A stretch of DNA of 64,000 bases from Hymenobacter gelipurpurascens (lineage in GTDB: Bacteria > Bacteroidota > Bacteroidia > Cytophagales > Hymenobacteraceae): assembly GCF_900187375.1 (NCBI RefSeq), contig NZ_FYEW01000001.1, positions 868,001 to 932,000 of the forward strand. The letters are read 5' to 3'. A program made the translations under genes and the position numbers. The notes beneath the pieces are model-generated. The model was not told where the DNA came from. It did no database searches and saw nothing but the letters and a program-made list of their open reading frames with translations. The stretch's first letter is position 1; the number at the start of each line of letters is the position of its first letter. Shown here piece by piece: positions 1-64,000 of this stretch.

Positions 1-2
1 TG

Positions 3-539
3 TACGCGCGTTTCACCGGCGAGCTAGGCCTATCCGACTACGATGCCACCGTGCTGACGGCCGAGAAGGATGTAGCGCTCTACTTTGATGAGTTGACCCG
101 CCTCACGCCAAACGCCAAGGCCGCCGCCAACTGGGTAACGGGCCCGGTGAAAGCGTTTCTGAATGAGCGCGCCCTCACGCTGGACCAGTTCCCGCTCACG
201 CCCCAGCACCTAGCCGACATTATTGGGCTCATCGACGAGAACAAGGTAGGCCACTCGGTAGCCAGCAAGCAGCTGTTCCCGCATCTTCTGGAAAACCCCA
301 CGCAAACTGCCGCCGCCGCGGCCGAAGCGCAGGGCCTGTTGCAGCAGCCCCAGGATGCCGGCGCGCTGGAAGCCATGATTCAGCAAGTGCTGGATGCCAA
401 CCCCGCCAAAGTAGCCGAATACCGCGCCGGCAAAAAGTCGCTGACTGGAATGTTTATGGGTGAGCTGATGAAGCTCACCGGTGGCAAAGCTGACCCCAAG
501 ATGGCCAATCAGCTGCTGCGGCAAAAATTAGAGGCCTAG
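3..539 (+). CDS. gatB: Asp-tRNA(Asn)/Glu-tRNA(Gln) amidotransferase subunit B, C-terminal part (partial)
   Basis: The open frame runs in from the left edge, so the start is missing. The visible 178 residues match the end of GatB: the helical linker followed by the GatB/YqeY tail domain, with the pattern NPAKVAEYRAGKKSLTGMF and GELMKLTGGKADPKMANQLL typical of the tRNA-binding tail. GatB, with GatA and GatC, converts mischarged Glu-tRNA(Gln) or Asp-tRNA(Asn) to the amidated forms in the cytoplasm. The last codons read GAG GCC TAG inside the palindrome GGCCTAGGCC, so the stop codon is part of the window's repeated motif. Assignment is confident; only the 3' end is seen. Confidence 0.93.
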   Translation, partial: YARFTGELGLSDYDATVLTAEKDVALYFDELTRLTPNAKAAANWVTGPVKAFLNERALTLDQFPLTPQHLADIIGLIDENKVGHSVASKQLFPHLLENPTQTAAAAAEAQGLLQQPQDAGALEAMIQQVLDANPAKVAEYRAGKKSLTGMFMGELMKLTGGKADPKMANQLLRQKLEA

Positions 540-696
540 GCCACTAGCGTAGGATAGTTTACCTGAAACCACTGGCCCACGGCCGGTGGTTTTGTTGTTG
601 TAGGCCAGTCGGGTTGAGGCAGTTCTGCAACTCCACGTGTTTGTTATCTATTTCTGTTTTACCGCAAACTGGCCTACACCCAGCTCACTTTCTGCC

Positions 697-1209
697 ATGG
701 GCTATCTGTTACTTTATCTCTTGCCTTTGCTAGTGGCCGGCTGCCAGCGCCCAACCACTTCCGTAACGGCAGCTCCGGGTGCGCCCGCTGATTCTGTTAC
801 CACCGTCAATGCTGGCCTTCGAACGCCGGCAGGAAAGCACTTGCCGCTGAGTAGCCTGCGTGGAAAATATGTAGTGGTAGTGTTCTGGGCTTCCTGGAAT
901 GAGGCCAGCCGGCAGGAAAGCCCCAACCTGCGGAAAATATATCAGCAGTTTGGTAGCCGTGGCCTCGAAATCTATGGAGTATCGTTGGATACTGACCGTC
1001 GGGAGTGGGTGCGGGCAATACGGGCCGATGCGCTGGTTTGGCCCCAGGTAGCGGCCCTGAACTCCCTGAAAAACACCAGCTTAGAGGCCTACGGCATACC
1101 ATCAGTGCCCTATACTATGTTGCTGGATCCTGAGGGCCGCATCCTGGCCCGCAATCTGTATGGGCGCGCACTGGGGCAGAAAATCTCGGAATATATTCCC
1201 TTGGACTAA
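697..1209 (+). CDS. TlpA-like thioredoxin-fold lipoprotein lacking active-site cysteines
   Basis: About 170 residues from the ATG at 697, which gives a clean lipoprotein signal (hydrophobic run ending LLVAGC); the frame is open further upstream to 637 but that extension is not signal-like. The rest is an AhpC/TlpA thioredoxin fold: SLRGKYVVVVFWASW, then YGVSLDTDRREW and a retained cis-Pro region (IPSVPYTML). Where active relatives carry WCGPC, this protein has WNEAS: both cysteines are replaced, by Asn68 and Ser71. It should therefore lack thiol-disulfide activity. It sits just before a paralogue that keeps WCGPC, with closely similar sequence after the motif, so it is probably a diverged tandem duplicate acting by binding, or a decaying copy. 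Frame and codon use look intact. Confidence 0.8.
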   Translation: MGYLLLYLLPLLVAGCQRPTTSVTAAPGAPADSVTTVNAGLRTPAGKHLPLSSLRGKYVVVVFWASWNEASRQESPNLRKIYQQFGSRGLEIYGVSLDTDRREWVRAIRADALVWPQVAALNSLKNTSLEAYGIPSVPYTMLLDPEGRILARNLYGRALGQKISEYIPLD

Positions 1210-1400
1210 CCCTGGGCCAGGGCAGGAACCCAAGCGTGTAATGAAGTTGTAGTAAGTGTACACAAAGCAGGCGGTCAGGTACAGAATCTGGTCAGTTTCC
1301 GCTGAATACGCGGGAAAATGGCAACTTGCAACCTCAACCTCTGTCTATTGCCAAACGGTACGTCGGCCCGCAGCCGACGCGCACTCCGAAGATGCTAAAA

Positions 1401-2540
1401 ATGAAGAGTTTCCTGTTTATGGGCGCCCTGCTGGGCATGGCTAACGCCTGCAATAAGAACACGACTCCTACCACCAGTGCCGCAGGTGCTACCGCCAGCA
1501 GCTACCAGATAAATGGCCAGTTGCAGAACGCACCCGCTGGTACCAAAGTGTACCTGGCCGAACTAGGCGAAACCCAGTTTGTATCGCGCGATACGGCTAC
1601 GGTAGATGACAAAGGCCAGTTTACGTTTGTGGGCACTGTGCCCGAAGATGGCCTCTACCAGGTGAAAACCACCGACCAAAACCAGGTACTGATTGCCCTG
1701 AAGAACGGTGCCCGCGTAGCGCTGACCGGCGACGCGCAGAAGCTCAGCGACACTTACGCGGTGAAAGGCTCGCCTGACTCGGAGCTACTGCAGCAGATCA
1801 GCCGCCGGATGCAGCAAACCAAAATCCAGACCTCGCGCCTGGAACAGCGCTACAACCAAGCTGGCCAAAGTGGGCGCGCCGACTCTATGAAGCTGATTGA
1901 AAAGCAGTTTTACGCCGTGCAGGCCGCCAATACGGCTCAGCTAAAAGTGGCTGTTCGGCAGAATCCCGGCTCGGTTGTGTCGTCGTTTGTGGTGGCCAGC
2001 ATGATTGATCCGGATGCGGATTTTGCCTTTGCTGACTCGATGACGACGCAATTCAAGAAAACACAGCCGGAGTCCCGCTACACCAAGTCGTTGGTGGCCC
2101 GGCTGGAGCCGCTTCGCGCTACGGCCATCGGTACGGTAGCGCCCGAAATCAACCTTTCTGCCCCGGATGGTAAGCCCGTAACCCTGACCAGCCTACGGGG
2201 CAAATACGTCATGATTGATTTCTGGGCCTCGTGGTGCGGCCCATGCCGGCGTGAAAACCCGAACGTGGTGAAGGCCTATAACAAGTACAAAGGCAAGGGC
2301 TTCGAGATTTACGGCGTAAGCTTCGACCAGGACCGCGACAAATGGTTGAAAGCCATCAAGTCTGATGGCCTGGCCTGGACGCAGGTATCGGACCTGAAGG
2401 GCTGGGAAAGCGCCGCCGGACAGACCTACGGCATCAAGTCCATTCCGGCTTCCATTCTGCTGGACCCCCAGGGCCGCATTATTGGTAAGAACCTGCGTGG
2501 TGACGCACTGGAAGAAAAGCTGGCGTCTTTGATGAAGTAG
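1401..2540 (+). CDS. DUF4369/TlpA-type thiol-disulfide oxidoreductase lipoprotein
   Basis: The ATG at 1401 (an alternative ATG is at 1392) opens a lipoprotein signal ending MANAC. Residues about 35-110 resemble the DUF4369 beta domain (INGQLQNAPAGTKVYLAEL), a helical middle follows, and the C-terminal third is a thioredoxin fold with an intact FWASWCGPCRREN active site, YGVSFDQDRDKW and the cis-Pro segment KSIPASILLDP. Such Bacteroidota proteins are periplasm-facing thiol reductants, often used in cytochrome c maturation or repair of oxidised cysteines; the substrate here is unknown. It follows a cysteine-less paralogue by about 190 bp and is followed by a strong hairpin terminator. Confidence 0.85.
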   Translation: MKSFLFMGALLGMANACNKNTTPTTSAAGATASSYQINGQLQNAPAGTKVYLAELGETQFVSRDTATVDDKGQFTFVGTVPEDGLYQVKTTDQNQVLIALKNGARVALTGDAQKLSDTYAVKGSPDSELLQQISRRMQQTKIQTSRLEQRYNQAGQSGRADSMKLIEKQFYAVQAANTAQLKVAVRQNPGSVVSSFVVASMIDPDADFAFADSMTTQFKKTQPESRYTKSLVARLEPLRATAIGTVAPEINLSAPDGKPVTLTSLRGKYVMIDFWASWCGPCRRENPNVVKAYNKYKGKGFEIYGVSFDQDRDKWLKAIKSDGLAWTQVSDLKGWESAAGQTYGIKSIPASILLDPQGRIIGKNLRGDALEEKLASLMK

Positions 2541-2562
2541 TGGCCTAGGTGGCTACCTAAGT

Positions 2563-2612
2563 AAAAAGGAAAGAGCGGCCCGTCATCATGACGGGCCGCT
2601 CTTTCCTTTTTT
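2563..2612 (+). terminator. Perfect hairpin terminator after the TlpA-like gene
   Basis: Two 24-base arms separated by one base (centre 2587) pair perfectly. The GC-rich core GAGCGGCCCGTCAT is flanked by an A-rich 5' edge and a T-rich 3' edge, so it could stop transcription from both sides. It lies between convergent genes. Confidence 0.88.
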
Positions 2613-2627
2613 AATCGAAACTGAGCT

Positions 2628-3452
2628 TTACATAAACATGCGCTGCATTGCTTGCCAAAGCTGTTTCTTTCGTCCGGCATCGTATTCCAGCATACTGATT
2701 TCTCCGGCCCCCAGGAAGGCTGTGTCGCCGAAGAGTAGCACAGGCTCGTAGGGCTGGGTGGTGTACACGGCAACATCGAGCAGGTTTTTACCAAAAGCCA
2801 GAAACTGCTTGGCCGCCAGCGTCTGGCGGAGCGTGCAAAGGGCCACCGGATAAGAGGCGTGCTCTATATTCACCAACACTACATCTTCCACAATCAGCCG
2901 AATGGCTTTCAGGATGTTATTCAGAAAGACGTTGCGCGGCAGCTTCCGGAAGTCGTTTTCGGGCAGACGCACCAGAATAATTAGGCCGTTGGGGTTGCTG
3001 CCGAGCGTGGAAAAGGGGATATGTGCTACCGGCGACTGGGTTGGGGTGGGCTGCACGCGTCCGGCCGGCGCAGTTGCCGCGGCGGGTAGTTCCGCCAGCG
3101 TCAGCACCACAGGTTGCCGCTCGGGCACTGCCGCCGCAGGAGGTGGCGCAGTTGGTTGGAGAGGCATATTTGCCAACGAAGGCAGTTTGGCAGGCGCTAC
3201 GGGGGGCTGAGGTATTGGCTCCGGTTTGGGCGTCGGCGCACTTGCACTTGCAGGGACTGAAGCTGCAATGGGAGCCGGCTGCACGGGCGGTGCTGGCACA
3301 ACAGGAGCCGGCACCGCTGCTTGATTTGGTTCTGCGGCTGCCTCTGGCTGCATGGCCGGCGTAGCGCCCGCATTGGCCGGCTCGGGCACTACATAGAGCG
3401 AGACTCCATCGTAGAGGTTCTGAAAAAAGGCGAGGTCAGCGGCAGGATTCAT
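2628..3452 (-). CDS. Unknown protein with long Pro/Ala-rich linker
   Basis: A 274-residue protein I do not recognise. Residues about 1-25 are ordinary, residues about 26-150 are a low-complexity linker dominated by Pro and Ala, and the C-terminal 120 residues look folded (IPFSTLGSNPNGLIILVRLP, then IVEDVVLVNIEHASYPVALC). There is no signal peptide or membrane segment. The layout, short N-terminus, flexible tether and compact C-terminal domain, suggests an adaptor-like role, but nothing in the sequence names a partner. Codon use matches neighbours. It reads toward the shared terminator at 2563-2612 and is probably monocistronic. Confidence 0.7.
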   Translation of the reverse strand: MNPAADLAFFQNLYDGVSLYVVPEPANAGATPAMQPEAAAEPNQAAVPAPVVPAPPVQPAPIAASVPASASAPTPKPEPIPQPPVAPAKLPSLANMPLQPTAPPPAAAVPERQPVVLTLAELPAAATAPAGRVQPTPTQSPVAHIPFSTLGSNPNGLIILVRLPENDFRKLPRNVFLNNILKAIRLIVEDVVLVNIEHASYPVALCTLRQTLAAKQFLAFGKNLLDVAVYTTQPYEPVLLFGDTAFLGAGEISMLEYDAGRKKQLWQAMQRMFM

Positions 3453-3504
3453 AGCGCAGGCACAAAACAGCTAAGCAATACAGGAGGAAATAAGCCACCG
3501 TAGT

Positions 3505-3522
3505 GGCCTAGGCCTCTAGGCC
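3505..3522. repeat. GGCCTAGGCC palindrome plus adjoining CTAGGCC
   Basis: An exact GGCCTAGGCC at 3505-3514 is followed at 3516-3522 by another CTAGGCC. The second unit contains the TAG stop codon of the thioesterase gene on the minus strand. Confidence 0.9.
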
Positions 3523-4034
3523 AGATCGAAGAGGGCTTTCAGCTCGGTAGCTTCGTCGGGCTTCAAACGGCCAGCCAGCACCAGGCGCAGCTGCCGGCGG
3601 CGAAGAGCACCATCGTAAAGCTCCTGCTCAACGGGCGTCTCCGCTAAGGCATCCGGCACATCAATCGGGCGGCCCGACTGATCGACGGCCACAAAAGTGA
3701 AGAAGGCTTCGTTGGATTTCACCTTCGTGCCGCTAGGAATATCCTCGGCCCACACGTTGATGTGCACTTCCATGGAGGAGCTAAAGGCCCGCGTTACCTG
3801 CGCTTCCAGCGTCACGACACTGCCCAGCTTGATGCCTTCCCGGAACGATACGTTATCGACAGAGGCCGTGACCACGATGCGGTTGCTGTGGCGCTGCGCC
3901 GATACGGCGGCCGCAATATCCATCAGGTGCATCATGCGGCCGCCCATCAGGTTGTTGAGCGTATTGGTATCGTTGGGCAGCACCAGCTCGGTCATGCTCA
4001 CGAAGGATTCTCTAACGGGCTTTTGTTTGCGCAT
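3516..4034 (-). CDS. Acyl-CoA thioesterase, hotdog fold
   Basis: 172 residues, the usual length for a single-hotdog YciA/BACH-type thioesterase. Diagnostic stretches are NDTNTLNNLMGGRMMHLMDIAAAVSA (here shown in part: TLNNLMGGRMMHLMD), VVTASVDNVSFREGIKLG and EAFFTFVAVD. These enzymes hydrolyse acyl-CoA to free fatty acid and CoA in the cytoplasm; chain-length preference cannot be read from the sequence. A TATCTTTG box lies 35 bases before the ATG. The stop codon TAG falls within CTGGCCTAG, one of the window's repeated motifs. A second, shorter thioesterase of the same family is at 22809-23204. Confidence 0.9.
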   Translation of the reverse strand: MRKQKPVRESFVSMTELVLPNDTNTLNNLMGGRMMHLMDIAAAVSAQRHSNRIVVTASVDNVSFREGIKLGSVVTLEAQVTRAFSSSMEVHINVWAEDIPSGTKVKSNEAFFTFVAVDQSGRPIDVPDALAETPVEQELYDGALRRRQLRLVLAGRLKPDEATELKALFDLA

Positions 4035-4068
4035 TGGGCGGCGGAGTAGGGAGTAACAGTTGAAGCCG

Positions 4069-4076
4069 CAAAGATA
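4069..4076 (-). promoter_or_regulatory. Bacteroidota-type -7 box TATCTTTG
   Basis: Read on the minus strand, TATCTTTG matches the Bacteroidota TAnnTTTG element and precedes the thioesterase ATG by about 35 bases. The -33 element is not clear. Confidence 0.5.
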
Positions 4077-4206
4077 CAGACGAGTCGCCGTGTGCCGCAG
4101 GTTTTCCGCACAATGGCTATTACTGGGTTTTAATCAAGCTTTTGAGCTTTTCTTCAATTGGGCTTACCTCTGAAGCTGCATTCTTGGTATTCTCGGCCCA
4201 GAGCAG

Positions 4207-4860
4207 TTATTCCCTCCAGCCAGCCTGGCCTAGCAGAGGCACAAAACGGAATTCCTCGAATACTTCGCGGGAAAACTCCTCTTCGCTCTCCCGCACCACG
4301 CGCATCATGCGTTGGGTGTTTGCGTCGCCGACGGGAATGACCAGGGCGCCGCCAATACGGAGCTGGCGCAGCAAGGGGCGGGGCAGGGAAGGAGAGCCGG
4401 CCGTCACCAGAATTTTATCAAAGGGAGCGTGCTGGGGCAGGCCTAGCGAGCCGTCGCCGCAGAACAGGTGCGCTGAACGGTGCATTGCCGCAAGCCGCTT
4501 GCGGGTTCGCTCAAATAATACCGGCTGGTACTCAATGCTATATACGTGGGGCGTGAGCTCCAGCAGCACGCAGCATTGGTAGCCAGAGCCCGTCCCGATT
4601 TCCAAAACCTTTTCCTGAGGCGTCAGCTTCAGCAGCTCAGTCTGGTAGGCCACGGTGTACGGCTGCGAAATGGTCTGGCCTTCTCCAATCGGGAAGGCTT
4701 TATCCTGGTAGGCGTGCGCCTGGAAAGCAGGGTCGAAAAACAGATGGCGCGGCACGGTGCCAATAGCCGTCAGCACCCGCTCGTCGCGGATGCCTTTGCG
4801 CCGAAGCTCTTCTACAAGAGTGCGGCGGAGGCCACGGTGCCGATAGGTATCAGAGTGCAT
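4207..4860 (-). CDS. pcm: Protein-L-isoaspartate O-methyltransferase
   Basis: 217 residues of class I SAM-dependent methyltransferase. The PCMT signature is present: RHLFFDPAFQAHAYQDKAFPIGEGQTISQP in outline (key part GEGQTISQPYTVA), motif I VLEIGTGSGYQ, and the later PFDKILVTAG and RIGGALVIPVG. The enzyme methylates isoaspartyl residues in damaged proteins so they can revert to aspartate. Length is normal. It is divergent from the sugar transferase gene, with about 190 bp between the two likely starts, and does not overlap the thioesterase downstream. Confidence 0.94.
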   Translation of the reverse strand: MHSDTYRHRGLRRTLVEELRRKGIRDERVLTAIGTVPRHLFFDPAFQAHAYQDKAFPIGEGQTISQPYTVAYQTELLKLTPQEKVLEIGTGSGYQCCVLLELTPHVYSIEYQPVLFERTRKRLAAMHRSAHLFCGDGSLGLPQHAPFDKILVTAGSPSLPRPLLRQLRIGGALVIPVGDANTQRMMRVVRESEEEFSREVFEEFRFVPLLGQAGWRE

Positions 4861-4927
4861 GAGCGTACGAAAGGTGGTAGGGGCCTTCTGCGCAAACTAG
4901 ACCTGTCCGCGAAATGCGGCTAATCCC

Positions 4928-4935
4928 TACCTTTG
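4928..4935 (+). promoter_or_regulatory. TACCTTTG promoter box before the sugar transferase
   Basis: TACCTTTG fits the Bacteroidota -7 consensus and lies in the pcm/sugar-transferase divergent region. Transcription would begin about 4942, upstream of both candidate TTG starts (4956 and 5052). Confidence 0.5.
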
Positions 4936-5051
4936 CCAGGCTTTGAAACCGGCCCTTGTGGGCTTTCAAAGCCAGAATAAAGCACGAAACTACTGTTTCG
5001 CTTCCACAAAACCACCCTTTTTACCGGTCTGGCCGGTCTGCTCGTACCCCC

Positions 5052-6470
5052 TTGATTCGCACCTACCAAAAACTGAAGCTGATAGCCGCCGACTTTATAG
5101 CGGCCTTACTGGCATGGGTTTGTTTTTTTCTGGTGCGGAAGTTTCTGCTGCGCGAAATCACGGAAGGCTACCACTTCACCGAAGGCGCCTTGTTTTTCCT
5201 CTCCGGCTCGGCCCTGATGATTGCAACCTTTTGGACGATGCTGTATACGCTGATTGGCGAGTATCGGGACATCTTTCGCAAGTCGCGTTTGGGAGAAATC
5301 ATCCGGCTGGGGCGAGTATCCTTCCTGGGAGCCGTCGTTATTTTCTTTGCGCTGCTGCTCGATGATGAAGGCGTGCAGAACTACCAGGCCTACTACAAAA
5401 CGTTTCCGGCCTATTTCCTGATTCACTTTACCATTACGGCGGTTCTGCGCACTTGGGCCGTTTCCAGTATCCAACACCTCGTGCGCGGTGGCGTCATTAC
5501 CTTCGATACGCTGCTGGTAGGCTCCAACGCCCTGGCCCGCGATACCTATCAGGAACTGCGCCGCACCGGGCGGCACCTGGGATTAAAGATTGTGGGCTTT
5601 GTACCCACGAACGACACCGTGGATGCTGAGCTGGCGGCCGAGCTACCGGCCCGCGGCACCTACCGGCGCCTGCCCGCCCTGATTCGGGCTATGCATATCG
5701 AACAGGTCATTATTGCCATCGAGCCCGCTGAGCATCGGCTTACGGAGGAAATTCTGGCGCTGTTGGAAGGCTCTCCAGCCCGGATTAGTATTCTGCCCGA
5801 TTTGTACCAGATGCTGCTGGGCTCCGTGAAGGTAAGCCACGTGTTCGGGACGCCGCTTATTGAAATCAAGCAGGATCTGCTGCCCGTGTGGCAGCTCGTG
5901 CTGAAGCGTACCGTAGATGTAGTGGCCTCGGTGCTGTTTCTGCTGCTGGCCTGGCCCGGGTATGCCTTTACGGCCGTAATGGTGAAGCTCTCCTCGCCGG
6001 GGCCGGTGTTTTACTCGCAGGAGCGCATTGGGCGGCACGGGCACCCCTTCCGCATCTATAAGTTTCGCTCTATGTATGTAGACGCTGAGAAGCAGGGACC
6101 GGCCCTCAGCTCCGACCACGACCCGCGTATTACACCGTGGGGCCGCTTCATGCGCAAGGTCCGGTTGGATGAGCTGCCGCAGTTCTGGAACGTCATCAAG
6201 GGCGATATGAGCATAGTGGGCCCGCGGCCGGAGCGGCAGTTCTTCATCGACCAGATTATGCGCGTGGCGCCCCATTACCGCCACTTGCACCGTGTGCGGC
6301 CCGGCCTCACGAGCCTAGGCCAGGTAAAGTATGGCTACGCCGAAACGGTTGCGCAAATGGTAGAGCGCCTGAAATTCGACATCCTCTACATTGAAAACAT
6401 GAGCCTGGCCATGGACTTTCGGGTGCTGCTCTACACGCTCAAAATCATTATTGAAGGACGTGGCAAGTAA
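5052..6470 (+). CDS. Exopolysaccharide/undecaprenyl-phosphate sugar phosphotransferase
   Basis: About 472 residues from a TTG at 5052, which puts the first membrane helix near the N-terminus as in relatives; the frame also allows a TTG at 4956. Four to five hydrophobic segments lie in the first 150 residues, a CoA-binding-like Rossmann region follows (LLVGSNALARDTYQEL), then a further membrane helix (VVASVLFLLLAWPGYAF) and the bacterial sugar transferase domain with KLSSPGPVFYSQERIGRHG, FRIYKFRSM, RKVRLDELPQFWNVIKGDMS and VGPRPER. It would transfer a sugar-1-phosphate to undecaprenyl phosphate at the inner membrane to start polysaccharide synthesis. No other polysaccharide genes adjoin it. 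Confidence 0.88.
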   Translation: MIRTYQKLKLIAADFIAALLAWVCFFLVRKFLLREITEGYHFTEGALFFLSGSALMIATFWTMLYTLIGEYRDIFRKSRLGEIIRLGRVSFLGAVVIFFALLLDDEGVQNYQAYYKTFPAYFLIHFTITAVLRTWAVSSIQHLVRGGVITFDTLLVGSNALARDTYQELRRTGRHLGLKIVGFVPTNDTVDAELAAELPARGTYRRLPALIRAMHIEQVIIAIEPAEHRLTEEILALLEGSPARISILPDLYQMLLGSVKVSHVFGTPLIEIKQDLLPVWQLVLKRTVDVVASVLFLLLAWPGYAFTAVMVKLSSPGPVFYSQERIGRHGHPFRIYKFRSMYVDAEKQGPALSSDHDPRITPWGRFMRKVRLDELPQFWNVIKGDMSIVGPRPERQFFIDQIMRVAPHYRHLHRVRPGLTSLGQVKYGYAETVAQMVERLKFDILYIENMSLAMDFRVLLYTLKIIIEGRGK

Positions 6471-6576
6471 GGCAGCCAGGTTCTAGGCCACTCCTCAATC
6501 ATTTTCTTTCCTGAGTTGTTTAAAGCGGCTAAGCATCTCTTCACGCTCGGCCTCAGCACCTCAAAAAATCAACCGC

Positions 6577-7167
6577 ATGTTTACCGGAATCATAGAAACC
6601 CTCGGCACTATTCAGGATGTGCGCCGCGAGGGCACTAATATCCATTTTACAGTGGAATCAGGCTTCGCGCAGGAGCTGAAGATTGACCAGAGCGTAGCCC
6701 ATGATGGCGTGTGTCTAACAGTAGTAGCCGTGGATGGCCTAGCCAATACGCACGTAGTGACGGCCATTGATGAGACGCTGCAAAAGACCAACCTAAGCCA
6801 GTGGGTGCCGGGCCGGCGCGTGAACTTAGAGCGGTGCCTGGCTGCCAACGGCCGCTTCGATGGGCACATTGTGCAGGGCCACGTAGACCTGACGGCCATT
6901 TGCGAGTCAGTGGAGGACCAGAACGGCTCCTGGCTGTACCGCTTCCGCCACGAAGCTGGCCCCGGCCGCGTCACGGTGGAGAAGGGCTCCATCTGCATCA
7001 ATGGCACCAGCCTGACCTGCTTCAATAGTACGGATGATGGTTTTTCGGTGGCCATCATTCCCTATACCTACGAACATACTACCTTCCAGGACCTGCGCCC
7101 CGGCGACCGGGTAAACCTGGAGTTTGACATCGTGGGGAAGTACGTAGCGAAGCTCCTCGGTAAATAA
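6577..7167 (+). CDS. ribE: Riboflavin synthase, alpha subunit
   Basis: 196 residues, standard length. The protein begins with the hallmark MFTGIIE and contains two lumazine-binding domains related by internal duplication, each with a G-x-VxLT-like turn: VAHDGVCLTVV and then KGSICINGTSLTC; NGRFDGHIVQGHVD separates them. It dismutates two molecules of 6,7-dimethyl-8-ribityllumazine to riboflavin in the cytoplasm. It stands alone rather than in a rib operon. A small 8-bp stem-loop (7185-7204) lies between it and the next gene. Confidence 0.95.
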   Translation: MFTGIIETLGTIQDVRREGTNIHFTVESGFAQELKIDQSVAHDGVCLTVVAVDGLANTHVVTAIDETLQKTNLSQWVPGRRVNLERCLAANGRFDGHIVQGHVDLTAICESVEDQNGSWLYRFRHEAGPGRVTVEKGSICINGTSLTCFNSTDDGFSVAIIPYTYEHTTFQDLRPGDRVNLEFDIVGKYVAKLLGK

Positions 7168-7184
7168 TAGCAGAAGAATTAAGC

Positions 7185-7204
7185 CATGTTGCAATGGCAA
7201 CATG
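7185..7204. repeat. Small inverted repeat CATGTTGC-AATG-GCAACATG
   Basis: Perfect 8-base arms with a 4-base loop in the gap between ribE and the small basic protein. It has no T tract, so it is a weak terminator at best and could be an operator. Confidence 0.5.
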
Positions 7205-7251
7205 CTGACTGGTAGCTGCGTAGCAGGGGGAGTAACCAATTCTCCCACGCC

Positions 7252-7458
7252 ATGTCGAAACGCGAATTGATAGAGCCTACCGAAGGGGATAAGCGCTACG
7301 TGCGCCGCAATGCTGCCGGCCAGTTCACCAAGTCTGATGATTTGCACCTGTCACTGTCTCGTGATGATCGGAAAAACTCCAAGGTAACCAGCAAGCCCGG
7401 CCAAGGTGACCGGGGCGACGGCCATACCGGAAGCCGGTCCACAGCAGCCAAGAAATAA
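7252..7458 (+). CDS. Small basic conserved hypothetical protein
   Basis: 68 residues, rich in Lys, Arg, Asp and Ser, with no hydrophobic segment. The opening SKRELIEPTEGDKRYVRRNAAG-type segment followed by GQFTKSDD and a C-terminal KPGQGDRGDG tail recurs in short hypothetical proteins of many bacteria as I recall them. The sequence looks largely disordered and positively charged, which would suit nucleic acid binding or a stress role, but this is inference. A clean terminator follows 24 bases after the stop. Confidence 0.72.
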   Translation: MSKRELIEPTEGDKRYVRRNAAGQFTKSDDLHLSLSRDDRKNSKVTSKPGQGDRGDGHTGSRSTAAKK

Positions 7459-7481
7459 CGAGTACTCGTTGGACGAGATAA

Positions 7482-7513
7482 AAAAAGGCCCTGGCATTTG
7501 CCAGGGCCTTTTT
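7482..7513. terminator. Bidirectional hairpin terminator
   Basis: Arms of 15 bases (AAAAAGGCCCTGGCA and its complement) with a 2-base loop, A-rich on the left and T-rich on the right. It lies between the convergent small basic gene and the PAP2 gene. Confidence 0.88.
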
Positions 7514-7553
7514 CGGGTATGAACAGTGAGCCGGGTAGGCCTACCGAAAAGCG

Positions 7554-8150
7554 TTAGACAATTGGCTCAACTGCTGCAGGTAGCGTAGGCCACCAATGTT
7601 CCGCCCCACGCCGATATAGCGCGGCGCAGCCCCAGGCAAGGGTGCTTCCTAGCAAGGCCCCGGCCAATACATCAGACGGGAAATGGGCGGCCAGGTACAT
7701 GCGGCTGTAGCTTACTATAGCGGCCCAAATGAACAGCAGGACCTTCGCTACACGATATCGGCGCGGCAAGATCAGGCCTAGAAATACGGCCAGGGCAAAC
7801 GCATTGGCCGCATGAGATGAAATAAACCCAAACTGCCCGCCGCAGCCATGCACTAAGTTAAGCGTCGCGGAGAGGTCGGGGTCGTGGCAGGGGCGGAGGC
7901 GGGCAAAGTACGGCTTGAAGAAACGGCTCGATACGCTGTCGGCCAGCGCTACGCTGAGGCCCAACAAAGGCAGCAGCAGGAAAGTGCGGCGCCGGTACAG
8001 GTAGCCCAGCGCCACAATGATGACGAAGTACGCCGGAAACCACACAAACCGCTCCGAGAAAAACACCATCCAGGTGTCGAGGGAGCGGGTGTGGAAGGAA
8101 TTGGCGGCAACGAGTAGGCTGCGGTCGAGAGATTGGAGGTGTTCGATCAA
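7554..8150 (-). CDS. PAP2-family membrane phosphatase
   Basis: 198 residues from a TTG start at 8150 that overlaps the hemF stop as TTGA; the open frame extends further upstream but only inside hemF. There are five or six hydrophobic segments and the PAP2 catalytic pattern: KPYFARLRPCHDP (K-x6-RP), GFISSHAANAFA (the SH of PSGH-type motif 2) and SRMYLAAHFPSDVLAG (SR-x5-H-x3-D). Relatives dephosphorylate undecaprenyl diphosphate or phosphatidic acid at the membrane; which one applies here is not decidable. The 4-base overlap implies translational coupling to hemF. Confidence 0.86.
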   Translation of the reverse strand: MIEHLQSLDRSLLVAANSFHTRSLDTWMVFFSERFVWFPAYFVIIVALGYLYRRRTFLLLPLLGLSVALADSVSSRFFKPYFARLRPCHDPDLSATLNLVHGCGGQFGFISSHAANAFALAVFLGLILPRRYRVAKVLLFIWAAIVSYSRMYLAAHFPSDVLAGALLGSTLAWGCAALYRRGAEHWWPTLPAAVEPIV

Positions 8151-9109
8151 GAGGAAACAGGCGGAGCAACAACCCAGTCGACGCCCTTGCGCAGCCACTG
8201 TTGGGTGCTGGCTTCGGGCGAGCCGGGCTCGGGTTGTAGGTTATAGTGCCACTCGCACTGCGGCGGCAGGCTCATCAGAATGCTTTCGGTGCGGCCTCCG
8301 GTTTCCAGCCCGAAGCGCGTGCCCCGGTCGATGGCCAGATTGAACTCGGCGTACCGGCCTCGGCGCACCAGTTGCCACTGCTTCTCGCGCTCGGTGTAGG
8401 CCTGTTCGGCGTTCAGGCGCATCAGGTGCGTGTAGGTGCGGCCATATACTTCTCCCACGGCGCGCACAAAGGCAAACAGGCTGTCGGCGTCGCCATCTTT
8501 ACCAACCGTAAGGCGGTCGAAGAAAATGCCGCCCACACCACGGGTTTCTTGGCGGTGAGGAATGTAGAAGTACTCATCGGCCCACTGCTTAAAGCGCGGA
8601 TAGTAGGCGTCGTCGAACTGGGCGCAGACTTCGGCAATTTGCTCATGAAACCAACGGGCCTGCTCTTCGTCCACATAAATCGGGGTAAGGTCTAGGCCAC
8701 CTCCGAACCATGCTTCGCCGTTGCCGGCTTCGAAGTAGCGCACGTTCATATGCGAAATGGGGACGCGCGGGCTACGCGGGTGCTGCACCACCGATACGCC
8801 GGTAGCGAAATACGTAGGGTTGGGCATGAGCAGCACGCGGGCCGCCTGCTCGCTCATGGTGCCTTCTACGGCGGAGAAATTCACGCCGCCTTTCTCAATA
8901 ACAGTACCGCCCGTAAGTACGCGGCTGCGGCCCCCGCCGCCACCGTGGTGCTGCCAGGCATCTTCCTGGAACTGGCCTAGGCCATCGGCCGCCTCAATCT
9001 GCTGGCAGAGCCAATCCTGAAATTGGCGCATCCAGGCCTCTACGCTGGCGCGGAACGTAGGCGCGGCCGGAGCAGCTGTAGGGAATGTGGTAAGGTTGGG
9101 AGCGGACAT
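8147..9109 (-). CDS. hemF: Oxygen-dependent coproporphyrinogen III oxidase
   Basis: About 320 residues from the ATG at 9109 (an ATG at 9118 is possible). Family hallmarks are ED AWQHHGGGGGRSRVL with GGTVIEKGGVNFSAVEG, the HMNVRYFEAG segment, WFGGGLDLTPIYVDE, and GVGGIFFDRL, then RRGRYAEFNLAIDRGTRFGL and ESILMSLPP. The enzyme oxidatively decarboxylates coproporphyrinogen III to protoporphyrinogen IX using O2, so the host is aerobic. A TACCTTTG box lies about 100 bases upstream. The PAP2 gene begins within its stop codon. Confidence 0.95.
   Translation of the reverse strand: MSAPNLTTFPTAAPAAPTFRASVEAWMRQFQDWLCQQIEAADGLGQFQEDAWQHHGGGGGRSRVLTGGTVIEKGGVNFSAVEGTMSEQAARVLLMPNPTYFATGVSVVQHPRSPRVPISHMNVRYFEAGNGEAWFGGGLDLTPIYVDEEQARWFHEQIAEVCAQFDDAYYPRFKQWADEYFYIPHRQETRGVGGIFFDRLTVGKDGDADSLFAFVRAVGEVYGRTYTHLMRLNAEQAYTEREKQWQLVRRGRYAEFNLAIDRGTRFGLETGGRTESILMSLPPQCEWHYNLQPEPGSPEASTQQWLRKGVDWVVAPPVSS
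8974..8983. repeat. GGCCTAGGCC inside hemF
   Basis: An exact copy of the 10-bp palindrome lies within the N-terminal coding part of hemF, where it is read in frame without disrupting the protein. Confidence 0.9.
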
Positions 9110-9209
9110 AGTGAGCATAACAGCAGGAGGTAAGTTTCGGGGCAAACTTCCGCCGGGAAATCCACCTATAACCTGACGAAAATCAGTTCCGACGCTGTTT
9201 TTAATCTTG

Positions 9210-9217
9210 CAAAGGTA
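9210..9217 (-). promoter_or_regulatory. TACCTTTG box upstream of hemF
   Basis: The minus strand reads TACCTTTGCAAG here, matching the Bacteroidota -7 element. Distance to the likely hemF start is about 100 bases. Confidence 0.5.
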
Positions 9218-9284
9218 AGGGTTTGGTGAGGTTTGGGAGAGAGTGGCCTAGAGTGGGGTAGTTGCTTTTAACCGCTAAACTCAA

Positions 9285-10052
9285 TTATTCGTTTTTACCC
9301 AATAGATAAGAAACAGATAGTTGCATGCCACGGTTAGCATAAGACTTGGGACTACTGGGGCCATAAACCAGGGTTCCGGTAAATGAGGTAGGAGCCAGAT
9401 TGACAAACCCCAAACTGTAAGTCCCCTGGAGAAGAATATGGGAATAGCAGTAGCCTAGGCCTGCTTGCACTCCTGCATCAACCCGACGAGAGTAGATGTA
9501 GTTGTCGAGCCCAGTTGCCACGACCGGAGGTTGCTTCTGGCTTGGCCGCACCTCTTTCTCATGGCTTAGAGATACGGCGCCATATACATCTCCATTAGGT
9601 TGCGGTTCTAATAATCTGTCATCATATTCCCATTTACCGTTCAGCAATAGGCACATATAGCCTCCGGCAAACACCTGAAATCCCTGGCCGGTGGCGTGTT
9701 GCGTGTAGACCACGTTTACCGGCAGGGTAAGGTAGTTGAGCCGGTAGGTTTCCTTGATCTGGTAGGAAGTACCGGTGGGTCGGCCCGCTGGCTGGTAGAT
9801 TTCCTGCAGCTGAAAGCCTTTTTGCGCGTATAGTGCAGAAATCTGCAGGGCCCAATGCGCACGTTGGGCCTGCATTAGGCCACCCAGCTCAGCACCGAAA
9901 ACGTAGCCGGGCACAAATTTATGTGTGTCGTAAGAAGTGTATGCCGAGGTGGTAGCCATGCCTCCTATGCGAGGACCAAATTTGAGAGTAGTTTGAGCGT
10001 GAGCCAAGCCACATGCTGCCCAGGCAATAGCTAGAGTAAAAGGATAACGCAT
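9285..10052 (-). CDS. Outer-membrane beta-barrel protein (PorT-like)
   Basis: 255 residues with a signal peptide (MRYPFTLAIAWAACGLAHA, cleavage before QTTLKFG). The mature part alternates polar and hydrophobic residues in strand-length runs and ends in a beta-strand, consistent with an 8-10 stranded barrel of the PorT/outer-membrane-beta-barrel type (FGPRIGG near the start, LTLPVNVVYTQ and AGVQAGLGYCYSHILLQGTYSLGF in outline later). Function beyond outer-membrane location is unknown. It is a single gene between hemF and a GNAT gene, both on the same strand. Confidence 0.75.
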   Translation of the reverse strand: MRYPFTLAIAWAACGLAHAQTTLKFGPRIGGMATTSAYTSYDTHKFVPGYVFGAELGGLMQAQRAHWALQISALYAQKGFQLQEIYQPAGRPTGTSYQIKETYRLNYLTLPVNVVYTQHATGQGFQVFAGGYMCLLLNGKWEYDDRLLEPQPNGDVYGAVSLSHEKEVRPSQKQPPVVATGLDNYIYSRRVDAGVQAGLGYCYSHILLQGTYSLGFVNLAPTSFTGTLVYGPSSPKSYANRGMQLSVSYLLGKNE

Positions 10053-10097
10053 GCTGCGAAACTACAGAACCTAAACTGATAGGCCACTCAATACTGA

Positions 10098-10625
10098 TTA
10101 AACCACCAGCTCCTTCCGCAACAGCAGTAGCTCCAACTCCTGCTTCGGAATACCAAAGCGTGTATCCCGCGGAAACTCCACAGTTTCGCCAGTGCGCCGG
10201 AAGCCGTGGCGCTCATACCAGGCCAGTAGTTCGTGGCGGACGGAAATGACGGTAATAAGTAAACCGGAGTGGCCTAGGCCTCTGGCATGGGATTCGGCAG
10301 CGGCCATCAGCTGCTTACCGATGCCGTAGGCTTGGTGGGCCGGCGAAACTGAGAGCATGCCCAAGTATAAATCCGGCGCTTGGGCTTTCAGATACGCGCT
10401 GCCCAGCAGCTGGCCTTCCGTAGTGCGGGCGAGCAGAAACGTGGCTCCGGAGGCCGTGAGCAGGTCATGGAGGTCGTCGGCATCGGTGCGCTGGCCGTCG
10501 AGCAGGTGGGCTTCGGTGGTCCAGCCCTGGCGGGACGAGTCGCCGCGGTAGGCGCTATTGATGAGGGCCACCATTTCCGGAATATCGGCTTCGGTGGCAG
10601 CAGTTATAGTGAGCGAAGAAAGCAT
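10098..10625 (-). CDS. GNAT-family N-acetyltransferase
   Basis: 175 residues with the GNAT fold: an N-terminal IPEMVALINSAYRGDS, the beta4 segment LYLGMLSVSPAHQAYGIGKQLM carrying the acetyl-CoA pyrophosphate loop (Q/R-x-x-G-x-G/A as AYGIGKQ), LLITVISVRHEL and the typical YERHGFRRTGE. The substrate is not predictable. A TACCTTCG-like box ends only a few bases before the ATG, so the mRNA may be nearly leaderless. An exact GGCCTAGGCC copy (10271-10280) lies inside the coding region. Confidence 0.88.
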   Translation of the reverse strand: MLSSLTITAATEADIPEMVALINSAYRGDSSRQGWTTEAHLLDGQRTDADDLHDLLTASGATFLLARTTEGQLLGSAYLKAQAPDLYLGMLSVSPAHQAYGIGKQLMAAAESHARGLGHSGLLITVISVRHELLAWYERHGFRRTGETVEFPRDTRFGIPKQELELLLLRKELVV

Positions 10626-10860
10626 GGCGCGAAGGTAAGCGGCGCACCGATGCGGCAGAAAAATTATGTGCTTCCGGCTAATCCGCTGCCGTAGCGCATA
10701 GGGCCTTGCAGCGCGAGAACAAGTGGCCTAGCGCCTCCTGCTGACGTGGGCAGAACGGTTGGGCTGCTGCAGATGCCGGGCTGATGGCAACTCTTGTTCT
10801 TTGTCGCGCCCACATTCCCTGCGGAACCCGTAATTTCGCCCCATCACCCATCCACCCCGC

Positions 10861-12966
10861 ATGTCAACCCAAACCACCCCGACGACGCTGGAAACTGAGT
10901 TTACTGCCCCGCTGCCCGCCCGCGCCATGCTGCAACGTGCTTACCGCCTCATGCGCACGGCCGCCGAGCTGGCTCGCTTATACGAAGAAAACAAGGCCGT
11001 AACGGCCAAATACGTGCACGCCACGGCCCGCGGCCACGAAGCCATTCAGCTGGCCGCCGCCTTCCACCTGCGCCCCACGGACTACGCCGCGCCTTACTAC
11101 CGCGACGATGCCATGCTGCTGGGCTTCGGCCTGGAGCCCTATGAGCTGATGCTCCAGCTCATGGCCAAGCGCGACGACCCATTTTCGGGTGGCCGCACGT
11201 ACTACAGCCATCCGTCGTTGCGGCGGGCTGGCTTCCCCGTCATTCCGCACCAAAGCTCCGCCACCGGCATGCAGGCCATTCCGGCTACCGGTATGGCCCA
11301 CGGCATCAAGTATCTGGAAGGCCAGGGAATATTGCCATCGGCGGATGAACAGCCGGTGGTGTTGTGCTCTATCGGCGACGGCGCCATGACGGAGGGCGAA
11401 GTGGCCGAGGCCCTGCAAATGGCTGTGCTGCATCAGCTGCCTATTATCTATCTGGTGCAGGACAACGACTGGGGTATCTCGGCTACGGGCCGCGAAATGC
11501 GCGCCATGGATGCCTACGAGTTTGCCGCCGGCTTTAAAGGCCTGCACCGGCTCCAGTTTGATGGGGCCGATTTTCTGGCCAGCCACGCCGGCATGGAAGA
11601 AGCTTTCGACTACGCCCGCCGCACGCGCGGCCCGGTGCTGGTGCATGCCAAATGCCCGCTGCTAGGCCACCATACCAGCGGGGTGCGCCGCGAGTGGTAC
11701 CGCGGCGACAACCTCGCCGAACATACCCTCAACGACCCGCTGCCGCGCTTTCATCAGCAACTGCTGGAGCTGGGCTACTCCGAAGAGGAACTGGAACAGC
11801 TAGGCCAGGAAGCCCGCGCTACCGTGGAGGCCGACTACCAGCGTGCCCTGGCTGCCCCCGCACCCGACCCGGCGACTTTCGCCGACCATGAGTTTGCTCC
11901 GCCTGCAGTTACAGCTGAAGCCGGAGAGCGTAGCCCCGCCGGTGCCGACAAGGCCCTGATGGTGGATGCCGCTCTGCACGCCGTAGACGATATTCTGCGA
12001 GAGTTTCCGGAGGCTCTGTTCTATGGCCAGGATGTGGGCGGCGAGCTGGGCGGCGTGTTCCGCGAGGCGGCGCTGCTGGCCAAAAAGTACGGCGACGCCC
12101 GCGTGTTCAATACCCCCATTCAGGAGGCCTACATTGTGGGCAGCACGGCCGGAATGAGTGCCGTGGGTGCCAAGGCCATCGTGGAGATTCAGTTTGCCGA
12201 TTACATCTGGCCCGGCCTCAACCAGCTGGTGGAGGAACTGAGCAAATCCTGCTACCTCTCCAACGGCAAGTTTCCGGTGCAAAGCCTGATTCGGGTGCCG
12301 GTAGGGGCCTACGGGGGCGGTGGGCCGTATCATTCGGGCTCCATTGAAAGCACGCTGCTGACCATTCGGGGCATTAAGGTGGTATACCCCAGCAATGCCG
12401 CCGACATGAAAGGCCTGCTGCGCGCCGCCTTCCTCGACCCCAACCCGGTGGTGCTCCTGGAGCACAAAGGCCTATACTGGAGCAAAGTACCCGGCACCGA
12501 AGACGCTAAAACCACCGAACCGGCGGCGGGCTACGTCATTCCGCTCGGTAAAGCGGCTATTGCGCAAGAAGCCGACCCCGAAAAGCTGCGCAACGGCGAA
12601 ACGTGCGTGGTCATCACCTACGGCATGGGGGTGCACTGGGCCAAAACCGCCAGCAAGCAGTTCCTAGGCCAGGTAGAAGTGCTTGACCTGCGCACCCTCA
12701 ACCCCCTAGACTACGACTCGGTAGAAGCTGCCGTGCGCCGCCACGGCAAGGCCTTAGTGCTCACCGAAGAGCCGCTGATGAACTCCTTCGCCGAAAGCCT
12801 GGCCGGCCGCATTCAGCGCACCTGCTTCCGCCAGCTTGATGCGCCTGTGTTCACACTCGGCGCCGCTAACCTACCCGCTATTGCACTGAATGTGGAGCTG
12901 GAAAAGCAAATGCTTCCCAGCGCCGAGAAGGTAGGCGTGGTCCTGGCCGAGCTACTGGCCTACTAG
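10861..12966 (+). CDS. 2-oxo acid dehydrogenase E1 component, fused alpha and beta subunits
   Basis: 701 residues formed of an E1 alpha domain (about 20-340) and an E1 beta domain (about 365-701), separate proteins in many bacteria but commonly fused in Bacteroidota. The alpha part has the thiamine diphosphate motif GDGAMTEGEVAEA (near residue 171) ending QDNDWGIS, and AKCPLLGHHTSG. The beta part begins LMVDAALHAVDDIL, with YGQDVGGELGGVF and RVPVGAYGGGGPYHSGSIE. It decarboxylates a 2-oxo acid and passes the acyl group to E2 lipoate; branched-chain 2-oxo acid is the commonest annotation, pyruvate is possible. No E2 or E3 gene adjoins it. Confidence 0.9.
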   Translation: MSTQTTPTTLETEFTAPLPARAMLQRAYRLMRTAAELARLYEENKAVTAKYVHATARGHEAIQLAAAFHLRPTDYAAPYYRDDAMLLGFGLEPYELMLQLMAKRDDPFSGGRTYYSHPSLRRAGFPVIPHQSSATGMQAIPATGMAHGIKYLEGQGILPSADEQPVVLCSIGDGAMTEGEVAEALQMAVLHQLPIIYLVQDNDWGISATGREMRAMDAYEFAAGFKGLHRLQFDGADFLASHAGMEEAFDYARRTRGPVLVHAKCPLLGHHTSGVRREWYRGDNLAEHTLNDPLPRFHQQLLELGYSEEELEQLGQEARATVEADYQRALAAPAPDPATFADHEFAPPAVTAEAGERSPAGADKALMVDAALHAVDDILREFPEALFYGQDVGGELGGVFREAALLAKKYGDARVFNTPIQEAYIVGSTAGMSAVGAKAIVEIQFADYIWPGLNQLVEELSKSCYLSNGKFPVQSLIRVPVGAYGGGGPYHSGSIESTLLTIRGIKVVYPSNAADMKGLLRAAFLDPNPVVLLEHKGLYWSKVPGTEDAKTTEPAAGYVIPLGKAAIAQEADPEKLRNGETCVVITYGMGVHWAKTASKQFLGQVEVLDLRTLNPLDYDSVEAAVRRHGKALVLTEEPLMNSFAESLAGRIQRTCFRQLDAPVFTLGAANLPAIALNVELEKQMLPSAEKVGVVLAELLAY

Positions 12967-12969
12967 AGG

Positions 12970-13036
12970 AAAGAGCAATGCATAAAAAAGTCCCCGACAT
13001 GTTACATGTCGGGGACTTTTTTATGCATTGCTCTTT
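12970..13036. terminator. Very long perfect hairpin, 33-base arms, 1-base loop
   Basis: The 67-base element is a perfect palindrome around position 13003. Its core GTCCCCGACATGT is flanked by A and T tracts, then by a further paired AAAGAGCAATGCAT segment outside the T tract. It lies between the convergent E1 and BamA-like genes and begins 4 bases after the E1 stop, so it can end both transcripts. Confidence 0.9.
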
Positions 13037-13040
13037 TTCA

Positions 13041-15674
13041 TTAAAACGGGTACCCGATGCCTAGATTGAAAGCCGTCTGGTTTTCATTTAAGCTGATTTT
13101 TCGGATGGCCCACTTGTTACCCGGAGCGGTGGGATCATAGACTTTCGTGGCGACATCGAGGCGCAGAATCAGGAAGGTAAAATCGAATCGGAAACCAATG
13201 CCAGAACCCACCGCGAACTGCTTGTAAAACTGATTGAATTGGAACTGCGCTCCTGGCCTAGGATCATTTCGGATGCTCCAAACGTTGCCAAAATCAGTGA
13301 AAATAGCTCCTTTGATGAAGCTGTAAACAGGAAAGCGATACTCCACGTTGCCTTCCAGAATCAGCTCGCCCGGCTGTTCCAGGTCATAGTCGCGGATAGG
13401 CTGGCCGGTTTTCTCATCCAACCGCCGCGAACCATCACGGTTGAGCTTGTACTGCGTGTAAGAGCCCGTGCCCAGGCGGCGTGGCTTCCAGGCCCGGACA
13501 CTGGAACTGCCGCCTGCAAACAAGTATTTATCGTACGGAATCAGGGAAGAAGTTGCGTCACTGATGACGTTCCCGCCTTCGCGATTATCCTTTGTTACAA
13601 TGCGTGTAGTGCTGAGGGCTGTTGCTGCCCCGCCCGAAAGGCGGTACACGAAGTAGGAATCTGAAGTCAGCTTATGATACCGCCGGTAATCGACCGTGAA
13701 CTTTGCAAAATCATAGATTTTGAGGCGGTTAGCCTTGGGTTCGTCGCGGTAGTTGGTTAATGGTTCTTTCTGAAATAACCCGCGCGTTATTCCCCCAACT
13801 TCTGCAAAAAGGCGCAGATATTTGGCGTCACGCGTTTCGTTGAAATCATTGGAGTTATATAGGGATGTGGCGTTGAAGCTCGGGACATAGAGATTATCGA
13901 AACTCCGATAGAGCGGAGAGCCCTGGTTGATCAGCAGCCGCTGCAAATAGTTGGAGAAGGCCGTGTCAATCGTAGCCGTCCGGATAATACTGATGTCAAT
14001 AGGCGTAAGAACGTATTGATGGTAGGGGGTGCGCTGCCAGATGTAGTCGAAAGTGCCCTCCGCGTTTGTGCGTGAATATTCGGGCCGATTTACATAGGTG
14101 TAGGTGGCGTTGAAGCGGGTGCGCGGGTTGTATTGGGATAAGAACCGATTGGGGCGCCATGGCACTAAAAACTGAGGTAGCACGAGGTTGACGTTGCCAC
14201 CCAACTGCGTGGTAAGAACGCTTTTCGGTACACCATCTACCTGGCCTACGGCGCTAAACTGCCCCTCAATACCAGCCCGTACACCAAATTCCAGCACCTC
14301 TGCGCCGCCAAACACATTGCGCACTTTGAGCCTTACATTACCAAAAGGCCCCACTTGCTGCGCTACCACCGTTCCCCCAAATTCGACTGTCTCCTGGTAT
14401 TTCTTGGCTGGTGATGCATTGATGGTAGCATCCAGTAGGCCACTGGTGGAGTCGGTAGGGGCCTCTTCGCCGCGCACCCGCCGGTACGTGACGGTGCTGA
14501 AGCGGAACATATCCAGGTTGGAGAGCTGGCGCTGGGTGAGCTGGGTGTTCTGGAGGCTATAGGGCTCACCGGGCCGCACGGCCAGCTTATTATCGAGGGT
14601 GCGGGTACTGAACTTGTGCTGGTAGGCCAGGTAGTTTACCCCATTGCGCACCAGCGTATCGCGCTGCTGCCCGAAGCGCACCAGGCCCGCGTCGGTCAGG
14701 AAATTTACCCGCCGAACGGTGTAGAGGCGGTGGTGCTCGCCGCGCGTTGGTTTGCTGACGATGGTGCGCAGCCGCACCGTGGTAGGGGCAAAGCTGGTAT
14801 CGGCCTCCAGGGTGATATACTGTGACCTGAAATCATAGAAACCTTGGTTTTTGAGCAGGTCTTCAATCCGACCGCGCTCATTGCCGATGGTTTCCTCATC
14901 ATATTGGTCGCCGACGTGCAGCAGGCTTTGGGGCAAGCTCAGCAGCACCCGCCGGGCCACGGCGGTGTCCTGAATATCGTAGTCGAGCTGGCTGTAGTGG
15001 AAGGGCTCGTTTTCCTGTACGCGGTACACCACCGTGACGCGGCGCGGCTCCGTGTGGAAAGGACTGCGCAGCGTGAATATCCGGAAGGGCGAAAACAGCT
15101 TGGTAGGTACTATATCCGTAGCGGAAACGCCACTACGGAAAAACCCCTTCGACTTGAGAAAGGTCTCCATCTGGCCTACACTGGCCCTGGTAAGAGCCGA
15201 GTCGTAGATGACGGGCGCCTCCCCGAGGCGCATAATGGCGTTGCCCTTGTCCAGCGCCAGCTGGTGCCGCCGCACGTGCCGGTCGCGCTTGGTCAGCAGC
15301 TTGCCCACTTTAACGGAGTCGGTGCCGGCGGCCTGAATGAGCTGGGTGTAGTGGGTGCGGTCTTCCTCGAGTTTGCGCTGCAGCTTTTCTGGGTTATAGA
15401 ATTTACGGCCTAGCTGATAGATTGCTAGCTTTGGCAGCGGAAACGTGCTGTTGGGCTTTTGCTGCGTGAGAGCCTGCAGGCGTTCCGGGTCGGCTTTATC
15501 AAGGCCTTCCACCTTCACGCGGCTGAGCAGGCGCTGGCCTGGCTGAAGCAGGCGCAGCGGCGAACAGCCCGCTAGGCCACTCAGCAGCAGCAGTCCACCC
15601 AAGGCAGACCGCGTTTTCTTTCCCGAAAAAAGCCCCGTAGTGGGGGCCTCGTTAAGCAGTGAATATGGTTTCAA
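13041..15674 (-). CDS. BamA/TamA-family outer-membrane lipoprotein
   Basis: 877 residues from a TTG at 15674. The N-terminus KKTRSALGGLLLLSGLAGC is a lipoprotein signal, which favours this start although it overlaps the divergent gene. POTRA-like repeats fill about residues 45-450 (for example VYRVQENEPFHYSQLDYDIQ), and the C-terminal half is a beta-barrel ending in a terminal strand (AFNLGIGYPF) with a KYLFAGGSSSVRAWKPRRLG segment like the conserved loop-6 R-G region. Members insert or translocate outer-membrane proteins or lipids; this lipidated, TamA-like form is common in Bacteroidota. It may be envelope biogenesis machinery paralogous to BamA. Confidence 0.85.
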   Translation of the reverse strand: MKPYSLLNEAPTTGLFSGKKTRSALGGLLLLSGLAGCSPLRLLQPGQRLLSRVKVEGLDKADPERLQALTQQKPNSTFPLPKLAIYQLGRKFYNPEKLQRKLEEDRTHYTQLIQAAGTDSVKVGKLLTKRDRHVRRHQLALDKGNAIMRLGEAPVIYDSALTRASVGQMETFLKSKGFFRSGVSATDIVPTKLFSPFRIFTLRSPFHTEPRRVTVVYRVQENEPFHYSQLDYDIQDTAVARRVLLSLPQSLLHVGDQYDEETIGNERGRIEDLLKNQGFYDFRSQYITLEADTSFAPTTVRLRTIVSKPTRGEHHRLYTVRRVNFLTDAGLVRFGQQRDTLVRNGVNYLAYQHKFSTRTLDNKLAVRPGEPYSLQNTQLTQRQLSNLDMFRFSTVTYRRVRGEEAPTDSTSGLLDATINASPAKKYQETVEFGGTVVAQQVGPFGNVRLKVRNVFGGAEVLEFGVRAGIEGQFSAVGQVDGVPKSVLTTQLGGNVNLVLPQFLVPWRPNRFLSQYNPRTRFNATYTYVNRPEYSRTNAEGTFDYIWQRTPYHQYVLTPIDISIIRTATIDTAFSNYLQRLLINQGSPLYRSFDNLYVPSFNATSLYNSNDFNETRDAKYLRLFAEVGGITRGLFQKEPLTNYRDEPKANRLKIYDFAKFTVDYRRYHKLTSDSYFVYRLSGGAATALSTTRIVTKDNREGGNVISDATSSLIPYDKYLFAGGSSSVRAWKPRRLGTGSYTQYKLNRDGSRRLDEKTGQPIRDYDLEQPGELILEGNVEYRFPVYSFIKGAIFTDFGNVWSIRNDPRPGAQFQFNQFYKQFAVGSGIGFRFDFTFLILRLDVATKVYDPTAPGNKWAIRKISLNENQTAFNLGIGYPF

Positions 15675-16411
15675 AAGCAGTAGCGAAATACGTGCACGCG
15701 CTGCACCTGAAGAAGTATCGACTTCGGCACGACGCTTTCCTGGTGGAAGGCGGCAAAAGCGTACGAGAGTTGCTAAGTTCCGGACTTCTAACGGAACGGT
15801 TGATTGTTACGTCTGAATTTGCCGAGAAAATCCGGGAGGAGCTTCCCCAAGGAGTGCCCGTGGATATTGTCTCGGAAGACGAACTTACGAAACTCGGTAC
15901 GCTAGCCAATAATAATACGGCGCTAGCCATTGCCCGTTTGCCCCAGGAAACGCCCCTGCAACCCGAGCCCGGAAGCTTACTGCTGGCCCTGGACCAGGTG
16001 CGCGACCCCGGCAACGTAGGCACCCTCATTCGGCTGGCCGACTGGTACGGCCTGGCCGGCGTCATCTGCTCCGACACCTGCGCTGACCCCTGGGCGCCCA
16101 AAACCGTAGCGGCTACCATGGGCTCCTTTACTAGAGTATCCATCTGGCAACGCGAACTGCCTACCTGGCTCCAAAGCCTTCCAGCAGAGCTGCCCATCTA
16201 CGGCGCGGACTTGCACGGCGACAACGTACACCGCCTCACGCTACGCCCCACCGGCGTACTCATCATGGGTAGCGAATCGCACGGACTCACGCCGGAAGTG
16301 GAGGCTTGCCTCACGCAGCGTCTGCACATCCCCGGCCGCGGCCAGGCGGAGAGCCTGAATGTGGCCGTCTCGGCCGCTATTCTGCTGGATAATTTCTACC
16401 GCCATGAGTAA
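15665..16411 (+). CDS. TrmH/SpoU-family RNA 2'-O-methyltransferase
   Basis: About 248 residues from the ATG at 15665 (a GTG at 15659 is in frame). An N-terminal substrate-binding domain (KKYRLRHDAFLVEGGKSVREL) precedes the SPOUT knot domain with motif 1 LALDQVRDPGNVGTLIRLADW, motif 2 LIMGSESHGL and motif 3 IPGRGQAESLNVAVSAAIL. It methylates a ribose 2'-OH in rRNA or tRNA; the target site is not predictable, RlmB-like is likeliest. Its start overlaps the start of the divergent BamA-like gene by about 10 bases, so each promoter must lie inside the other gene. Confidence 0.9.
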   Translation: MVSKAVAKYVHALHLKKYRLRHDAFLVEGGKSVRELLSSGLLTERLIVTSEFAEKIREELPQGVPVDIVSEDELTKLGTLANNNTALAIARLPQETPLQPEPGSLLLALDQVRDPGNVGTLIRLADWYGLAGVICSDTCADPWAPKTVAATMGSFTRVSIWQRELPTWLQSLPAELPIYGADLHGDNVHRLTLRPTGVLIMGSESHGLTPEVEACLTQRLHIPGRGQAESLNVAVSAAILLDNFYRHE

Positions 16412-16458
16412 AGCAGTGGCCTAGAGATGGTACAGGCTGCCAGTAACACAACCGCCGG

Positions 16459-16500
16459 AAAAGAAACAGGCCTAGCAATCGTGCTAGGCCTGTTTCTTTT
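16459..16500. terminator. Hairpin terminator carrying the CTAGGCC motif in both arms
   Basis: Arms AAAAGAAACAGGCCTAGCA and its exact complement (19 bases) enclose a 4-base loop ATCG. Each arm holds one GGCCTAG unit. It separates the convergent SpoU methyltransferase and outer-membrane protein genes and works in both directions by sequence. Confidence 0.88.
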
Positions 16501-16520
16501 ATTCGAACGCGCTGGGAAAT

Positions 16521-17666
16521 TTAGTGTAGCAGCGTGATGCCAAAGCTCAGGGCCTGGGCCTGAGGGCCGCGGTTGTCCTTGAAGACATCGTTGAGGTTAT
16601 ACTTCATGAACAGATCCAGACCCCGGATGCCGATGTTGCCCTGCAGGCCATACTGGAAGTCGGAGAGGTTGTAGCTGCCGCGGTCTTTGTCTTTCCGGGT
16701 GCGGCCTTCTTCCTCATATTTCAGCTTGGTGTGAGAACCGAGGCGGTAGCCAGCAAACCCACCAGCGCCGATATGAAACCCATCGTGGTCGTTTTTACCT
16801 TTGAATTGCAGCGAGGCCATCAGGGGGATATTTAGAGTCGTCATGGTCAGCTTGCTCTTCTCCAGATTGCGAGCGTCGGCTACTATGGTGGTGACGTCAT
16901 TATCGTCCACGAACCGGTAGTTTTTGTCGAGCATGAAGTTGTTGAAGGCCAGTTCCGGACCCGTGATGATATGGAAGGGCGACTCTTTGCTGCCTACCCG
17001 AATGTTGTAGTGGTAGTTCAGGCTCAGGTAGCGGGAGCCAACGGGGCGCAGGTCGGGGGCGTTTTCACCCACTCCCACTGATTTGTTCACCAGCGTATTC
17101 AGGCCCAAATCCACATCGAAGCTGGTGTGTACGGCGCGGTTGGCGCGCTCTTCCTGCTTGGCTTTGCGCTGCGCCTGCTTCACGGAGTCTGGCGTGGAGC
17201 TGATGCGCACCGATACGTGGTCGTCGTCCTTGCCATCCGCCTTGTCATATACTGTCACGCCAAACACGCGGCCCATTACCACATCGGTGCGGCTCATGGT
17301 TTTGGTGTTGGTTTTGCCGTCTTCGGAGCGCACCGTGATGCGGATTTGCTCGGGCACGTTCTTGCCAGGCTGGTCTTTGGCGGGGTAGAACTCCATCGTC
17401 ACCTGATCGGACTTGGAGGTTTTGCCGGCGGCTTCGGCCTGCGTGATGTAGCCATCGAGCAGCAGGATCAGCGAGTCGAGCTTGTAGTTGCGCATCTCGC
17501 GCAGCTGGGCTTTGTTTTTCACGAACAGCGTCATGGTGGACTGGTTGGGCAGTTTCACGATGATGGTGTCGTCGAGGTGAGTGGCAGGCCTAGCGGAGGC
17601 CTGCAGGCGGCCGGGCAAGAGAAGTACCAGGGCCAGCAGAGCGAGGAGAGAGGATATACGTTTCAT
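16521..17666 (-). CDS. Predicted outer-membrane beta-barrel protein of an ECF operon
   Basis: 381 residues with a signal peptide (MKRISSLLALLALVLLLPGRLQA). Residues about 30-190 are a charged, Lys/Asp-rich periplasmic segment with strand-like repeats; the second half looks like a barrel (YLSLNYHYNIRVG, FHIGAGGFAGYRLGSHTK, DLFMKYNLNDVF) ending in a C-terminal strand LSFGITLLH. The gene lies 25 bases after the anti-sigma-like gene in the same direction, so it is probably the third gene of a sigma/anti-sigma/effector operon and may be part of an envelope signal response. No enzymatic motif is visible. Confidence 0.72.
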   Translation of the reverse strand: MKRISSLLALLALVLLLPGRLQASARPATHLDDTIIVKLPNQSTMTLFVKNKAQLREMRNYKLDSLILLLDGYITQAEAAGKTSKSDQVTMEFYPAKDQPGKNVPEQIRITVRSEDGKTNTKTMSRTDVVMGRVFGVTVYDKADGKDDDHVSVRISSTPDSVKQAQRKAKQEERANRAVHTSFDVDLGLNTLVNKSVGVGENAPDLRPVGSRYLSLNYHYNIRVGSKESPFHIITGPELAFNNFMLDKNYRFVDDNDVTTIVADARNLEKSKLTMTTLNIPLMASLQFKGKNDHDGFHIGAGGFAGYRLGSHTKLKYEEEGRTRKDKDRGSYNLSDFQYGLQGNIGIRGLDLFMKYNLNDVFKDNRGPQAQALSFGITLLH

Positions 17667-17691
17667 GACGTAAGGGAGAAAAAAGGCAGCG

Positions 17692-18543
17692 TTAGAGTTG
17701 GATAACTTTGGTAAGCGTGCGGTTGCCTAGGCGGGCCTCCACCGTTACCACTTCCGGCAGGCCGGCATCCGTCAGGCTCACTTTGTCGCCGCGCACCGCG
17801 TTGCGGGCCTGCTGCAGCAAGGCTCCCAGTCGTGGGCGGCGGCCATAGTCTGAAGCATCAGAAGTAGCCAACGCGGTAGCAACCGTGGAGGGGCGTACTT
17901 CTACTTCAATCGGGCCCATGGGTACTGACTTAGCCGCAGTTGCCAGGGCTAAGGTGTTGGTGGCGGGATCCACTTCTGCGGGCAGAGCTACTGCCACCGC
18001 ACGCTGCTCCGGAGCAGTTGGGGCGGGCGTGGCAGGCGCTACAGCCTGGCGAGAAGGGGCGGCGGCCAGCATAGCTTTTTGAGGTTGAGCAGGCGTAGAG
18101 CGAGGGGCCTGGGAGTGGCCTAGGCCAGTGCGGCGGGTTTCTGCAGCGGGGGCCGGTTGTACACCCTCGGGCCGGGCGGCAGAAGCTTCTGAGATGGCCA
18201 CCTCAGTGGGCGCCGCTTCATTCTGGGCTTCTGAGGTGGTAGATGGAGAAGGTGAAGCGGGGGTTGCCTGGGTTGCAGCAGATTTTTTTGCGGGGCTTTT
18301 CTTCGTTACCGAAGCTACCGCACCGGCTCCTAGGCCACTGGTAGGGCCTTGCTGCACCAGCAGCATCCAGGCGCCACCAAGCAGCGTGAGCAGGGCCACG
18401 GCTGCGGCGGCCAGCCACATGACGGGGCGCTTGCGCTTGGGCTGAATCTCGGCCTCTAGCTGGTTCCAGAGGTAAGCGGGCGGTGTGGGCGCGTGGCCCT
18501 CCAACCGGTCCCGAAACAGCTTATCAATATCTTCCGGTTGCAT
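17692..18543 (-). CDS. Predicted membrane anti-sigma-like protein with disordered periplasmic tail
   Basis: 283 residues from the ATG at 18543, 20 bases inside the sigma factor gene, so the two are translationally linked. A cytoplasmic start (MQPEDIDKLFRDRLEGHAPTP) resembles the N-terminus of Bacteroidota anti-sigma proteins, then one membrane helix (VMWLAAAAVALLTLLGGAWMLL, residues about 40-61) and a long Ala/Pro/Thr/Ser-rich tail. The final 45 residues look more ordered (LGALLQQARNAVRGDKVSL). It probably holds the ECF sigma factor at the membrane. The open frame continues upstream of the ATG only as an overlap with the sigma gene. Confidence 0.72.
   Translation of the reverse strand: MQPEDIDKLFRDRLEGHAPTPPAYLWNQLEAEIQPKRKRPVMWLAAAAVALLTLLGGAWMLLVQQGPTSGLGAGAVASVTKKSPAKKSAATQATPASPSPSTTSEAQNEAAPTEVAISEASAARPEGVQPAPAAETRRTGLGHSQAPRSTPAQPQKAMLAAAPSRQAVAPATPAPTAPEQRAVAVALPAEVDPATNTLALATAAKSVPMGPIEVEVRPSTVATALATSDASDYGRRPRLGALLQQARNAVRGDKVSLTDAGLPEVVTVEARLGNRTLTKVIQL
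18117..18126. repeat. GGCCTAGGCC inside the anti-sigma-like gene
   Basis: An exact palindrome copy read in frame within the low-complexity tail of the anti-sigma-like protein, on its coding strand GLG-type codons. Confidence 0.9.
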
Positions 18544-19108
18544 ATACTTCTTTCGTTGAGGAGGTGGAGGAAGGGCGGGCTTCGGCGGCGGCCACCAAGA
18601 GGCGGCGTTGGAGCATGGCCCGGGCCTTACTAAGCTGCGACTTGCTGGTGCCTTCCGAAATACCGAGCAGTTCGCCGATTTCGGGGTGGGTAAAGCCTTC
18701 CAGCGCGTACAGGTTGAAAACCGTGCGGTAACCGGCGGGCAATTCGGCCAATACGGCCAGCATGTCATCGGCGTTGAGCTGGCTTTCGGCGGTGGCGGCG
18801 GTAGCCGGCACATCGTAGGTCAAATCGTCGATGGCCATGTGCAGCGGCTCTTTGCGGCGCAACAGGCCTAGCGCCTCGTTCACCATAATCCGCCGGATCC
18901 AGCCTTCAAACGAGCCTTCGTGGCGGTACTGGTCCAGGGCCCGGAATACTTTGGTGAAGCCCACAATCAGGGCTTCCTCAGCGTCTTCTCGGCGCCGCAG
19001 GTAGCGCATGCACACCGACAGCATCAGGCCCGCGAACCGCTCATAGAGCAGCTTCTGGGCGCGGCTGCTGCCTTGACGGCAGGCGGCTATGAGGTCAGCA
19101 TCAGTCAC
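18524..19108 (-). CDS. ECF-type RNA polymerase sigma factor
   Basis: 194 residues. Region 2 is visible as KLLYERFAGLMLSVCMRYLRRREDAEEALIVGFTKVF, and in part FEGWIRRIMVNEAL; region 4 as LAELPAGYRTVFNLYALEGFTHPEIGELLG and SEGTSKSQLSKARAMLQRRL with its helix-turn-helix. It directs RNA polymerase to a small regulon and is expected to be controlled by the membrane protein encoded next, whose start lies within its last 20 bases. A Ser/Thr-rich C-terminal tail of about 20 residues is unusual but not unique. Confidence 0.93.
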   Translation of the reverse strand: MTDADLIAACRQGSSRAQKLLYERFAGLMLSVCMRYLRRREDAEEALIVGFTKVFRALDQYRHEGSFEGWIRRIMVNEALGLLRRKEPLHMAIDDLTYDVPATAATAESQLNADDMLAVLAELPAGYRTVFNLYALEGFTHPEIGELLGISEGTSKSQLSKARAMLQRRLLVAAAEARPSSTSSTKEVYATGRY

Positions 19109-19280
19109 GGAAGCAGGAGTAAAGTTCGCGTCAGGAGCAAGTCGTTTGGTGGGCTAGATGCAACCTGTTGGGGTGTGGTTGCCTCGGTCCAGGAAAAAAG
19201 TATTCGCTATTCAAACATTTCCTGGTGCAATGAAAGAAAGTAGCTGAAAATCTAACAGATAGCTTTCTGAATCAATCAAT

Positions 19281-19329
19281 AAAAAATGGTCAGCCACCAG
19301 CTCAACATAGTTGGACTGATGGCTGACCA
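19281..19329 (-). terminator. Terminator after the small lipoprotein gene
   Basis: Minus-strand reading gives a 10-base stem (TGGTCAGCCA paired with its complement) across a 23-base loop, then TTTTTTATT. It follows the 19369-19797 gene. Confidence 0.7.
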
Positions 19330-19368
19330 GTAGGTTGTAACCATCCTGAAAAGCGGAAGCGCGGCGGG

Positions 19369-19797
19369 CTACAGTGTGGTAGAGATGGTAGCCGTGCGCA
19401 AACCGGCGCTGTTGGGAGCCGTGATGCCGGAAATGACCACGTTGTTTTTCACCACGCCGTCTACCTTAATAGTGGCCTCGATAGAGCCAGATAGGGTAGT
19501 GCCGGGCCGGGCAACTACCGGATAGAACTGTACCTGAGCCGTAAAGGTGGTGCCGGCGGGTACTGGCCTTTCATCATGGACAAAGGAATCGGAACCCGTC
19601 CGGATACTCTTTGAATAGACGGTGGTGAGACTCTGGTTGGTTTGCTTTTGCACCAGCATATGGGCTTCGTAGTCGCTAGAAGCATTTTTAGTCTGAATCG
19701 AGACAGATACTTTATGCTTGGGCACTACCTCTCCGGTTTTCTTTTCGCAGCCGGCCAGCGCTAATAACCCCACCAATAGCAGTAGAAGATTTTTCAT
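19369..19797 (-). CDS. Small lipoprotein of unknown function
   Basis: 142 residues with a lipobox signal (MKNLLLLLVGLLALAGCEKK). The mature region appears to be all-beta, Ig-like in pattern, with alternating strands (HKVSVSIQTKNASSDYEAHM, FTAQVQFYPVVARPG, GSIEATIKVDGVVKNNVVI). I know no specific family. It may face the periplasm or the outside and perhaps bind a ligand, but this is inference. It lies on its own between terminators at 19281-19329 and 19906-19953. Confidence 0.7.
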   Translation of the reverse strand: MKNLLLLLVGLLALAGCEKKTGEVVPKHKVSVSIQTKNASSDYEAHMLVQKQTNQSLTTVYSKSIRTGSDSFVHDERPVPAGTTFTAQVQFYPVVARPGTTLSGSIEATIKVDGVVKNNVVISGITAPNSAGLRTATISTTL

Positions 19798-19905
19798 GAG
19801 TACACGGAGTAGTTGTAGATTAATAGGAGGCTGAGTGGTGGGCTGAGCGCCCGCGAGTATGCCTTGATAGAGCTGTAATTATAGCGAAAAGGATATGCAT
19901 AAAAA

Positions 19906-19953
19906 AGCCGCCAAAGACTAGAAACAGTGGTGCGTTTCTAACCTCTGGCGGCT
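19906..19953 (-). terminator. Terminator after the CoA-binding protein gene
   Basis: Two-part stem: AGCCGCCA with its complement outside, and TAGAAAC with GTTTCTA inside. On the minus strand it ends in TTTTTTATG. It follows 19971-20330. Confidence 0.75.
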
Positions 19954-19970
19954 GTAATTGGCGGCCGTTC

Positions 19971-20330
19971 TTAGTACTGGCCTACGCTCAGCATCACCAG
20001 GGTGCAGGCTTCTTCCGTTTGAATGCCGCGTTGCTGGGCCAATTCCTCCAGTTCCGGGTTTTCGGTGCCGGGGTTGAAGATGATGCGCTTGGGGTTTAAG
20101 TCTAGAATGTAGTCGTACCAGCCCGGTTGGTTTTGCGGGCCTACGTACAGCGTCACGGTATCCACGCCCTCTGATTGCGGGCGGTCGGTATGGATATCCA
20201 GGCCGGCCACTTGGCCCTTCCTGATGCCCACGGGCACTACTTCGTGGCCGTTTCTTTTAAGCTGATGGACAGCGCGGTAGGCGTACCGGTTAGGATTGTC
20301 GCTGGCGCCGAGAACGAGAGTCTTTTTCAT
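19971..20330 (-). CDS. CoA-binding domain protein (YccU-like)
   Basis: 119 residues comprising a lone Rossmann-type CoA-binding domain, as in the YccU family and the N-terminus of succinyl-CoA ligase alpha. Features are KKTLVLGASDNPNRYAYRAV, VVPVGIRKGQVAG, VTLYVGPQNQPGWYDYIL and KRIIFNPGTENPELEELAQ with AC TLVML near the end. It probably binds CoA or a nucleotide as a regulator; the physiological role is unknown. Length is typical for the family. Confidence 0.85.
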   Translation of the reverse strand: MKKTLVLGASDNPNRYAYRAVHQLKRNGHEVVPVGIRKGQVAGLDIHTDRPQSEGVDTVTLYVGPQNQPGWYDYILDLNPKRIIFNPGTENPELEELAQQRGIQTEEACTLVMLSVGQY

Positions 20331-20396
20331 AACTAAGGAAAGTAGCCGTCATCTGTCGTCAATGTTCAGACAACGGGTGGTGTACTCCTTTAACGA

Positions 20397-21974
20397 TTAT
20401 TTCGAGCTGATGGCTGCCAATACTGCCTCAGCGCACCGTTCCCCATCCATGGCCGCCGAAACAATGCCGCCGGCATAGCCCGCCCCTTCACCGCAGGGAA
20501 ACAGCCCACGCACCTCGGGGTGCTGCAGCGTATCCCGGTCGCGCGGAATACGGACGGGAGAGGAGGTGCGGCTTTCCACGCCCACAATCTGGGCGGCATT
20601 GGTGGCGTAGCCCGGAATCTTCTGCCCGAAATTCTTGAATCCTTGTCGCAGCCGCTCCGCTAGGCCACTGCCAAGCACGTCTTCCATCTGCACCGATACC
20701 AGGCCCGGCTGATAGCTGGTTTCCAGCAGCTCCGAGGAGACTTTGCCTTTCAGGAAGTCGCCGAGGCGCTGGGCGGGCGCAAGCTGGGTATTGCCGGCCA
20801 GCTGGCAGGCGCGCTGCTCAATTTCCTGCTGCAGCCGCAGGCCCGCCAGGGCGCCGTGCTGGCGCACGTCCATGTCCTCCAGCTCAATGGCCGTCACGAT
20901 ACCGGAGTTGGCGAAACGGGAGTCGCGGCGGCTGGGGCTCATGCCGTTCACTACTACTTCGCCGGGCGCCGTGGCCGAGGGCACAATGAAGCCACCGGGG
21001 CACATGCAGAACGAAAACACGCCCCGCTGCTTGTTCTGCCACTGGGTTTGGTGCACCAGCGCATACGACGCCGCGGGCAGCGCCCCGCGTTCCTGGCGGC
21101 GGTACTGGGCTTGGTCAATAAGCTGCTGCTGATGCTCAACGCGCACACCCAAGGCAAAGGGTTTGGCCTCAATCAGTACGCCGCGGCGGTGCAGCAGCTC
21201 ATATATATCGCGGGCGGAGTGGCCAGTGGCCAGAATCACGGCATCGGCCTCTAGGGCTTCACCGCTGGCCGTAACTACGCCACGCAGGTGGTTTTGCTCC
21301 AGAATGAGGTCCGTGACGCGGGTTTCAAACCGCACTTCGCCGCCCGCCTCCCGGATGGTTTCGCGCAGGGCCTGCACCACGGAGGGCAACTTGTTGGTGC
21401 CGATGTGGGGGTGGGCATCGACGAGAATATCTGGGGTAGCGCCGTGCTGCACCAGAATCCGCAGAATGCGGCCCACGTCGCCGCGCTTGGTGGCGCGGGT
21501 GTAGAGCTTGCCGTCGGAGTAGGTGCCGGCGCCGCCTTCGCCAAAGCAGTAATTCGAGTCAGAATCCACTACGTGGTCCTTGTTGAGCGCGGCCAGGTCG
21601 CGGCGGCGGGTGCGCACATCTTTGCCGCGCTCCAGCACAATGGGTTTTATGCCCAGCTCAATGGCACGCAGAGCTGCAAACAGGCCCGCCGAACCGGCTC
21701 CTACAATGATGACGGAGCGCTTCGACTGGCCTACGCCGGGGTACTTGAACCACGGCCCAAACAGGTCAGTTGGCGGCGCCGTTTCATAAATATCGGCGCG
21801 CAGGCGAACCAGGGGCTGCCGGCCGCGCGCATCAATGGAACGCTTGCGCAGGTGCACAAAATCGGCCTGGCCGGGCACCAACCCAGCGGCGTCGAGTAGG
21901 GCGCGGTAGCGCGCCATTTCATCGTAGGCCACTTCCGGCGGAAGCAGGACCTCGATTTCTTGAGGAGTAGGCAT
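20397..21974 (-). CDS. FAD-dependent oxidoreductase (COG2509-type)
   Basis: 525 residues. After an N-terminal extension of about 85 residues (LLPPEVAYDEMARYRALLD) comes the dinucleotide-binding segment RSVIIVGAGSAGLFAALRA, VLERGKDVRTRRRDL, GEGGAGTYSDGKLYTR and the second GD-like site VILATGHSARDIYELL. The C-terminus ends FPCGEGAGYAGGIVSAAMDGERCAE. These proteins are annotated as uncharacterised FAD-dependent dehydrogenases; no substrate is known to me. The closing motif GYAGGIVSAA is characteristic. The gene stands alone. Confidence 0.88.
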   Translation of the reverse strand: MPTPQEIEVLLPPEVAYDEMARYRALLDAAGLVPGQADFVHLRKRSIDARGRQPLVRLRADIYETAPPTDLFGPWFKYPGVGQSKRSVIIVGAGSAGLFAALRAIELGIKPIVLERGKDVRTRRRDLAALNKDHVVDSDSNYCFGEGGAGTYSDGKLYTRATKRGDVGRILRILVQHGATPDILVDAHPHIGTNKLPSVVQALRETIREAGGEVRFETRVTDLILEQNHLRGVVTASGEALEADAVILATGHSARDIYELLHRRGVLIEAKPFALGVRVEHQQQLIDQAQYRRQERGALPAASYALVHQTQWQNKQRGVFSFCMCPGGFIVPSATAPGEVVVNGMSPSRRDSRFANSGIVTAIELEDMDVRQHGALAGLRLQQEIEQRACQLAGNTQLAPAQRLGDFLKGKVSSELLETSYQPGLVSVQMEDVLGSGLAERLRQGFKNFGQKIPGYATNAAQIVGVESRTSSPVRIPRDRDTLQHPEVRGLFPCGEGAGYAGGIVSAAMDGERCAEAVLAAISSK

Positions 21975-22021
21975 AAGAAAGGTGAAAGGGAGTTAGCCTT
22001 TGAACCAAAGGAAAAAAGCAG

Positions 22022-22343
22022 CTGCAAAAATACGAAAAAGGTGGCCTAGAGTGTGTGATCGGCCGGGGTTTATGCCGGAAACAAGGCCAGTAATTAGAAT
22101 GCTCCGGGGCGTCGTCCTGCTGAGTTGGTCGGGGCATCACGCTCGAATCATCGATAAGCGCTACAACATTAGCACGCCAGATGCTTCGGCAAGCTTCGCA
22201 GGACGCGCTGATGGTAGTGGTGCCAGACCACTTTGTTCATAATCAGCAAACTGCCCTGCCACTCGCCAGAAGCATTGCCAGATAGGCAACACAGGGGGCG
22301 GGCGGCAGGGCAGGAGCCTAACCAAACTGGCCTAGCGGCCGAT
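22022..22343. other. 322-base gap, no gene seen
   Basis: No supported gene on either strand. It holds two GGCCTAG sites (about 22043 and 22331) and a weak inverted repeat with arms CTGCCCTGCC (22251 region) and GGCAGGGCAG (22306 region), which could end transcription of the small gene at 22344. Confidence 0.5.
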
Positions 22344-22640
22344 TCAGTCTTGACTGGTAGTGGTTTTCCGGGGCCAGAACTTCTCCATCGACTGATTGAA
22401 ATGCTCCAACACTTGGCTGCGTACTTCGCCGGAAGGGTTGCGCAGCAGCCGTCCTAGCAAGTGACGGTACATTTCGGTGGTGACTTCCAGGCCCTTGGCG
22501 CTGACCAATCCGTGATGTAGCAGGTCGCAGTTGGCGGCGACAGAGTTGGATATGGAGTCGGTAAGCTCTTCACGAGCTTTGTCGGCCTCTTGAAAGGATT
22601 GTTCCAAACGGGCTTTCTGATTAGCAATGGGCTGCTCCAT
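22344..22640 (-). CDS. Small helical hypothetical protein
   Basis: 98 residues from the ATG at 22640. The composition (Glu, Gln, Lys, Arg, Leu, with heptad-like spacing in ARLEQSFQEADKAREELTDS) suggests an alpha-helical, partly coiled-coil protein without a signal peptide or membrane helix. It resembles in general form the small phasin-like or regulatory helical proteins, but I do not recognise a family. It is probably expressed alone. Codon use is like the neighbours, which supports a real gene. Confidence 0.6.
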   Translation of the reverse strand: MEQPIANQKARLEQSFQEADKAREELTDSISNSVAANCDLLHHGLVSAKGLEVTTEMYRHLLGRLLRNPSGEVRSQVLEHFNQSMEKFWPRKTTTSQD

Positions 22641-22808
22641 TTTCAACTGAGAGGAGAAATCAGGTGATTAATAGTGGCTCTAACCCGTCTGTAGTCCAGA
22701 AAGGTTCAGTTTATCTTAAGATTCCAATATAGTTTTGGATAAGAAAGCTGGCGCCGCGCCATAAGCTCCTGACTACTCAGAAGATACCATCTTCCCAAAA
22801 ATGAAGCA

Positions 22809-23204
22809 TCAACTCTGGCCCAGGATGGAAACCGGACGTTTCTGATCATCAATGGCCACGAAGGTGAACAGGCCCGAAACGGCCTTGATTCGCTCTTCAG
22901 AGTACATCTGCTCCACAAATAGCTCTACGCGGACTTGCAGGCTGGTGTTACCTACGCGGGCCACACGCCCAATCAGTTCCACCAGAGTGCCGCCCGGAAT
23001 GGGATGCGTAAAATCGACTTTATCGGAGGATACCGTCACCATTTTGAGGCGGCTGAACCGGGTAGCCGTAATAAAGGCTACCTCATCCATCATATGGAGC
23101 GTGGTGCCGCCAAACAGCGTATCGTAGTGGTTGGTGGTATTTGGGAAAACGGCTTTGAAAATGCGGGTTTCCGCGCGGCTGATTTTTTCGTCGAGAGCTG
23201 ACAT
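22809..23204 (-). CDS. Acyl-CoA thioesterase, hotdog fold (second copy)
   Basis: 131 residues from the ATG at 23204, beginning MSALDEKISRAETRIFKAVFP. It has the YciA-type pattern NHYDTLFGGTTLHMMDEVAFITA, TVSSDKVDFTHPIPGGTLVEL and SGLFTFVAIDDQKRPV. It lacks the C-terminal extension found in the thioesterase at 3516-4034. It is the first complete gene downstream of the cobalamin riboswitch, about 100 bases after a truncated frame; whether the riboswitch affects it is open. Confidence 0.9.
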   Translation of the reverse strand: MSALDEKISRAETRIFKAVFPNTTNHYDTLFGGTTLHMMDEVAFITATRFSRLKMVTVSSDKVDFTHPIPGGTLVELIGRVARVGNTSLQVRVELFVEQMYSEERIKAVSGLFTFVAIDDQKRPVSILGQS

Positions 23205-23302
23205 GAAGTTGGGAAATATATAGGGGGAATACCCTTTGCCGGCGGTTTCCGCGGCTCCCAACGCCTCCTAATCATTGCCGGAATGCCCGCAGCCGTACGC
23301 GC

Positions 23303-23401
23303 TCACCTGCCCGCGCTTGCCCGTAGGCCAGAACAGTGGAGGAGGGCAGAAGCCCGCAGCAGCACCCAACAAGGACCCGATTCGCGCAGGAGCCTCATCA
23401 T
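23303..23401 (-). pseudogene. Truncated signal-peptide-like frame directly under the cobalamin riboswitch
   Basis: A 32-codon frame starting MMRLLRESGPCWVLL begins about 10 bases after the riboswitch and ends at 23303. Its middle is hydrophobic. A different frame over the same DNA continues as LLPSSTVLAYGQ, which looks like a signal-peptidase site, so a single frameshift would join the halves into one export signal. The mature protein is absent. The best reading is the broken 5' end of a B12-regulated exported protein such as an outer-membrane cobalamin receptor. Confidence 0.5.
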
Positions 23402-23409
23402 AAAGAGCG

Positions 23410-23578
23410 GCGGGCAGGTCTCCTGACTTGTAACATGCTTTCCGCCCTTCTCACCCGCGTTGGCAGGCAATGGGCTGTGGCTGGAAAGCACTGACGATTG
23501 GTTACTTACAGTAGCGCGTCTGTCCGGGAGTTGCACCCGGTTCCCTTTTCATTCCGGCCGAAGCCATAAACCTGCCGC
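23410..23578 (-). promoter_or_regulatory. Cobalamin riboswitch
   Basis: The minus strand carries the class hallmarks: GGGAACCGGGTGCAACTCCC (about 23545-23526), then GACAGACGCGCTACTGTAAG, and the closing B12 box AAGTCAGGAGACCTGCC (about 23429-23413), whose end pairs with GGCAGGTT at the 5' side to form P1. It binds adenosyl- or methylcobalamin and usually represses translation or transcription of transport or B12-independent genes. No such gene follows; only a 32-codon frame and a thioesterase gene do. Confidence 0.92.
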
Positions 23579-23612
23579 TCGTCTGACTGGAAAAACAGAC
23601 AAAGAACTGGCC

Positions 23613-23620
23613 CAAAGGTA
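23613..23620 (-). promoter_or_regulatory. TACCTTTG box upstream of the riboswitch
   Basis: Minus-strand TACCTTTG about 35 bases before the riboswitch P1 stem, a suitable place for its promoter, indicating the element may still be transcribed. Confidence 0.5.
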
Positions 23621-23719
23621 GCAGAACCCGCCAATTGGACGCGGGCCGGATGACCTAGGGCAAGTTTCCGATGGCTTCCGCTATTTTGCGGCCGTTCCTT
23701 TTTCTTCCGCTACTGGCCT

Positions 23720-25042
23720 ATGGCTCTTCCTGCTGCTTCTCTTGCGCCGCGAACAATGGCCTCCCGCATCCGCTCCATCTTCAGCGGCTCGGTGGGCAAC
23801 CTGGTAGAGTGGTACGATTGGTACGTGTACTCGGCATTTGCGCTGTATTTCGCGCCAGCGTTCTTCCCCAAAGGCGACCTGACGGCTCAGCTGCTCAACT
23901 CGGCCGCCATCTTTGCGGTGGGCTTTCTGATGCGGCCTCTGGGCGGCTGGCTGATGGGTATTTACGCCGACCGCCACGGCCGCAAAGCCGCGCTGCTGCT
24001 CTCGGTGCTGCTGATGTGCGGTGGCTCTCTGCTCATCGCCCTTACGCCCGGTTATAGCCAGATTGGGGTGGCGGCCCCCATACTGCTGGTGCTGGCGCGG
24101 CTGCTGCAGGGCCTGAGCGTAGGCGGCGAGTACGGCACCTCGGCCACGTACCTGAGCGAAATGGCCGACCAGCGCAACCGCGGCTTCTTCTCCAGTTTTC
24201 AGTACGTCACGCTTATTGCCGGGCAGCTGCTGGCGCTGCTGGTGCAGCTTGGTCTCCAGAAAGTGCTTAGCCCGGGAGAGCTGTATGCCTGGGGCTGGCG
24301 CGTACCGTTTGCCCTCGGGGCCGTGGCGGCGCTGGTGGCGCTGTACCTGCGCCGCACCATGGAAGAAACCGACGCTTTCACCCACCAGACCACCACGGCC
24401 ACTGACCCGGAAGCCGCCGCGCAACCCAGTAAGCTGAAGGTGCTGCTGCGCTACCCGCGCGAGGTCTTGACGGTGGTGGGCCTTACGCTGGGCGGTACGG
24501 TGGTATTCTACACGTTTACTACCTATGTGCAGAAGTTTCTGGTGAACACAGCCGGTTTCAGCAAGGCCGATGCCACGTTGGTTTCCTTTGGGGCGCTGGG
24601 CGTGGCCATGCTGCTTCAGCCCGTGCTGGGCGCCATTTCCGACCGGGTGGGCCGGCGGCCGGTGCTGCTTTTTTTTGGGGTGGGCTCTACGCTGGGCACC
24701 TACCCGCTGCTCACGGCGCTAGGCCACTCCAGCGGGCCTGGCGCGGCCTTCTGGCTGCTGGTGCTGGCCTTGTGTATCGTGAGTGGCTACACCTCCATTA
24801 ATGCCGTGGTGAAGGCCGAGCTGTTCCCGACGGAAATCAGGGCGCTGGGCGTAGGCCTGCCGTATGCTCTCACGGTGGCCATCTTCGGAGGAACCGCCGA
24901 ATACGTGGCCTTGCTGGCCAAAGACAACGGCGTGGAAACCTGGTTTTACTGGTACGTAACGGCCTGCGCCGCCATCTCCCTGCTGGTGTACCTGCGCATG
25001 GGCGACACCCGCGACACCTCCCGCATGCGCGATGACCAGTAA
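23720..25042 (+). CDS. MHS-family MFS transporter (dicarboxylate/alpha-ketoglutarate permease-like)
   Basis: 440 residues with 12 predicted membrane helices. The metabolite:H+ symporter signatures are clear: GNLVEWYDWYVYSAFALYFAPAFFP in outline (key GNLVEWYDW), FLMRPLGGWLMGIYADRHGRK, RLLQGLSVGGEYGTSATYLSE and, in the second half, SDRVGRRPVL and AELFPTEIRALGVGLPYAL. It imports an organic acid with protons across the inner membrane; KgtP-like 2-oxoglutarate transport is likeliest. An alternative start is the ATG at 23756. The riboswitch upstream is on the other strand and does not serve this gene. Confidence 0.9.
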   Translation: MALPAASLAPRTMASRIRSIFSGSVGNLVEWYDWYVYSAFALYFAPAFFPKGDLTAQLLNSAAIFAVGFLMRPLGGWLMGIYADRHGRKAALLLSVLLMCGGSLLIALTPGYSQIGVAAPILLVLARLLQGLSVGGEYGTSATYLSEMADQRNRGFFSSFQYVTLIAGQLLALLVQLGLQKVLSPGELYAWGWRVPFALGAVAALVALYLRRTMEETDAFTHQTTTATDPEAAAQPSKLKVLLRYPREVLTVVGLTLGGTVVFYTFTTYVQKFLVNTAGFSKADATLVSFGALGVAMLLQPVLGAISDRVGRRPVLLFFGVGSTLGTYPLLTALGHSSGPGAAFWLLVLALCIVSGYTSINAVVKAELFPTEIRALGVGLPYALTVAIFGGTAEYVALLAKDNGVETWFYWYVTACAAISLLVYLRMGDTRDTSRMRDDQ

Positions 25043-25214
25043 CCGGCAAGTGGCCTAGCGTAGCTCAGCAGGAAACAGAAGCAACTAGTTGACTTCTAGA
25101 TATGTCCATGAGAAACTGGAAGAGCTTTTTTTGAGGACGTGCTTTTGCCCCGAAAACAAAGTTCGTACGTTGTGCTTACTGTTCTATCTCACTCTCCTTA
25201 ACCCCATCAACGCC

Positions 25215-25784
25215 ATGCGCACTTTCAAATTCCTGACCCTATTCATTGGGGCCTCCCTGCTAACCGGTGCGGCCTTCGCCCAGGGCACCACTACAACTAC
25301 CACCAAGACCACTACAACCAAAGCGCCCGAAGACAAATCGAAGCGGCCCAGCCCGCCCGCTACCGTAATGGGCACCGCGCCCGGCGGAGTGGCCTACACC
25401 ATCGACTACAGCCGGCCCTCCGTCAAAGGCCGCAAAATATTCGGCGGACTAGAGCAGTACGGTAAAGTATGGCGCACCGGCGCCAATGAGGCTACCACCT
25501 TCGAGGTGAAGCAGCCCGTGAAAATCAACGGCCAGGCCTTGCCCGCCGGTAAGTACGGGCTGTTTACCATTCCCGGCGAGCAGGAATGGACCATCATCTT
25601 CAACAAGACCGCTGATCAGTGGGGCGCCTACGAGTATAAAGCCGACCAGGATGCTCTCCGCGTGAAGGTGAAGCCCACCAAACTGCCTGCTCTGGTAGAG
25701 CAGTTCACCATCACCTCTGATAACGCTGGTGTAGTAAAAATGGCCTGGGAAAATACGCAAGCCAGCTTCACGGTAAGCAAGTAA
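25215..25784 (+). CDS. Exported DUF2911 protein
   Basis: 189 residues from the ATG at 25215 with a clear signal peptide (MRTFKFLTLFIGASLLTGAAFA), a short Thr/Lys-rich linker, and the DUF2911 domain: YTIDYSRPSVKGRKIFGGLEQYGKVWRTGANEATTFE in outline, then ALPAGKYGLFTIPG and EWTIIFNKTADQWGAYEY. Members are widespread exported proteins of Bacteroidota with no established function. The in-frame region before 25215 is not conserved in look. A long hairpin follows 22 bases after the stop. Confidence 0.88.
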   Translation: MRTFKFLTLFIGASLLTGAAFAQGTTTTTTKTTTTKAPEDKSKRPSPPATVMGTAPGGVAYTIDYSRPSVKGRKIFGGLEQYGKVWRTGANEATTFEVKQPVKINGQALPAGKYGLFTIPGEQEWTIIFNKTADQWGAYEYKADQDALRVKVKPTKLPALVEQFTITSDNAGVVKMAWENTQASFTVSK

Positions 25785-25805
25785 TTGGCCTAGAAGCCTT
25801 TTTTT

Positions 25806-25859
25806 ATCAGATCGGCCACCGTTCTTACTCAGATGAGTAGGAGCGGTGGCCGATCTGAT
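25806..25859. terminator. Long hairpin, 26-base arms with two G-U type mismatches
   Basis: Arms start ATCAGATCGGCCACCG and pair with their complement; two mismatches would be G-U pairs in RNA. Loop is 2 bases. It lies between convergent DUF2911 and tryptophan dioxygenase genes; T tract on the 3' side is weak. Confidence 0.75.
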
Positions 25860-25900
25860 TTCTGGCAGCACTAGGCCAGGTAGAAAGCGGATTCGGAACT

Positions 25901-26887
25901 CTACCCTTGCTTGGCCATTTCCTCGCCCAGAACGCTTTCTACCCAGGCTTTGCCCCAGTCTTCCAGCTCCTGGGGGCTCCAGATTTGCGGATAGAAAATA
26001 CGGCGCTGGAACTTGGGAGGCAGGTACTTGCGCCAGTTAGTGCCGCCGGTAGCGGCAATGGCGTCGGGGTGGCGCTCCAGGTAGCGCACCGCCGATTTGT
26101 AGTGCATCAGGGGCCAGTTCACATTCACGTTCACGTCCAGCTGGCGCAGCTGGCGGAGCAGGCGCGGGTGCTGGCGGTCCTCTTCGGGCAGGCGCTGCAC
26201 CACGGCCCACAGGTTGCGCTCCTGGAAATGGCGGGCGTGCTCGATGAGCTGAGCCGTATATTTTTCCTCAAACTGCACAAGCGTGAGGGCCTTGGCGCCG
26301 GTGTCTTCCACGGTGGCGCCGGCTTTCCAATAGATGCAGCCCAGCAGCTCGTCGTGGGCGGCGGCTTCGCCGAGTAGGCGGCGCTGCTCTTCAGGCACGA
26401 GGTTGGTGAGGCTGGTGCTGGCCAACTCAATCATGCGGTACTGCACGCTCTGGAACCCCGAGGCGGGCATCAGGCTCATGCGGAACTGCAGAAACTGCTG
26501 CTTATCCATACCGTCCACCATCACATCAAACGAGTCGATCAGGTTCTCGAAGTAGCGGTTTACGCGGCCTACGCGCAGCACCACTTCCTGGAGCGTGGGC
26601 GTCTGCAAGTCGCCGAGCTGCTCGTACTCGCAGAGGCAGAGCTTGAAGTACAGCTCCGTAATCTGGTGGTACATGATGAAAATGCGCTCATCGGGAATCT
26701 TCGTGAGCGGCTGCTGCAGGGAGAGAAGCGTGTCTAGCTTGATGTAGTCCCAGTAATTGACGTAGTCGGCGTAGTACAGGCCTTCCAGGTAGCCGGCCAG
26801 ATCCTGGCCATCGGCAGCGTATTTGGTTTGGAGTAGGCGCAGCTGTTGCCAGACGGCCGGCGAGAATTCTTCCTCGGGAGAGCTCAT
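25901..26887 (-). CDS. kynA: Tryptophan 2,3-dioxygenase family protein
   Basis: 328 residues from the ATG at 26887. The family pattern is visible: DYIKLDTLLSLQQPLT, the haem-side YHQITELYFKLCLCE containing the expected His, then FLQFRMSLMPASGFQSVQYRMIEL, the classical PASGFQS-x-Q-x-R substrate-binding loop, and WPLMHYKSAVRYLERH near the end. It would open the indole ring of L-tryptophan to N-formylkynurenine using haem and O2. No other kynurenine gene is in the window. The longer open frame upstream of 26887 overlaps sdaAB on the opposite strand and is not real. Confidence 0.88.
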   Translation of the reverse strand: MSSPEEEFSPAVWQQLRLLQTKYAADGQDLAGYLEGLYYADYVNYWDYIKLDTLLSLQQPLTKIPDERIFIMYHQITELYFKLCLCEYEQLGDLQTPTLQEVVLRVGRVNRYFENLIDSFDVMVDGMDKQQFLQFRMSLMPASGFQSVQYRMIELASTSLTNLVPEEQRRLLGEAAAHDELLGCIYWKAGATVEDTGAKALTLVQFEEKYTAQLIEHARHFQERNLWAVVQRLPEEDRQHPRLLRQLRQLDVNVNVNWPLMHYKSAVRYLERHPDAIAATGGTNWRKYLPPKFQRRIFYPQIWSPQELEDWGKAWVESVLGEEMAKQG

Positions 26888-27041
26888 GCGTAGGGTGGAG
26901 GTAAACGGCGGGAGAAAGGAAAAGAAAGGAGTGGGTGGCCTACAAAGAACGAAAAAGCCCTCGAAACCACCACGCAGGCAACGGCCAGGCTGCCCCAGAC
27001 ATCTTACTGGCTGAATATGTCGGGACATGGATTGCGGGAGT

Positions 27042-27051
27042 GGCCTAGGCC
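27042..27051. repeat. GGCCTAGGCC before sdaAB
   Basis: Exact palindrome between divergent kynA and sdaAB, about 40 bases before the likely sdaAB start, next to a TACCTTTA box at 27076-27083. Confidence 0.9.
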
Positions 27052-27091
27052 TGTTGCTTTCCCCAATGAATCCGATACCTTTACCCTGTTT

Positions 27092-27772
27092 ATGGCCGAG
27101 AAAAGCAGTATTTTCGATATGATCGGACCCGTGATGATTGGGCCGAGTTCCTCGCACACAGCGGGCGTAGTCCGCATTGCCGGGGCCGCTATCCGCATTT
27201 TGGGCTCGATTCCGACCCACGCGACTATCACGTTCTACAACTCTTTCGCCCGCACCTACGAGGGCCACGGCTCCGACCGAGCTATTGTGGCCGGTCTGCT
27301 GGGCATGGCCACCGACGACGTGCGTATCCGCGAAGCCTTCGACCACGCTAAGCATGCCGGGCTGCAGTACACGTTCCAGAGCGTGGGCAATGCCTCGACC
27401 ATGCATCCCAATACCATTAAGCTGCAGCTGCGCGATGAGCGCACCGGCAACTCAGTGGAAGTGATCGGGCAGAGCCGGGGCGGCGGCGTCATTCGCATTG
27501 TGGAGGTGGATGGGTTTCCCTCGGACTTCTCCGCCTCGCTGCACACGCTCATCATTGATGCCGACGACGTGCCCGGCTCCATTGCCTTCATCGCCTCCGT
27601 TATAGCCCACGACGATTGCAACATTGCTACCATGTTCGTGTCGCGCAAGGGCAAGAACGATGCGGCCCGGCAGTTCATCGAAATAGACTCGGGGCTTCGT
27701 GAAATCACGCTGGAATATCTGCGCCAATTGCGCTGGGTTCACCGCGTTACCTACATTCCTACTATCGAGTAA
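27092..27772 (+). CDS. sdaAB: L-serine ammonia-lyase, iron-sulfur-dependent, beta subunit
   Basis: 226 residues from the ATG at 27092. The signature IFDMIGPVMIGPSSSHTAGVVRIAG is clear (core GPSSSHTAG), followed by FARTYEGHGSDRAIVAGLLGM and a C-terminal ACT-like domain (LIIDADDVPGSIAFIASVI, NIATMFVSRKGKN). With its alpha subunit it deaminates L-serine to pyruvate. The alpha gene is not next to it, so it must be elsewhere or the host lacks it. A TACCTTTA box ends nine bases before the ATG, suggesting a near-leaderless mRNA. Confidence 0.92.
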   Translation: MAEKSSIFDMIGPVMIGPSSSHTAGVVRIAGAAIRILGSIPTHATITFYNSFARTYEGHGSDRAIVAGLLGMATDDVRIREAFDHAKHAGLQYTFQSVGNASTMHPNTIKLQLRDERTGNSVEVIGQSRGGGVIRIVEVDGFPSDFSASLHTLIIDADDVPGSIAFIASVIAHDDCNIATMFVSRKGKNDAARQFIEIDSGLREITLEYLRQLRWVHRVTYIPTIE

Positions 27773-27868
27773 ATTACTAGACTAACGGTGTAAAACGGCT
27801 TTTTCACGGCTGATTTTCCCCGATTGGTTGATTTTGACAGGGGAGTGGCCTACCGTTCCGATACCTTT

Positions 27869-27884
27869 AGTGGCCTAGGCCACT
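27869..27884. repeat. Full 16-bp palindrome AGTGGCCTAGGCCACT
   Basis: The most extended exact copy of the repeated motif in the window, perfectly symmetric over 16 bases. It immediately follows a TACCTTTA box (27862-27869) upstream of the tolC-like gene, overlapping it by one base, so a protein bound here could influence that promoter. Confidence 0.9.
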
Positions 27885-27940
27885 TGGCTTTCGCTCCCGG
27901 CTAACTTCTTCTTTTCTTTCAGGCAAGTAAGTATCCTCTT

Positions 27941-29449
27941 ATGAAGCGTTTTTACTGGTTGTTGAGTATGTCGGCCGGGCTGCTGGCGGCCCCGGCTGTG
28001 GCCCAGACCACGCAGCCCACTCAGCCGCCGGCCGGGTCGTTGGCGGGCACTACACCCAGCGGACCTTTCTCTCTGCAGCAGGCCATTGATTACGCCCTGA
28101 AAAATAACCTGGGGGTACGTCAGCAGCAGCTAACTTCGGAGCTTCAGAACGCTACGCTGCGCCAAAGCCGGGCCGCCCTGCTGCCCACGGCCAACCTTTC
28201 GGGTACGCAGGCCTGGAACTACGGTACCAGCCTCGACCCACTGACCAACGACTTCGTAAGCCAGACCATCCGCTCAAACAACTTCTCGGCTAATACCCAG
28301 GTTACGCTGTTCGCAGGTTTTCAGCTGCGCAACACAGTGAAGCGTAATGCCCTCGACACGGAGGCTAGCAACCTGGATATTGAAAAGTCCCGCAACGATT
28401 TGTCTTTGAACGTGGCCTCCGCCTTCCTCCAGCTGGTGCTGGCCGAAGAGCTGGTGCGCACCAACGAGGTACGCGTGAACAGCACCCGGCAGCAGGTAGA
28501 GCGTACGCAAAAGCTCCTGAAGGCCGGCGCCATTCCGGAAAGCAACCTGCTCGATATTCAGGCCCAGCAGGCTTCCGATGAGCTGAACGTCATCACGGCC
28601 CAGAACCAGCGCGACCTGGCTCGCCTCACGCTTGCCCAGCTGCTGAACTTGCCTACGCCGACAGGCCTACAGATTGAAGTTCCGGCCCTGGCTGACCCCG
28701 ACGACCAGCCACTGCTGGAAGCCGACCCCGATGGGACGTTCCAGACGGCGCAAAGCCTGCTACCCGAAATAAAAGCGGCCGATTTGCGCGTGCGCTCCGC
28801 CCAGCGCAGCCTCGATATTGCCCGCGGTGGATATTATCCGAGGTTGGCGTTTGGCGCCGGTGTGTTCACGGGTTTCTCCTCGTCGCGGTTGGCTCGGGTG
28901 TTCAATGGCGACTCGACCGATGCAGTGCAGCTGCCGGTGTTTCAGCCCGGCTTGGGTGGGCAGCCCATTCCGTCGCAGTATTTTCTGTTGCAGCCCAAGC
29001 AGGCTGTGGCCGAATTCCTGCCTTCCGGCTTCTCCAGCCAGATCAAAGATAACTTGGGTAAAAACCTGCAATTCTCGCTGCAAATCCCGATTCTGAATGG
29101 TCTGCAAACCCGCACCAGCGTGCAGCGGGCCCAGATCAATATCCAGCAGCAGGAATTGCGCGCCGAGCAGGCTCGCCTCACGGTTCGCCAGAACATCCAG
29201 CAGGCCTACGCCGACGCCATTGCGGCCCAGCGCCGCTACCTATCGGCGCGCCGCCAGGTAGAAGCCCTGACTACGGCTTACCGCAACGCCGAAATTCGCT
29301 TCAACAACGGGCTGCTCAACGGCACTGAGTTCAACATTGCCAAAAACAACCTCACGGCGGCAGAGTCCACCATGATTCAGGCCAAGTACGAGTTTATCTT
29401 CCGCCGCAAAGTCCTCGACTTCTACCAGGGCCGCCCCATTGCGCTGTAG
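27941..29449 (+). CDS. TolC-family outer-membrane efflux protein
   Basis: 502 residues with a signal peptide (ending AAPAVAQ). Two TolC-type OEP domains are visible by their helical pattern: FSLQQAIDYALKNNLGVRQQQL at the first, TQVTLFAGFQLRNTVKRNALD, then after a hairpin the second with LLPEIKAADLRVRSAQRSLDIARGGYYPRL and PILNGLQTRTSVQRAQINIQQ. It would form a periplasm-spanning trimeric outer-membrane channel. It is followed 104 bases later by a membrane-fusion protein gene on the same strand, so the pair is probably co-transcribed; no inner-membrane pump gene follows. The stop TAG sits in TGTAGGCCAGT, a motif half-site. Confidence 0.92.
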   Translation: MKRFYWLLSMSAGLLAAPAVAQTTQPTQPPAGSLAGTTPSGPFSLQQAIDYALKNNLGVRQQQLTSELQNATLRQSRAALLPTANLSGTQAWNYGTSLDPLTNDFVSQTIRSNNFSANTQVTLFAGFQLRNTVKRNALDTEASNLDIEKSRNDLSLNVASAFLQLVLAEELVRTNEVRVNSTRQQVERTQKLLKAGAIPESNLLDIQAQQASDELNVITAQNQRDLARLTLAQLLNLPTPTGLQIEVPALADPDDQPLLEADPDGTFQTAQSLLPEIKAADLRVRSAQRSLDIARGGYYPRLAFGAGVFTGFSSSRLARVFNGDSTDAVQLPVFQPGLGGQPIPSQYFLLQPKQAVAEFLPSGFSSQIKDNLGKNLQFSLQIPILNGLQTRTSVQRAQINIQQQELRAEQARLTVRQNIQQAYADAIAAQRRYLSARRQVEALTTAYRNAEIRFNNGLLNGTEFNIAKNNLTAAESTMIQAKYEFIFRRKVLDFYQGRPIAL

Positions 29450-29553
29450 GCCAGTGCAGCGGCTGCCTGCCTCCACACGGTTTGTACTGTGCCTGAGGAC
29501 TATTCTGTATCTGCTTCCCAAGACCCCAAATACCAAGACCCTAAGTTGCTAAG

Positions 29554-30963
29554 ATGAAAAACAACCGCGTACTGTATATTCTGCTGGCTGTAGTAGTGCT
29601 GCTACTAGGTGGCTTCTGGGTGGCGAAGAAGAAGGGTTGGGTCGGCAAACCCGCTGGCACCGAGGTGCTGGCCGTGAAAGCCGGCATGAACACGATTGTG
29701 GAAACGGTGAGTGCCTCGGGTAAGGTGCAGCCGGAAACGGAAGTGAAAATTTCGCCCGACGTATCCGGCGAAATCATTGAGCTGTACGTGGAAGAAGGCG
29801 ACTCCGTGAAGAAAGGCCAGCTCCTGTTGCGCATCCGGCCAGATAACTACCAGGCCATGGTAAACATGCAGTCGGCTTCGGTAGGTACGCAGCGCGCCAA
29901 TGTGGCCCAGACCCAGGCGCGCCTGCAGCAGCTGATTGCCAGCGCCCGCCAAACCGAGCTGACGTACCGGCGCAATGCGTCGCTCTTCAAACAGAAGGTG
30001 ATTTCGCAGTCGGATTACGAAGCCAGCAAAGCGGCCTATGATGCGTCGCAGGAAGAAATTAACTCGGCCCGCCAAAGCATCCGGGGTGCGCAAAGCAATG
30101 TGCGCAGCGCCCAGGCCTCTCTGGACGAAGCCCGCAAGAACCTGGACAAAACGACCATCTACGCGCCAGTAAATGGCACCGTGAGCAAGCTCAATGTAAA
30201 AAAGGGCGAGCGGGTAGTGGGTACTTCGCAGATGGCCGGTACGGAGATTATGCGGGTGGCCAACCTCAACAATATGGAGGTGCGGGTGAGCGTAAATGAA
30301 AACGACATCATCAACGTGACCCTCGGCGACTCAGCCAACGTGGAAGTGGACAGCTATGCCAGCAAGAACCAGAAGTTCCGGGGCATTGTAACCAGCATCG
30401 CCAACACGGCCAAGGACGCCCTTACGGCCGAGGCCGTGACGGAATTTGAAGTGCGCATCCGGCTGCTGCCCGAGTCGTACCAGCAGTTGCTGCGCACGGA
30501 AAAAGGCCGCGCCGTAGTACCGTTCCGTCCCGGTATGACGGCGTCGGTGGATATCATCACGGAGCGTAAAGCCAATGTACTGAGCGTCCCGCTGATGGCC
30601 GTAACCACGCGCGCCGACAGCACGAATACGGAAGATGCCAATCAGAAAGGCACGCCAGCGGTGCGCGTGAGCCGTGGCGCTGCTGCAACCCCAGAAACGG
30701 CTAAGGCTACCAGCAAGCCCGAAGTAGAGCAGGTGGTATTCCTAATTAGAAACGGCAAAGCCGTAATGACGCCCGTGAAAACCGGCATCAGCGACCGAAA
30801 CAACATGGAGATTCTGAGCGGTATTCAGGCCGGCGACGAACTGGTGAGCGGTCCGTACCGGGTAGTTTCCAAAACCCTGAAGGATGGCGCTACGGTCGTC
30901 ATCAAGGATCCTAAATCCCTGGATAAGTCGGCGCTGAAAGAAGACGACAAAGAAAGTGAATAG
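29554..30963 (+). CDS. Periplasmic adaptor (HlyD/MacA-type membrane-fusion protein)
   Basis: 469 residues. One N-terminal membrane helix (VLYILLAVVVLLLGGFWVA) is followed by the biotinyl/lipoyl domain (KISPDVSGEIIELYVEEGDSVKKGQLLLRI), a helical hairpin of about 90 residues rich in Ala/Gln/Arg, the second half of the lipoyl domain (TIYAPVNGTVSKLNVKKGERVVG) and a beta-barrel domain (VEVDSYASKNQKFRGIVTSI). It links an inner-membrane pump to TolC. The MacA-like layout predicts an ABC transporter partner, but none adjoins it. The gene ends before a strong terminator at 31015. Confidence 0.9.
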   Translation: MKNNRVLYILLAVVVLLLGGFWVAKKKGWVGKPAGTEVLAVKAGMNTIVETVSASGKVQPETEVKISPDVSGEIIELYVEEGDSVKKGQLLLRIRPDNYQAMVNMQSASVGTQRANVAQTQARLQQLIASARQTELTYRRNASLFKQKVISQSDYEASKAAYDASQEEINSARQSIRGAQSNVRSAQASLDEARKNLDKTTIYAPVNGTVSKLNVKKGERVVGTSQMAGTEIMRVANLNNMEVRVSVNENDIINVTLGDSANVEVDSYASKNQKFRGIVTSIANTAKDALTAEAVTEFEVRIRLLPESYQQLLRTEKGRAVVPFRPGMTASVDIITERKANVLSVPLMAVTTRADSTNTEDANQKGTPAVRVSRGAAATPETAKATSKPEVEQVVFLIRNGKAVMTPVKTGISDRNNMEILSGIQAGDELVSGPYRVVSKTLKDGATVVIKDPKSLDKSALKEDDKESE

Positions 30964-30995
30964 CCATCTGGCCTAGCACATCTGCCTGAGCGCTT

Positions 30996-31009
30996 GTGGC
31001 CTAGGCCAC
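30996..31009. repeat. 14-bp palindrome GTGGCCTAGGCCAC
   Basis: Exact extended copy between the adaptor gene stop and its terminator hairpin, 6 bases before the hairpin. Confidence 0.9.
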
Positions 31010-31014
31010 TCAGG

Positions 31015-31058
31015 GAGGCCGCCGTTGCACTTGGCAACGGCGGCCTCTCATTTTTTTT
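31015..31058 (+). terminator. Terminator after the efflux operon
   Basis: 14-base perfect stem GAGGCCGCCGTTGC with a 5-base loop, followed by TCATTTTTTTT. Strong Rho-independent terminator by shape. Confidence 0.92.
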
Positions 31059-31222
31059 GGCTAAGATTGACGGACGGTGATTTCGTGAACTGATGAAATA
31101 GGGAGTTTTTCGTGCGGTAGGCGCGGATTGCGCTACTGGTGCAGTCTAGGCCAGTCGGATGTTAAACTCCCTAAATTACCACTTCACTAAATCACCATTT
31201 CACCACCTCATCCTCATCCAGC

Positions 31223-32212
31223 TTGGAAAAAATTGCCATGCTCGGCGGTGGCTCCTGGGCCACTGCTCTCACCAAAATTCTATCAGAAAACGGGGCCCGC
31301 GTAGCCTGGTGGATGCGCAGTAAAGACGACGTGCAGCACCTGTTGCGCACGCGCCATAATCCGCGCTACTTGTCCTCCGTTGCCCTGGACCTGAACCGTG
31401 TGCACCCGACCACGGATTTGGAAGATGCCGTGCGCGACGCCGACTGGCTGGTGCTGGCCGTGCCTGCCGCCTTCGTGCAAAGCACCCTAGATAAGCTGGA
31501 CCGTGACTCGCTCAAGCATAAGCGGGTTATTTCGGCCATTAAAGGTATGATACCCGGCAAAAACGTGCTCGTGACGGATTACGTGGCCGAGCGTTTCCGG
31601 CTGCCGCACACGCGCATTGGGGTAGTAGCCGGCCCGTGCCACGCCGAGGAAGTGGCCCTGGAAAAGCAAAGCTACCTGACCATTGGCTCGCCCGATATGG
31701 AGCTGGCTGAGGAGTTCAGCATCCTGCTGCGCAACCGCTTCGTGAAAGCCAACCCGGCTCAGGATCTGGACGGCATTGAGTATTGCGCCGTCATGAAGAA
31801 CATCATCGCCCTGACCTGCGGTATTGCGCACGGCCTGGGCTACGGCGACAACTTTCAGGCAGTAATGGTGGCAAACGCGGTGCAGGAAATGCGGCGCTTT
31901 GTGCACGCGCTCAACCCGCAGCCCCGCGACCTATCCGCCTCTGCCTACCTCGGCGACTTGCTGGTGACGGCCTACTCGCAGTTTTCCCGCAACCGCACCT
32001 TCGGCAACATGGTGGGCCGCGGCTATAGCGTAAAATCCGCGCAGATGGAAATGAATATGGTAGCCGAGGGCTACTATGCCGTGAAGAGCATTTACGAGCT
32101 GAACAAGAAGCTGCAAGTGTCAATGCCCATCACGTCGGCAGCTTACCACATTCTGTACGAGAAGATTTCGCCGGCTGTAGAAATTGAACTGCTAAAGGAG
32201 AAATTCAAGTGA
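31223..32212 (+). CDS. gpsA: NAD(P)H-dependent glycerol-3-phosphate dehydrogenase
   Basis: 329 residues from a TTG at 31223, giving MEKIAMLGGGSWATALTKIL with the nucleotide-binding GGGSWAT. Further family marks are VLAVPAAFVQSTL, the GPCHAEEVALEKQSYLTIG region, and the catalytic Lys region GIEYCAVMKNIIALTCGIAHGLGYGDN, with SRNRTFG and AEGYYAVKSIYEL near the end. It reduces dihydroxyacetone phosphate to sn-glycerol 3-phosphate for phospholipid synthesis. The stop TGA overlaps the ATG of the next gene by one base, so they are co-translated. Confidence 0.95.
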   Translation: MEKIAMLGGGSWATALTKILSENGARVAWWMRSKDDVQHLLRTRHNPRYLSSVALDLNRVHPTTDLEDAVRDADWLVLAVPAAFVQSTLDKLDRDSLKHKRVISAIKGMIPGKNVLVTDYVAERFRLPHTRIGVVAGPCHAEEVALEKQSYLTIGSPDMELAEEFSILLRNRFVKANPAQDLDGIEYCAVMKNIIALTCGIAHGLGYGDNFQAVMVANAVQEMRRFVHALNPQPRDLSASAYLGDLLVTAYSQFSRNRTFGNMVGRGYSVKSAQMEMNMVAEGYYAVKSIYELNKKLQVSMPITSAAYHILYEKISPAVEIELLKEKFK

Positions 32213-32712
32213 TGCCTGCTGACTCCACCGAAGGGCGGTGGCGCCTGGCCTGGTTTTTTGCATTAGGAACTGGCTGGGTATCAGTGCTGATCTTAGTCGT
32301 GGACTACTGGATGCTGGGAAAACCGGAGTGGTTGGGCATACTTGATGGCAGTAAGGGCTGGACTGTCTATCCCCCTTTGATGGCGCTTCCGCAGGCTATA
32401 CCGGGCGTTCAGACGTACAACGCCGTTTTGCTCAGCGCTACCATTGCCGGATTGATATTATTTGTGACTTGGTTTCTGGCTCTGAAGCAGTGGCCTAGAG
32501 GGAGTAAAAGGCCCAGTCGGTGGTTTTGGCTTTCCCTGTTACTACTAGCGCCAGTAAGTGTTTCTGTAGGAGGTACATTGTATAGTATCAAATTGAAGCG
32601 CGTTATGGAGATGCATATGCTGCAGGAGTTTTCTGAGCGCCCCGAGCAAGAGTCTTCTAACGGTTCGGCTCATATAAATTCTCAGGAAGATGTGCTGGAC
32701 AAGGAGAAGTAA
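32212..32712 (+). CDS. Small unknown membrane protein downstream of gpsA
   Basis: 166 residues starting ATG at 32212, overlapping the gpsA stop. Three hydrophobic segments (about residues 13-35, 66-88 and 101-120) separate short polar loops, and the C-terminal 40 residues are charged and probably cytoplasmic. No family is recognised. The overlap with gpsA suggests joint expression and possibly a link to lipid or membrane metabolism, but that is context only. A Trp-Pro-Arg stretch comes from an in-frame TGGCCTAGA motif copy. Confidence 0.7.
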   Translation: MPADSTEGRWRLAWFFALGTGWVSVLILVVDYWMLGKPEWLGILDGSKGWTVYPPLMALPQAIPGVQTYNAVLLSATIAGLILFVTWFLALKQWPRGSKRPSRWFWLSLLLLAPVSVSVGGTLYSIKLKRVMEMHMLQEFSERPEQESSNGSAHINSQEDVLDKEK

Positions 32713-32726
32713 CCTTCATTCCGACT

Positions 32727-32736
32727 GGCCTAGGCC
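32727..32736. repeat. GGCCTAGGCC between two small genes
   Basis: Exact palindrome 15 bases after the membrane protein stop, in the gap before the DUF4259 gene. Confidence 0.9.
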
Positions 32737-32797
32737 GAACAAATCAGCGGGTTTCTCGTCTGTTAAGTAATATTTCCACTCACTTAACCGCTACTGC

Positions 32798-33190
32798 ATG
32801 AGCACCTGGGGCTACTACAACTTCGATAATGACTTGGCAGCAGATTTGGCGGCTAAGTTCCGGGATACGCACAGCCTAGGCCTGCTTTCGGAGGCGCTGG
32901 CCGACATTCCATCGGCTGAAACTATCGGGAACGATGCGGCGCAGGAAGCGCTGGCCGCGGCTGAACTGGTTGCCGCTCTCCTTGGTAAGCCCGGTGAAGA
33001 CCTTCCGGCTGATTTGCTGCCCATTACCGTGCAGCTCAACCCCGCGGAAAGCACCACCTTGCAGGGCCTGGCCCGTGAAGCCGTGCAAGCAGTTTCTAAA
33101 CGCTCCGATCTGCAGGCGCACTGGACCAAAGGCGACAACAAAAAAGAGTGGCAGCAGCGCCAGCAGGACCTTCTGCACCGGCTGCAATAA
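32798..33190 (+). CDS. DUF4259 protein (first copy)
   Basis: 130 residues. The N-terminal MSTWGYYNFDNDLAADLAAKF is the typical start of DUF4259 (GxxNFDND), followed by helices with an Ala/Leu pattern (AAQEALAAAELVAALLG) and LQAHWTKG near the end. Function is unknown. A paralogue lies at 43134-43529. It follows the gpsA membrane-protein pair and precedes an EamA-type gene by 15 bases, so these may share a transcript. Confidence 0.85.
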   Translation: MSTWGYYNFDNDLAADLAAKFRDTHSLGLLSEALADIPSAETIGNDAAQEALAAAELVAALLGKPGEDLPADLLPITVQLNPAESTTLQGLAREAVQAVSKRSDLQAHWTKGDNKKEWQQRQQDLLHRLQ

Positions 33191-33205
33191 GTCAGTACTC
33201 GCGGT

Positions 33206-33634
33206 ATGCATTGGCTCTTACTTGCCTTACTCACAGCTCTTTGCCTGGCTCTGTATAATTTCTTTATTAAGCTGGCTTCCGGGCACATTTCAGCGGCAGC
33301 CGGCGCCGTTATTTTGCAGCTGGTAGCCGCTGGCCTAGGCGGTATCTGGCTGGTCTGGCTGAGGCTGAAAGGCCAGCCACTTGATATCAGCAGCAAAGGG
33401 GTAGGGTTGGCCATGCTGGCCGGGGCGGGCGTAGGCCTGGCCGAAATCCTCACGTTTGTGGTATTTGGCCGAGGCTTACCCTCTTCAGTAGGCACGCCCG
33501 TAATTGTGGGAGGCTCCGTTCTGCTGACGGCTGTGCTAGGCCTAGTGGTGCTGCGCGAAACGCTTTCCTGGTCTCAGGCTGCCGGCTTGCTCAGCATTGT
33601 AATAGGCATTGCCCTGCTGGCCCGGGGGCATTGA
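33206..33634 (+). CDS. Short EamA-domain membrane protein
   Basis: 142 residues with five hydrophobic segments, corresponding to one EamA repeat rather than the usual two of a ten-helix DMT transporter. Marks include FFIKLASGHISAAAGAVILQLVA, PSSVGTPVIVGGSVLLTAVLG and LRETLSWSQAAGLLSIVIGIALL. Single-repeat members assemble as dimers, like SMR proteins, or are remnants of larger genes; the clean ends suggest an intact gene. Substrate is unknown. It begins 15 bases after the DUF4259 gene. Confidence 0.82.
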   Translation: MHWLLLALLTALCLALYNFFIKLASGHISAAAGAVILQLVAAGLGGIWLVWLRLKGQPLDISSKGVGLAMLAGAGVGLAEILTFVVFGRGLPSSVGTPVIVGGSVLLTAVLGLVVLRETLSWSQAAGLLSIVIGIALLARGH

Positions 33635-34058
33635 CAAGCGCATACCCCTGCGTATGCTTACGACAGCTTTCAACATGCGTCAGCCGGAGAAATAATTCTC
33701 CGGCTGACGCATTTGGTTGTGGAAAGGGGACGGTCGAGGCTAGCGGGCAGTAGCTGCCGACTAGCGAGAGGGTGACACAAAGGTGCCGTCATTCTGTCCC
33801 GTAACCAAGGCAAATACCGCGTTATTTGTGACTCATAATGCGCACCCTGCCGCACACCGGATAAATGAAAAACGGGTTATACGCCAGTTGTAGCGCAGTT
33901 TCGCTGTGAAATAAGCGTTAACTACTGGTGAAATTGTGACACGGCCTGCTGGTCGGCTTATTCGCTTTTTATGGTTCCTCACACGAAGTCGGAAAGCCAC
34001 AACTATTACGGGACAGGCCTGACTTCCAAATGGCTTCCCACACCTGAGTGCTCTGTGA
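33635..34058. other. 424-base gap with hairpin, no gene seen
   Basis: Apart from the hairpin at 33675-33712, I see no supported gene. The right part from about 33830 has short open frames without coding character. Likely 3' region shared between convergent transcripts. Confidence 0.5.
33675..33712. terminator. Palindromic hairpin after the EamA gene
   Basis: 17-base perfect arms (ATGCGTCAGCCGGAGAA and its complement) with a 4-base loop; no real T tract. Between convergent transcripts. Confidence 0.72.
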
Positions 34059-36122
34059 TTAGAGCGCCTGTAGAGGGAGAAAAATCTGATATTCAGTGTA
34101 TTCATCTTTCTGAGGCAACACCTTTAGGGTGCCCATCAGCCGCTTGGTAATTAGATCATAGCTCAGGGCCAGGCCAAGGCTGTTATCGTTGGGGGTTTCT
34201 CCAGTCGGAAAGCGCTGGAAAAGATTCTTCAGCGCTGCTTCGGAGAAGCCAACACCATTATCCCGAAAGCGGATTTCAACTCCCTGCCGGGTGCGGGTAG
34301 TGGTAAGCGAGACCTGTGGCACATAGTCTTCCTCGCCCATCGTCTGCCGTTGCTGCACGGCGTAGAGCGCGGTCGTGAACACGCCCACCAGCGCCCGGCC
34401 GACTTCCTGACGGGTGACCTCTACCCAACCAACGGCCGGATCGGGGTAGAGTAGCAAAGCACAGTTGAACATATGATGCTTGGCCCGCAAATCATGGTAG
34501 GTGAGACGCAGATATTCTTCGGCCAGCATGTTGAGGTTGGTGGGCTGGCGCGGGCTGTTGCCGTCCTGGGAGTATTCCTGCATCCCCCGCACAATGGACT
34601 CGGCCCGTTGGCTGTAGTGCATGATTTTCTCCTGGTTCTGGCCCAGGTTCTGCAGCATCTCATCCATCACCTCCTGGTCATAGGTGGAGATTTTGCCTTT
34701 CCCCAGCTCCCCCCGGACTTCCTTACAAAGCTCCACACTGATAGCGGCGAACTTGCGCACATTATTTACCGGATGCTGTATCTCGTAGGCCACTCCGGCC
34801 ATCAATTCGCCTAAGGAGGCCATCTTTTCGCGGAGCATCAGCTGTCCCTGCGTTATTTTGAGCTCCTTGAGGGTGCGCACTAAACTGTCGCGCTGCACCT
34901 TCAGCTCGTCGGCCTGCTGAGTCACGCGCCCGTTCAGCGTCAGCAGCCGTTGGTTGGTGCGCTGCTGTTGCCGGTTGTGCCGCAACATCAGCGTCAGCAG
35001 AATCAGCAGTACGCTCACACCCACCAGCAGGCCTACCGTGCGCGCGCTGGCCCGGTACTGTATTTGCTCATCCTCCAATTGGCGCAGGCGTTGCTGTTCC
35101 GCAAATCCAATAGCATCCAACTGCTTTATACGATGAGGGTTGTAGAGGCTGTCCTGGGCCATGAGCATAATGCTCATGTATTTCAGGGTGCTATCGGGCT
35201 GGTTGCGGCTACGGAAAATATCAGTAAGCAGTGAGCTGGTCCTAACCACCCCGATAATGAACGGCAATGACTGGCCTAGCTGCAAGGCTTTGCGGGCATA
35301 ATAGGTGCAGGAATCGGGCTCCTGACGGGTCTGATAAAGATCAGCCATGTATTGATAAGCCCGGCAGGCACTCCGTAGGTCGTTTTCCGGCCCAGCTGCC
35401 TGGGCGCTCCGCCGGTAGTAGGCCAATGCCGCATCGGGGTGGCCTAGCGCCACCTGAAGCAAGCCTAGTTCGCGCAATACATACGGGGCCGGGTTCCCCC
35501 AGCAGCTCTGATGCACGGAAGTCGAGCGGCGGGTAAGCTGCCAGGCCTGATTTAGAAACAGCGACGCCGAATCCAGCTGGCCCTGCCCTTCATAGCTCGC
35601 GCCAATATTGGTCAGAACGCTGATTAACTGAGAGGTGTCCTTTACCTGGGCCTGCTCGTACAGCCTGCGGGCCCGGAAGTAGTACCGTAAAGAAGGGACG
35701 AAGTCTTCCAATGCATAATACAGCAGCCCTGTTTGGTTGAGCGTCCGGGCTGTTCCCTCAGTATCGTGGCTGGCCTCATTCAATCGAAGCGCCTGCAGAT
35801 CTATGCGCAACGCCTGCGGAAGATTGCCCCGCTCACTCAGCAGGATGCCAATGCGCGAGAGGCAGCGGCCCTGGCCTTTTGTGTACCCCAGTTGTTGAGC
35901 CAGCAATAACCCTTTTCGGGCATACTGCTGCACAGAATCGAAGTGGGAGTAGCGATAAGTGGCACTTAAATCGGCTAGTAGCAGTACCCGAGCTGTGTCG
36001 GAGGTAGCGGCAGCCAGTGCTTGTCGTAGGTATTTGGTTTGAGGACTTTGAGCCCAGACAGTACTGCTACTTACCCAAAGCAGGGCCAGTAGAAGCAGGC
36101 TCTTAAGTTCGCGTCGGATCAT
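34059..36122 (-). CDS. TPR-containing sensor histidine kinase with degenerate catalytic motifs
   Basis: 687 residues: signal peptide (ending STVWAQ), TPR-like helical repeats about 30-330, one membrane helix (VGLLVGVSVLLILLTLML), a coiled coil, then the kinase region. The H box reads MAGVAYEIQHPVNNV: the phospho-acceptor His of AHEIQNP is Tyr446. The N box, normally NNAFYAV, reads FTTALYAVQQR. G1 (RFRDNGVGFSE) is kept but the GTGLGL box is DNSLGL. It probably cannot autophosphorylate on the usual His, so it may act as a pseudokinase, scaffold or ATP-binding sensor. It lies alone, and no response regulator is adjacent. The Tyr codon sits in GTGGCCTACGAG, a copy of the repeated motif half-site. 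Confidence 0.85.
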   Translation of the reverse strand: MIRRELKSLLLLALLWVSSSTVWAQSPQTKYLRQALAAATSDTARVLLLADLSATYRYSHFDSVQQYARKGLLLAQQLGYTKGQGRCLSRIGILLSERGNLPQALRIDLQALRLNEASHDTEGTARTLNQTGLLYYALEDFVPSLRYYFRARRLYEQAQVKDTSQLISVLTNIGASYEGQGQLDSASLFLNQAWQLTRRSTSVHQSCWGNPAPYVLRELGLLQVALGHPDAALAYYRRSAQAAGPENDLRSACRAYQYMADLYQTRQEPDSCTYYARKALQLGQSLPFIIGVVRTSSLLTDIFRSRNQPDSTLKYMSIMLMAQDSLYNPHRIKQLDAIGFAEQQRLRQLEDEQIQYRASARTVGLLVGVSVLLILLTLMLRHNRQQQRTNQRLLTLNGRVTQQADELKVQRDSLVRTLKELKITQGQLMLREKMASLGELMAGVAYEIQHPVNNVRKFAAISVELCKEVRGELGKGKISTYDQEVMDEMLQNLGQNQEKIMHYSQRAESIVRGMQEYSQDGNSPRQPTNLNMLAEEYLRLTYHDLRAKHHMFNCALLLYPDPAVGWVEVTRQEVGRALVGVFTTALYAVQQRQTMGEEDYVPQVSLTTTRTRQGVEIRFRDNGVGFSEAALKNLFQRFPTGETPNDNSLGLALSYDLITKRLMGTLKVLPQKDEYTEYQIFLPLQAL

Positions 36123-36676
36123 GGATGCGAAGATAGATAACCTCTTCGCCGATATTTACACGCTTTCCACAAATCGTCATAAAAAATATATAAAATATAA
36201 AATTAACTGCACGCTGCAGCAAGGGCCAACAGTCTAAGCAGCTTGTAACCTAGTTTGCTAAACGAGTCGGCAGGAAAAGTACATGTGCGCACCCGCAGTA
36301 CACTTGCAGGGAGAGCGGATGATGAAAAGGCTATGCCAGCCGAGGTGCTGCAGGAAGTGTTTCTCCCGCCAAGAGCAGTACAGCCAACACCGAAAGCATA
36401 GGGAGCTGAGAGGAGGTTTGGGTTACAGGCATTGAGGCGCTAGTGCAAGTGATATTTCACAAAGCTCAACCATCAACTGGTTAGTGGAAAGGCTAAAAAC
36501 AGGTTGATTGTGACTGTAAACAAAAGTATATAATATAGGATAAAGCTAAATTAAAAGTAAAATCCCGCCGTTATACTGGCCTAGGCTACACTTTGCGCGA
36601 TTAGGTGAGCCACTTTTGTGACATTCTCGACTTCACCCTGTAGTGGATTTTTTAAGAACAGACAGGCCTGGACGCA
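36123..36676. other. AT-rich intergenic tract, no gene seen
   Basis: About 550 bases between the sensor kinase start and the tRNA terminator. It is AT-rich, includes GTCATAAAAAATATATAAAA near 36176, and one GGCCTAG site near 36578. No convincing frame on either strand; may hold regulatory sites. Confidence 0.5.
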
Positions 36677-36714
36677 AAAAAGCCCTTGCAAATCATGGAT
36701 TTACAAGGGCTTTT
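36677..36714 (-). terminator. Terminator of the tRNA-Thr gene
   Basis: Stem AAAAGCCCTTG with its complement, near-perfect across a short loop, on the minus strand ending in TTTTTTG. It follows the tRNA gene by about 10 bases. Confidence 0.85.
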
Positions 36715-36724
36715 GCAGGCTAAG

Positions 36725-36797
<73 letters not shown>

Positions 36798-36977
36798 GTT
36801 AACTGGGTGCAAAACTAAGTATAGGATCGGTATTCCCAAACACCCGGAGCGAAATAACTTGATTTTTTTCACGTCAATTTTCGGAATAAATTCCTTGTTC
36901 ACGTCAATCGCTTGATATACTGGTAACTGCATTGCAAGGTCGCCTAGGCATTATTTAGTGAATTTCATAAAGACCAA

Positions 36978-37053
36978 GGTGCAGACCGCACACAAAACGC
37001 AAAAAGGCGAGACAGATGTCTCGCCTTTTTGCGTTTTGTGTGCGGTCTGCACC
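36978..37053. terminator. Exceptionally long perfect hairpin, 36-base arms
   Basis: A 76-base element with 36-base perfectly paired arms and a 4-base loop AGAT. The inner stem GGCGAGAC is bordered by A and T runs; beyond these, a further 20 paired bases (GGTGCAGACCGCACACAAAA) extend out. The last base touches the stop codon of the DUF349 gene. It would end that gene's transcription. Confidence 0.9.
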
Positions 37054-39407
37054 TAACTGCGGACCACTTTCAGCTGCTTTTTCAGCGCGTCAATCCGAGC
37101 CTGGGCTTCGTCTATGCGGCCTTGATACTCCTCCCGCAGCTGGCCAGCGTTCTTGGAGCGTGCGAAAAACTCCAGATTGGTTCGCAGGGTGGAGATGTCG
37201 TTTTCCAGCTCGTTAATTTCCCGCCGCAACAGCTGTTCCTTTTTGTAAAGCTGCTGCTGGGCATCGGGCGAGGACTTTAGTCGCTCTATTTGCAGGCTAA
37301 ACAGTAGATCTGTGCGCTCCGCGTAGGAAAGCCCTGGCACTGTATCCAGGTATTTGCTCATCAGGGTTTGAAACTTCTCTTCGGCTCGTTCATTTCCCCG
37401 AGCAGCACCGGTGTCAAAGGCCCGCCAGGCACTCACGTGCTGCTGGAATCCTTCTATACTTCCCGGAGTATCAGGAGTGAGGGCGCCTATTGTTTCACCA
37501 AGCTGGTCTAGGTGCTGAACCTGTTCGCGACTTAGTTGTTGGGCGTGGTGCTCACGCTGGCGTACTTCTTCTTTCTTCCGATCAAAAAAGGAGTCGCAGG
37601 CGGTGCGGAAGCGGTTCCAAACTTTGTCCGACTGCTTCTCTGGAACACGGCCAATGAGTTTCCATTCCTTCTGAAGCCGGATAATGGTTTCGCGGGCTTC
37701 TTCCCAATCGGTGTTTTGGAGGGCTGCTTCGGCCTGCTCACACAACTCAAGCTTGCGCTTCAGGTTGGTGTTTTTCTCTTCGTCGAGTGCCTTGAAGAAC
37801 TGGTTTTTGCGCTGGAAGAACCCTTTATAGGCTCCCCAGAACTGCTTGTTCATCTGCTCGGCCTTTTCGCGGGGTACTAGGCCAGCGGCGTCCCACTCTT
37901 CCTTGAGCTTTTGCAGCTCATCGGTTTTGGAGCGCCACTCGTTTACACGCTCCGTCTGGAATTCACCGAAAGGCTGCAACTGCGCCAGAAGTGCTGTTTT
38001 ACGCTCTAGGTTGGCATTCTCCTGAGTGGAGCGCGAGGTGAGAAACTCCTTCTTGCGGTCATGGACCTTCTCGGAGGCTTGCAGGAAGCGTTGCCATAGA
38101 GTTTCGCGCTGCTCATTGGGCACCGGGCCAATGTGCTTCCATTCTTCGTGGAGCTGGCGCAAGTCCTGCAGCGCTTTGTTGATACTGGATTGCTGCTGCA
38201 AGGCTTCTGCCCGCACTACAAGTGCTTCTTTGGCTTCCTGGTTGCGGCGACGGTCCAGTTCCTTCATTTCGAAGAACAGACCGCGGTTGTTGTAGTAGAT
38301 ATCCAGTAGCGCGTGGTAGTTGTTCCAGAGCTCCTGCGTTTCTTTTTGCGGCACCGGACCGGTGGCCTTCCAATCGTTTTGGAGCGCTTTGATACGGGCG
38401 GAACTGTCTTTGGTTTCTGCCGATTCTACCAGTTGCCGCAACTGCGACAGCAAGTACTGTTTGTGCGCCAGGTTTTTGGCCCGTTGCTCGTCTTCGGCTT
38501 TGGTATCGCGCACGCGGCTGTCGCGAAACTCCTGGAATGCTTTCGTCAGATCCTGATATCCTTCGGGGCCGGTGTAGTTGAAATCGTTGGCCTCGTTGCC
38601 AGCATCCACGAACTGCTGCCGGGTGGCTGTGCGGTCGGCCTGAATTTGGGTGTCGTAATGCCGGTAGAAGTCGAATATCTGCTTGCGGTTCTGCCGGGCA
38701 TCGGGTTTCTGCAGCAGGGCTTGCAGATGAACTGTTTGCGCCGTAAGGTCCAGCGTGTTGAAGTCGGGACCGTGCGTTTCCGCTACATAGTCCTCCTCTT
38801 CGGAAGTCGCGGCGGCATCGGAGGAAGTATGCAGCGACGCAACAGAAGGCGCTTCTTCCAGGGCCTCTTCCAGGCTTTCGCCGGGCTCTAGATCTACTAC
38901 GGGTTTCACATGCGGGTCTTCCTGCTCCATGGCATCGGAAGGAGCAGCGCTTTCAGTGTGAGCTGCTTCGGCCACTTGAGGATGCTGAGGCGCCTCAGCA
39001 GAATTTTCAGGCTCTGTGGTGCCATAGTGCGCCAGTGAGCGGGCCTCGCCGGCAGAGTGCGGGGCCTCGTTCACGCTCGAAGGCAGATGGGTGGCAGATT
39101 CCAAGGCGGCGGTTTCTTCCGGAGAGCCTTCCTCGGGCTGCAATGGCTCCGCAGTGCCCGCTCCGGCAGGCTGAGATGATGTGGAAGCGGGACCCTGCGC
39201 GGGGCGCTCCGTGATATCCTCCGGCGCCACTGGGGTCGGAACAGGGGTATCGGCCGGCACGGGGACTTCCGTTGGTGGATCCGTGGGGGTATTAGCAGGA
39301 TCCTGTTGCGACTTGATTTCAGCCAAGCGGCGCTCCAGAATGCTCATCGGCGACTCCGATGCATCGTCGGAGGGAGTGGGGGCGGTGGTATCGTTGTCGG
39401 GTAGCAT
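37053..39407 (-). CDS. DUF349 repeat protein
   Basis: About 784 residues from the ATG at 39407 (an upstream start at 39431 is in frame). Residues about 1-230 are acidic and low in complexity (Ser, Glu, Pro, Ala rich). From about 240 there are repeated DUF349-type helical units with the pattern LQNDWKATGPVPQK, then LHEEWKHIGPVPNEQ, LKEEWDAAGLVPREK and LQKEWKLIGRVPEKQ, spaced about 75 residues apart, and a coiled coil at the C-terminus (ELENDISTLRTNLEFFARSKN). No enzymatic motif. Members are large Bacteroidota cytoplasmic proteins of unknown role, probably ribosome- or RNA-associated scaffolds by repeated architecture, which is inference. Confidence 0.88.
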   Translation of the reverse strand: MLPDNDTTAPTPSDDASESPMSILERRLAEIKSQQDPANTPTDPPTEVPVPADTPVPTPVAPEDITERPAQGPASTSSQPAGAGTAEPLQPEEGSPEETAALESATHLPSSVNEAPHSAGEARSLAHYGTTEPENSAEAPQHPQVAEAAHTESAAPSDAMEQEDPHVKPVVDLEPGESLEEALEEAPSVASLHTSSDAAATSEEEDYVAETHGPDFNTLDLTAQTVHLQALLQKPDARQNRKQIFDFYRHYDTQIQADRTATRQQFVDAGNEANDFNYTGPEGYQDLTKAFQEFRDSRVRDTKAEDEQRAKNLAHKQYLLSQLRQLVESAETKDSSARIKALQNDWKATGPVPQKETQELWNNYHALLDIYYNNRGLFFEMKELDRRRNQEAKEALVVRAEALQQQSSINKALQDLRQLHEEWKHIGPVPNEQRETLWQRFLQASEKVHDRKKEFLTSRSTQENANLERKTALLAQLQPFGEFQTERVNEWRSKTDELQKLKEEWDAAGLVPREKAEQMNKQFWGAYKGFFQRKNQFFKALDEEKNTNLKRKLELCEQAEAALQNTDWEEARETIIRLQKEWKLIGRVPEKQSDKVWNRFRTACDSFFDRKKEEVRQREHHAQQLSREQVQHLDQLGETIGALTPDTPGSIEGFQQHVSAWRAFDTGAARGNERAEEKFQTLMSKYLDTVPGLSYAERTDLLFSLQIERLKSSPDAQQQLYKKEQLLRREINELENDISTLRTNLEFFARSKNAGQLREEYQGRIDEAQARIDALKKQLKVVRS

Positions 39408-39450
39408 AAGGTTCAGAGGAGAAAGGCCCAAATGGGCGGTGGGGGCGCGG

Positions 39451-40017
39451 TTAATTCAGACGGGGGTCTGTAGGATAATTGGATAGCATGCGGTAGCGGC
39501 CTCCTTTTTCGCGCAAAATCGACCGCCAAAAGGCATCGTTATCCAAAGTAAATACTTTCCCGGCAGCATTGGGGTGCACAATCCAAACATTTTCACGCAC
39601 TTCCTCGGCTAATTGCCCGGCCGTCCAGCCGGAATAGCCTACGTAGAGGCGCACATCATCGGCGGGTTGCGCATCGGTTTGCAGCTCTTGCAGAAGTTCG
39701 CGAAAATCGCCGCCCCAATACACTTCCTGGCCTAGCGCTACGGCATTAGGCAGCTCTGCGCGCCGGTGAAGATAATGAAGGGTATCCGGTTGTACGGGGC
39801 CTCCCATACCCAGCGGCAGGCGGGCAGCGGGCAGCGCGTCGCCGCCCGGAAACTCGAGCACGTCGCCGAGCTGCAGCGATGCCGGCCGGTTCAGGACCAG
39901 TCCAAAAGAGCCTTCTTCCTCGGAGTGGCTGCACAAGAGTACCACCGTCCGCTCAAAGTTAGGGTCACCGAGAAACGGCTGTGAAATCAGCAAACTACCA
40001 GGGCGTAGGCGCGGCAT
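39451..40017 (-). CDS. YqgE/AlgH (UPF0301) family protein
   Basis: 188 residues. Family marks are GSLLISQPFLGDPNFERTVVLLCSHSEEEGSFGLVLNRP, GGPVQPDTLHYLHRR, VYWGGDFRELL and RLYVGYSGWTAGQLAEEV. Biochemical role is unproven in general; it is a compact alpha/beta protein. It lies 43 bases upstream of the DUF349 gene on the same strand, so the two may be co-transcribed. One GGCCTAG copy is inside. Confidence 0.9.
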   Translation of the reverse strand: MPRLRPGSLLISQPFLGDPNFERTVVLLCSHSEEEGSFGLVLNRPASLQLGDVLEFPGGDALPAARLPLGMGGPVQPDTLHYLHRRAELPNAVALGQEVYWGGDFRELLQELQTDAQPADDVRLYVGYSGWTAGQLAEEVRENVWIVHPNAAGKVFTLDNDAFWRSILREKGGRYRMLSNYPTDPRLN

Positions 40018-40366
40018 GGGAGGAAGTGGTTGGAAGTGAGCAAGGGAGTAACAGAGCAGGATGTACGTGGAAGTACCAACAAAAACGGCCGTGATTTGTC
40101 GGCGCCGAGCGGGCCGAAGCCCTGAGAGAAGTACGTTGGGCAGGGGGGCGTGGGTTCCGTTAGCTGCTGCATTGTGCTACCTTTCGAGCATTTACTGGCT
40201 TTCGGTGGTTACTAGTTTTCGTAGGCCTTTCTACAAAGGCTGGAGTGGCCTACAAAGCACAGGGGTCGAACGGGCTTTCCCGCTAGTCCCTAATTTAGCA
40301 TTTGATAGCGGGGTAGCTGGCCTTAGGCTATCTTTTTTCGTGGTTTACTATTCCCTTTCTTCTCCC
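40018..40366. other. 349-base gap between YqgE and pdxH
   Basis: The pdxH frame is open upstream of the chosen ATG but its translation has no coding character. It holds divergent promoter space; a TAATTTAG-like box lies near 40291. A TAGGCC or GGCCTA half-site occurs near 40222 and 40247. Confidence 0.45.
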
Positions 40367-41017
40367 ATGATTGATCCGCACCTTGCCGACCTGCGCAAGA
40401 CGTATGCCCAGCGTACGCTCACTGAAGCCGATGTGCAACCCGATGCCGTGCGCCAGTTCCGGGCCTGGCTGGATGAGGCCATCAGCGCTCAGGTAGAAGA
40501 GCCCACTGCCATGACGCTGGCCACCGTGAATGAAGCCGGGCAGCCCTCCGCCCGTATTGTTCTGCTCAAAGGCTTGCCCGACGACGCGGGCTTTTTGTTT
40601 TTCACCAATTACGATTCGCGCAAGGGGCAGGAACTGGCTACTGGGCCACTGGCGGCCCTTACCTTCTTCTGGCCCGCCCTGGAACGGCAGGTGCGCGTGG
40701 AGGGCCGGGTAGAGAAAGCACCCGAAACTTTATCGACGGAATATTTCCAGAGCCGGCCGCGCAGCAGCCAGATCGGTGCCTGGGCCTCGCCGCAGAGCCA
40801 GCCCATTCAGAGCCGGGAGGAGCTGGAGCAGCGCGAGCGGGAAGTGGAAGCGCGCTTTGCCGGCCAGGAGCCGTTGCCGCGTCCGGAGCATTGGGGAGGC
40901 TATATTCTACGGCCTCAGCGGGTGGAATTCTGGCAGGGGCGGCCCAGCCGCCTGCACGACCGGATTGTGTACGAATTCCACGGCGAGGGGTGGAGGCTGA
41001 CCAGGCTGGCTCCCTAG
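40367..41017 (+). CDS. pdxH: Pyridoxamine/pyridoxine 5'-phosphate oxidase
   Basis: 216 residues from ATG at 40367. Diagnostic segments: [91 protein letters not shown], and the C-terminal [25 protein letters not shown]. The enzyme uses FMN and O2 to form pyridoxal phosphate in the cytoplasm. Length is standard. The stop codon TAG is in CCCTAGGCCACT, a copy of the repeated motif. Confidence 0.96.
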
Positions 41018-41095
41018 GCCACTCGGCGGCGGCAGATTCTGGCGGTCGTCCCTTCTTTATTATGACTTTACTTTTCCACAACGCAATTTTTCTGA

Positions 41096-42418
41096 GTGGC
41101 CGAAATTCAACCCGTACGCGGCTGGCGCTATAATTCGGAGCTAAGCCAACAAATTGATGATTATGTGTCGCCGCTCTTTGATGTAGTATCGGCGAAGCAG
41201 CGGGAGGCGCTGTACCGTAATCCATTGAACAGCATTCATCTTTCGGTGCCGCGGGGCGAAGATGCTGCTGGTTTGGCGCGGAAGCGGCTGCAGGAATGGC
41301 AGCAGCAGGGCGTGCTGCTGCAGGATCAGCTGCCCGGCATCTATGTGTATTACCAGTATTTCCGGCTGCCGGGCAGCTCGCGGGAGTACTGCCGCAAGGG
41401 GTTTATGTGCCACATCAGGGCTTACGACTGGGCCGAGAATGTGGTGCTGCGCCACGAAAACACACTGCCCACCGCCGTCAACGACCGGGCCGAGCTGCTG
41501 AGCCGCACCGAGTTTCAGACCAGTGCTACCCACGGGCTGTACCGCGACGAGGAGTTCGAACTGGAACGCTACATGGATGAGGCCATGCGCAACCCGCTCT
41601 ATCAAACGGAGGAGGACTACCAAGGCGCCCGCGACGTGCTGGCCGTGATTCAGGATGCGGCCATTATCCACCGGTTTCAGCGGGTGCTGGCGGCCCGGGA
41701 GGTGATTCTGGCTGATGGCCACCACCGCTACGAAGGCTCCCTGGCCTACCGGCAGGCCCGGCGCCTGGCCGCCGGAGAGGCCTACACGGGCCAGGAAGCC
41801 TGGAACTTCCACCTCATGTACCTCACCAACGCCGCCGCCGACGACCTGCGCATTCTGCCCACGCACCGCCTGGTACTGGAGCTGCCCGTAGGCCTATCGG
41901 GGGAGGAAATGCTCGCGCGGCTGGCGCCCTACTTTACGCTTCTCACTCTAGATGACCCCTATGATTTGCCGGAGCGTATTGCGGGCAAGCAGTGGGCGTT
42001 TGGGCTGTATCTGGGGGAAGGACAGGTGTATAAGCTTCGGCTGCGCCCCGAAGTGCATGCCCAGCTCGACTGGCCTACGACGCCCGAAGTGAAAGCGCTG
42101 GACCTGACGGTGCTACATTTCTTTGTATTGGAGAAAGTGCTCGGCATTGTGGGGCCCGAGGCCCAGCGCCAATGGACGGGAGTGGCCTACGTGCGCAATT
42201 TCCCGGAGTGCCTCACCCGCGTAGACCGCGGCGAGGCCCGCGCCGCTTTCATCACCAACGAAGTGACCATGGAGGAAGTGGAGCGCGTGTGCCATTCCGG
42301 CGCCGTGATGCCGCCCAAGTCCACGTTTTTTTTCCCAAAAACCATCGGCGGCTTCCTGTTTACCAGTATCCGCGATGCCGAAACCGACCACCCATTTTAT
42401 GCCGCTTTCCGTTCCTGA
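41096..42418 (+). CDS. DUF1015 protein
   Basis: 440 residues from a GTG at 41096 that lies in GTGGCCGAAAT. The DUF1015 pattern includes VRGWRYNSELSQQIDDYVSPLFDVVS near the start, NPLNSIHLSVPRG, then LADGHHRYEGSLAYRQAR with the conserved DGHHRY, and NFPECLTRVDRGEARAAFITN and VMPPKSTFFFPKTIGGFLFTSI at the end. Function is not known; the DGHHRY segment resembles a ligand site. It overlaps the maf gene by 20 bases, so the two form a unit. Confidence 0.9.
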   Translation: MAEIQPVRGWRYNSELSQQIDDYVSPLFDVVSAKQREALYRNPLNSIHLSVPRGEDAAGLARKRLQEWQQQGVLLQDQLPGIYVYYQYFRLPGSSREYCRKGFMCHIRAYDWAENVVLRHENTLPTAVNDRAELLSRTEFQTSATHGLYRDEEFELERYMDEAMRNPLYQTEEDYQGARDVLAVIQDAAIIHRFQRVLAAREVILADGHHRYEGSLAYRQARRLAAGEAYTGQEAWNFHLMYLTNAAADDLRILPTHRLVLELPVGLSGEEMLARLAPYFTLLTLDDPYDLPERIAGKQWAFGLYLGEGQVYKLRLRPEVHAQLDWPTTPEVKALDLTVLHFFVLEKVLGIVGPEAQRQWTGVAYVRNFPECLTRVDRGEARAAFITNEVTMEEVERVCHSGAVMPPKSTFFFPKTIGGFLFTSIRDAETDHPFYAAFRS

Positions 42419-43010
42419 TTCCGCTCCTGTTCGTCCGCGCCTGGTATTGGCGTCCAATTCTCCCCGGCGCCGGCAGCTGCTTACGGAGTTGGGAGTGGCC
42501 TACGAGGTGCGTTTGCGCGAGGTAGACGAGTCGTTTCCGCCGCATCTGGTGCGGGCCGAAGTAGCTGAGTACCTGGCCGCCCACAAGGCCTCGGCTTATG
42601 CCTCAGACCTAGCGCCTGATGAGCTGGTGCTCACCGCTGATACCATTGTGTGCCTAGATGATGACGTGCTGAATAAGCCTGCTGGTGCGGCCGAAGCCGT
42701 GCAGATGCTGCAGCGCCTGCAGGGGCGTTTCCATGATGTGTACACGGGTGTGTGCCTGCTGGCTGGCGACGGGCGCAAAGTGGTGTTCTCGGACCAGACG
42801 CGGGTGCATTTTCGTGCGCTTACGCTCTCTGAAATTGAGCATTATGTGGCGCACTACAAACCCTTCGATAAGGCCGGGGCTTATGGTGCTCAGGACTGGA
42901 TTGGGATGGTGGCCGTGACGCACCTGGAAGGCTCCTACTTCAACGTAATGGGCCTACCCGTTCACCGCGTGTGGGAAGAGCTGGAAAAGCTGGGTGCCGT
43001 AAGCATCTGA
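42399..43010 (+). CDS. maf: Maf-family nucleotide pyrophosphatase
   Basis: 203 residues from the ATG at 42399, 20 bases inside the DUF1015 gene. The Maf motif is present: RLVLASNSPRRRQLLTELG, followed by VRLREVDESFPP, LTADTIVCLDDDVLNKP, VYTGVCLLAGDG and KPFDKAGAYGAQDWIGM with the EGSYFNVMGLPV end. Such enzymes hydrolyse non-canonical or modified nucleoside triphosphates such as dTTP, UTP and pseudo-UTP to limit mutagenesis. The overlap suggests translational coupling to the DUF1015 gene. Confidence 0.93.
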   Translation: MPLSVPDSAPVRPRLVLASNSPRRRQLLTELGVAYEVRLREVDESFPPHLVRAEVAEYLAAHKASAYASDLAPDELVLTADTIVCLDDDVLNKPAGAAEAVQMLQRLQGRFHDVYTGVCLLAGDGRKVVFSDQTRVHFRALTLSEIEHYVAHYKPFDKAGAYGAQDWIGMVAVTHLEGSYFNVMGLPVHRVWEELEKLGAVSI

Positions 43011-43067
43011 TGTTTTGAAGCTGTTGAGGTCGTTCTTCTAACTTCCAAAACAGTTTCAATTTGATAA

Positions 43068-43112
43068 AAAAAGGGCGTCAGGCAGAATGCGGTTCTGCCT
43101 GACGCCCTTTTT
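43068..43112. terminator. Hairpin terminator, 20-base arms
   Basis: Arms AAAAAGGGCGTCAGGCAGAA and its complement with a 5-base loop; A-rich left and T-rich right, so active both ways. Between convergent maf and DUF4259. Confidence 0.9.
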
Positions 43113-43133
43113 ACTTCTTCGGAGCTAGATTGG

Positions 43134-43529
43134 CTACTCCAGCCGCTTCAGCAAGTCCTGTTGGGCGGCTTGCCACTGCGGGAGTTCCTTGGAGTCCTGC
43201 CACAAATCCAGCAGCTCGGAGTTGCGGAGAACGGCTTGTACTGCGCGGCGTGCCAGCTCCGTCAACTCGTCTTCGTCGCTGACGTCGAGCTCATCGGCCA
43301 GCTCGCGCAGGTCTTCGGGAAAGTCGGGGGCTGGCTGGCCCTGCCAGGCGGCTACAATTTCGGCGGCGGCCAGCGCGTGGGCGGCTACGTCGGCTTCGAG
43401 GTAGCCTTCGTCTTCGGCAGCCGTTACCAGAGTTTCGAGCAGTACCAGCTCACTTGGGTCATCGGCAAAATCGGCCAGGAAGTCTGCTGCGTCGTCGTTG
43501 TCAAAATTCCGAAAGCCAAAAGCGCCCAT
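43134..43529 (-). CDS. DUF4259 protein (second copy)
   Basis: 131 residues beginning MGAFGFRNFDNDDAADFLADF, the DUF4259 start, with the same helical pattern and HALAAAEIVAAWQG as the first copy at 32798-33190, and the same LLKRLE ending. It is much more acidic (many Asp and Glu). Function is unknown. A TATCTTTG box lies about 27 bases before the ATG, implying a short leader. The pair are probably diverged paralogues. Confidence 0.85.
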   Translation of the reverse strand: MGAFGFRNFDNDDAADFLADFADDPSELVLLETLVTAAEDEGYLEADVAAHALAAAEIVAAWQGQPAPDFPEDLRELADELDVSDEDELTELARRAVQAVLRNSELLDLWQDSKELPQWQAAQQDLLKRLE

Positions 43530-43555
43530 AAGAACAAGTCAGGTAAGTGAAGCCG

Positions 43556-43563
43556 CAAAGATA
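43556..43563 (-). promoter_or_regulatory. TATCTTTG box upstream of the second DUF4259 gene
   Basis: Minus-strand TATCTTTG 27 bases before the start, in the same GAAGCCGCAAAGATA context as the thioesterase promoter at 4069-4076. Confidence 0.5.
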
Positions 43564-43579
43564 GAAGAGCCTGCGAAGC

Positions 43580-43589
43580 GGCCTAGGCC
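43580..43589. repeat. GGCCTAGGCC at the flavin reductase stop
   Basis: Exact palindrome containing the TAG stop codon of the flavin reductase gene (minus strand CTG GCC TAG GCC). Confidence 0.9.
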
Positions 43590-44224
43590 AGCGGTAATTC
43601 CGGCAGCGGTTGGTGGGGGCGGGCGTAGCCATAGCGCGCTTGGGCCGTGGCTGTGTGGTAGGTATCCAGGCCCGAAAGGCAGACGCTATCGGCGGCAGGT
43701 AAATCCAGAGAGCCATCGGGACGCAGAATTTCCTCCCCCAGGTACAGTTGCTCTACCCGGCCGATCAGGAGAATGGTGCCGTTTACCTCAATGGGCACTT
43801 CCTGCACCAGCTCTAGGCCCATCTGCACCCGACTGCCCTGCACATAGGGAGCCGCAAAATTGTCGCGGTATTCCGGCGTCAGGCCGCAGGCATCAAACTC
43901 CGATTCCTCGCGCGAAAAGTTGGCGGAGGTAGCATGCGCCTCTCGCATAATGCCGCTGTGCACATGATTGATGGTGTAGCGCCCGGTGGCCTGAATATTC
44001 TCGTAGGTATGGCGCGGCACACTGGCCGGGCGCATCACAAAGCCAATCAGGGCCGGGTTAGACCCCAGATGCACCACGGAACTGATGACGGCAACATTGG
44101 TGGCGCCGTCGGGGGCGGCCGTCCCCACCAGGTTGGCGGGTTTGTAGCCCGTCACAGAGTTGATCAGATTCAGGCGGAATACTTTTTCCAGGCCAGCAAG
44201 GTCAGCGGCGGTAAAGTGAGGCAT
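43583..44224 (-). CDS. Flavin reductase family protein
   Basis: 213 residues from ATG at 44224. The FMN-binding split-barrel pattern is visible as LINSVTGYKPANLVGTAAPDGATNVAVISSVVHLGSNPALIGFVMRP in outline, RHTYENIQATGRYTINH, AHATSANFSREESEFDACGL and EVPIEVNGTILLIGRVEQLYL. Such proteins use NAD(P)H to reduce FMN, or bind FMN as an oxidoreductase; the partner is unknown. The gene ends in the repeated motif (stop TAG in GGCCTAGGCC). It is divergent from the TlpA-like gene at 44277 with about 50 bases between. Confidence 0.88.
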   Translation of the reverse strand: MPHFTAADLAGLEKVFRLNLINSVTGYKPANLVGTAAPDGATNVAVISSVVHLGSNPALIGFVMRPASVPRHTYENIQATGRYTINHVHSGIMREAHATSANFSREESEFDACGLTPEYRDNFAAPYVQGSRVQMGLELVQEVPIEVNGTILLIGRVEQLYLGEEILRPDGSLDLPAADSVCLSGLDTYHTATAQARYGYARPHQPLPELPLA

Positions 44225-44276
44225 AAAGGCAAGCAAAAGAAGTCGGAGATAGAAGGCAAGTCCCGACCTTTACCAG

Positions 44277-44885
44277 ATGTTTCGTTTTTTGTTCAGCAAG
44301 CGTGCCTGGTTGGAGCCGGTTGTATATCTACTGATAGGCCTAGGTCTGTACCTGAGCGGCTGGCACACCGAGGTATTGGGCCGCCTGCAGCAGGGCTTGC
44401 TCAGCACGGGTTTGTGGCAGCCTAAGCTAACTACGCAGGCGGCGCAGCCGGGCGCTCAGTATCCTACTGCCGATTATTCGCTGGTCTTGCTGCCCCTGAA
44501 CCAGCCTGGGCCGGCGGTGCCGTTTTCTGAGTTGCGGGGCAAGGTGGTGTTTCTGAATATCTGGGCCAGCTGGTGCCCGCCCTGTGTGGCGGAGCTGCCG
44601 GATATTGCCCGACTTGCCCGCCGAACCAACCCCGACAGTGTGGCCTTTGTTCTGCTTTCTCTCGACCAAAACCCGGAAAAGGCCCGCCGCTTCCTAGCCC
44701 GCCGCGGCATCACGGTGCCGGCCTATTCGCCGGGCTCTCCCTTGCCGGCGGCCTACCAAACCAGTGGTATTCCGGCCACGTTTATCCTCTCGCCCGCCGG
44801 ACAAATTATCGGGTCGCAGGAAGGGATGGCCGAATACGACTCCCCCGAAATACTAGGCCTCTTGCGCCGCTGGCAGAAGCGGTAA
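44277..44885 (+). CDS. TlpA-family thiol-disulfide oxidoreductase, membrane-anchored
   Basis: 202 residues. An N-terminal membrane helix (WLEPVVYLLIGLGLYLSG) tethers a thioredoxin fold with ELRGKVVFLNIWASWCPPCVAELPDI and the SGIPATFILSPAGQIIG cis-Pro segment. The active site is WCPPC, intact. It reduces periplasmic disulfides, often in cytochrome c maturation. A GACCTTTACC box lies just before the start. It is convergent with the tiny gene at 44890-45000, whose stop lies 4 bases after this one's. Confidence 0.9.
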   Translation: MFRFLFSKRAWLEPVVYLLIGLGLYLSGWHTEVLGRLQQGLLSTGLWQPKLTTQAAQPGAQYPTADYSLVLLPLNQPGPAVPFSELRGKVVFLNIWASWCPPCVAELPDIARLARRTNPDSVAFVLLSLDQNPEKARRFLARRGITVPAYSPGSPLPAAYQTSGIPATFILSPAGQIIGSQEGMAEYDSPEILGLLRRWQKR

Positions 44886-44889
44886 CGCT

Positions 44890-45000
44890 TTAAGCGCGGG
44901 TGTGGTACCAAATGGCAAACCCCAGGGCCACAATGGCCACCACTACCATCAAGGTATAGATGGCCCGGTTTTGCCGGGGCTCAATTTCATTCTCTTTCAT
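44890..45000 (-). CDS. 36-residue single-helix membrane protein
   Basis: A short frame from ATG at 45000 encoding MKENEIEPRQNRAIYTLMVV and on through a hydrophobic run to a final ALGFAIWYHTRA. The charged N-terminus followed by one helix of about 20 residues is a plausible small membrane subunit or regulator. It is convergent with the TlpA-like gene, its stop 4 bases past that one's. Too short to identify; coding character is moderate. It could instead be chance, but the start, helix and stop are well placed and codon choice matches the region. Confidence 0.55.
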   Translation of the reverse strand: MKENEIEPRQNRAIYTLMVVVAIVALGFAIWYHTRA

Positions 45001-45134
45001 GACCGATGGTTGAAAACGGCCAGGTAGCAGGCCGTTGCCCCATTCAACGGCCAAGGGCAAAGGGGGTTAGGGGCCGAGGTAGAAAAATAATTCCATAATT
45101 TATCGAATAAATAATCTGTTATTTATTCGAAGTT

Positions 45135-45216
45135 ATTTAAACAAAAAAATAAATACACCTGGTGCACCGATAAATATTTACCGGTGCGCCAGGTGTATTT
45201 ATTTTTTTGTTTAAAT
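45135..45216. terminator. Long AT-flanked hairpin, 35-base arms, one mismatch
   Basis: Arms begin ATTTAAACAAAAAAATAAAT and continue with a core ACACCTGGTGCACCG; the right arm differs at one base. The 12-base loop TAAATATTTA contains its own small palindrome. It follows the fasciclin gene and would end its transcription. Confidence 0.82.
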
Positions 45217-45228
45217 GCCAGACCCCGA

Positions 45229-45801
45229 TTAGGGCATCAGCACTTTGTCGATTACGTGAATCACGCCGTTGCTTTGCGTTACGTCGTAGGTTGAAATAGT
45301 GGATACACCTCCTTTTTCATCTACCAATACAATGTTCTTCGGGCCGTTCATCATGGCTTTCAGGGTGCCGCCGCTTACCGTCTTCAGCGAAGCGGTGCCT
45401 TTGCCAGCCTTGATGGCCGCCATGATTTTATCCGACGTCATGTTGCCGGCTACCACGTGGTAGGTCAGGATTTTGGTAAGGGTGGCCTTGCTCTCCGGCT
45501 TCACCAGGGTTTCTACCGTGCCAGCGGGCAGGGCATTGAAAGCCGCATTAGTAGGTGCAAATACCGTGAATGGGCCTTTGCTCTGCAGGGTTTCTACCAG
45601 ACCGGCTGCTTTTACAGCAGCTACCAGCGTGGTGTGGTCTTTTGAGTTGACCGCGTTTTCTACGATGTTCTTGTTGGGGTACATAGCCTCACCGCCTACT
45701 GAAACGGTGCCGGCTACCATCTTGGCTTGAGCCGATACTGAAGTAACTGAAGCAGCGCCCATCAGGGCTACAAAGGCGAAAGAAAGCAGATGCTTTTTCA
45801 T
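45229..45801 (-). CDS. Secreted fasciclin (FAS1) domain protein
   Basis: 190 residues: signal peptide (ending VTSVSAQA) and one FAS1 domain with the H1 box KGPFTVFAPTNAAFNALPAGTVETL and the H2 region LTYHVVAGNMTSDKIMAAI, ending IHVIDKVLMP. Such proteins mediate cell-surface adhesion or matrix binding. The upstream 45802-46028 is AT-rich and probably holds the promoter. A long hairpin follows the gene. Confidence 0.94.
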   Translation of the reverse strand: MKKHLLSFAFVALMGAASVTSVSAQAKMVAGTVSVGGEAMYPNKNIVENAVNSKDHTTLVAAVKAAGLVETLQSKGPFTVFAPTNAAFNALPAGTVETLVKPESKATLTKILTYHVVAGNMTSDKIMAAIKAGKGTASLKTVSGGTLKAMMNGPKNIVLVDEKGGVSTISTYDVTQSNGVIHVIDKVLMP

Positions 45802-46028
45802 GTGGGTTTGTGAGTAAGGGGAAAGTAGATTGGTTTATTTGAGGGCATCTACGCCACCTTGCTCACAACCGGATTTCGTTTCCTGTAAATATTTTTAATT
45901 AATTATATAAGTTGCGTTGTAAGGACTTGTATAGTAATGCTATTGCTGTGCTTATTATTGCAGATAAAATGTCTGTGCGGTGAATAATGAATTTTAGTTT
46001 GCTGGAAAAATAGTCAAGATGCTTTTAG

Positions 46029-47498
46029 CTATCTGCCAAAAAAAGCGCTTAGCAAAGCAGCATCTTGCTGATATATATCTGGTAGAAAGCGTAGCTGGCC
46101 GTTATCCGTCTCGCAGGTGTAGTACCGTAGATAGATGGGCAGGCCTACGGTAAGGTCGAAGCGGTGCTTGTCGCGGGCTTCCACACTGTCATACATTTCC
46201 CTGATCACCTTAGCCTTTCCTTCGCGGCGGAGCAGATACTCGGCCAGCTTCAGCGGTTTCTCCACCCGCACACACCCGTGGCTGATGGCCCGCTCGGTGC
46301 GCGTGAAGGCGGTTCGGGCCGGGGTATCATGCAGGAACACTTTCTCCTGATTGGGGAAATAGAAGACCACGTTCCCCAGGGCATTGGTAGCGCCGGCCCG
46401 TTGCCGGATGGCATACGAGAAGGTTTCTGGCGTGACGCGCGCCCAGTTTACGTGCCAGGGATTGATCAGGCGCCCCCGGCCATCGTAGAGGCGGTAGCGG
46501 TTGTCGTATAGGTAGCCCGGGTCTTTTTGGAGCTCGGGCAGAAACTCGCGCACCGCAATGCTATAAGGTACCCGCCACTCCGGGGCCGTCACGAACACGA
46601 TAATCTTGCTGCTGAGTATGGGCGTCGGTAAATCGGGCTTGCCTACCACTACGCGGTGGGTTTGCAGTACTTTTCCTTTCTTAATTATTTGGAGCCGGTA
46701 GGCGGGAATATTTACCACGGCGTATTCCGAGTCGGTGGCGGCTTCCCAGCGCATACGCTCCAAGTTGATAGCCACCCGCTGGAAGCCGGCCACGGTATCC
46801 TGCATCAGGCACAAGGAGTCTTCGGCGGAAGCGCGTAAGGCCCGGCTCCAGCTGGTTTGCAGTAAGCGGTAGGCCAGATGCTTGGGCTGTTGTTGCAAAA
46901 AGGCAGCAGTCAGGTCAGAATTATTGAGCGCCTGGTGGAGCAAATCGGCCGTTTGGAGGCTTCGCAGACTATCGGGCTGGGCAGGCTCCAGGGTGCCCGG
47001 TTGGAGACGGCCCTGCCGCAGGTGGTATAGGTAGCGCACCAGTGCATCGGTCAGGTGTAGCTCACAGGTGGCCAGTTGTTGCCCCCGGGCAGCGGGCCGC
47101 TGCATGGAGTCCGGCATGGCCAACAGGCGTTGCCAGGCGTAGGCCTCTCGTACCAGCCCGAACTCAGCCGCTCTGCCCAAAAGCTGCAGGGCTTCTTTGG
47201 CCTGCGGGTTCCAGCCGGAGTCCTGGGTCCAGCGGGCCGCATACGCATTGGTGCTGTAGAAGCTTCGGACCGCCGGGCCCATCTGCAGGCCCAGGCGCTC
47301 ATACGTAGCCGTTGGCCCCAGGGGCCTGGTATCGAGCAGGCGCTCTAGAGAAGAGCGCACGGCCGTCATCGGCGAAGCTGCCGGACGAGTAGGTAGACCT
47401 TCGCTTTTGTCCGGGGAGGAAGCCTCCACGGAAAATGCGCAGCCAGCGAGGGTCAGTAGAAAAATGGCAGACCGCACGGTGCTTCTTAACCAGTCCAT
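46029..47498 (-). CDS. L,D-transpeptidase family lipoprotein
   Basis: 489 residues with a lipoprotein signal (ending LLTLAGC). A long helical scaffold region (about 70-270, like the YcbB family) precedes the YkuD catalytic domain: VVNIPAYRLQIIKKGKVLQTHRVVVGKPDLPTPILSS in outline, FPNQEKVFLHDTPAR and the active-site AISHGCVRVEKPLKLAEYL with its Cys. It forms 3-3 cross-links or attaches lipoprotein to peptidoglycan. The scaffold-plus-YkuD layout is like E. coli LdtD (YcbB). No neighbour suggests a partner. Confidence 0.9.
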   Translation of the reverse strand: MDWLRSTVRSAIFLLTLAGCAFSVEASSPDKSEGLPTRPAASPMTAVRSSLERLLDTRPLGPTATYERLGLQMGPAVRSFYSTNAYAARWTQDSGWNPQAKEALQLLGRAAEFGLVREAYAWQRLLAMPDSMQRPAARGQQLATCELHLTDALVRYLYHLRQGRLQPGTLEPAQPDSLRSLQTADLLHQALNNSDLTAAFLQQQPKHLAYRLLQTSWSRALRASAEDSLCLMQDTVAGFQRVAINLERMRWEAATDSEYAVVNIPAYRLQIIKKGKVLQTHRVVVGKPDLPTPILSSKIIVFVTAPEWRVPYSIAVREFLPELQKDPGYLYDNRYRLYDGRGRLINPWHVNWARVTPETFSYAIRQRAGATNALGNVVFYFPNQEKVFLHDTPARTAFTRTERAISHGCVRVEKPLKLAEYLLRREGKAKVIREMYDSVEARDKHRFDLTVGLPIYLRYYTCETDNGQLRFLPDIYQQDAALLSAFFGR

Positions 47499-47711
47499 AG
47501 GTACAGGGGTAAGAAGTGACGGGAAATGCTGGGCAGAGGAAACGTGGAACTATAGGCGCTGATGCAACAGGTGAGGAGTGTAGGCCAGGTAGGAGCAAGG
47601 GTAGTAGATATAATTTCCGGAATTTCTCCGGGGTATCCTACAAAAAGCCCGAATCCTGTAAGTTTTTACGTGCAAAGCCCCAATTGGGGCTTGTGCTATA
47701 AAGCGGGTGGC

Positions 47712-48164
47712 CTAGGGCTTGAGGCGTGGGTCGAAGGGGTGGGGCTCCAGGGCCACGGTGCGCAGCTGCTGGTGGTCGGGGTGAAGCGGGTTGAGCAGAT
47801 AGTTCCACTCGTGCGGGGCATGGGCCGAGGGCACCCGCATCAGCCACTCCTTGCCTTCGTCAATCCAGACGCGTGCGAGCTGGGCTAGCTCTAATGGGTA
47901 CGGCATCTGCTGCCAGTTGGCGGGTAGCTCTTCCAGCGTTACGTGTCGCACGGATGCCGTGTCTGGAACCTCCAGCGTAAGCGCGAAATAGTTGCGGGGT
48001 AGGGAGGGAGAGTTGGCCAGCACTTCCAGCTTTGCCAAGGATAAATGCTCGGACGTATATATAATCAGGGTCCCGATTTCGTGCCAGCGCCCTCCGTAGT
48101 AGAGGCCGCCCTGGCCCGAGGTATCGGAAATGTACGGGGCCTTACCCAGGCGGTAGAGCAGCAT
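47712..48164 (-). CDS. RES-domain toxin
   Basis: 150 residues, about the RES family length. The frame begins MLLYRLGKAPYISDTSGQGGLYYGGRWHEIGTLIIYTSEHLSLAKLEVL in outline; the RES name-giving residues are the Arg near the start, and the GRW and YTSEHLSLA segments that form the active cleft. Studied relatives degrade or ADP-ribosylate, for example consuming NAD+ or modifying Prs. The stop TAG lies in CCCTAGGCCACC. It follows the antitoxin gene by 8 bases, so the two are an operon. Confidence 0.9.
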   Translation of the reverse strand: MLLYRLGKAPYISDTSGQGGLYYGGRWHEIGTLIIYTSEHLSLAKLEVLANSPSLPRNYFALTLEVPDTASVRHVTLEELPANWQQMPYPLELAQLARVWIDEGKEWLMRVPSAHAPHEWNYLLNPLHPDHQQLRTVALEPHPFDPRLKP

Positions 48165-48172
48165 AAAGTGGC

Positions 48173-48625
48173 CTAGGAGTAGTGCCCGTACTGAATCCGG
48201 CCCAGAATGTCGCAGATCTGCTCGCGCCCAATAGCCGATGACAGCAGTTCCTTCGGCCGGATGCCGCCCAGCGCCGGATTAGGCGTAGCCAGCCAGTGCT
48301 GAAAATCGTCCTGGTCCTCGAACACCTCCAGGCCTTTGGCCAGTACGCCGGAAAGCTGAATCGTTTTCTCCCCTTCATCCAGCGTGAGGGCCTTGTGGCT
48401 TTGCTCCCGGCGCGCCAGCGTGCTTTCTGAAATGCCCAGCACCGCACTGATTTCCTTGTTGGAGAACTGTAGCCGCTGTTGCAGGGCCCGCACCGCCTGC
48501 ACCGAAATGCCTTTAATAGCCACACCCAGCAAGTCCAGCTCATTGCGCACGAGCTGCGGAATTACGGCCGGCCCGCCCATCAGGTCCACCATGCTGGCCA
48601 CGGAAGTTTTACGAACGACTGTCAT
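48173..48625 (-). CDS. Xre/MbcA/ParS-type antitoxin (DUF2384)
   Basis: 150 residues. An N-terminal helix-turn-helix-like part (FSNKEISAVLGISESTLARREQSHKALTLDEGEK, central) is followed by the DUF2384 tail (AKGLEVFEDQDDFQHWLATPNPALGGIRPKELL), the usual structure of antitoxins paired with RES toxins. It neutralises the toxin and represses the operon. It is upstream of and next to the toxin gene. Its stop TAG is in CCTAGGCCAC, a motif copy that fills the 8-base gap. Confidence 0.9.
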   Translation of the reverse strand: MTVVRKTSVASMVDLMGGPAVIPQLVRNELDLLGVAIKGISVQAVRALQQRLQFSNKEISAVLGISESTLARREQSHKALTLDEGEKTIQLSGVLAKGLEVFEDQDDFQHWLATPNPALGGIRPKELLSSAIGREQICDILGRIQYGHYS

Positions 48626-48732
48626 TTGCGTGTTTTTAAACCGTCATTTGATGGCAATATACGCAGGAACGGAAAACATCTGCTAAAAGATTCCATCAGG
48701 GTGTTTCAATAGCTGAGCCCGGCTACAGTTGA

Positions 48733-48740
48733 TACCTTTG
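48733..48740 (+). promoter_or_regulatory. TACCTTTG box upstream of the HD gene
   Basis: TACCTTTG about 42 bases before the HD gene start; an exact GGCCTAGGCC at 48757-48766 lies between the box and the ATG. Confidence 0.55.
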
Positions 48741-48756
48741 CCCGCTTCCAGTACCT

Positions 48757-48766
48757 GGCCTAGGCC
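48757..48766. repeat. GGCCTAGGCC in the HD gene leader
   Basis: Exact palindrome 15 bases before the ATG, probably within the mRNA leader. Confidence 0.9.
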
Positions 48767-48781
48767 ACTGCTTTATAATGT

Positions 48782-49447
48782 ATGTCTGACGCATCCCAAC
48801 TGATTACCCAAACGGCCGACTTTGTTCGGGATAAATTTCTACATGAAGGCTCCGGCCACGACTGGGCCCACATCCGGCGGGTGTGGCACGTAGCCCGAGC
48901 GCTGGCCCAGCAAACGCCCCATGCCGATGTGCTCGTGACGGAGCTCGGTGCTTTGCTGCACGATGTAGCCGACTGGAAGTTTCACGACGGAGACGAAGAG
49001 GCCGGCCCTCGGGCGGCGCGCACCTGGCTGGAAAGCCAAGGGGCCAATGAAGCCGTGATTCAGCGTGTAGAAGCCATCATTCGCGAAATCAGTTTTAAAG
49101 GGCTAGGGGTAGCCACGCCCATGAGCACTGTAGAAGGAGAACTGGTGCAGGACGCCGACCGCCTCGATGCCATTGGCGCCATTGGCGTAGCGCGGGCCTT
49201 TGCCTACGGTGGCCACAAAGGGCGCCCCTTGCACGACCCTGAAGTAGCGCCCATCGAGCACGCATCCTTTGAGAGCTATAAGCAAAACACGGCGCCCACC
49301 ATCAACCACTTCTACGAGAAGCTGCTGCATCTGCGGGAGCGGCTGAATACGCCCGCCGCCCGCCGGGTGGCCGAGGAGCGTCACCAGTTTATGGAGCAGT
49401 TTCTGGAACAGTTCCTGCGGGAGTGGGACAGCCAGGATGTGGCCTAG
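48782..49447 (+). CDS. HD-domain phosphohydrolase
   Basis: 221 residues. The HD motif is present: GSGHDWAHIRRVWHVAR (H then HD) with GALLHDVADWKFHDG and later LVQDADRLDAIGAIGVARAF, the metal-binding pattern. Such proteins hydrolyse phosphoesters of nucleotides; specificity is not known, and YedJ-type is possible by length and by the DWKFHDG segment. The last codons are GTG GCC TAG in GTGGCCTAGGCCAC, so the stop is in the repeated palindrome. Confidence 0.92.
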   Translation: MSDASQLITQTADFVRDKFLHEGSGHDWAHIRRVWHVARALAQQTPHADVLVTELGALLHDVADWKFHDGDEEAGPRAARTWLESQGANEAVIQRVEAIIREISFKGLGVATPMSTVEGELVQDADRLDAIGAIGVARAFAYGGHKGRPLHDPEVAPIEHASFESYKQNTAPTINHFYEKLLHLRERLNTPAARRVAEERHQFMEQFLEQFLREWDSQDVA

Positions 49448-49452
49448 GCCAC
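49439..49452. repeat. 14-bp palindrome GTGGCCTAGGCCAC over the HD stop
   Basis: Extended exact copy containing the stop codon of the HD gene. Confidence 0.92.
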
Positions 49453-49549
49453 TTCGAGTATTCCCCAACTCCTGTAGGCCACTTCCCAGACTTCAACCTG
49501 AGGCTGTTCAATGGTGGGTCAGCTTCGCAGAACTCAATATCTTAGCCGC

Positions 49550-49789
49550 ATGAATTTTCGCGTACTCACAACTCGTCTGCTGCTACCGGTAGTAGGCCTA
49601 TTGCTGGTGGCTTCCTGCCGCACGTGCCCCATGGAAGCCTGCCACACCCGCAAGGTGCATTTACACAACGGTACCAAGTACCATGGGCAACCCTGGTTTA
49701 AAAAACAGAACCCCGCCATTGGCGAAAAAATCAAGATTCATAACCAGAATCAGAGCAAGCATAATAACGACCGCCGGAAGACCCTGTAA
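49550..49789 (+). CDS. Small lipoprotein, His/Asn/Lys-rich tail
   Basis: 79 residues from the ATG at 49550. A lipobox signal ends LLLVASC, the mature part starts RTCPMEACHTRKVHLHN with several Cys and His, and the rest is basic and polar (KYHGQPWFKKQNPAIGEKIKIHN). Function is unknown. The Cys/His content is compatible with metal binding. The gene is short, isolated and about 130 bases before gyrA. A conserved small-lipoprotein role in this genus is plausible, though I have not been able to test this. Confidence 0.62.
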   Translation: MNFRVLTTRLLLPVVGLLLVASCRTCPMEACHTRKVHLHNGTKYHGQPWFKKQNPAIGEKIKIHNQNQSKHNNDRRKTL

Positions 49790-49918
49790 AGGGTGGAAAG
49801 ATGGCGCTCAATTAGGTAAAACGGGCTTTTTTGCCTATCTTGCTGGCTTAAAGAAGTACACTCTCACGGGCTGAAAATCTCCGTTTTACACGGGGCTCTA
49901 GGCCACTTAGTTCTCCCT

Positions 49919-52495
49919 ATGGCGGAAGGCGAAAAGATCATTCCGATAAACATTGAAGATGAGATGCGCGGAGCCTACATCGACTACTCGATGTCGGTCA
50001 TCATCTCCCGGGCTCTGCCGGATGTGCGCGACGGTCTGAAACCCGTGCACCGGCGCGTGCTGTATGGCATGAGCGAGCTAGGCGTTTCCTACAACAAATC
50101 CTATAAAAAGAGCGCCCGTATTGTGGGGGAGGTGCTCGGTAAATATCACCCCCACGGCGACTCCTCCGTGTACGACACGATGGTGCGCATGGCCCAGGAC
50201 TGGAGCCTACGCTACCCGCTCGTAGACGGCCAAGGTAACTTCGGTAGCATCGACGGCGACTCGCCGGCTGCTATGCGCTACACCGAAGCCCGCCTCAAGC
50301 GCCTCGCCGACGAAATGCTCGGCGACCTGGACAAAGACACGGTTGACTTCCAGCCTAACTTCGACGACTCCCTGGAGGAGCCATCTGTTATGCCGGCCAA
50401 GTTTCCGAACCTGTTGGTAAACGGCACCACCGGTATTGCCGTGGGTATGGCCACCAACATGGCGCCCCACAACCTAACGGAAGTGGTAAACGGCATCATT
50501 GCCTACCTCGGCAACGAGGACATTACCGTGGCGGAGTTGATGGAGCACGTAACAGCTCCCGACTTCCCAACGGGCGGTATCATCTACGGTTACGATGGTG
50601 TAAAGCAGGCCTTCGAAACCGGCCGTGGCCGCGTGGTGATGAGGGCGAAAGCCCACTTCGAAACGTTGCCTTCCGGTAAAGAGCAGATCATCGTGACCGA
50701 GATTCCCTACATGGTGAACAAGGCCTCCATGATCGAGAAGACGGCTGCCCTCATCAACGAGAAGAAGATTGAAGGCATTGCGGACTTGCGCGACGAGTCG
50801 GACCGCGACGGTATGCGCGTGGTCTATGACCTGAAGCGTGATGCCATGCCGACGGTGGTACTCAACAACCTGTATAAGTACACCCAACTGCAATCCTCTT
50901 TCGGTGTCAACAATGTGTGCCTGGTGAAAGGCCGCCCGATGACGCTGAACTTGAAGGAGCTGATTGTCTACTTCGTGGAGCACCGCGCCGATGTTATCGT
51001 GCGTCGGACCCGCTACGAATTAGCCGAAGCCCAGAAGCGTGCCCACATCCTGGAAGGCCTTCTGATTGCCCTCGACCACCTGGATGAGGTAATTGCTCTG
51101 ATCCGTGGTTCCCGTGACCCCGAGGTGGCGCGCGGCCAGCTGATCGAGCGATTCTCCCTGAGCGAAGTGCAGGCCCGGGCTATCCTGGACATGCGTCTGC
51201 AGCGTCTGACTGGCCTAGAGCGCGACAAAATTGTGGCGGAGTATGATGAGCTGATGAAGCTGATCGACCACCTGAAGGCGGTACTGGCGTCGGATGAGTT
51301 GCAGCGGCAGATTATCCGCGACGAGCTACAAGAAATCAAGGACCGCTACGGCGATGAACGTCGGACGTCTATTGAGTACGCCGGTGGCGACTTCTCGATG
51401 GAGGATATGATTGCCGATGAGAGCATGGTAATTACCATCTCCAGCGAAGGCTATATCAAGCGCACTGCCCTGGACGAGTACCGGGCCCAAGGCCGCGGTG
51501 GTGTGGGGGCCCGGGGGGCTACCTCAAAGCAGGATGACTTCACGGAGCACCTGTTTGTGGCCACTACCCACGAATACCTGCTGTTCTTCACCGAAGCCGG
51601 CCGCGTGTTCTGGCTGAAAGTATACGAAGTGCCAGAAGGAGGGAAGGCTACCAAAGGCCGCCCCATTCAGAACCTGATTGAGATTCCTCGCGAGGATAAT
51701 GTACGCTCCGTGCTCAACGTACGTGGCCTACGCGACCCCGATTACCTGGAGAATACCTTCCTGATGTTCTGCACCGAGCAAGGCACCGTGAAGAAGACTC
51801 CGCTGGAGGCTTACTCACGCCCACGCACGGCTGGCATCAACGCCATTACCATCAACGAAGGCGACCGTCTGCTCGATGTGCAGTTGACTACTGGTTCTTC
51901 GGAAGTGGTAGTAGCCTTGCGTTCGGGTCGGGCAGTTCGCTTCCCCGAGGAGAAGGTTCGCTCCATGGGCCGCACGGCCGCTGGTGTTCGTGGCATCACG
52001 CTCACCGACGAAACCGACCGTGTGGTTGGTATGGTGTGCATTGATAACGACAGCCAGCAGGAACTGCTTGTGGTATCCGAGAATGGTTACGGCAAGCGCA
52101 GCCCGCTGGATGAGTACCGCATCACCAACCGCGGCGGTAAAGGGGTTCGGGCCATGAAGATCACCGATAAGACGGGGCAGCTGGTAACCATCAAGGCGGT
52201 TACTGACTCCGACGATCTGATGATCATCAACAAGTCTGGTATCACGATTCGCCTCCGGATGGCTGACCTCCGCAGCATTGGCCGCGCCACGCAAGGTGTG
52301 CGCCTGCTGAAAATCAGCCAGGGTGATGAAATTTCCTCCGTAGCAAAAGTGGCGGCGGAAGAAGAGAAAGAGGCTGAACTGGTAGAGGAAAACGGTCTGA
52401 CTCTGGGCGGGGACCCGAACGGAGAAGGCGGTGTGCCTACGCCAGACGCTGACCTAACGTCGCTCACTGATCCTGATTCGCTCAGCGCTAATTAA
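49919..52495 (+). CDS. gyrA: DNA gyrase subunit A
   Basis: 858 residues, full length. The N-terminal cleavage domain has [32 protein letters not shown], the QRTS-like [14 protein letters not shown] with catalytic Tyr121, and the coiled coil about residues 360-495; the C-terminal part has six beta-pinwheel blades, among them [25 protein letters not shown] and [21 protein letters not shown]. With GyrB it supercoils DNA. A 200-bp stretch of this gene (residues about 428-494) is repeated at 54384-54583. It ends with an acidic tail. It precedes a TPR gene by 86 bases. Confidence 0.97.
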
Positions 52496-52581
52496 CTTGC
52501 AACGGCAGAACTCAACCCTGGGTTCTGCCGTTTGCTTTGCAATTCCTTTCATACATCCCGATAATTCTTCGACAAACTCCC

Positions 52582-53727
52582 ATGAAGAAGACTATTTTAA
52601 CGCTCGTAGCAGCAGCGGCTCTGCATACTGCATCTGCCCAAAACTCGGCCGTAACCAATGCCGTTCTGTTTCAGCGCCAAGGCACTCTGGACAAAGCCCG
52701 CACTGAAATTGACAAAGCAATAACTAACGAGAAGACCTCGAACAAAGCCAAGACCTGGTACACGCGCGGCGAGATCTACGACGCAATGGTATCGAGCCCG
52801 ATTTATGGTAAAGGGCTCGCCGCTGGTGAAGGCGCGAAAATAGCGTTCGAATCTTATCAGAAGGCTATACAGCTGGACGGTAAAGACGGCGAATTTGGCA
52901 AACAAGCCACGCAGAAGCTCGATGGCCTATATGGCTTGGCTCTGAACGCCGGCGTAGAAAACTACAACGGCAAGAAGTACGACGACGCGCTGAAAGCGTA
53001 CTCGATGGCCCAGCAAATTCGTCCGCAGGATACGACGGCGTATCTGTATGCCGCCTACGCAGCAGCTGCCAAAGAAGACTTCTTAGCTGCCAAGGAGCAG
53101 TACACTAAGCTACAGGGCATTGGCTACAAATCGCCCCAGATGTATACGGCGTTGCTGCAGATGGCTCGTCAGGAGAAGAATGAGGCAGAAGCTTCCAAAG
53201 TACTGCAGCAGGCTCTTCAGGCATTCCCCAATAACAAAACGTTTATGCTCGAGGATCTGAATACCGATCTGAGCGCAGGACGCAGCAAGGAAGCATTGGC
53301 CAAGATTGATAAGGCTATTGCTGCTGATCCAAAGAATGCCAACCTGTATGCTGTAAAAGGATCCCTGCTGGACCAGGCCAAGCAGCCGGCCCAAGCCCTG
53401 GAAGCATACAAGAAAGCCGTTGAAATTGAGCCCGAGAACTTCGATGCCAATTTCAACCTGGGCGTATACAACTATAACAAAGCAGCTGATTTGTATACCA
53501 AAGCCAGTAAGATGAGCTTGGCAGAATATCAGAAGTCAGGTAAGAAGTTTGAAGCCGATGGCAAGAAGTACTTCCAGGATTCGCTGCCGTATTTTGAGAA
53601 GGCTTTAGCTGTTCAGCCCAACGACCGTTCTACCATATCGTCTCTGCAGAAAGCGTATCTACGTGTAGGTCGTACTGCTGATTCAGAGAAGATGGCGGCC
53701 AAAATGGATGCCCTCAATAAAAAGTAA
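52582..53727 (+). CDS. Exported TPR protein
   Basis: 381 residues from ATG at 52582 with a signal peptide (ending LHTASA). Tetratricopeptide-like repeats fill about 25-360: ALKAYSMAQQIRPQDTTAYLYAAYAAAAKEDFLAAKEQY and QALEAYKKAVEIEPENFDANFNLGVYNYNKA shown only in part. Such proteins organise periplasmic complexes in Bacteroidota. It follows gyrA by 86 bases; the two could be co-transcribed, though functional linkage is unclear. A hairpin terminator follows at 53764. Confidence 0.85.
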   Translation: MKKTILTLVAAAALHTASAQNSAVTNAVLFQRQGTLDKARTEIDKAITNEKTSNKAKTWYTRGEIYDAMVSSPIYGKGLAAGEGAKIAFESYQKAIQLDGKDGEFGKQATQKLDGLYGLALNAGVENYNGKKYDDALKAYSMAQQIRPQDTTAYLYAAYAAAAKEDFLAAKEQYTKLQGIGYKSPQMYTALLQMARQEKNEAEASKVLQQALQAFPNNKTFMLEDLNTDLSAGRSKEALAKIDKAIAADPKNANLYAVKGSLLDQAKQPAQALEAYKKAVEIEPENFDANFNLGVYNYNKAADLYTKASKMSLAEYQKSGKKFEADGKKYFQDSLPYFEKALAVQPNDRSTISSLQKAYLRVGRTADSEKMAAKMDALNKK

Positions 53728-53763
53728 ACGATATAACCTGCTCTGGTAGCAGGGGAGAAAGAA

Positions 53764-53799
53764 ATAGCCCAGATCTGCATATAGCCAGGTCTGGGCTAT
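53764..53799 (+). terminator. Terminator after the TPR gene
   Basis: 14-base stem (ATAGCCCAGATCTG) with one G-U mismatch and an 8-base loop, followed by ATTTTC. Confidence 0.72.
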
Positions 53800-55084
53800 A
53801 TTTTCAAAACATTACTTAACATAATATAAATTATAAGACAAATGGAATTGGGTTAATATAGGTATAGATCTAGCCTTTATAGGTAATGTATCAATGCCGT
53901 AATTATCCTTTGGCATCAGTAGTTCACAATACGATTAAAGGACTCGCAGTAATGGATGTTTAAAGAGGTTTGCTGGGCTCTGCATCACCCGTTAATCGCA
54001 TACTCTGAATCCACTACAGGTAGCCTGCACACGCCGTGTTAGAAATAACTCGTGGCCCGCGGCATCAGTGTGGTTGCGCTCTGGCGCCGAGGGTATCTAC
54101 GCGCTTACTACGTTGCCCCCGTACAACGCCATTCGGTGCAGCGAGTGTTTTTAGCTGCATCAAGCAGTTTTGGTGCGTGATTAAGTACCTATGGCATGTT
54201 GAATATTTTTTTTTTGCCGTTGCCTTAATTTAGTTGGCGGTAGCTGTCTATCATACTAGGCCTAGCCCGCCAGCACGTGTTATAATGATGAGCTTCTGAA
54301 GTTGCAACATATAGCAAAGTGCTTCAGAGAATTCATAGGTAGTTTTCATTAGTCACAGCTGTAGCGAGTTGAACGATGTAGCAAGCGTCTGACTGGCCTA
54401 GAGCGCGACAAAATTGTGGCGGAGTATGATGAGCTGATGAAGCTGATCGACCATCTGAAGGCGGTACTGGCGTCGGATGAACTGCAGCGGCAGATCATCC
54501 GCGACGAGCTCCAGGAAATCAAGGACCGCTACGGCGATAAACGTTGGACGTCGATTGAGTATGCCGGTGGCGACTTCTCGATGATAGTACTTAAACTCTG
54601 CTGTAAATAACTAGGGTGAGTTAAAAGCTTGTACTATAATAGAGTCAAGCTCTACTCCTACTGAGCTTATTCACTTAATGAAGCTACTAGTAGAATTTCA
54701 TAAGAAATAAGGTAAAATGAATTAGGTGCTGTATTAACGCACTAGCCTGTTTGTAAGCCAATAGGTTAATTATTGAACTCTTGACGTCTGTAGAAACAGA
54801 TCGTTCAAATAAGGGATCCAAATAGGGCCAGAACCGCTCCTCTCCCGCTGACCGTGCCAGCGGCCAGATGTATAAAGAGGGTATTAAAATTATATTGTTA
54901 ATGGTAAGGTCAGTTAAGATGATAGAGATAATATATTAAGGTAAAAAAAAGTACAAAAAGGTAAGAAAATAGGGCTTTTTTATGCTTTGCACTACTACTT
55001 TATACTAAAAAATTTTAATTTACTTCATTATCTTTAGTGCTGAATCCCCCTTTATTACTCTCTCAATTTTCATCAACCATACAT
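53800..55084. other. AT-rich 1.3-kb tract with no intact gene
   Basis: Much lower GC than the rest of the window, with scattered short frames that lack coding character. A GC-rich islet at about 54040-54150 and the gyrA fragment at 54384-54583 look like inserted debris. The last 300 bases upstream of 55085 are very AT-rich. The tract separates the gyrA/TPR block from the atypical gene at 55085 and looks like a site of past insertion or loss. Confidence 0.6.
54384..54583 (+). pseudogene. gyrA: 200-bp duplicate of part of gyrA
   Basis: This stretch matches gyrA 51201-51400 without gaps; I count 10 differences in 200 bases. Eight are silent in the gyrA frame and two change residues (E to K, R to W, in GDKRWTS versus GDERRTS). 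The frame stays open into 54610. It encodes only the tip side of the GyrA coiled coil (about residues 428-494), so it cannot be a gyrase. Orientation is the same as gyrA, 3183 bases away. The mainly silent differences suggest that it came from a diverged functional gyrA rather than from a fresh copy of this one. Confidence 0.92.
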
Positions 55085-56155
55085 ATGCCTAAAACCATTG
55101 ACTATCCACGCACTAGTTATACCAGTGCGTGGGAAGTGGCTGAAGTCGTAGATGATACGGGTGGCAAGTGCGCTATTGAAACGGCAGCACGGAAGCTGAA
55201 TCGTAAAGTCAGTGGCTCCTTTAAAGCCATCATAGGATCTGCTGTAAAGTTCGGGCTACTTACCAGTAAGCGAGAGTTCCTGACTACAACGAACCTATTC
55301 CGACGCATAAAGCATGCGTATGACAAACAGGAAGAGCGCATCTATCATCGGGAAGCATTTCTGCATCCTCCTCTGTTTACCCAGATATGCCGGAAATTCC
55401 GTAACCGTGAACTCCCAGTGCACATGCTGGATGTCATGCTGCTTCGGGAATTTGGTGTAGAAGAAATAAATGCTCAGGGAGTTGCCAAAGCATTTATTGA
55501 TGGAGCACGAATGGTAGCCATCCTCGACGAGCAGAACATCATAGCTGACATAGATCAGTTAGATGCACAACAGGGGCCTAGAAAAGAGCTTAGTAATTCT
55601 GAGATGCCCCTTAATCTATTTAAGGGTGTGCCACCAACAAATGCATCTGCAGCTATTACGCCTCCTGAGCAGCGCCTACCACTAGCACAAGCTGACTCAG
55701 GTACCAATGGTATATCTACAAGCCAGGACTTTGTGCCTCCTCATCGTACCTCAGATCCAGTGTCCAACCTCTTTGGGCTAGACACTGATGATCTAGAGGA
55801 TGATAAGGAAGATACTAATGACTTCCAGAGCACAAGACCAACTTCTAATGCAAGGTTTGTACCTCCGGTATTCGCAGCTACACCTACAGCACCTGAAGAA
55901 GCTCCAGTAGCTAGCCAACAACCTGTGGCTACCCAACAGCCAGTAAGTACTCCCGTGACTAAGGCATCTGCACCCGAAATGCTGCAGAAGCCATCATCTA
56001 GGCCTATTACAGGAGGAGCAACAACACCTAATCTGTCATATAGCATTCATATAAGCGGACCAGGGTTAGACACTCGGCTTGAAATTCAGGATCCTGAGGA
56101 CTTACTGCTGGCAAGTGCCTTGTTGGATAAGATAAGGCGACAACTAACACGCTAA
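55085..56155 (+). CDS. Unknown protein with winged-helix-like N-terminus and long linker
   Basis: 356 residues from the ATG at 55085. Residues about 1-150 look like a tandem winged-helix region (AWEVAEVVDDTGGKCAIETAARKLN, AIIGSAVKFGLLTSKREFLTTT, AFIDGARMVAILDEQN), recalling DUF5343-type proteins in outline; this is a pattern match only. Residues about 160-310 are a polar, Pro/Thr/Ala/Gln-rich linker with repeats such as VASQQPVATQQPVS. The last 40 residues (YSIHISGPGLDTRLEIQDPEDLLLASALLDKI) look folded. Its GC content is visibly lower than the neighbours, and codon use differs, so it was probably acquired. It is expressed alone by position, from a TATCTTTA box near 55029. Confidence 0.65.
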   Translation: MPKTIDYPRTSYTSAWEVAEVVDDTGGKCAIETAARKLNRKVSGSFKAIIGSAVKFGLLTSKREFLTTTNLFRRIKHAYDKQEERIYHREAFLHPPLFTQICRKFRNRELPVHMLDVMLLREFGVEEINAQGVAKAFIDGARMVAILDEQNIIADIDQLDAQQGPRKELSNSEMPLNLFKGVPPTNASAAITPPEQRLPLAQADSGTNGISTSQDFVPPHRTSDPVSNLFGLDTDDLEDDKEDTNDFQSTRPTSNARFVPPVFAATPTAPEEAPVASQQPVATQQPVSTPVTKASAPEMLQKPSSRPITGGATTPNLSYSIHISGPGLDTRLEIQDPEDLLLASALLDKIRRQLTR

Positions 56156-56199
56156 CCTTAAAAGGCCCTAAGAATAGCTATTCTTAGGGCCTTTTAAGG
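56156..56199. terminator. Loop-less 44-base perfect palindrome
   Basis: Arms CCTTAAAAGGCCCTAAGAAT plus AG and the exact complement, with no unpaired base between them. It starts right after the stop codon of the 55085 gene. It may be a terminator in both directions; a 0-base loop is sterically strained in RNA, so several central pairs would open. Confidence 0.82.
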
Positions 56200-56272
56200 G
56201 TTTCACCCCTCCTATTCCAGTCTAAGCAATCTTATGACTTGCCTGACCTGTTTTAACATTATGTTAATCTAT

Positions 56273-57958
56273 CTAATCTTTACTCAACTTGCCGATAATC
56301 CAGTATCCTCCATCCTTTTTGGCTTCCAGGTAAAAGCTATCAAGAACAGTTACTCTTACCCCCTGATCCAGCCAGGAAGCTGGAATTCGGGGCGCAATGG
56401 GTGATGCTGAAAAGACCACAGCCGGCAACTTCAGGTTTCTGGCGGCGGAGGAAGCGGGCAAATGCCAGATTGGAATAGCGCGCCCAGCTGACCATACCTG
56501 TTTCACATGCAGCGTATCCAGGCTATACCAAGGCATCCCCTGCAGCGCCTGGTTATACCGAACGTCACGCATCAGGCGTAGGCCAGGCGTATCTCGCCGA
56601 CGCTCCCACGTTGGGTAAAAGGGCAATAGCAAAACCAGCAGGCCCGCCATTCCCGTCAGGGAGGCCCCCATCAGAGAAGTAGGCCGAAGAGGCCGTATCC
56701 CCTGCTGCAGAACGAATACTGCTAGGCCACCAAAGAGAACCACCGCAGCCACCAGACGCGCCCCCTTCGTTCCTGGGAGTGTAACCACTGCCATGGCAAC
56801 AGGCACGGCCAGACACACCAGTAGCAGAATGACACCCCAGCTACGCAGGGCCCATTTATCGGAGTTGGTGCTAGAATGGGTAGCACCGGCAAATTCCCAG
56901 TAGCGAATCAGCCCGGCTACCAATAAGGCCAGGGGCGGCATGAGGGGCAACATGTAGCGCTCTTTCTTCTCCGGCACTAAGCTCAACAATACCAACCCTC
57001 CCAGGGCCCACCCCAGTGCCAGCATATATGGGATATAGCGCTGTACCCGCGGACGAGCATATGGCCAGACCAAGGATAGCAGGGTTACAAGAGCCCAAAT
57101 GCCAGTAAACACAGCAAAAGGCGCATAAAACCAAAAGGGCTTAACATGACGGTCGCCCCAAGACGATATTTCCGTGCGGGCCACTACCAAAGCAGCGGGC
57201 GCTACTTCCTGATAGATGTACCATGGCCAGCTGAGCCCAACCAACAACAATAGGCCTACTGCAAGGACGGTGCCTGCCATATGTGCGCGCAGCTGCTTAC
57301 GATGCGCTGGATTGCTGGTCAGATAAGCTACAAGGAAAGGCAGAAGCACCGTGTAAAGCGCCACCGGCCCTTTACTCAGCAACGACATCCCTCCCAGTAG
57401 CCCGGCCCCGGCAAGCCACCCTAGCGCCGGGCCTGATTTTCGCCAGCCTTTCACCAACAGCCACAACGCTCCTACCATCAGGCTCACGGCGAATATATCC
57501 CATTGCCCCTCCCGACCCGTGGTAATCACTAATAAGGAACTGGCAACTACCAGCGCCGCATACCAGGCCGTGCGCCCCGGGTCTTCCGTATCGCCGGGGA
57601 GCTCCTGGGTTAGCTCACGCGCCAGTCCCCATAGGAAAAACACGAGTAGCGTTGCGACCAAGGCAGCAGGCAGGCGCAAGAGGCCTAAATCTTCGGTTGG
57701 GCCTAATATTTTCTGGAGGCCTGCCACTGCCCAGGTAGGTAGCGGCGGCTTGGCCAATCGAAGGTCTCCGTTCATGGTAGGAATAAGCCAGGAGCCTCCC
57801 GCCACCATTTCGCGGGCCGCCACAAAATTACGGGCCTCCATAAGGCTTACCCCGGGAGCTCCACCGTGAATAAAGAAATTGGTGATGCACACGACCACCA
57901 CCGCTCCTATTCTACCCCACAGTTGAGCACGCTTTGGCTGGGTACCGATTTGTTCCAT
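56273..57958 (-). CDS. ArnT-like glycosyltransferase (GT39/PMT family)
   Basis: 561 residues with about 11-12 membrane helices. The catalytic start is recognisable: GGAPGVSLMEARNFVAAREMV with the Glu-Ala-Arg pattern in the first loop (typical DEARY position), then GSWLIPTMNGDLRLAKPPLPTW, LLSKGPVALYTVLLPFLVAYL and VPEKKERYMLPLMPPLALL. Relatives transfer sugars from undecaprenyl phosphate to lipid A or protein. A C-terminal periplasmic domain of about 120 residues follows. It could be a lipid A or glycoprotein transferase. Genes nearby (GDPD, epimerase) fit an envelope glycan context. Confidence 0.87.
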   Translation of the reverse strand: MEQIGTQPKRAQLWGRIGAVVVVCITNFFIHGGAPGVSLMEARNFVAAREMVAGGSWLIPTMNGDLRLAKPPLPTWAVAGLQKILGPTEDLGLLRLPAALVATLLVFFLWGLARELTQELPGDTEDPGRTAWYAALVVASSLLVITTGREGQWDIFAVSLMVGALWLLVKGWRKSGPALGWLAGAGLLGGMSLLSKGPVALYTVLLPFLVAYLTSNPAHRKQLRAHMAGTVLAVGLLLLVGLSWPWYIYQEVAPAALVVARTEISSWGDRHVKPFWFYAPFAVFTGIWALVTLLSLVWPYARPRVQRYIPYMLALGWALGGLVLLSLVPEKKERYMLPLMPPLALLVAGLIRYWEFAGATHSSTNSDKWALRSWGVILLLVCLAVPVAMAVVTLPGTKGARLVAAVVLFGGLAVFVLQQGIRPLRPTSLMGASLTGMAGLLVLLLPFYPTWERRRDTPGLRLMRDVRYNQALQGMPWYSLDTLHVKQVWSAGRAIPIWHLPASSAARNLKLPAVVFSASPIAPRIPASWLDQGVRVTVLDSFYLEAKKDGGYWIIGKLSKD

Positions 57959-58016
57959 GTAATCAGTGCTTATAAAAATTGACTATTCCCTTGGCTTCCG
58001 GAACGCGAGTCCAGCA

Positions 58017-58979
58017 TCAGGGGCTTGTGGCATGCACACTAGACAAGGTCTCCTGGTGGTTGGTTTGCACGCGGCGCAGGACGGCTTGCAACCGACGGAC
58101 ATTATCTACCTCGTAGGCATCAGGCTGGCAGCTGACAACTCGCCGCAGGGCTTTGGTAGAGCGGCCTCCAAACACCACTACCTGCCGGCCAAGAGCGTGA
58201 ATCTGGGTAACCCGCGCTGCCGTAACAGCATTTTTTGGCAACACTACCGCCTGTACATCCAGCGAAGAAAGCGCCAGCATACCCTCATCGAACTCGTCCG
58301 TAATTTCCAGACCCAGTGGCATAGCCGGCAGCAGGTGGTGCAGGTAGGCCAGGGTACTAGGCCGGTTGGTCAGGATCAAAACCTTCTCCGGGGGTACGTG
58401 ATAGTGCGTAAGCAAACGCACCAGCCTTCGGGCCAGGGCCTGACTTCGGACAACATCGGCGTTGGAACAGGCATCATCTTCGTGCAGATCCAGATGCAGG
58501 TAGGGAAAAGTGGGCCGTTGGGCCAGCAGGCTCAGCAGCGTTTCAAAGGTGCTGATCTTTTCCTGCTGAAACCAATCATAGGGCCAGCCGCCCCGGTAGT
58601 GGAGCAGCTGCAGGGCGGCGGCCGTAGTCTGACTTACGCAGCCTTGCCCATCCGACATGGAGTTGAGAGTATGATCGTGATAGAGCACCGGAATACTGTC
58701 CTGGCTTAAGCGAATATCGACCTCCACTCCATCAGCATTGCGGCGAAGTGCTTTCTCGATGCTGCGCAAGCTACTGGGCGGCAACGGATTAAACGGCAAA
58801 AAAGGCGTAAAGAAACCAGACCCGGCATGGCCTATTACCAAGGGCGGACCTGGAACAAGGGCTGAGGCCGGCATAAGCGGTGGAGGCGCCGGGGCAGCTA
58901 GGCCAGCGGCCAGCGGAGCACTACTCACAGCAAGGGACAGCACAGCCCATCGGAGGCTGGCTCCTAAAACAGTAGACAT
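58017..58979 (-). CDS. Glycerophosphodiester phosphodiesterase-family protein
   Basis: 320 residues from ATG at 58979 with a signal peptide (ending SSAPLAAGLAA). The GDPD barrel is visible: LVIGHAGSGFFTPF (normally HRG; here H-A-G), NADGVEVDIRLSQDSIPVLYHDHTL (E, D and H ligands), and YEVDNVRRLQAVL. The His is kept but the following Arg is Ala, which occurs in some relatives yet deserves checking for activity. It would act in the periplasm on glycerophosphodiesters. Upstream is a divergent epimerase gene. Confidence 0.85.
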   Translation of the reverse strand: MSTVLGASLRWAVLSLAVSSAPLAAGLAAPAPPPLMPASALVPGPPLVIGHAGSGFFTPFLPFNPLPPSSLRSIEKALRRNADGVEVDIRLSQDSIPVLYHDHTLNSMSDGQGCVSQTTAAALQLLHYRGGWPYDWFQQEKISTFETLLSLLAQRPTFPYLHLDLHEDDACSNADVVRSQALARRLVRLLTHYHVPPEKVLILTNRPSTLAYLHHLLPAMPLGLEITDEFDEGMLALSSLDVQAVVLPKNAVTAARVTQIHALGRQVVVFGGRSTKALRRVVSCQPDAYEVDNVRRLQAVLRRVQTNHQETLSSVHATSP

Positions 58980-59010
58980 ACAGGTAACTGACACTAGCAG
59001 GAAAAGTAGG

Positions 59011-59058
59011 AAAACTGCTCGGTGGGCATGCTATACGCTAAAAACTGCTAGGTGGGCA
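59011..59058. repeat. Two 18-base direct repeats before the epimerase gene
   Basis: AAAACTGCTCGGTGGGCA at 59011-59028 and AAAACTGCTAGGTGGGCA at 59041-59058 differ at one base and are offset by 30 bases (about three helical turns). They lie just upstream of a TACCTTTG box (59066-59073) and could be a pair of operator sites. Confidence 0.8.
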
Positions 59059-59065
59059 ATTCCGT

Positions 59066-59073
59066 TACCTTTG
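59066..59073 (+). promoter_or_regulatory. TACCTTTG box upstream of the epimerase gene
   Basis: TACCTTTG seven bases after the second direct repeat and 52 bases before the ATG at 59125. Confidence 0.6.
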
Positions 59074-59124
59074 CGCGCCGCGGTATGCCGCGGCTTTCAC
59101 CTTCACTCCTCCCCGCTTCTGCGC

Positions 59125-60099
59125 ATGGCATCCATTCTGGTTACCGGCTGCGCGGGCTTCATTGGCTCGCACCTTGCCGAACGGCTGCTCCACGAGGGGC
59201 ACCGCGTGGTAGGCCTGGATAATTTTGATCCGTTCTACAACCGTACCCTCAAGCAAACCAACCTGGCTCAGTGCCTGGCCCACCCGCACTTCAGCTTCCA
59301 CGAAGCCGACCTGCGCCACGGCCTCGATGCGCTAGTAGACGCATTGCCCGCCGACCACATCGATCTGGTGGTGCATCTGGCCGCAAAGGCGGGCGTGGGC
59401 CCCTCCGTGCGCCAACCAGTGGCCTACCTGGAAAACAACGTCATTGGGACCACCTATCTGCTGGAGTGGATGCGCCAGCGCGATATTCAGAAGCTGTTTT
59501 TTGCCTCTTCCTCTTCCGTGTACGGCAATACCAAAGAGCAGCCCTTCCGCGAAGACCTCAATCTGCAGGCGACGTGCATTTCTCCCTATGCGGCCTCTAA
59601 GCTGGCCGGGGAGCAGCTCACCTACACCTACCACCACCTATACGGCCTTGATGTTCTCAATGCCCGGTTTTTCACGGTGTATGGCCCCCGGCAGCGCCCC
59701 GACCTGGCCATTCATAAGTTTGTGCGCCTGCTCCGGGCTGGCCAGCCAATTCCGGTCTTTGGCGACGGCAGCACCGCCCGCGACTACACTTTTGTGCTGG
59801 ATACGGTAGAGGGCATCACCCGCGGAGTACAGTACCTGCTGCACAATACAGGGGTATATGAAACCCTGAACCTGGGTAACAACCGCCCGGTGCCGCTGCT
59901 AGAGCTGATTGCAGCTATAGGCGACGCCGTAGGCCACTCTCCTGAGCTGCAGTTTCAGCCGATGCAGGCCGGCGATGTAGACATCACCTTTGCCGATATT
60001 CAGAAGGCCCAGCACCTGCTCGGGTACGCCCCCCAAACGTCGCTACAGGATGGCCTAGGCCAGTTTGTGGAATGGCTGGATAAGCAGGAGCCCGAATAG
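59125..60099 (+). CDS. NAD-dependent nucleotide-sugar epimerase (UDP-glucuronate 4-epimerase-like)
   Basis: 324 residues from ATG at 59125. The extended SDR fold has SILVTGCAGFIGSHLAERLL (GxxGxxG), the LDNFDPFYNRTLKQTNLA segment typical of glucuronate epimerases, FASSSSVYG, and the catalytic SPYAASKLAGEQL (YxxxK), followed by YGPRQRPDLAIHKFVRLL and GDVDITFADIQKAQHLLGY. It probably interconverts UDP-glucuronate and UDP-galacturonate for envelope glycans. A motif copy occurs near the 3' end, and the open frame upstream is not coding. Confidence 0.9.
   Translation: MASILVTGCAGFIGSHLAERLLHEGHRVVGLDNFDPFYNRTLKQTNLAQCLAHPHFSFHEADLRHGLDALVDALPADHIDLVVHLAAKAGVGPSVRQPVAYLENNVIGTTYLLEWMRQRDIQKLFFASSSSVYGNTKEQPFREDLNLQATCISPYAASKLAGEQLTYTYHHLYGLDVLNARFFTVYGPRQRPDLAIHKFVRLLRAGQPIPVFGDGSTARDYTFVLDTVEGITRGVQYLLHNTGVYETLNLGNNRPVPLLELIAAIGDAVGHSPELQFQPMQAGDVDITFADIQKAQHLLGYAPQTSLQDGLGQFVEWLDKQEPE
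60052..60061. repeat. GGCCTAGGCC near the epimerase 3' end
   Basis: Exact palindrome inside the coding region, read as part of DGLGQFVEW. Confidence 0.9.
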
Positions 60100-60139
60100 A
60101 ACCAGTGTATAAACAGGGCAATGGGTGGTTCGGGAGGCT

Positions 60140-61915
60140 TCACCCCTCGGCTTTCCGCTTTCCCCGGATACCTTTTTTCAGGTGCTGAATCCACTGACCC
60201 ACCTTAGAACGCGGCCGGGTGCTGGCTCGCACGCTTGACGAGTTGCGGGTTCGGGAACGGGAACGGCGAGCTGTGCTGCCCAGGGCCGATGACACTGTAC
60301 GAGGCCGCTCGGCAGACCGCGCTTGCACTGCAGATTCGGGCAAATGGGCAGGCCCCGTCTTACGGATGACCTGCAGGCTCAGCCGTCGGTTGAGGGCCCG
60401 GCCCACGGGCGCGGCATTGGAGGCCACCAGGGCCTGAGCTCCATATCCCTGGGCCAGCAGCCGGCGGCTGGCTACCCCCAGGTTTATGAGGGCACGCCTG
60501 GCCGCCATAGCTCGTTCCCGACTCAGGAGCTGATTGGCACGGGCATCTCCGGAATCATCGGTGTAGCCGCCCAGCTTAACTATTGCCTGAGGAAAAGCTT
60601 TCAGAATGCCGGCTAAATTCCGGAGTTGTTCCTGCGATTCCTCGGTGAGCGTAGCGTTGCCGGAAGTGAAGGTAACCCGATCCAGGTTCAGGAGGCTGCC
60701 GGCCGAATCCAGGGTATCTACCTGCTGCGCAGGATCGGTCAGGAGGCTATACAGGCGGTATTCCGTGGAGTTGGAGCCTACCCGTTGGCGGCTGCCATCG
60801 GGTAGCGTTATAATCAGGGGTTCCCCCGTGGTATAGATATAAGTATCGGAAATGGGGTCATAGTGCCCCGCGGGCAAAACAGCGGCGGGTTTTGGCTTGG
60901 TTACCGTTTCCTGGGCAGGCTCGACCGGCGCATGGAGTCGTTGTGGTACCGCGGACCGATTGGCCACCGTAGCCACCCGCATTTCCGGTTTGCTTGTAGG
61001 CAAGGAACTAGCCGGATTCCCGGGATTGGGAAGTAAAAAATACCCACCCCCGTAGCCCATCAAATAAACCAGACCTACTGCGGGCAGCGCCAGAAGCCAT
61101 TTTGAGCGCGGCAAACGGGGCAACCGAAGCATCCTGGCCCTGCCCAACCAACTACTAGCCCTGTCTGGGGTAAACGTGATGCCGCCGCCTACTTTCTCCC
61201 AGGTACCAGCTCCGGCCACTGTAAAGCGGTGAAACGTTTCTTTTTCGGGCGAATCAGTGGCAGTAGCCACAGGCGCTGCTGAAGCAACAGGCGGTGGCAG
61301 CGGCCCCGCACCAGCAGTAGGCTGGGCTACGCGCACCGTGGGGGCAACTGGTTTCGTGACTGGCTTGGGGGCAGCCTGCTTCTGTAGAGTCGAGGCAGGC
61401 TGTGCTACGGGGGCCCGAGGTGTAACAGGGGCCGCAACCTTAGCCAGCGCCTCCTGATGCTGCAACCACTGGCCAAGACCGGCGGCATCAAGGGCTGCGC
61501 TGGCCGCCAGCTGGCCTAGGGTTCCTAATACGGTCCCCACAACCACTTCAATTAGCACCGGGAATCCGGCCAGCGGAAGGCCAGTAGCGGTGGCTATCCG
61601 TTGGATGGTGAACTCGTAGTTACCGGCCAAAAGCCCCTCCATCAACCTTTGGCCGCGCCCGCCAAACGATTCAGGAGAGCCCAAGTGCTGCAAAGCCGCC
61701 GCCTGATACGCCTGTTCTGAGAGCGTCCAGATGGCTTCTTCCCCATTCGGCCGAACAAGCCGGTCCTGCAGAGTAATGATGACTAATTCCGTCAGCTGAT
61801 CTACCGCATGCTTAACAACTGTTGAGCTTTGCCCAAGCGTCGTGCTGAGTTGGAGAAGAATATCCTCCGTAAAACTCATCTCGACGGCTGCCCCTATAGT
61901 TTCCTGCTGCTGCAT
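60140..61915 (-). CDS. DUF937-OmpA fusion protein
   Basis: 591 residues. Residues about 1-170 resemble the DUF937 (YidB-like) helical domain (LLQLSTTLGQSSTVVKHAVDQ, GLLAGNYEFTIQRIATATGLP), then a Pro/Ala/Thr-rich linker, one membrane helix (about 270-290, WLLALPAVGLVYLMGYGGGYFL) and an OmpA-like peptidoglycan-binding domain at about 395-515 with LRNLAGILKAFPQAIVKLGGYTDDSGDARANQLLSRERA in outline and the NRRLSLQVI end. The basic C-terminal tail (RSRSRTRNSS) is unusual. It is probably an inner-membrane protein whose OmpA domain holds peptidoglycan; N-terminal role unknown. Confidence 0.82.
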   Translation of the reverse strand: MQQQETIGAAVEMSFTEDILLQLSTTLGQSSTVVKHAVDQLTELVIITLQDRLVRPNGEEAIWTLSEQAYQAAALQHLGSPESFGGRGQRLMEGLLAGNYEFTIQRIATATGLPLAGFPVLIEVVVGTVLGTLGQLAASAALDAAGLGQWLQHQEALAKVAAPVTPRAPVAQPASTLQKQAAPKPVTKPVAPTVRVAQPTAGAGPLPPPVASAAPVATATDSPEKETFHRFTVAGAGTWEKVGGGITFTPDRASSWLGRARMLRLPRLPRSKWLLALPAVGLVYLMGYGGGYFLLPNPGNPASSLPTSKPEMRVATVANRSAVPQRLHAPVEPAQETVTKPKPAAVLPAGHYDPISDTYIYTTGEPLIITLPDGSRQRVGSNSTEYRLYSLLTDPAQQVDTLDSAGSLLNLDRVTFTSGNATLTEESQEQLRNLAGILKAFPQAIVKLGGYTDDSGDARANQLLSRERAMAARRALINLGVASRRLLAQGYGAQALVASNAAPVGRALNRRLSLQVIRKTGPAHLPESAVQARSAERPRTVSSALGSTARRSRSRTRNSSSVRASTRPRSKVGQWIQHLKKGIRGKRKAEG

Positions 61916-62188
61916 GGGTCGACATAAAAATATTACGTCACACTAAGCCATTATTTGTATAAAAATCACAAATAGTTGCATATAAACAAACAGACGAGCT
62001 ACTTTACTTCAGAATTTTCTACCGTTTGTAACAAACACAAGGTGTTGTAAATGAATGAAATCCGTCTCACAACTGGACTAGGCCAGTCTAATCGACACCA
62101 AGGCCTGCCTTCAAAACCGACAGCACCCCGGCAGAAGTTGTCTACCGGGCCGCTGTTAACTGGTTTAATTTAGAAAAGCTGAAGGAAC

Positions 62189-62845
62189 TTACGCCACAGG
62201 CACTTGGCCCGTGTGCTGGCGGGCCTGCTCGCGGCGCAGCAGCACAATATTGCGGGTGTACACCACCATACCGGGCACGTTGCCCAGAATCAGCACTTCA
62301 TCGCGGCGCAGAATGGCGTAAATCAACACCAGAAAGGAACCCACCAGGCTCACTACCCAGAAGCCCAGCGGCAGCACCGACTCGCCCTTGCGCTCCGAAT
62401 ACAGCCACTGGTACACAAAGCGCAGCAGGAACACTACCTGGCCTAGGGCGCCCAGCACCAGCCAGCCCCCCGGAATGGGCGTGTGCAGCATGCGCTGGAA
62501 GCTAAAGTTGGGCGTGCCCACAAAAAACAGCACCAGTGTAGCCAGCGGAAACGCATACGCCGCGGCCCGAAACCAGGCATTAAGCTTGTTCCACTCACCC
62601 AGCAGCTGCAGGTTCCGGATGTAGATACCGTAGCTGATGAGTTGGGCGCCCAGAATAACGGGGTCGTGGCGCAGGATGCCGTAGATGATCATCAGGAAGG
62701 ATGATATCAGGCTGATCTGCCAGAACAGCGCCGGCACCAGCACCTGCTTGGCCCGCTCGCTTTTGATCCATTGTAGGATGATACGGCTGCTAAACAGGCC
62801 CTGCGACAACAGGCCAATAAACCGGGCAACGAGTTCGGTGCTCAT
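62189..62845 (-). CDS. Lipid-A-disaccharide synthase N-terminal (LAB_N) protein, two copies of the domain
   Basis: 218 residues with six hydrophobic segments. Two repeats of the LAB_N unit are visible: GLLSQGLFSSRIILQWIKSERA and LGQVVFLLRFVYQWLYSERKGE start the two halves, each followed by PxxFWxxSLxxSFLxxIYxILRxDPV-type sequence. It lacks the LpxB catalytic domain. Its role is unknown, but it sits next to a GT2 glycosyltransferase gene, an arrangement I would expect for polyprenyl-linked sugar flipping or transfer. The two genes are 12 bases apart, so they form an operon. Confidence 0.9.
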   Translation of the reverse strand: MSTELVARFIGLLSQGLFSSRIILQWIKSERAKQVLVPALFWQISLISSFLMIIYGILRHDPVILGAQLISYGIYIRNLQLLGEWNKLNAWFRAAAYAFPLATLVLFFVGTPNFSFQRMLHTPIPGGWLVLGALGQVVFLLRFVYQWLYSERKGESVLPLGFWVVSLVGSFLVLIYAILRRDEVLILGNVPGMVVYTRNIVLLRREQARQHTGQVPVA

Positions 62846-62857
62846 ACTGCAGGTGGC

Positions 62858-63616
62858 CTAGCCGTGCGCAGCCGCGCCGCGCTGCTGCTCTCCGATTTCG
62901 TAGTTCTTCCAGCGGCTCCGGATCCAGCGGAAACCGAAGGTATCGACCAGGGGCTTCCAGGCCCGGTTCCAGAGGTTGTATTTGGCCGTGCCGGCAAAGC
63001 GTGGGAAGTGCTGCACGGGCATTTGGTGCACTTTACCGCCCTGCAGCTGCACCAGCGCCCCCAGGAAGCGGTGCATGCCATGAAACAGCGGAATCCGGCG
63101 CGCATACTCGATCTTCATGATCTTCAGCGGGCAGCCCGTATCCTGAATACCGTCGTTGATGAGGGTGCGGCGCACCGTATTGGCAATCTTGGAAGAAAGC
63201 TTCTTCACAATAGTATCCTGGCGCTTGGCCCGGATACCGTTCACCATATCGTACTGCGGGAAGAACTCGAAGAACTTCAGGAAGTCCAGCGGCGAGGTCT
63301 GAATATCGGAGTCGATGTAGCCCAGCAGCGTGGTGCGGCAGTGGTCGATGCCCGCTTTTATGGCCGTGCTCAGGCCCCGGTTCTGACTCAGGCTGATGAA
63401 CTCGTAGCGGGAGTCCTGGCGGCAGATGTCGCGCAGAATAGCCAGTGAGCCATCGGTAGAGCCATCATTCACGAACAAAACGGTGGTTGTTACCGGCGTC
63501 TGGTCCAGAAATTTGTTCATCTCTACGGCAAACTGCTGCAGGCTTTCTTCTTCATTATACACTGGTACAAGTACCGTGAGACTTTGCGTGGCCAGGTAAG
63601 CAGCGGTAGAGGGCAT
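62858..63616 (-). CDS. Family 2 glycosyltransferase (polyprenyl-phosphate sugar transferase type)
   Basis: 252 residues from ATG at 63616, with the GT2 pattern QSLTVLVPVYNEEESLQQF, VLFVNDGSTDGSLAILRD (DGSxD), FISLSQNRGLSTAIKAGI, LLGYIDSDIQTSPLDF, MVNGIRAKRQDTIVKK and DTGCPLKIM. It has no obvious C-terminal membrane helix pair, unlike ArnC; it probably glycosylates a polyprenyl phosphate as donor for GT39 enzymes such as the one at 56273. The stop TAG is in GGCTAGGCCACC, a motif half-site. It is upstream of the LAB_N gene. Confidence 0.9.
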   Translation of the reverse strand: MPSTAAYLATQSLTVLVPVYNEEESLQQFAVEMNKFLDQTPVTTTVLFVNDGSTDGSLAILRDICRQDSRYEFISLSQNRGLSTAIKAGIDHCRTTLLGYIDSDIQTSPLDFLKFFEFFPQYDMVNGIRAKRQDTIVKKLSSKIANTVRRTLINDGIQDTGCPLKIMKIEYARRIPLFHGMHRFLGALVQLQGGKVHQMPVQHFPRFAGTAKYNLWNRAWKPLVDTFGFRWIRSRWKNYEIGEQQRGAAAHG

Positions 63617-63805
63617 AAAAACGGAGGGGCGTAAATAGAGGCGCAAGGTAGGCAAGGTTTCCTCAGCAAAAAGACGAGCCTAGGCCACCTCGGTAGCATT
63701 TGCGCTATCTAACTGCCAATTATCTGAATGGGTTTTTCTTCTCAGATAAAATCACCCGGTTATATGCTGGCCGTTAGGCTCAGTGAGTAGAGAGCAAAAC
63801 AAGAG

Positions 63806-63839
63806 AAAAGCCTGGCTTGCTTGCGCAAATCAGGCTTTT
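63806..63839. terminator. Bidirectional hairpin terminator
   Basis: 9-base stem AAAAGCCTG with its complement across a 16-base loop, then TTTTT. Between the GT2 start region and the hisE end. Confidence 0.6.
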
Positions 63840-63883
63840 TTCGGTCAGTGAACAGGCACCGGAATACAGCAGGTGGCCTACAG

Positions 63884-64000
63884 CTACTCCCGGCGTACGC
63901 CGCCGGAAATAGTGGTGTGCCGCTGCCGCAGTACCTGTACAATATCTTCCAGCGAGAGGCCGGAGGCGGTCAGCAACACCAGCAAATGGTAGAGCAGATC
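63884..64000 (-). CDS. hisE: Phosphoribosyl-ATP pyrophosphatase, C-terminal part (hisE or hisIE, partial)
   Basis: The frame enters from the right edge. The 38 visible residues DLLYHLLVLLTASGLSLEDI and VQVLRQRHTTISGG match the end of HisE, with the conserved ADLLYH-type start of a helix and the RH near the end. The enzyme removes pyrophosphate from phosphoribosyl-ATP in histidine synthesis; in Bacteroidota it is often fused to HisI, which cannot be seen here. The upstream part is outside the window. Confidence 0.88.
   Translation of the reverse strand, partial: DLLYHLLVLLTASGLSLEDIVQVLRQRHTTISGGVRRE

Follow-up and report, generated by a model that had tools for sequence, protein, structure and literature searches.

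Why one short CTAG-centred word should recur throughout a stretch of the Hymenobacter gelipurpurascens genome is the question raised by the 64-kb piece of DNA analysed here (the window). An earlier note had described this word as a HIP1-like highly iterated palindrome (HIP), with thirteen exact 10-bp copies where fewer than one is expected by chance, about 75 loci carrying a 7-bp core, and a longer form present once in full. As counts, these statements are borne out. The palindrome GGCCTAGGCC occurs 13 times, first at 533 and last at 60052, against 0.15 copies expected from dinucleotide shuffles, none of which reaches 13 (0/100). The core GGCCTAG/CTAGGCC gives 91 oriented matches against 14 expected, and these fall at 76 separate loci as counted from the match list, so that the figure of about 75 holds. 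The full 16-mer AGTGGCCTAGGCCACT is found once, at 27869-27884. CTAG is a rare tetranucleotide in most bacteria and, given this rarity, its accumulation is striking in itself. Nor does the excess end with the window, as the whole genome contains 608 copies of GGCCTAGGCC compared with 12 of a reversed control. The Markov models of order 5 to 7 that had been proposed as a check were uninformative, because from order 5 the model already holds the enriched hexamers and heptamers; 116 oriented occurrences of GGCCTAGGCC compare with 82, 122 and 124 expected at orders 5, 6 and 7, respectively, and with 3.9 at order 3.

The iterated unit

In this clade the description as a palindrome breaks down. The iterated unit was shown to be the asymmetric 10-mer ASTGGCCTAS, with the core SWGGCCTAS, and the palindrome GGCCTAGGCC to be two such units overlapping at CTAG; in a 464-kb sample, GGCCTAG is followed by GCC in 116 of 559 oriented occurrences. 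The window holds 54 copies of ASTGGCCTAS, which are listed below after the palindromes (window coordinates; strand + or -, with. for the palindromes).

533..542. palindrome GGCCTAGGCC
3505..3514. palindrome GGCCTAGGCC
8974..8983. palindrome GGCCTAGGCC
10271..10280. palindrome GGCCTAGGCC
18117..18126. palindrome GGCCTAGGCC, two overlapping units
27042..27051. palindrome GGCCTAGGCC
27872..27881. palindrome GGCCTAGGCC inside the full 16-mer AGTGGCCTAGGCCACT
30998..31007. palindrome GGCCTAGGCC
32727..32736. palindrome GGCCTAGGCC
43580..43589. palindrome GGCCTAGGCC
48757..48766. palindrome GGCCTAGGCC
49441..49450. palindrome GGCCTAGGCC
60052..60061. palindrome GGCCTAGGCC
246..255 - unit ASTGGCCTAS
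536..545 - unit ASTGGCCTAS
600..609 - unit ASTGGCCTAS
668..677 + unit ASTGGCCTAS
2539..2548 + unit ASTGGCCTAS
3502..3511 + unit ASTGGCCTAS
6483..6492 - unit ASTGGCCTAS
8971..8980 + unit ASTGGCCTAS
9242..9251 + unit ASTGGCCTAS
10268..10277 + unit ASTGGCCTAS
10722..10731 + unit ASTGGCCTAS
12954..12963 + unit ASTGGCCTAS
14435..14444 - unit ASTGGCCTAS
15572..15581 - unit ASTGGCCTAS
16415..16424 + unit ASTGGCCTAS
18114..18123 + unit ASTGGCCTAS
18120..18129 - unit ASTGGCCTAS
18330..18339 - unit ASTGGCCTAS
19976..19985 + unit ASTGGCCTAS
20660..20669 - unit ASTGGCCTAS
21725..21734 + unit ASTGGCCTAS
21924..21933 - unit ASTGGCCTAS
22326..22335 + unit ASTGGCCTAS
24719..24728 - unit ASTGGCCTAS
25049..25058 + unit ASTGGCCTAS
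25388..25397 + unit ASTGGCCTAS
27039..27048 + unit ASTGGCCTAS
27844..27853 + unit ASTGGCCTAS
27869..27878 + unit ASTGGCCTAS
27875..27884 - unit ASTGGCCTAS
29446..29455 - unit ASTGGCCTAS
31001..31010 - unit ASTGGCCTAS
31146..31155 - unit ASTGGCCTAS
32489..32498 + unit ASTGGCCTAS
32724..32733 + unit ASTGGCCTAS
34785..34794 - unit ASTGGCCTAS
35270..35279 + unit ASTGGCCTAS
36575..36584 + unit ASTGGCCTAS
40244..40253 + unit ASTGGCCTAS
41014..41023 - unit ASTGGCCTAS
42069..42078 + unit ASTGGCCTAS
42181..42190 + unit ASTGGCCTAS
42494..42503 + unit ASTGGCCTAS
48167..48176 + unit ASTGGCCTAS
48760..48769 - unit ASTGGCCTAS
49444..49453 - unit ASTGGCCTAS
49474..49483 - unit ASTGGCCTAS
49898..49907 - unit ASTGGCCTAS
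51209..51218 + unit ASTGGCCTAS
54392..54401 + unit ASTGGCCTAS
59418..59427 + unit ASTGGCCTAS
59929..59938 - unit ASTGGCCTAS
60055..60064 - unit ASTGGCCTAS
62078..62087 - unit ASTGGCCTAS

With both strands taken together, the density of ASTGGCCTAS is about 0.8 per kb, and its 10-bp context stands about 100 times above the order-3 expectation. The specificity is sharp, with one-step core variants near background: the 464-kb sample has 346 perfect copies, where scaling from 13 outside-clade genomes predicts 0.8, and 122 copies of the 20 one-step core variants together, where it predicts 91. Beyond the 10-mer the flanks are near random. A REP- or MITE-like mobile repeat was rejected, as the flanks are not conserved and ungapped aligned sites differ between genomes by base substitutions (in the comparison with G111, a sister genome assembled as one contig and rated complete, 14 of 95 sites lay in gapped alignment and were left unjudged).

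Distribution among and within genomes

ASTGGCCTAS occurs 4,028 times in the window's genome and 3,506, 3,339 and 2,302 times in three sister species, the last figure being that of G111, and these four genomes constitute one supported GyrA group (100/98). The remaining 116 of the 120 Hymenobacter genomes compared are without the word, with at most 119 copies each. Standing far above composition across the whole genome, the word is a HIP-type highly iterated sequence peculiar to a single Hymenobacter clade. A distribution across bacteria at large was rejected, as a scan of the GTDB collection for the 16-mer gave 49 stretches, mostly from two Hymenobacter species (19 H. fodinae, 18 H. wooponensis, 1 H. 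crusticola and 11 singles elsewhere), in a collection that excludes short contigs and may lack records near the window. Phage carriers were also rejected, since the presence of the 14-mer in 38 scattered viral stretches (three copies in one) has the look of chance.

Some other lineages iterate other CTAG-centred words, namely CCCTAGGG, MCCTAGGK, ACCTAGGT and GGCTAGCC, and a palindromic unit is seen in CCCTAGGG, ACCTAGGT and GGCTAGCC. The lineages of CCCTAGGG, GGCTAGCC and MCCTAGGK make up one GyrA group; the weaker words CCTACCCC and GGGGCCCC are without CTAG. The phenomenon is patchy, within one genus (Hymenobacter) and one sister genus. G054, fifth in the palindrome ranking, was rejected as a carrier of the clade word, its ASTGGCCTAS count being at background (87) and its dialect a different one. 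One dialect has rarely, if ever, replaced another in place. CCTAGG of G054 is kept in G083 at 0 of 24 aligned loci. The pattern CCCTAGG, by which some G054 sites are counted twice, gave 33 aligned match positions; CTAG is also present in G083 at 3 of these, and GCTAGC, the word of G083 itself, at 0. For CCTAGG of G070, 26 sites were aligned, and G083 shows GCTAGC at 2 of them; conversely, the GGCTAGCC sites of G083 correspond to CCTAGG in 0 of 21 (G054) and 0 of 10 (G070). Separately, most of 20 sampled genus genomes show a mild excess of TCGCGCA and CATTGCC, which may reflect codon effects.

Inside the clade, ungapped aligned sites were shown to be conserved at about twice the rate of scrambled words. 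SWGGCCTAS is retained at 33 of 81 sites in G111 (permuted cores, 182/816), 19 of 38 in G119 (86/409) and 14 of 28 in G024 (64/313); outside the clade, the corresponding values are 2 of 33 in G043 (83/486) and 2 of 22 in G098 (74/339). C-to-T or G-to-A changes separate many of the aligned sites, and of the 33 site pairs with a single difference, 25 are transitions (background, 49-53%), in a small sample pooled from four comparisons that share sites. The other 8 pairs are transversions, and thus the site does not arise by one type of mutation only.

In a prophage, taken as recently acquired DNA, ASTGGCCTAS is nine-fold rarer (0.09 per kb vs 0.83 per kb elsewhere), and the wider SWGGCCTAS only five-fold (15 in 44.8 kb vs 606 in 346 kb). 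Spacing is no more regular than random placement, and in the largest segment the word is slightly clustered, 98% of random placements being no more so. The word is denser between genes than within them (1.74 vs 0.48 per kb), most of all between convergent genes, and also occurs inside codons and over stop codons; the intergenic excess could be explained by looser constraint and equally by function. In the 464-kb sample, which was not placed on a replication arm, 188 copies are forward and 158 reverse. Among 744 oriented copies of SWGGCCTAS in the same 464 kb, intergenic inverted pairs 9-30 bp apart number 8 (16 pairs in all orientations), and a terminator role was rejected on this pair count. 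The word was likewise rejected as the cause of TAG stop usage, since TAG stops are common in genus members without it (33-56% of long ORFs in nine non-clade samples).

Candidate explanations

The reading preferred here, tentatively and at a confidence short of even, is a HIP-like drive by a putative sequence-specific protein that would favour the word-bearing copy. A clade-specific DNA-binding or nicking protein would recognise the exact word and, at a mismatch within it, pick the strand or allele that survives repair or homologous recombination, such that the word-bearing copy wins. Words would build up by single substitutions to about one per kb, decayed copies would be restored, and shifts in the specificity of the protein could yield the different words round CTAG that related lineages carry, with neither a DNA methyltransferase nor a type IV pilus being needed. 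The clade-limited counts, sharp specificity, conservation within the clade, presence of transversions, scarcity in a prophage, spacing no more even than random, CTAG words elsewhere and the lack in G111 of four methyltransferase families are consistent with such a drive. The intergenic density excess, methyltransferase matches in G119 and G024, lean toward transitions, slight clustering and the only five-fold rarity of SWGGCCTAS in the prophage count against it.

A DNA uptake sequence (DUS) is unlikely. A receptor reading ASTGGCCTAS would favour the cell's own DNA, recombination of imports would enrich the word, and the other CTAG words would be dialects. An asymmetric, sharply specified word within the 9-12-mer range, thousands of copies, few of them in a prophage, and a core common to the words of several lineages, three of them in one GyrA group, are what a DUS would lead one to expect; Frye 2013 (PMC3630211) reports 2,245-3,603 copies in two dialects and, across eight, a conserved CTG core. 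ComEC, present in 14 of 14 genomes, would serve this reading, but it is no rarer in genomes without the word. PF00437 (PilB/PilT/GspE-type ATPase, the type IV pilus motor) matched in 0 of 28 genomes, compared with a signal in each of 14 control genomes that passed the cut-off in 13, and thus the known uptake-sequence route is not supported. The 8 close inverted pairs are also unlike the many pairs, as at terminators, of a DUS, palindromic words occur in other lineages, and 116 of 120 genus members show no ASTGGCCTAS excess. No report of competence in Hymenobacter was found in the literature searched.

Binding sites of a putative abundant chromosome-organising or regulatory protein, with the bound state kept by selection, are rather improbable. 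Conservation inside the clade and the higher density between genes, above all convergent ones, would suit such sites, but the spacing is no more even than random, strand bias is not strong, the word lies inside codons and over stop codons, and the word of one lineage is wholly absent from aligned loci of a related one (the 0 of 24 for G054 and G083).

Very doubtful is the classic HIP model, in which an orphan DNA methyltransferase recognising the word, or its CTAG/GGCC core, would act with methylation-directed mismatch repair (Elhai 2015). The density lies in the range given for HIPs, around 500-2,500 per Mb, the words are GC-rich with sporadic alternates, several of them round a fixed tetranucleotide (GATC there, CTAG here), and some HIP1 genomes are described as being without the methyltransferase (Elhai 2015, PMC4390886). 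The search covered PF00145, PF01555, PF02086 and PF02384, with other families, e.g. Eco57I (PF07669), falling outside it. The complete G111, despite its 2,302 copies, has no match to these four families; thus the cyanobacterial HIP-methylase model is not supported, and neither is the methyltransferase site that had been suggested among the possible roles of the word. G000 has no PF00145 or PF02086 match, its single PF01555 match lies inside the prophage, and its only PF02384 match reaches 22.5 bits on a 4.5-kb contig. G119 and G024 match some of the four families, and methyltransferase drive was rejected because no single one of these families is represented across the whole clade of four.

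Mutation bias or composition alone, such as unrepaired deamination of CCAG to CTAG, is highly implausible: C-to-T or G-to-A differences and the 25 of 33 transitions would fit, but the 8 transversions, the roughly 100-fold excess of the 10-bp context over order 3, A-flank near-miss variants that are not depleted (122 vs 91) and the lack of a C5 methyltransferase match (PF00145) in G000 or G111 speak against it.

Known systems and significance

HIP1 has been known since 1995 (reference list of PMC4390886), its cause is so far explained only by a model, and what leads certain bacteria to stock their genomes with a single short word is a standing question. The likeness in style to HIP1 proposed in the earlier note stands for density, genome-wide spread and lineage-specific alternates, and fails for the palindromic unit. 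As described for HIP1 and the alternate HIPs of cyanobacteria (Elhai 2015, PMC4390886), the word is GC-rich, genome-wide at about 0.5-1.5 per kb, and patchy, with alternates in related species, several round a constant tetranucleotide. Unlike them, it belongs to Bacteroidota, its unit in the clade is asymmetric, its core is CTAG rather than GATC, and G111 is without a methyltransferase of the four families searched. With the DUS of Neisseriaceae (Frye 2013, PMC3630211) and the USS of Pasteurellaceae (PMC2346458, PMC1939737), as these sources present them, it shares a 10-mer in thousands of copies, fixed-core dialects and sharp specificity; it differs in the lack of the type IV pilus motor family, the few close inverted pairs and the palindromic dialects. 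Chi sites, named in PMC4390886, are likewise short, frequent words poor in a prophage. Unlike Chi as generally understood, the Hymenobacter word shows no strong strand bias within the 464-kb sample, has palindromic relatives, is more strongly enriched and is denser between genes.

A HIP-like phenomenon thus occurs in another phylum, patchily and with different words round a fixed CTAG, and its presence in the complete G111 without four large methyltransferase families separates it from the usual methylases. Its patchy occurrence makes the cause mappable, as a gene whose presence and absence follow those of the word. Hymenobacteraceae may, on a reading that is possible though far from secure, harbour a new class of self-spreading signature, in which CTAG words are written base by base by a putative recognition protein without methylation or pilus, and in which shifting specificity would give the dialects ASTGGCCTAG, CCCTAGGG, MCCTAGGK, ACCTAGGT and GGCTAGCC. 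If this were true, the family would offer a natural series of gains and replacements, and the writer gene would be findable by genome comparison.

An asymmetric iterated unit

The palindrome GGCCTAGGCC, of which an earlier note had counted 13 exact copies in the window and judged them far above chance, does occur there 13 times against an expectation of 0.15, and its excess holds across the 5.06-Mb genome of Hymenobacter gelipurpurascens (G000), in which the window spans contig 1, 868001–932000, with 608 copies as compared with 12 of a reversed-letter control. It is not, however, the unit that is iterated. The letters round the core are mostly A, S and T (A less often), a fixed GGCCTA, and S, which defines the asymmetric 10-mer ASTGGCCTAS; the window shows the same profile as a 464-kb genome sample made up of the window and 400 kb of contig 1, and the letters past the unit are near-random. 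GCC directly follows an oriented GGCCTAG in only 116 of 559 cases, and 33 pairs of units overlap at a five-base offset within the 464 kb; we read the palindrome as two such overlapping units. Under an order-3 Markov model, AGTGGCCTAG is found 124 times against 1.2 expected, and ACTGGCCTAG 107 times against 1.3.

Among 120 genomes of the genus, ASTGGCCTAS is confined at high number to the four species of the window's clade, namely G000 (4,028; reversed control, 23), G024 (3,506), G119 (3,339) and G111 (2,302), with at most 119 copies in each of the other 116. The palindrome exceeds 100 copies in these same species (462 in G024, 443 in G119 and 248 in G111) and in G054, a genome outside the clade (105); seven of the remaining genomes hold 17–46 copies and 108 hold 12 or fewer.

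The word is also sharply bounded. With 13 non-clade genomes as the scaled background, 0.8 perfect units would be expected in the 464-kb sample and 346 are present, whereas for one-step core variants the observed count is 122 against 91, or 606 against 770 if the leading A is dropped. A similar pattern is seen in G111 (46 perfect against 0.2; variants 28 against 19.6), G119 (29 perfect; variants 23 against 15.7) and G024 (27 perfect; variants 24 against 15.7). When five other genomes serve as the comparison, some of them bearing iterated words of their own, the perfect unit stands at 346 against 5.8 and the variant ASAGGCCTAS at 80 against 0.

Placement and maintenance of the sites

With genes called by our own simple gene caller, the density of ASTGGCCTAS is 0.48 per kb within genes and rises to 1.74 per kb in intergenic DNA; for the wider form SWGGCCTAS the two values are 1.34 and 2.62 per kb. 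In gaps shorter than 400 bp, STGGCCTAS is found at 6.6 per kb where the flanking genes converge, 4.1 where they are in tandem and 2.9 where they diverge. Forty-six oriented SWGGCCTAS sites, among which a palindromic site may count twice, lie across the TAG stop codons of 345 called genes. Units are almost equally divided between strands (188 forward, 158 reverse), and close pairs are few: 16 in all orientations, with eight inverted pairs between genes at 9–30 bp apart. Spacing more even than random was not found in the three segments tested, in the largest of which ASTGGCCTAS is slightly clustered.

A prophage, taken as recently acquired DNA, is poor in the unit. This element, at G000 contig 1, 736224–781000, in which nine of ten scanned proteins have PHROGs matches, including portal, large terminase, tape measure and endolysin, carries four copies of ASTGGCCTAS and 15 of SWGGCCTAS in 44.8 kb. 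The rest of the 400-kb stretch, taken over 346 kb (781–790 kb omitted from both sides, and the window excluded), carries 288 and 606. This prophage also encodes a PAPS-reductase-like gene and a helicase-methyltransferase fusion. The number of units varies among contig starts of G000, G024 and G119; the first 20 kb of contigs 2–4 of G000 hold 14, 18 and 0, and those of contigs 1–4 of G119 hold 11, 1, 6 and 0.

Conservation was scored on ungapped SWGGCCTAS sites of G000 after alignment of the window to five genomes (with G111, 52.7 kb at 78.6% identity), and permutations of the core served as control.

Retention of SWGGCCTAS sites of G000 in aligned genomes
Genome	Set aside for gaps	SWGGCCTAS kept	Core permutations kept
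G111 (clade)	14	33/81	182/816
G119 (clade)	8	19/38	86/409
G024 (clade)	7	14/28	64/313
G043 (non-clade)	8	2/33	83/486
G098 (non-clade)	3	2/22	74/339

Because retention is high relative to permutations within the clade and the relation is reversed in both non-clade genomes, the sites are mostly clade-specific and are retained better there than other words, although a handful of individual permutations, for which numbers are small, match their level. Where site and non-site differ by one base, 25 of 33 pairs are transitions and the remainder transversions, against 49–53% transitions in the background. At G098 contig 1, 1025001–1085000, k-mer counts are dominated by a separate repeat, which is present in over 70 copies and probably represents a CRISPR array.

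CTAG-centred words of other lineages

Some other lineages of the family iterate CTAG-centred words of their own. The genomes picked for intermediate palindrome counts gave several iterated words: CCCTAGGG in G054 (75 oriented against 2.9), MCCTAGGK in G070 and G086, ACCTAGGT in G019 and G105 and, more weakly, CCTACCCC in G069 and G026; no comparable word was found in G043. A further 20 genomes, chosen non-randomly by known contig position and irrespective of the word, were sampled at 40 kb each, from which weak words could escape. Here G083 iterates GGCTAGCC (56 against 5.3), G047 has a possible iterated word lacking CTAG, GGGGCCCC (52 oriented against 10.6 expected), G002 and G081 show weak CCTACCCC, and nothing comparable was found in the other 16, G029 being marginal for CTACCCCC. 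The asymmetric CCTACCCC/CTACCCCC, with CCTA in common, appears as a weaker iterated word at roughly 6–10 times order-3 expectation in several species (G069, G026, G081, G002).

Counts of CCTAGG across the 120 genomes are strongly uneven (G070, 8,806; G086, 8,591; G054, 7,530; G013, 5,949; G019, 5,749; G105, 5,585), followed by the window's clade (1,209–2,331) and then values of 888 or fewer. The control GGATCC is nearly absent from many members (0–10 copies) and reaches 100–300 in others, a pattern that avoidance or restriction of the site in some genomes would be expected to produce. Of 390 genomes drawn from the order, only two outside the genus rise above 2,000, G345 (5,325) and G375 (5,678); they belong to a single sister genus, of which four members were sampled. 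The next counts, 1,349 and 1,138, come from another family. G345 and G375 iterate ACCTAGGG-type words, and 40 kb of G345 hold nine copies of a AATGAGCAAT-type 10-mer that may represent a local tandem repeat or a dispersed one.

A GyrA tree with 51 rows (midpoint-rooted for drawing only; the stretches retrieved from G019, G345 and G375 contained no GyrA) places the window's four species together in one group (100/98). A second group (99/90) joins G054, G083, G070 and G086, which between them carry three CTAG words. Between G070 and G086, 55 of 73 aligned CCTAGG sites are kept, whereas other palindromic hexamers with four GC are kept in 132 of 272 cases; one of these, GTGCAC, does equally well (12/16). 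The corresponding values are 10/19 and 54/129 between G019 and G105, and 0/24 of CCTAGG sites are kept between G054 and G083. Unlike the window's unit, these words have no clear excess of intergenic density.

Origin of the word

Searches of open-licence literature listed no paper describing such words in Hymenobacter, as judged mostly from titles and the opening of abstracts. One study (PMC1939737) gives GCCTAGGC as absent against 151 expected in a genome examined there, among palindromes of unknown effect, and the text of Elhai 2015 (PMC4390886) contains zero mentions of Hymenobacter, Bacteroidetes or CTAG.

The data show the unit, its limitation to one clade, its upkeep there, its scarcity in a prophage, its sharp definition and the presence of CTAG-centred words in other parts of the family; from these we infer a "writer" of the word. 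The strongest rival to a drive like that of the highly iterated palindromes (HIPs) is that the word serves as an uptake sequence. All 14 genomes searched for ComEC have it, irrespective of the word, and the PilB/PilT/GspE family of pilus motor ATPases was found in 0 of 28 genomes by a search that gives a signal in 14 of 14 controls, 13 of them above its cut-off; a Neisseria-type pilus-based uptake route would therefore be without its motor here.

A methyltransferase site, as the earlier note had suggested and as the model in Elhai 2015 (PMC4390886) would have it for HIPs, does not fit the results for the four families searched, PF00145, PF01555, PF02086 and PF02384, since none of these families is common to the four clade species. 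PF00145, PF01555 and PF02086 are matched in 45, 72 and 21 of the 120 genomes, and PF02384 in 21 of 24 searched. G111, whose 4.88-Mb genome is assembled as one contig and rated 100% complete, has no match to any of the four; G000 has none to PF00145 or PF02086, a single PF01555 match inside the prophage and a weak PF02384 match (22.5 bits). Neither G024 (one PF00145 and three PF02384 matches) nor G119 (four stretches matching PF00145 at two loci, one PF02384 match) matches PF01555 or PF02086.

A HIP-like drive is favoured instead, on three grounds: the sites are not evenly spaced, one-step variants show no marked excess, and lineages differ wholesale in their words. In such a drive, a sequence-specific protein would act in repair or recombination.
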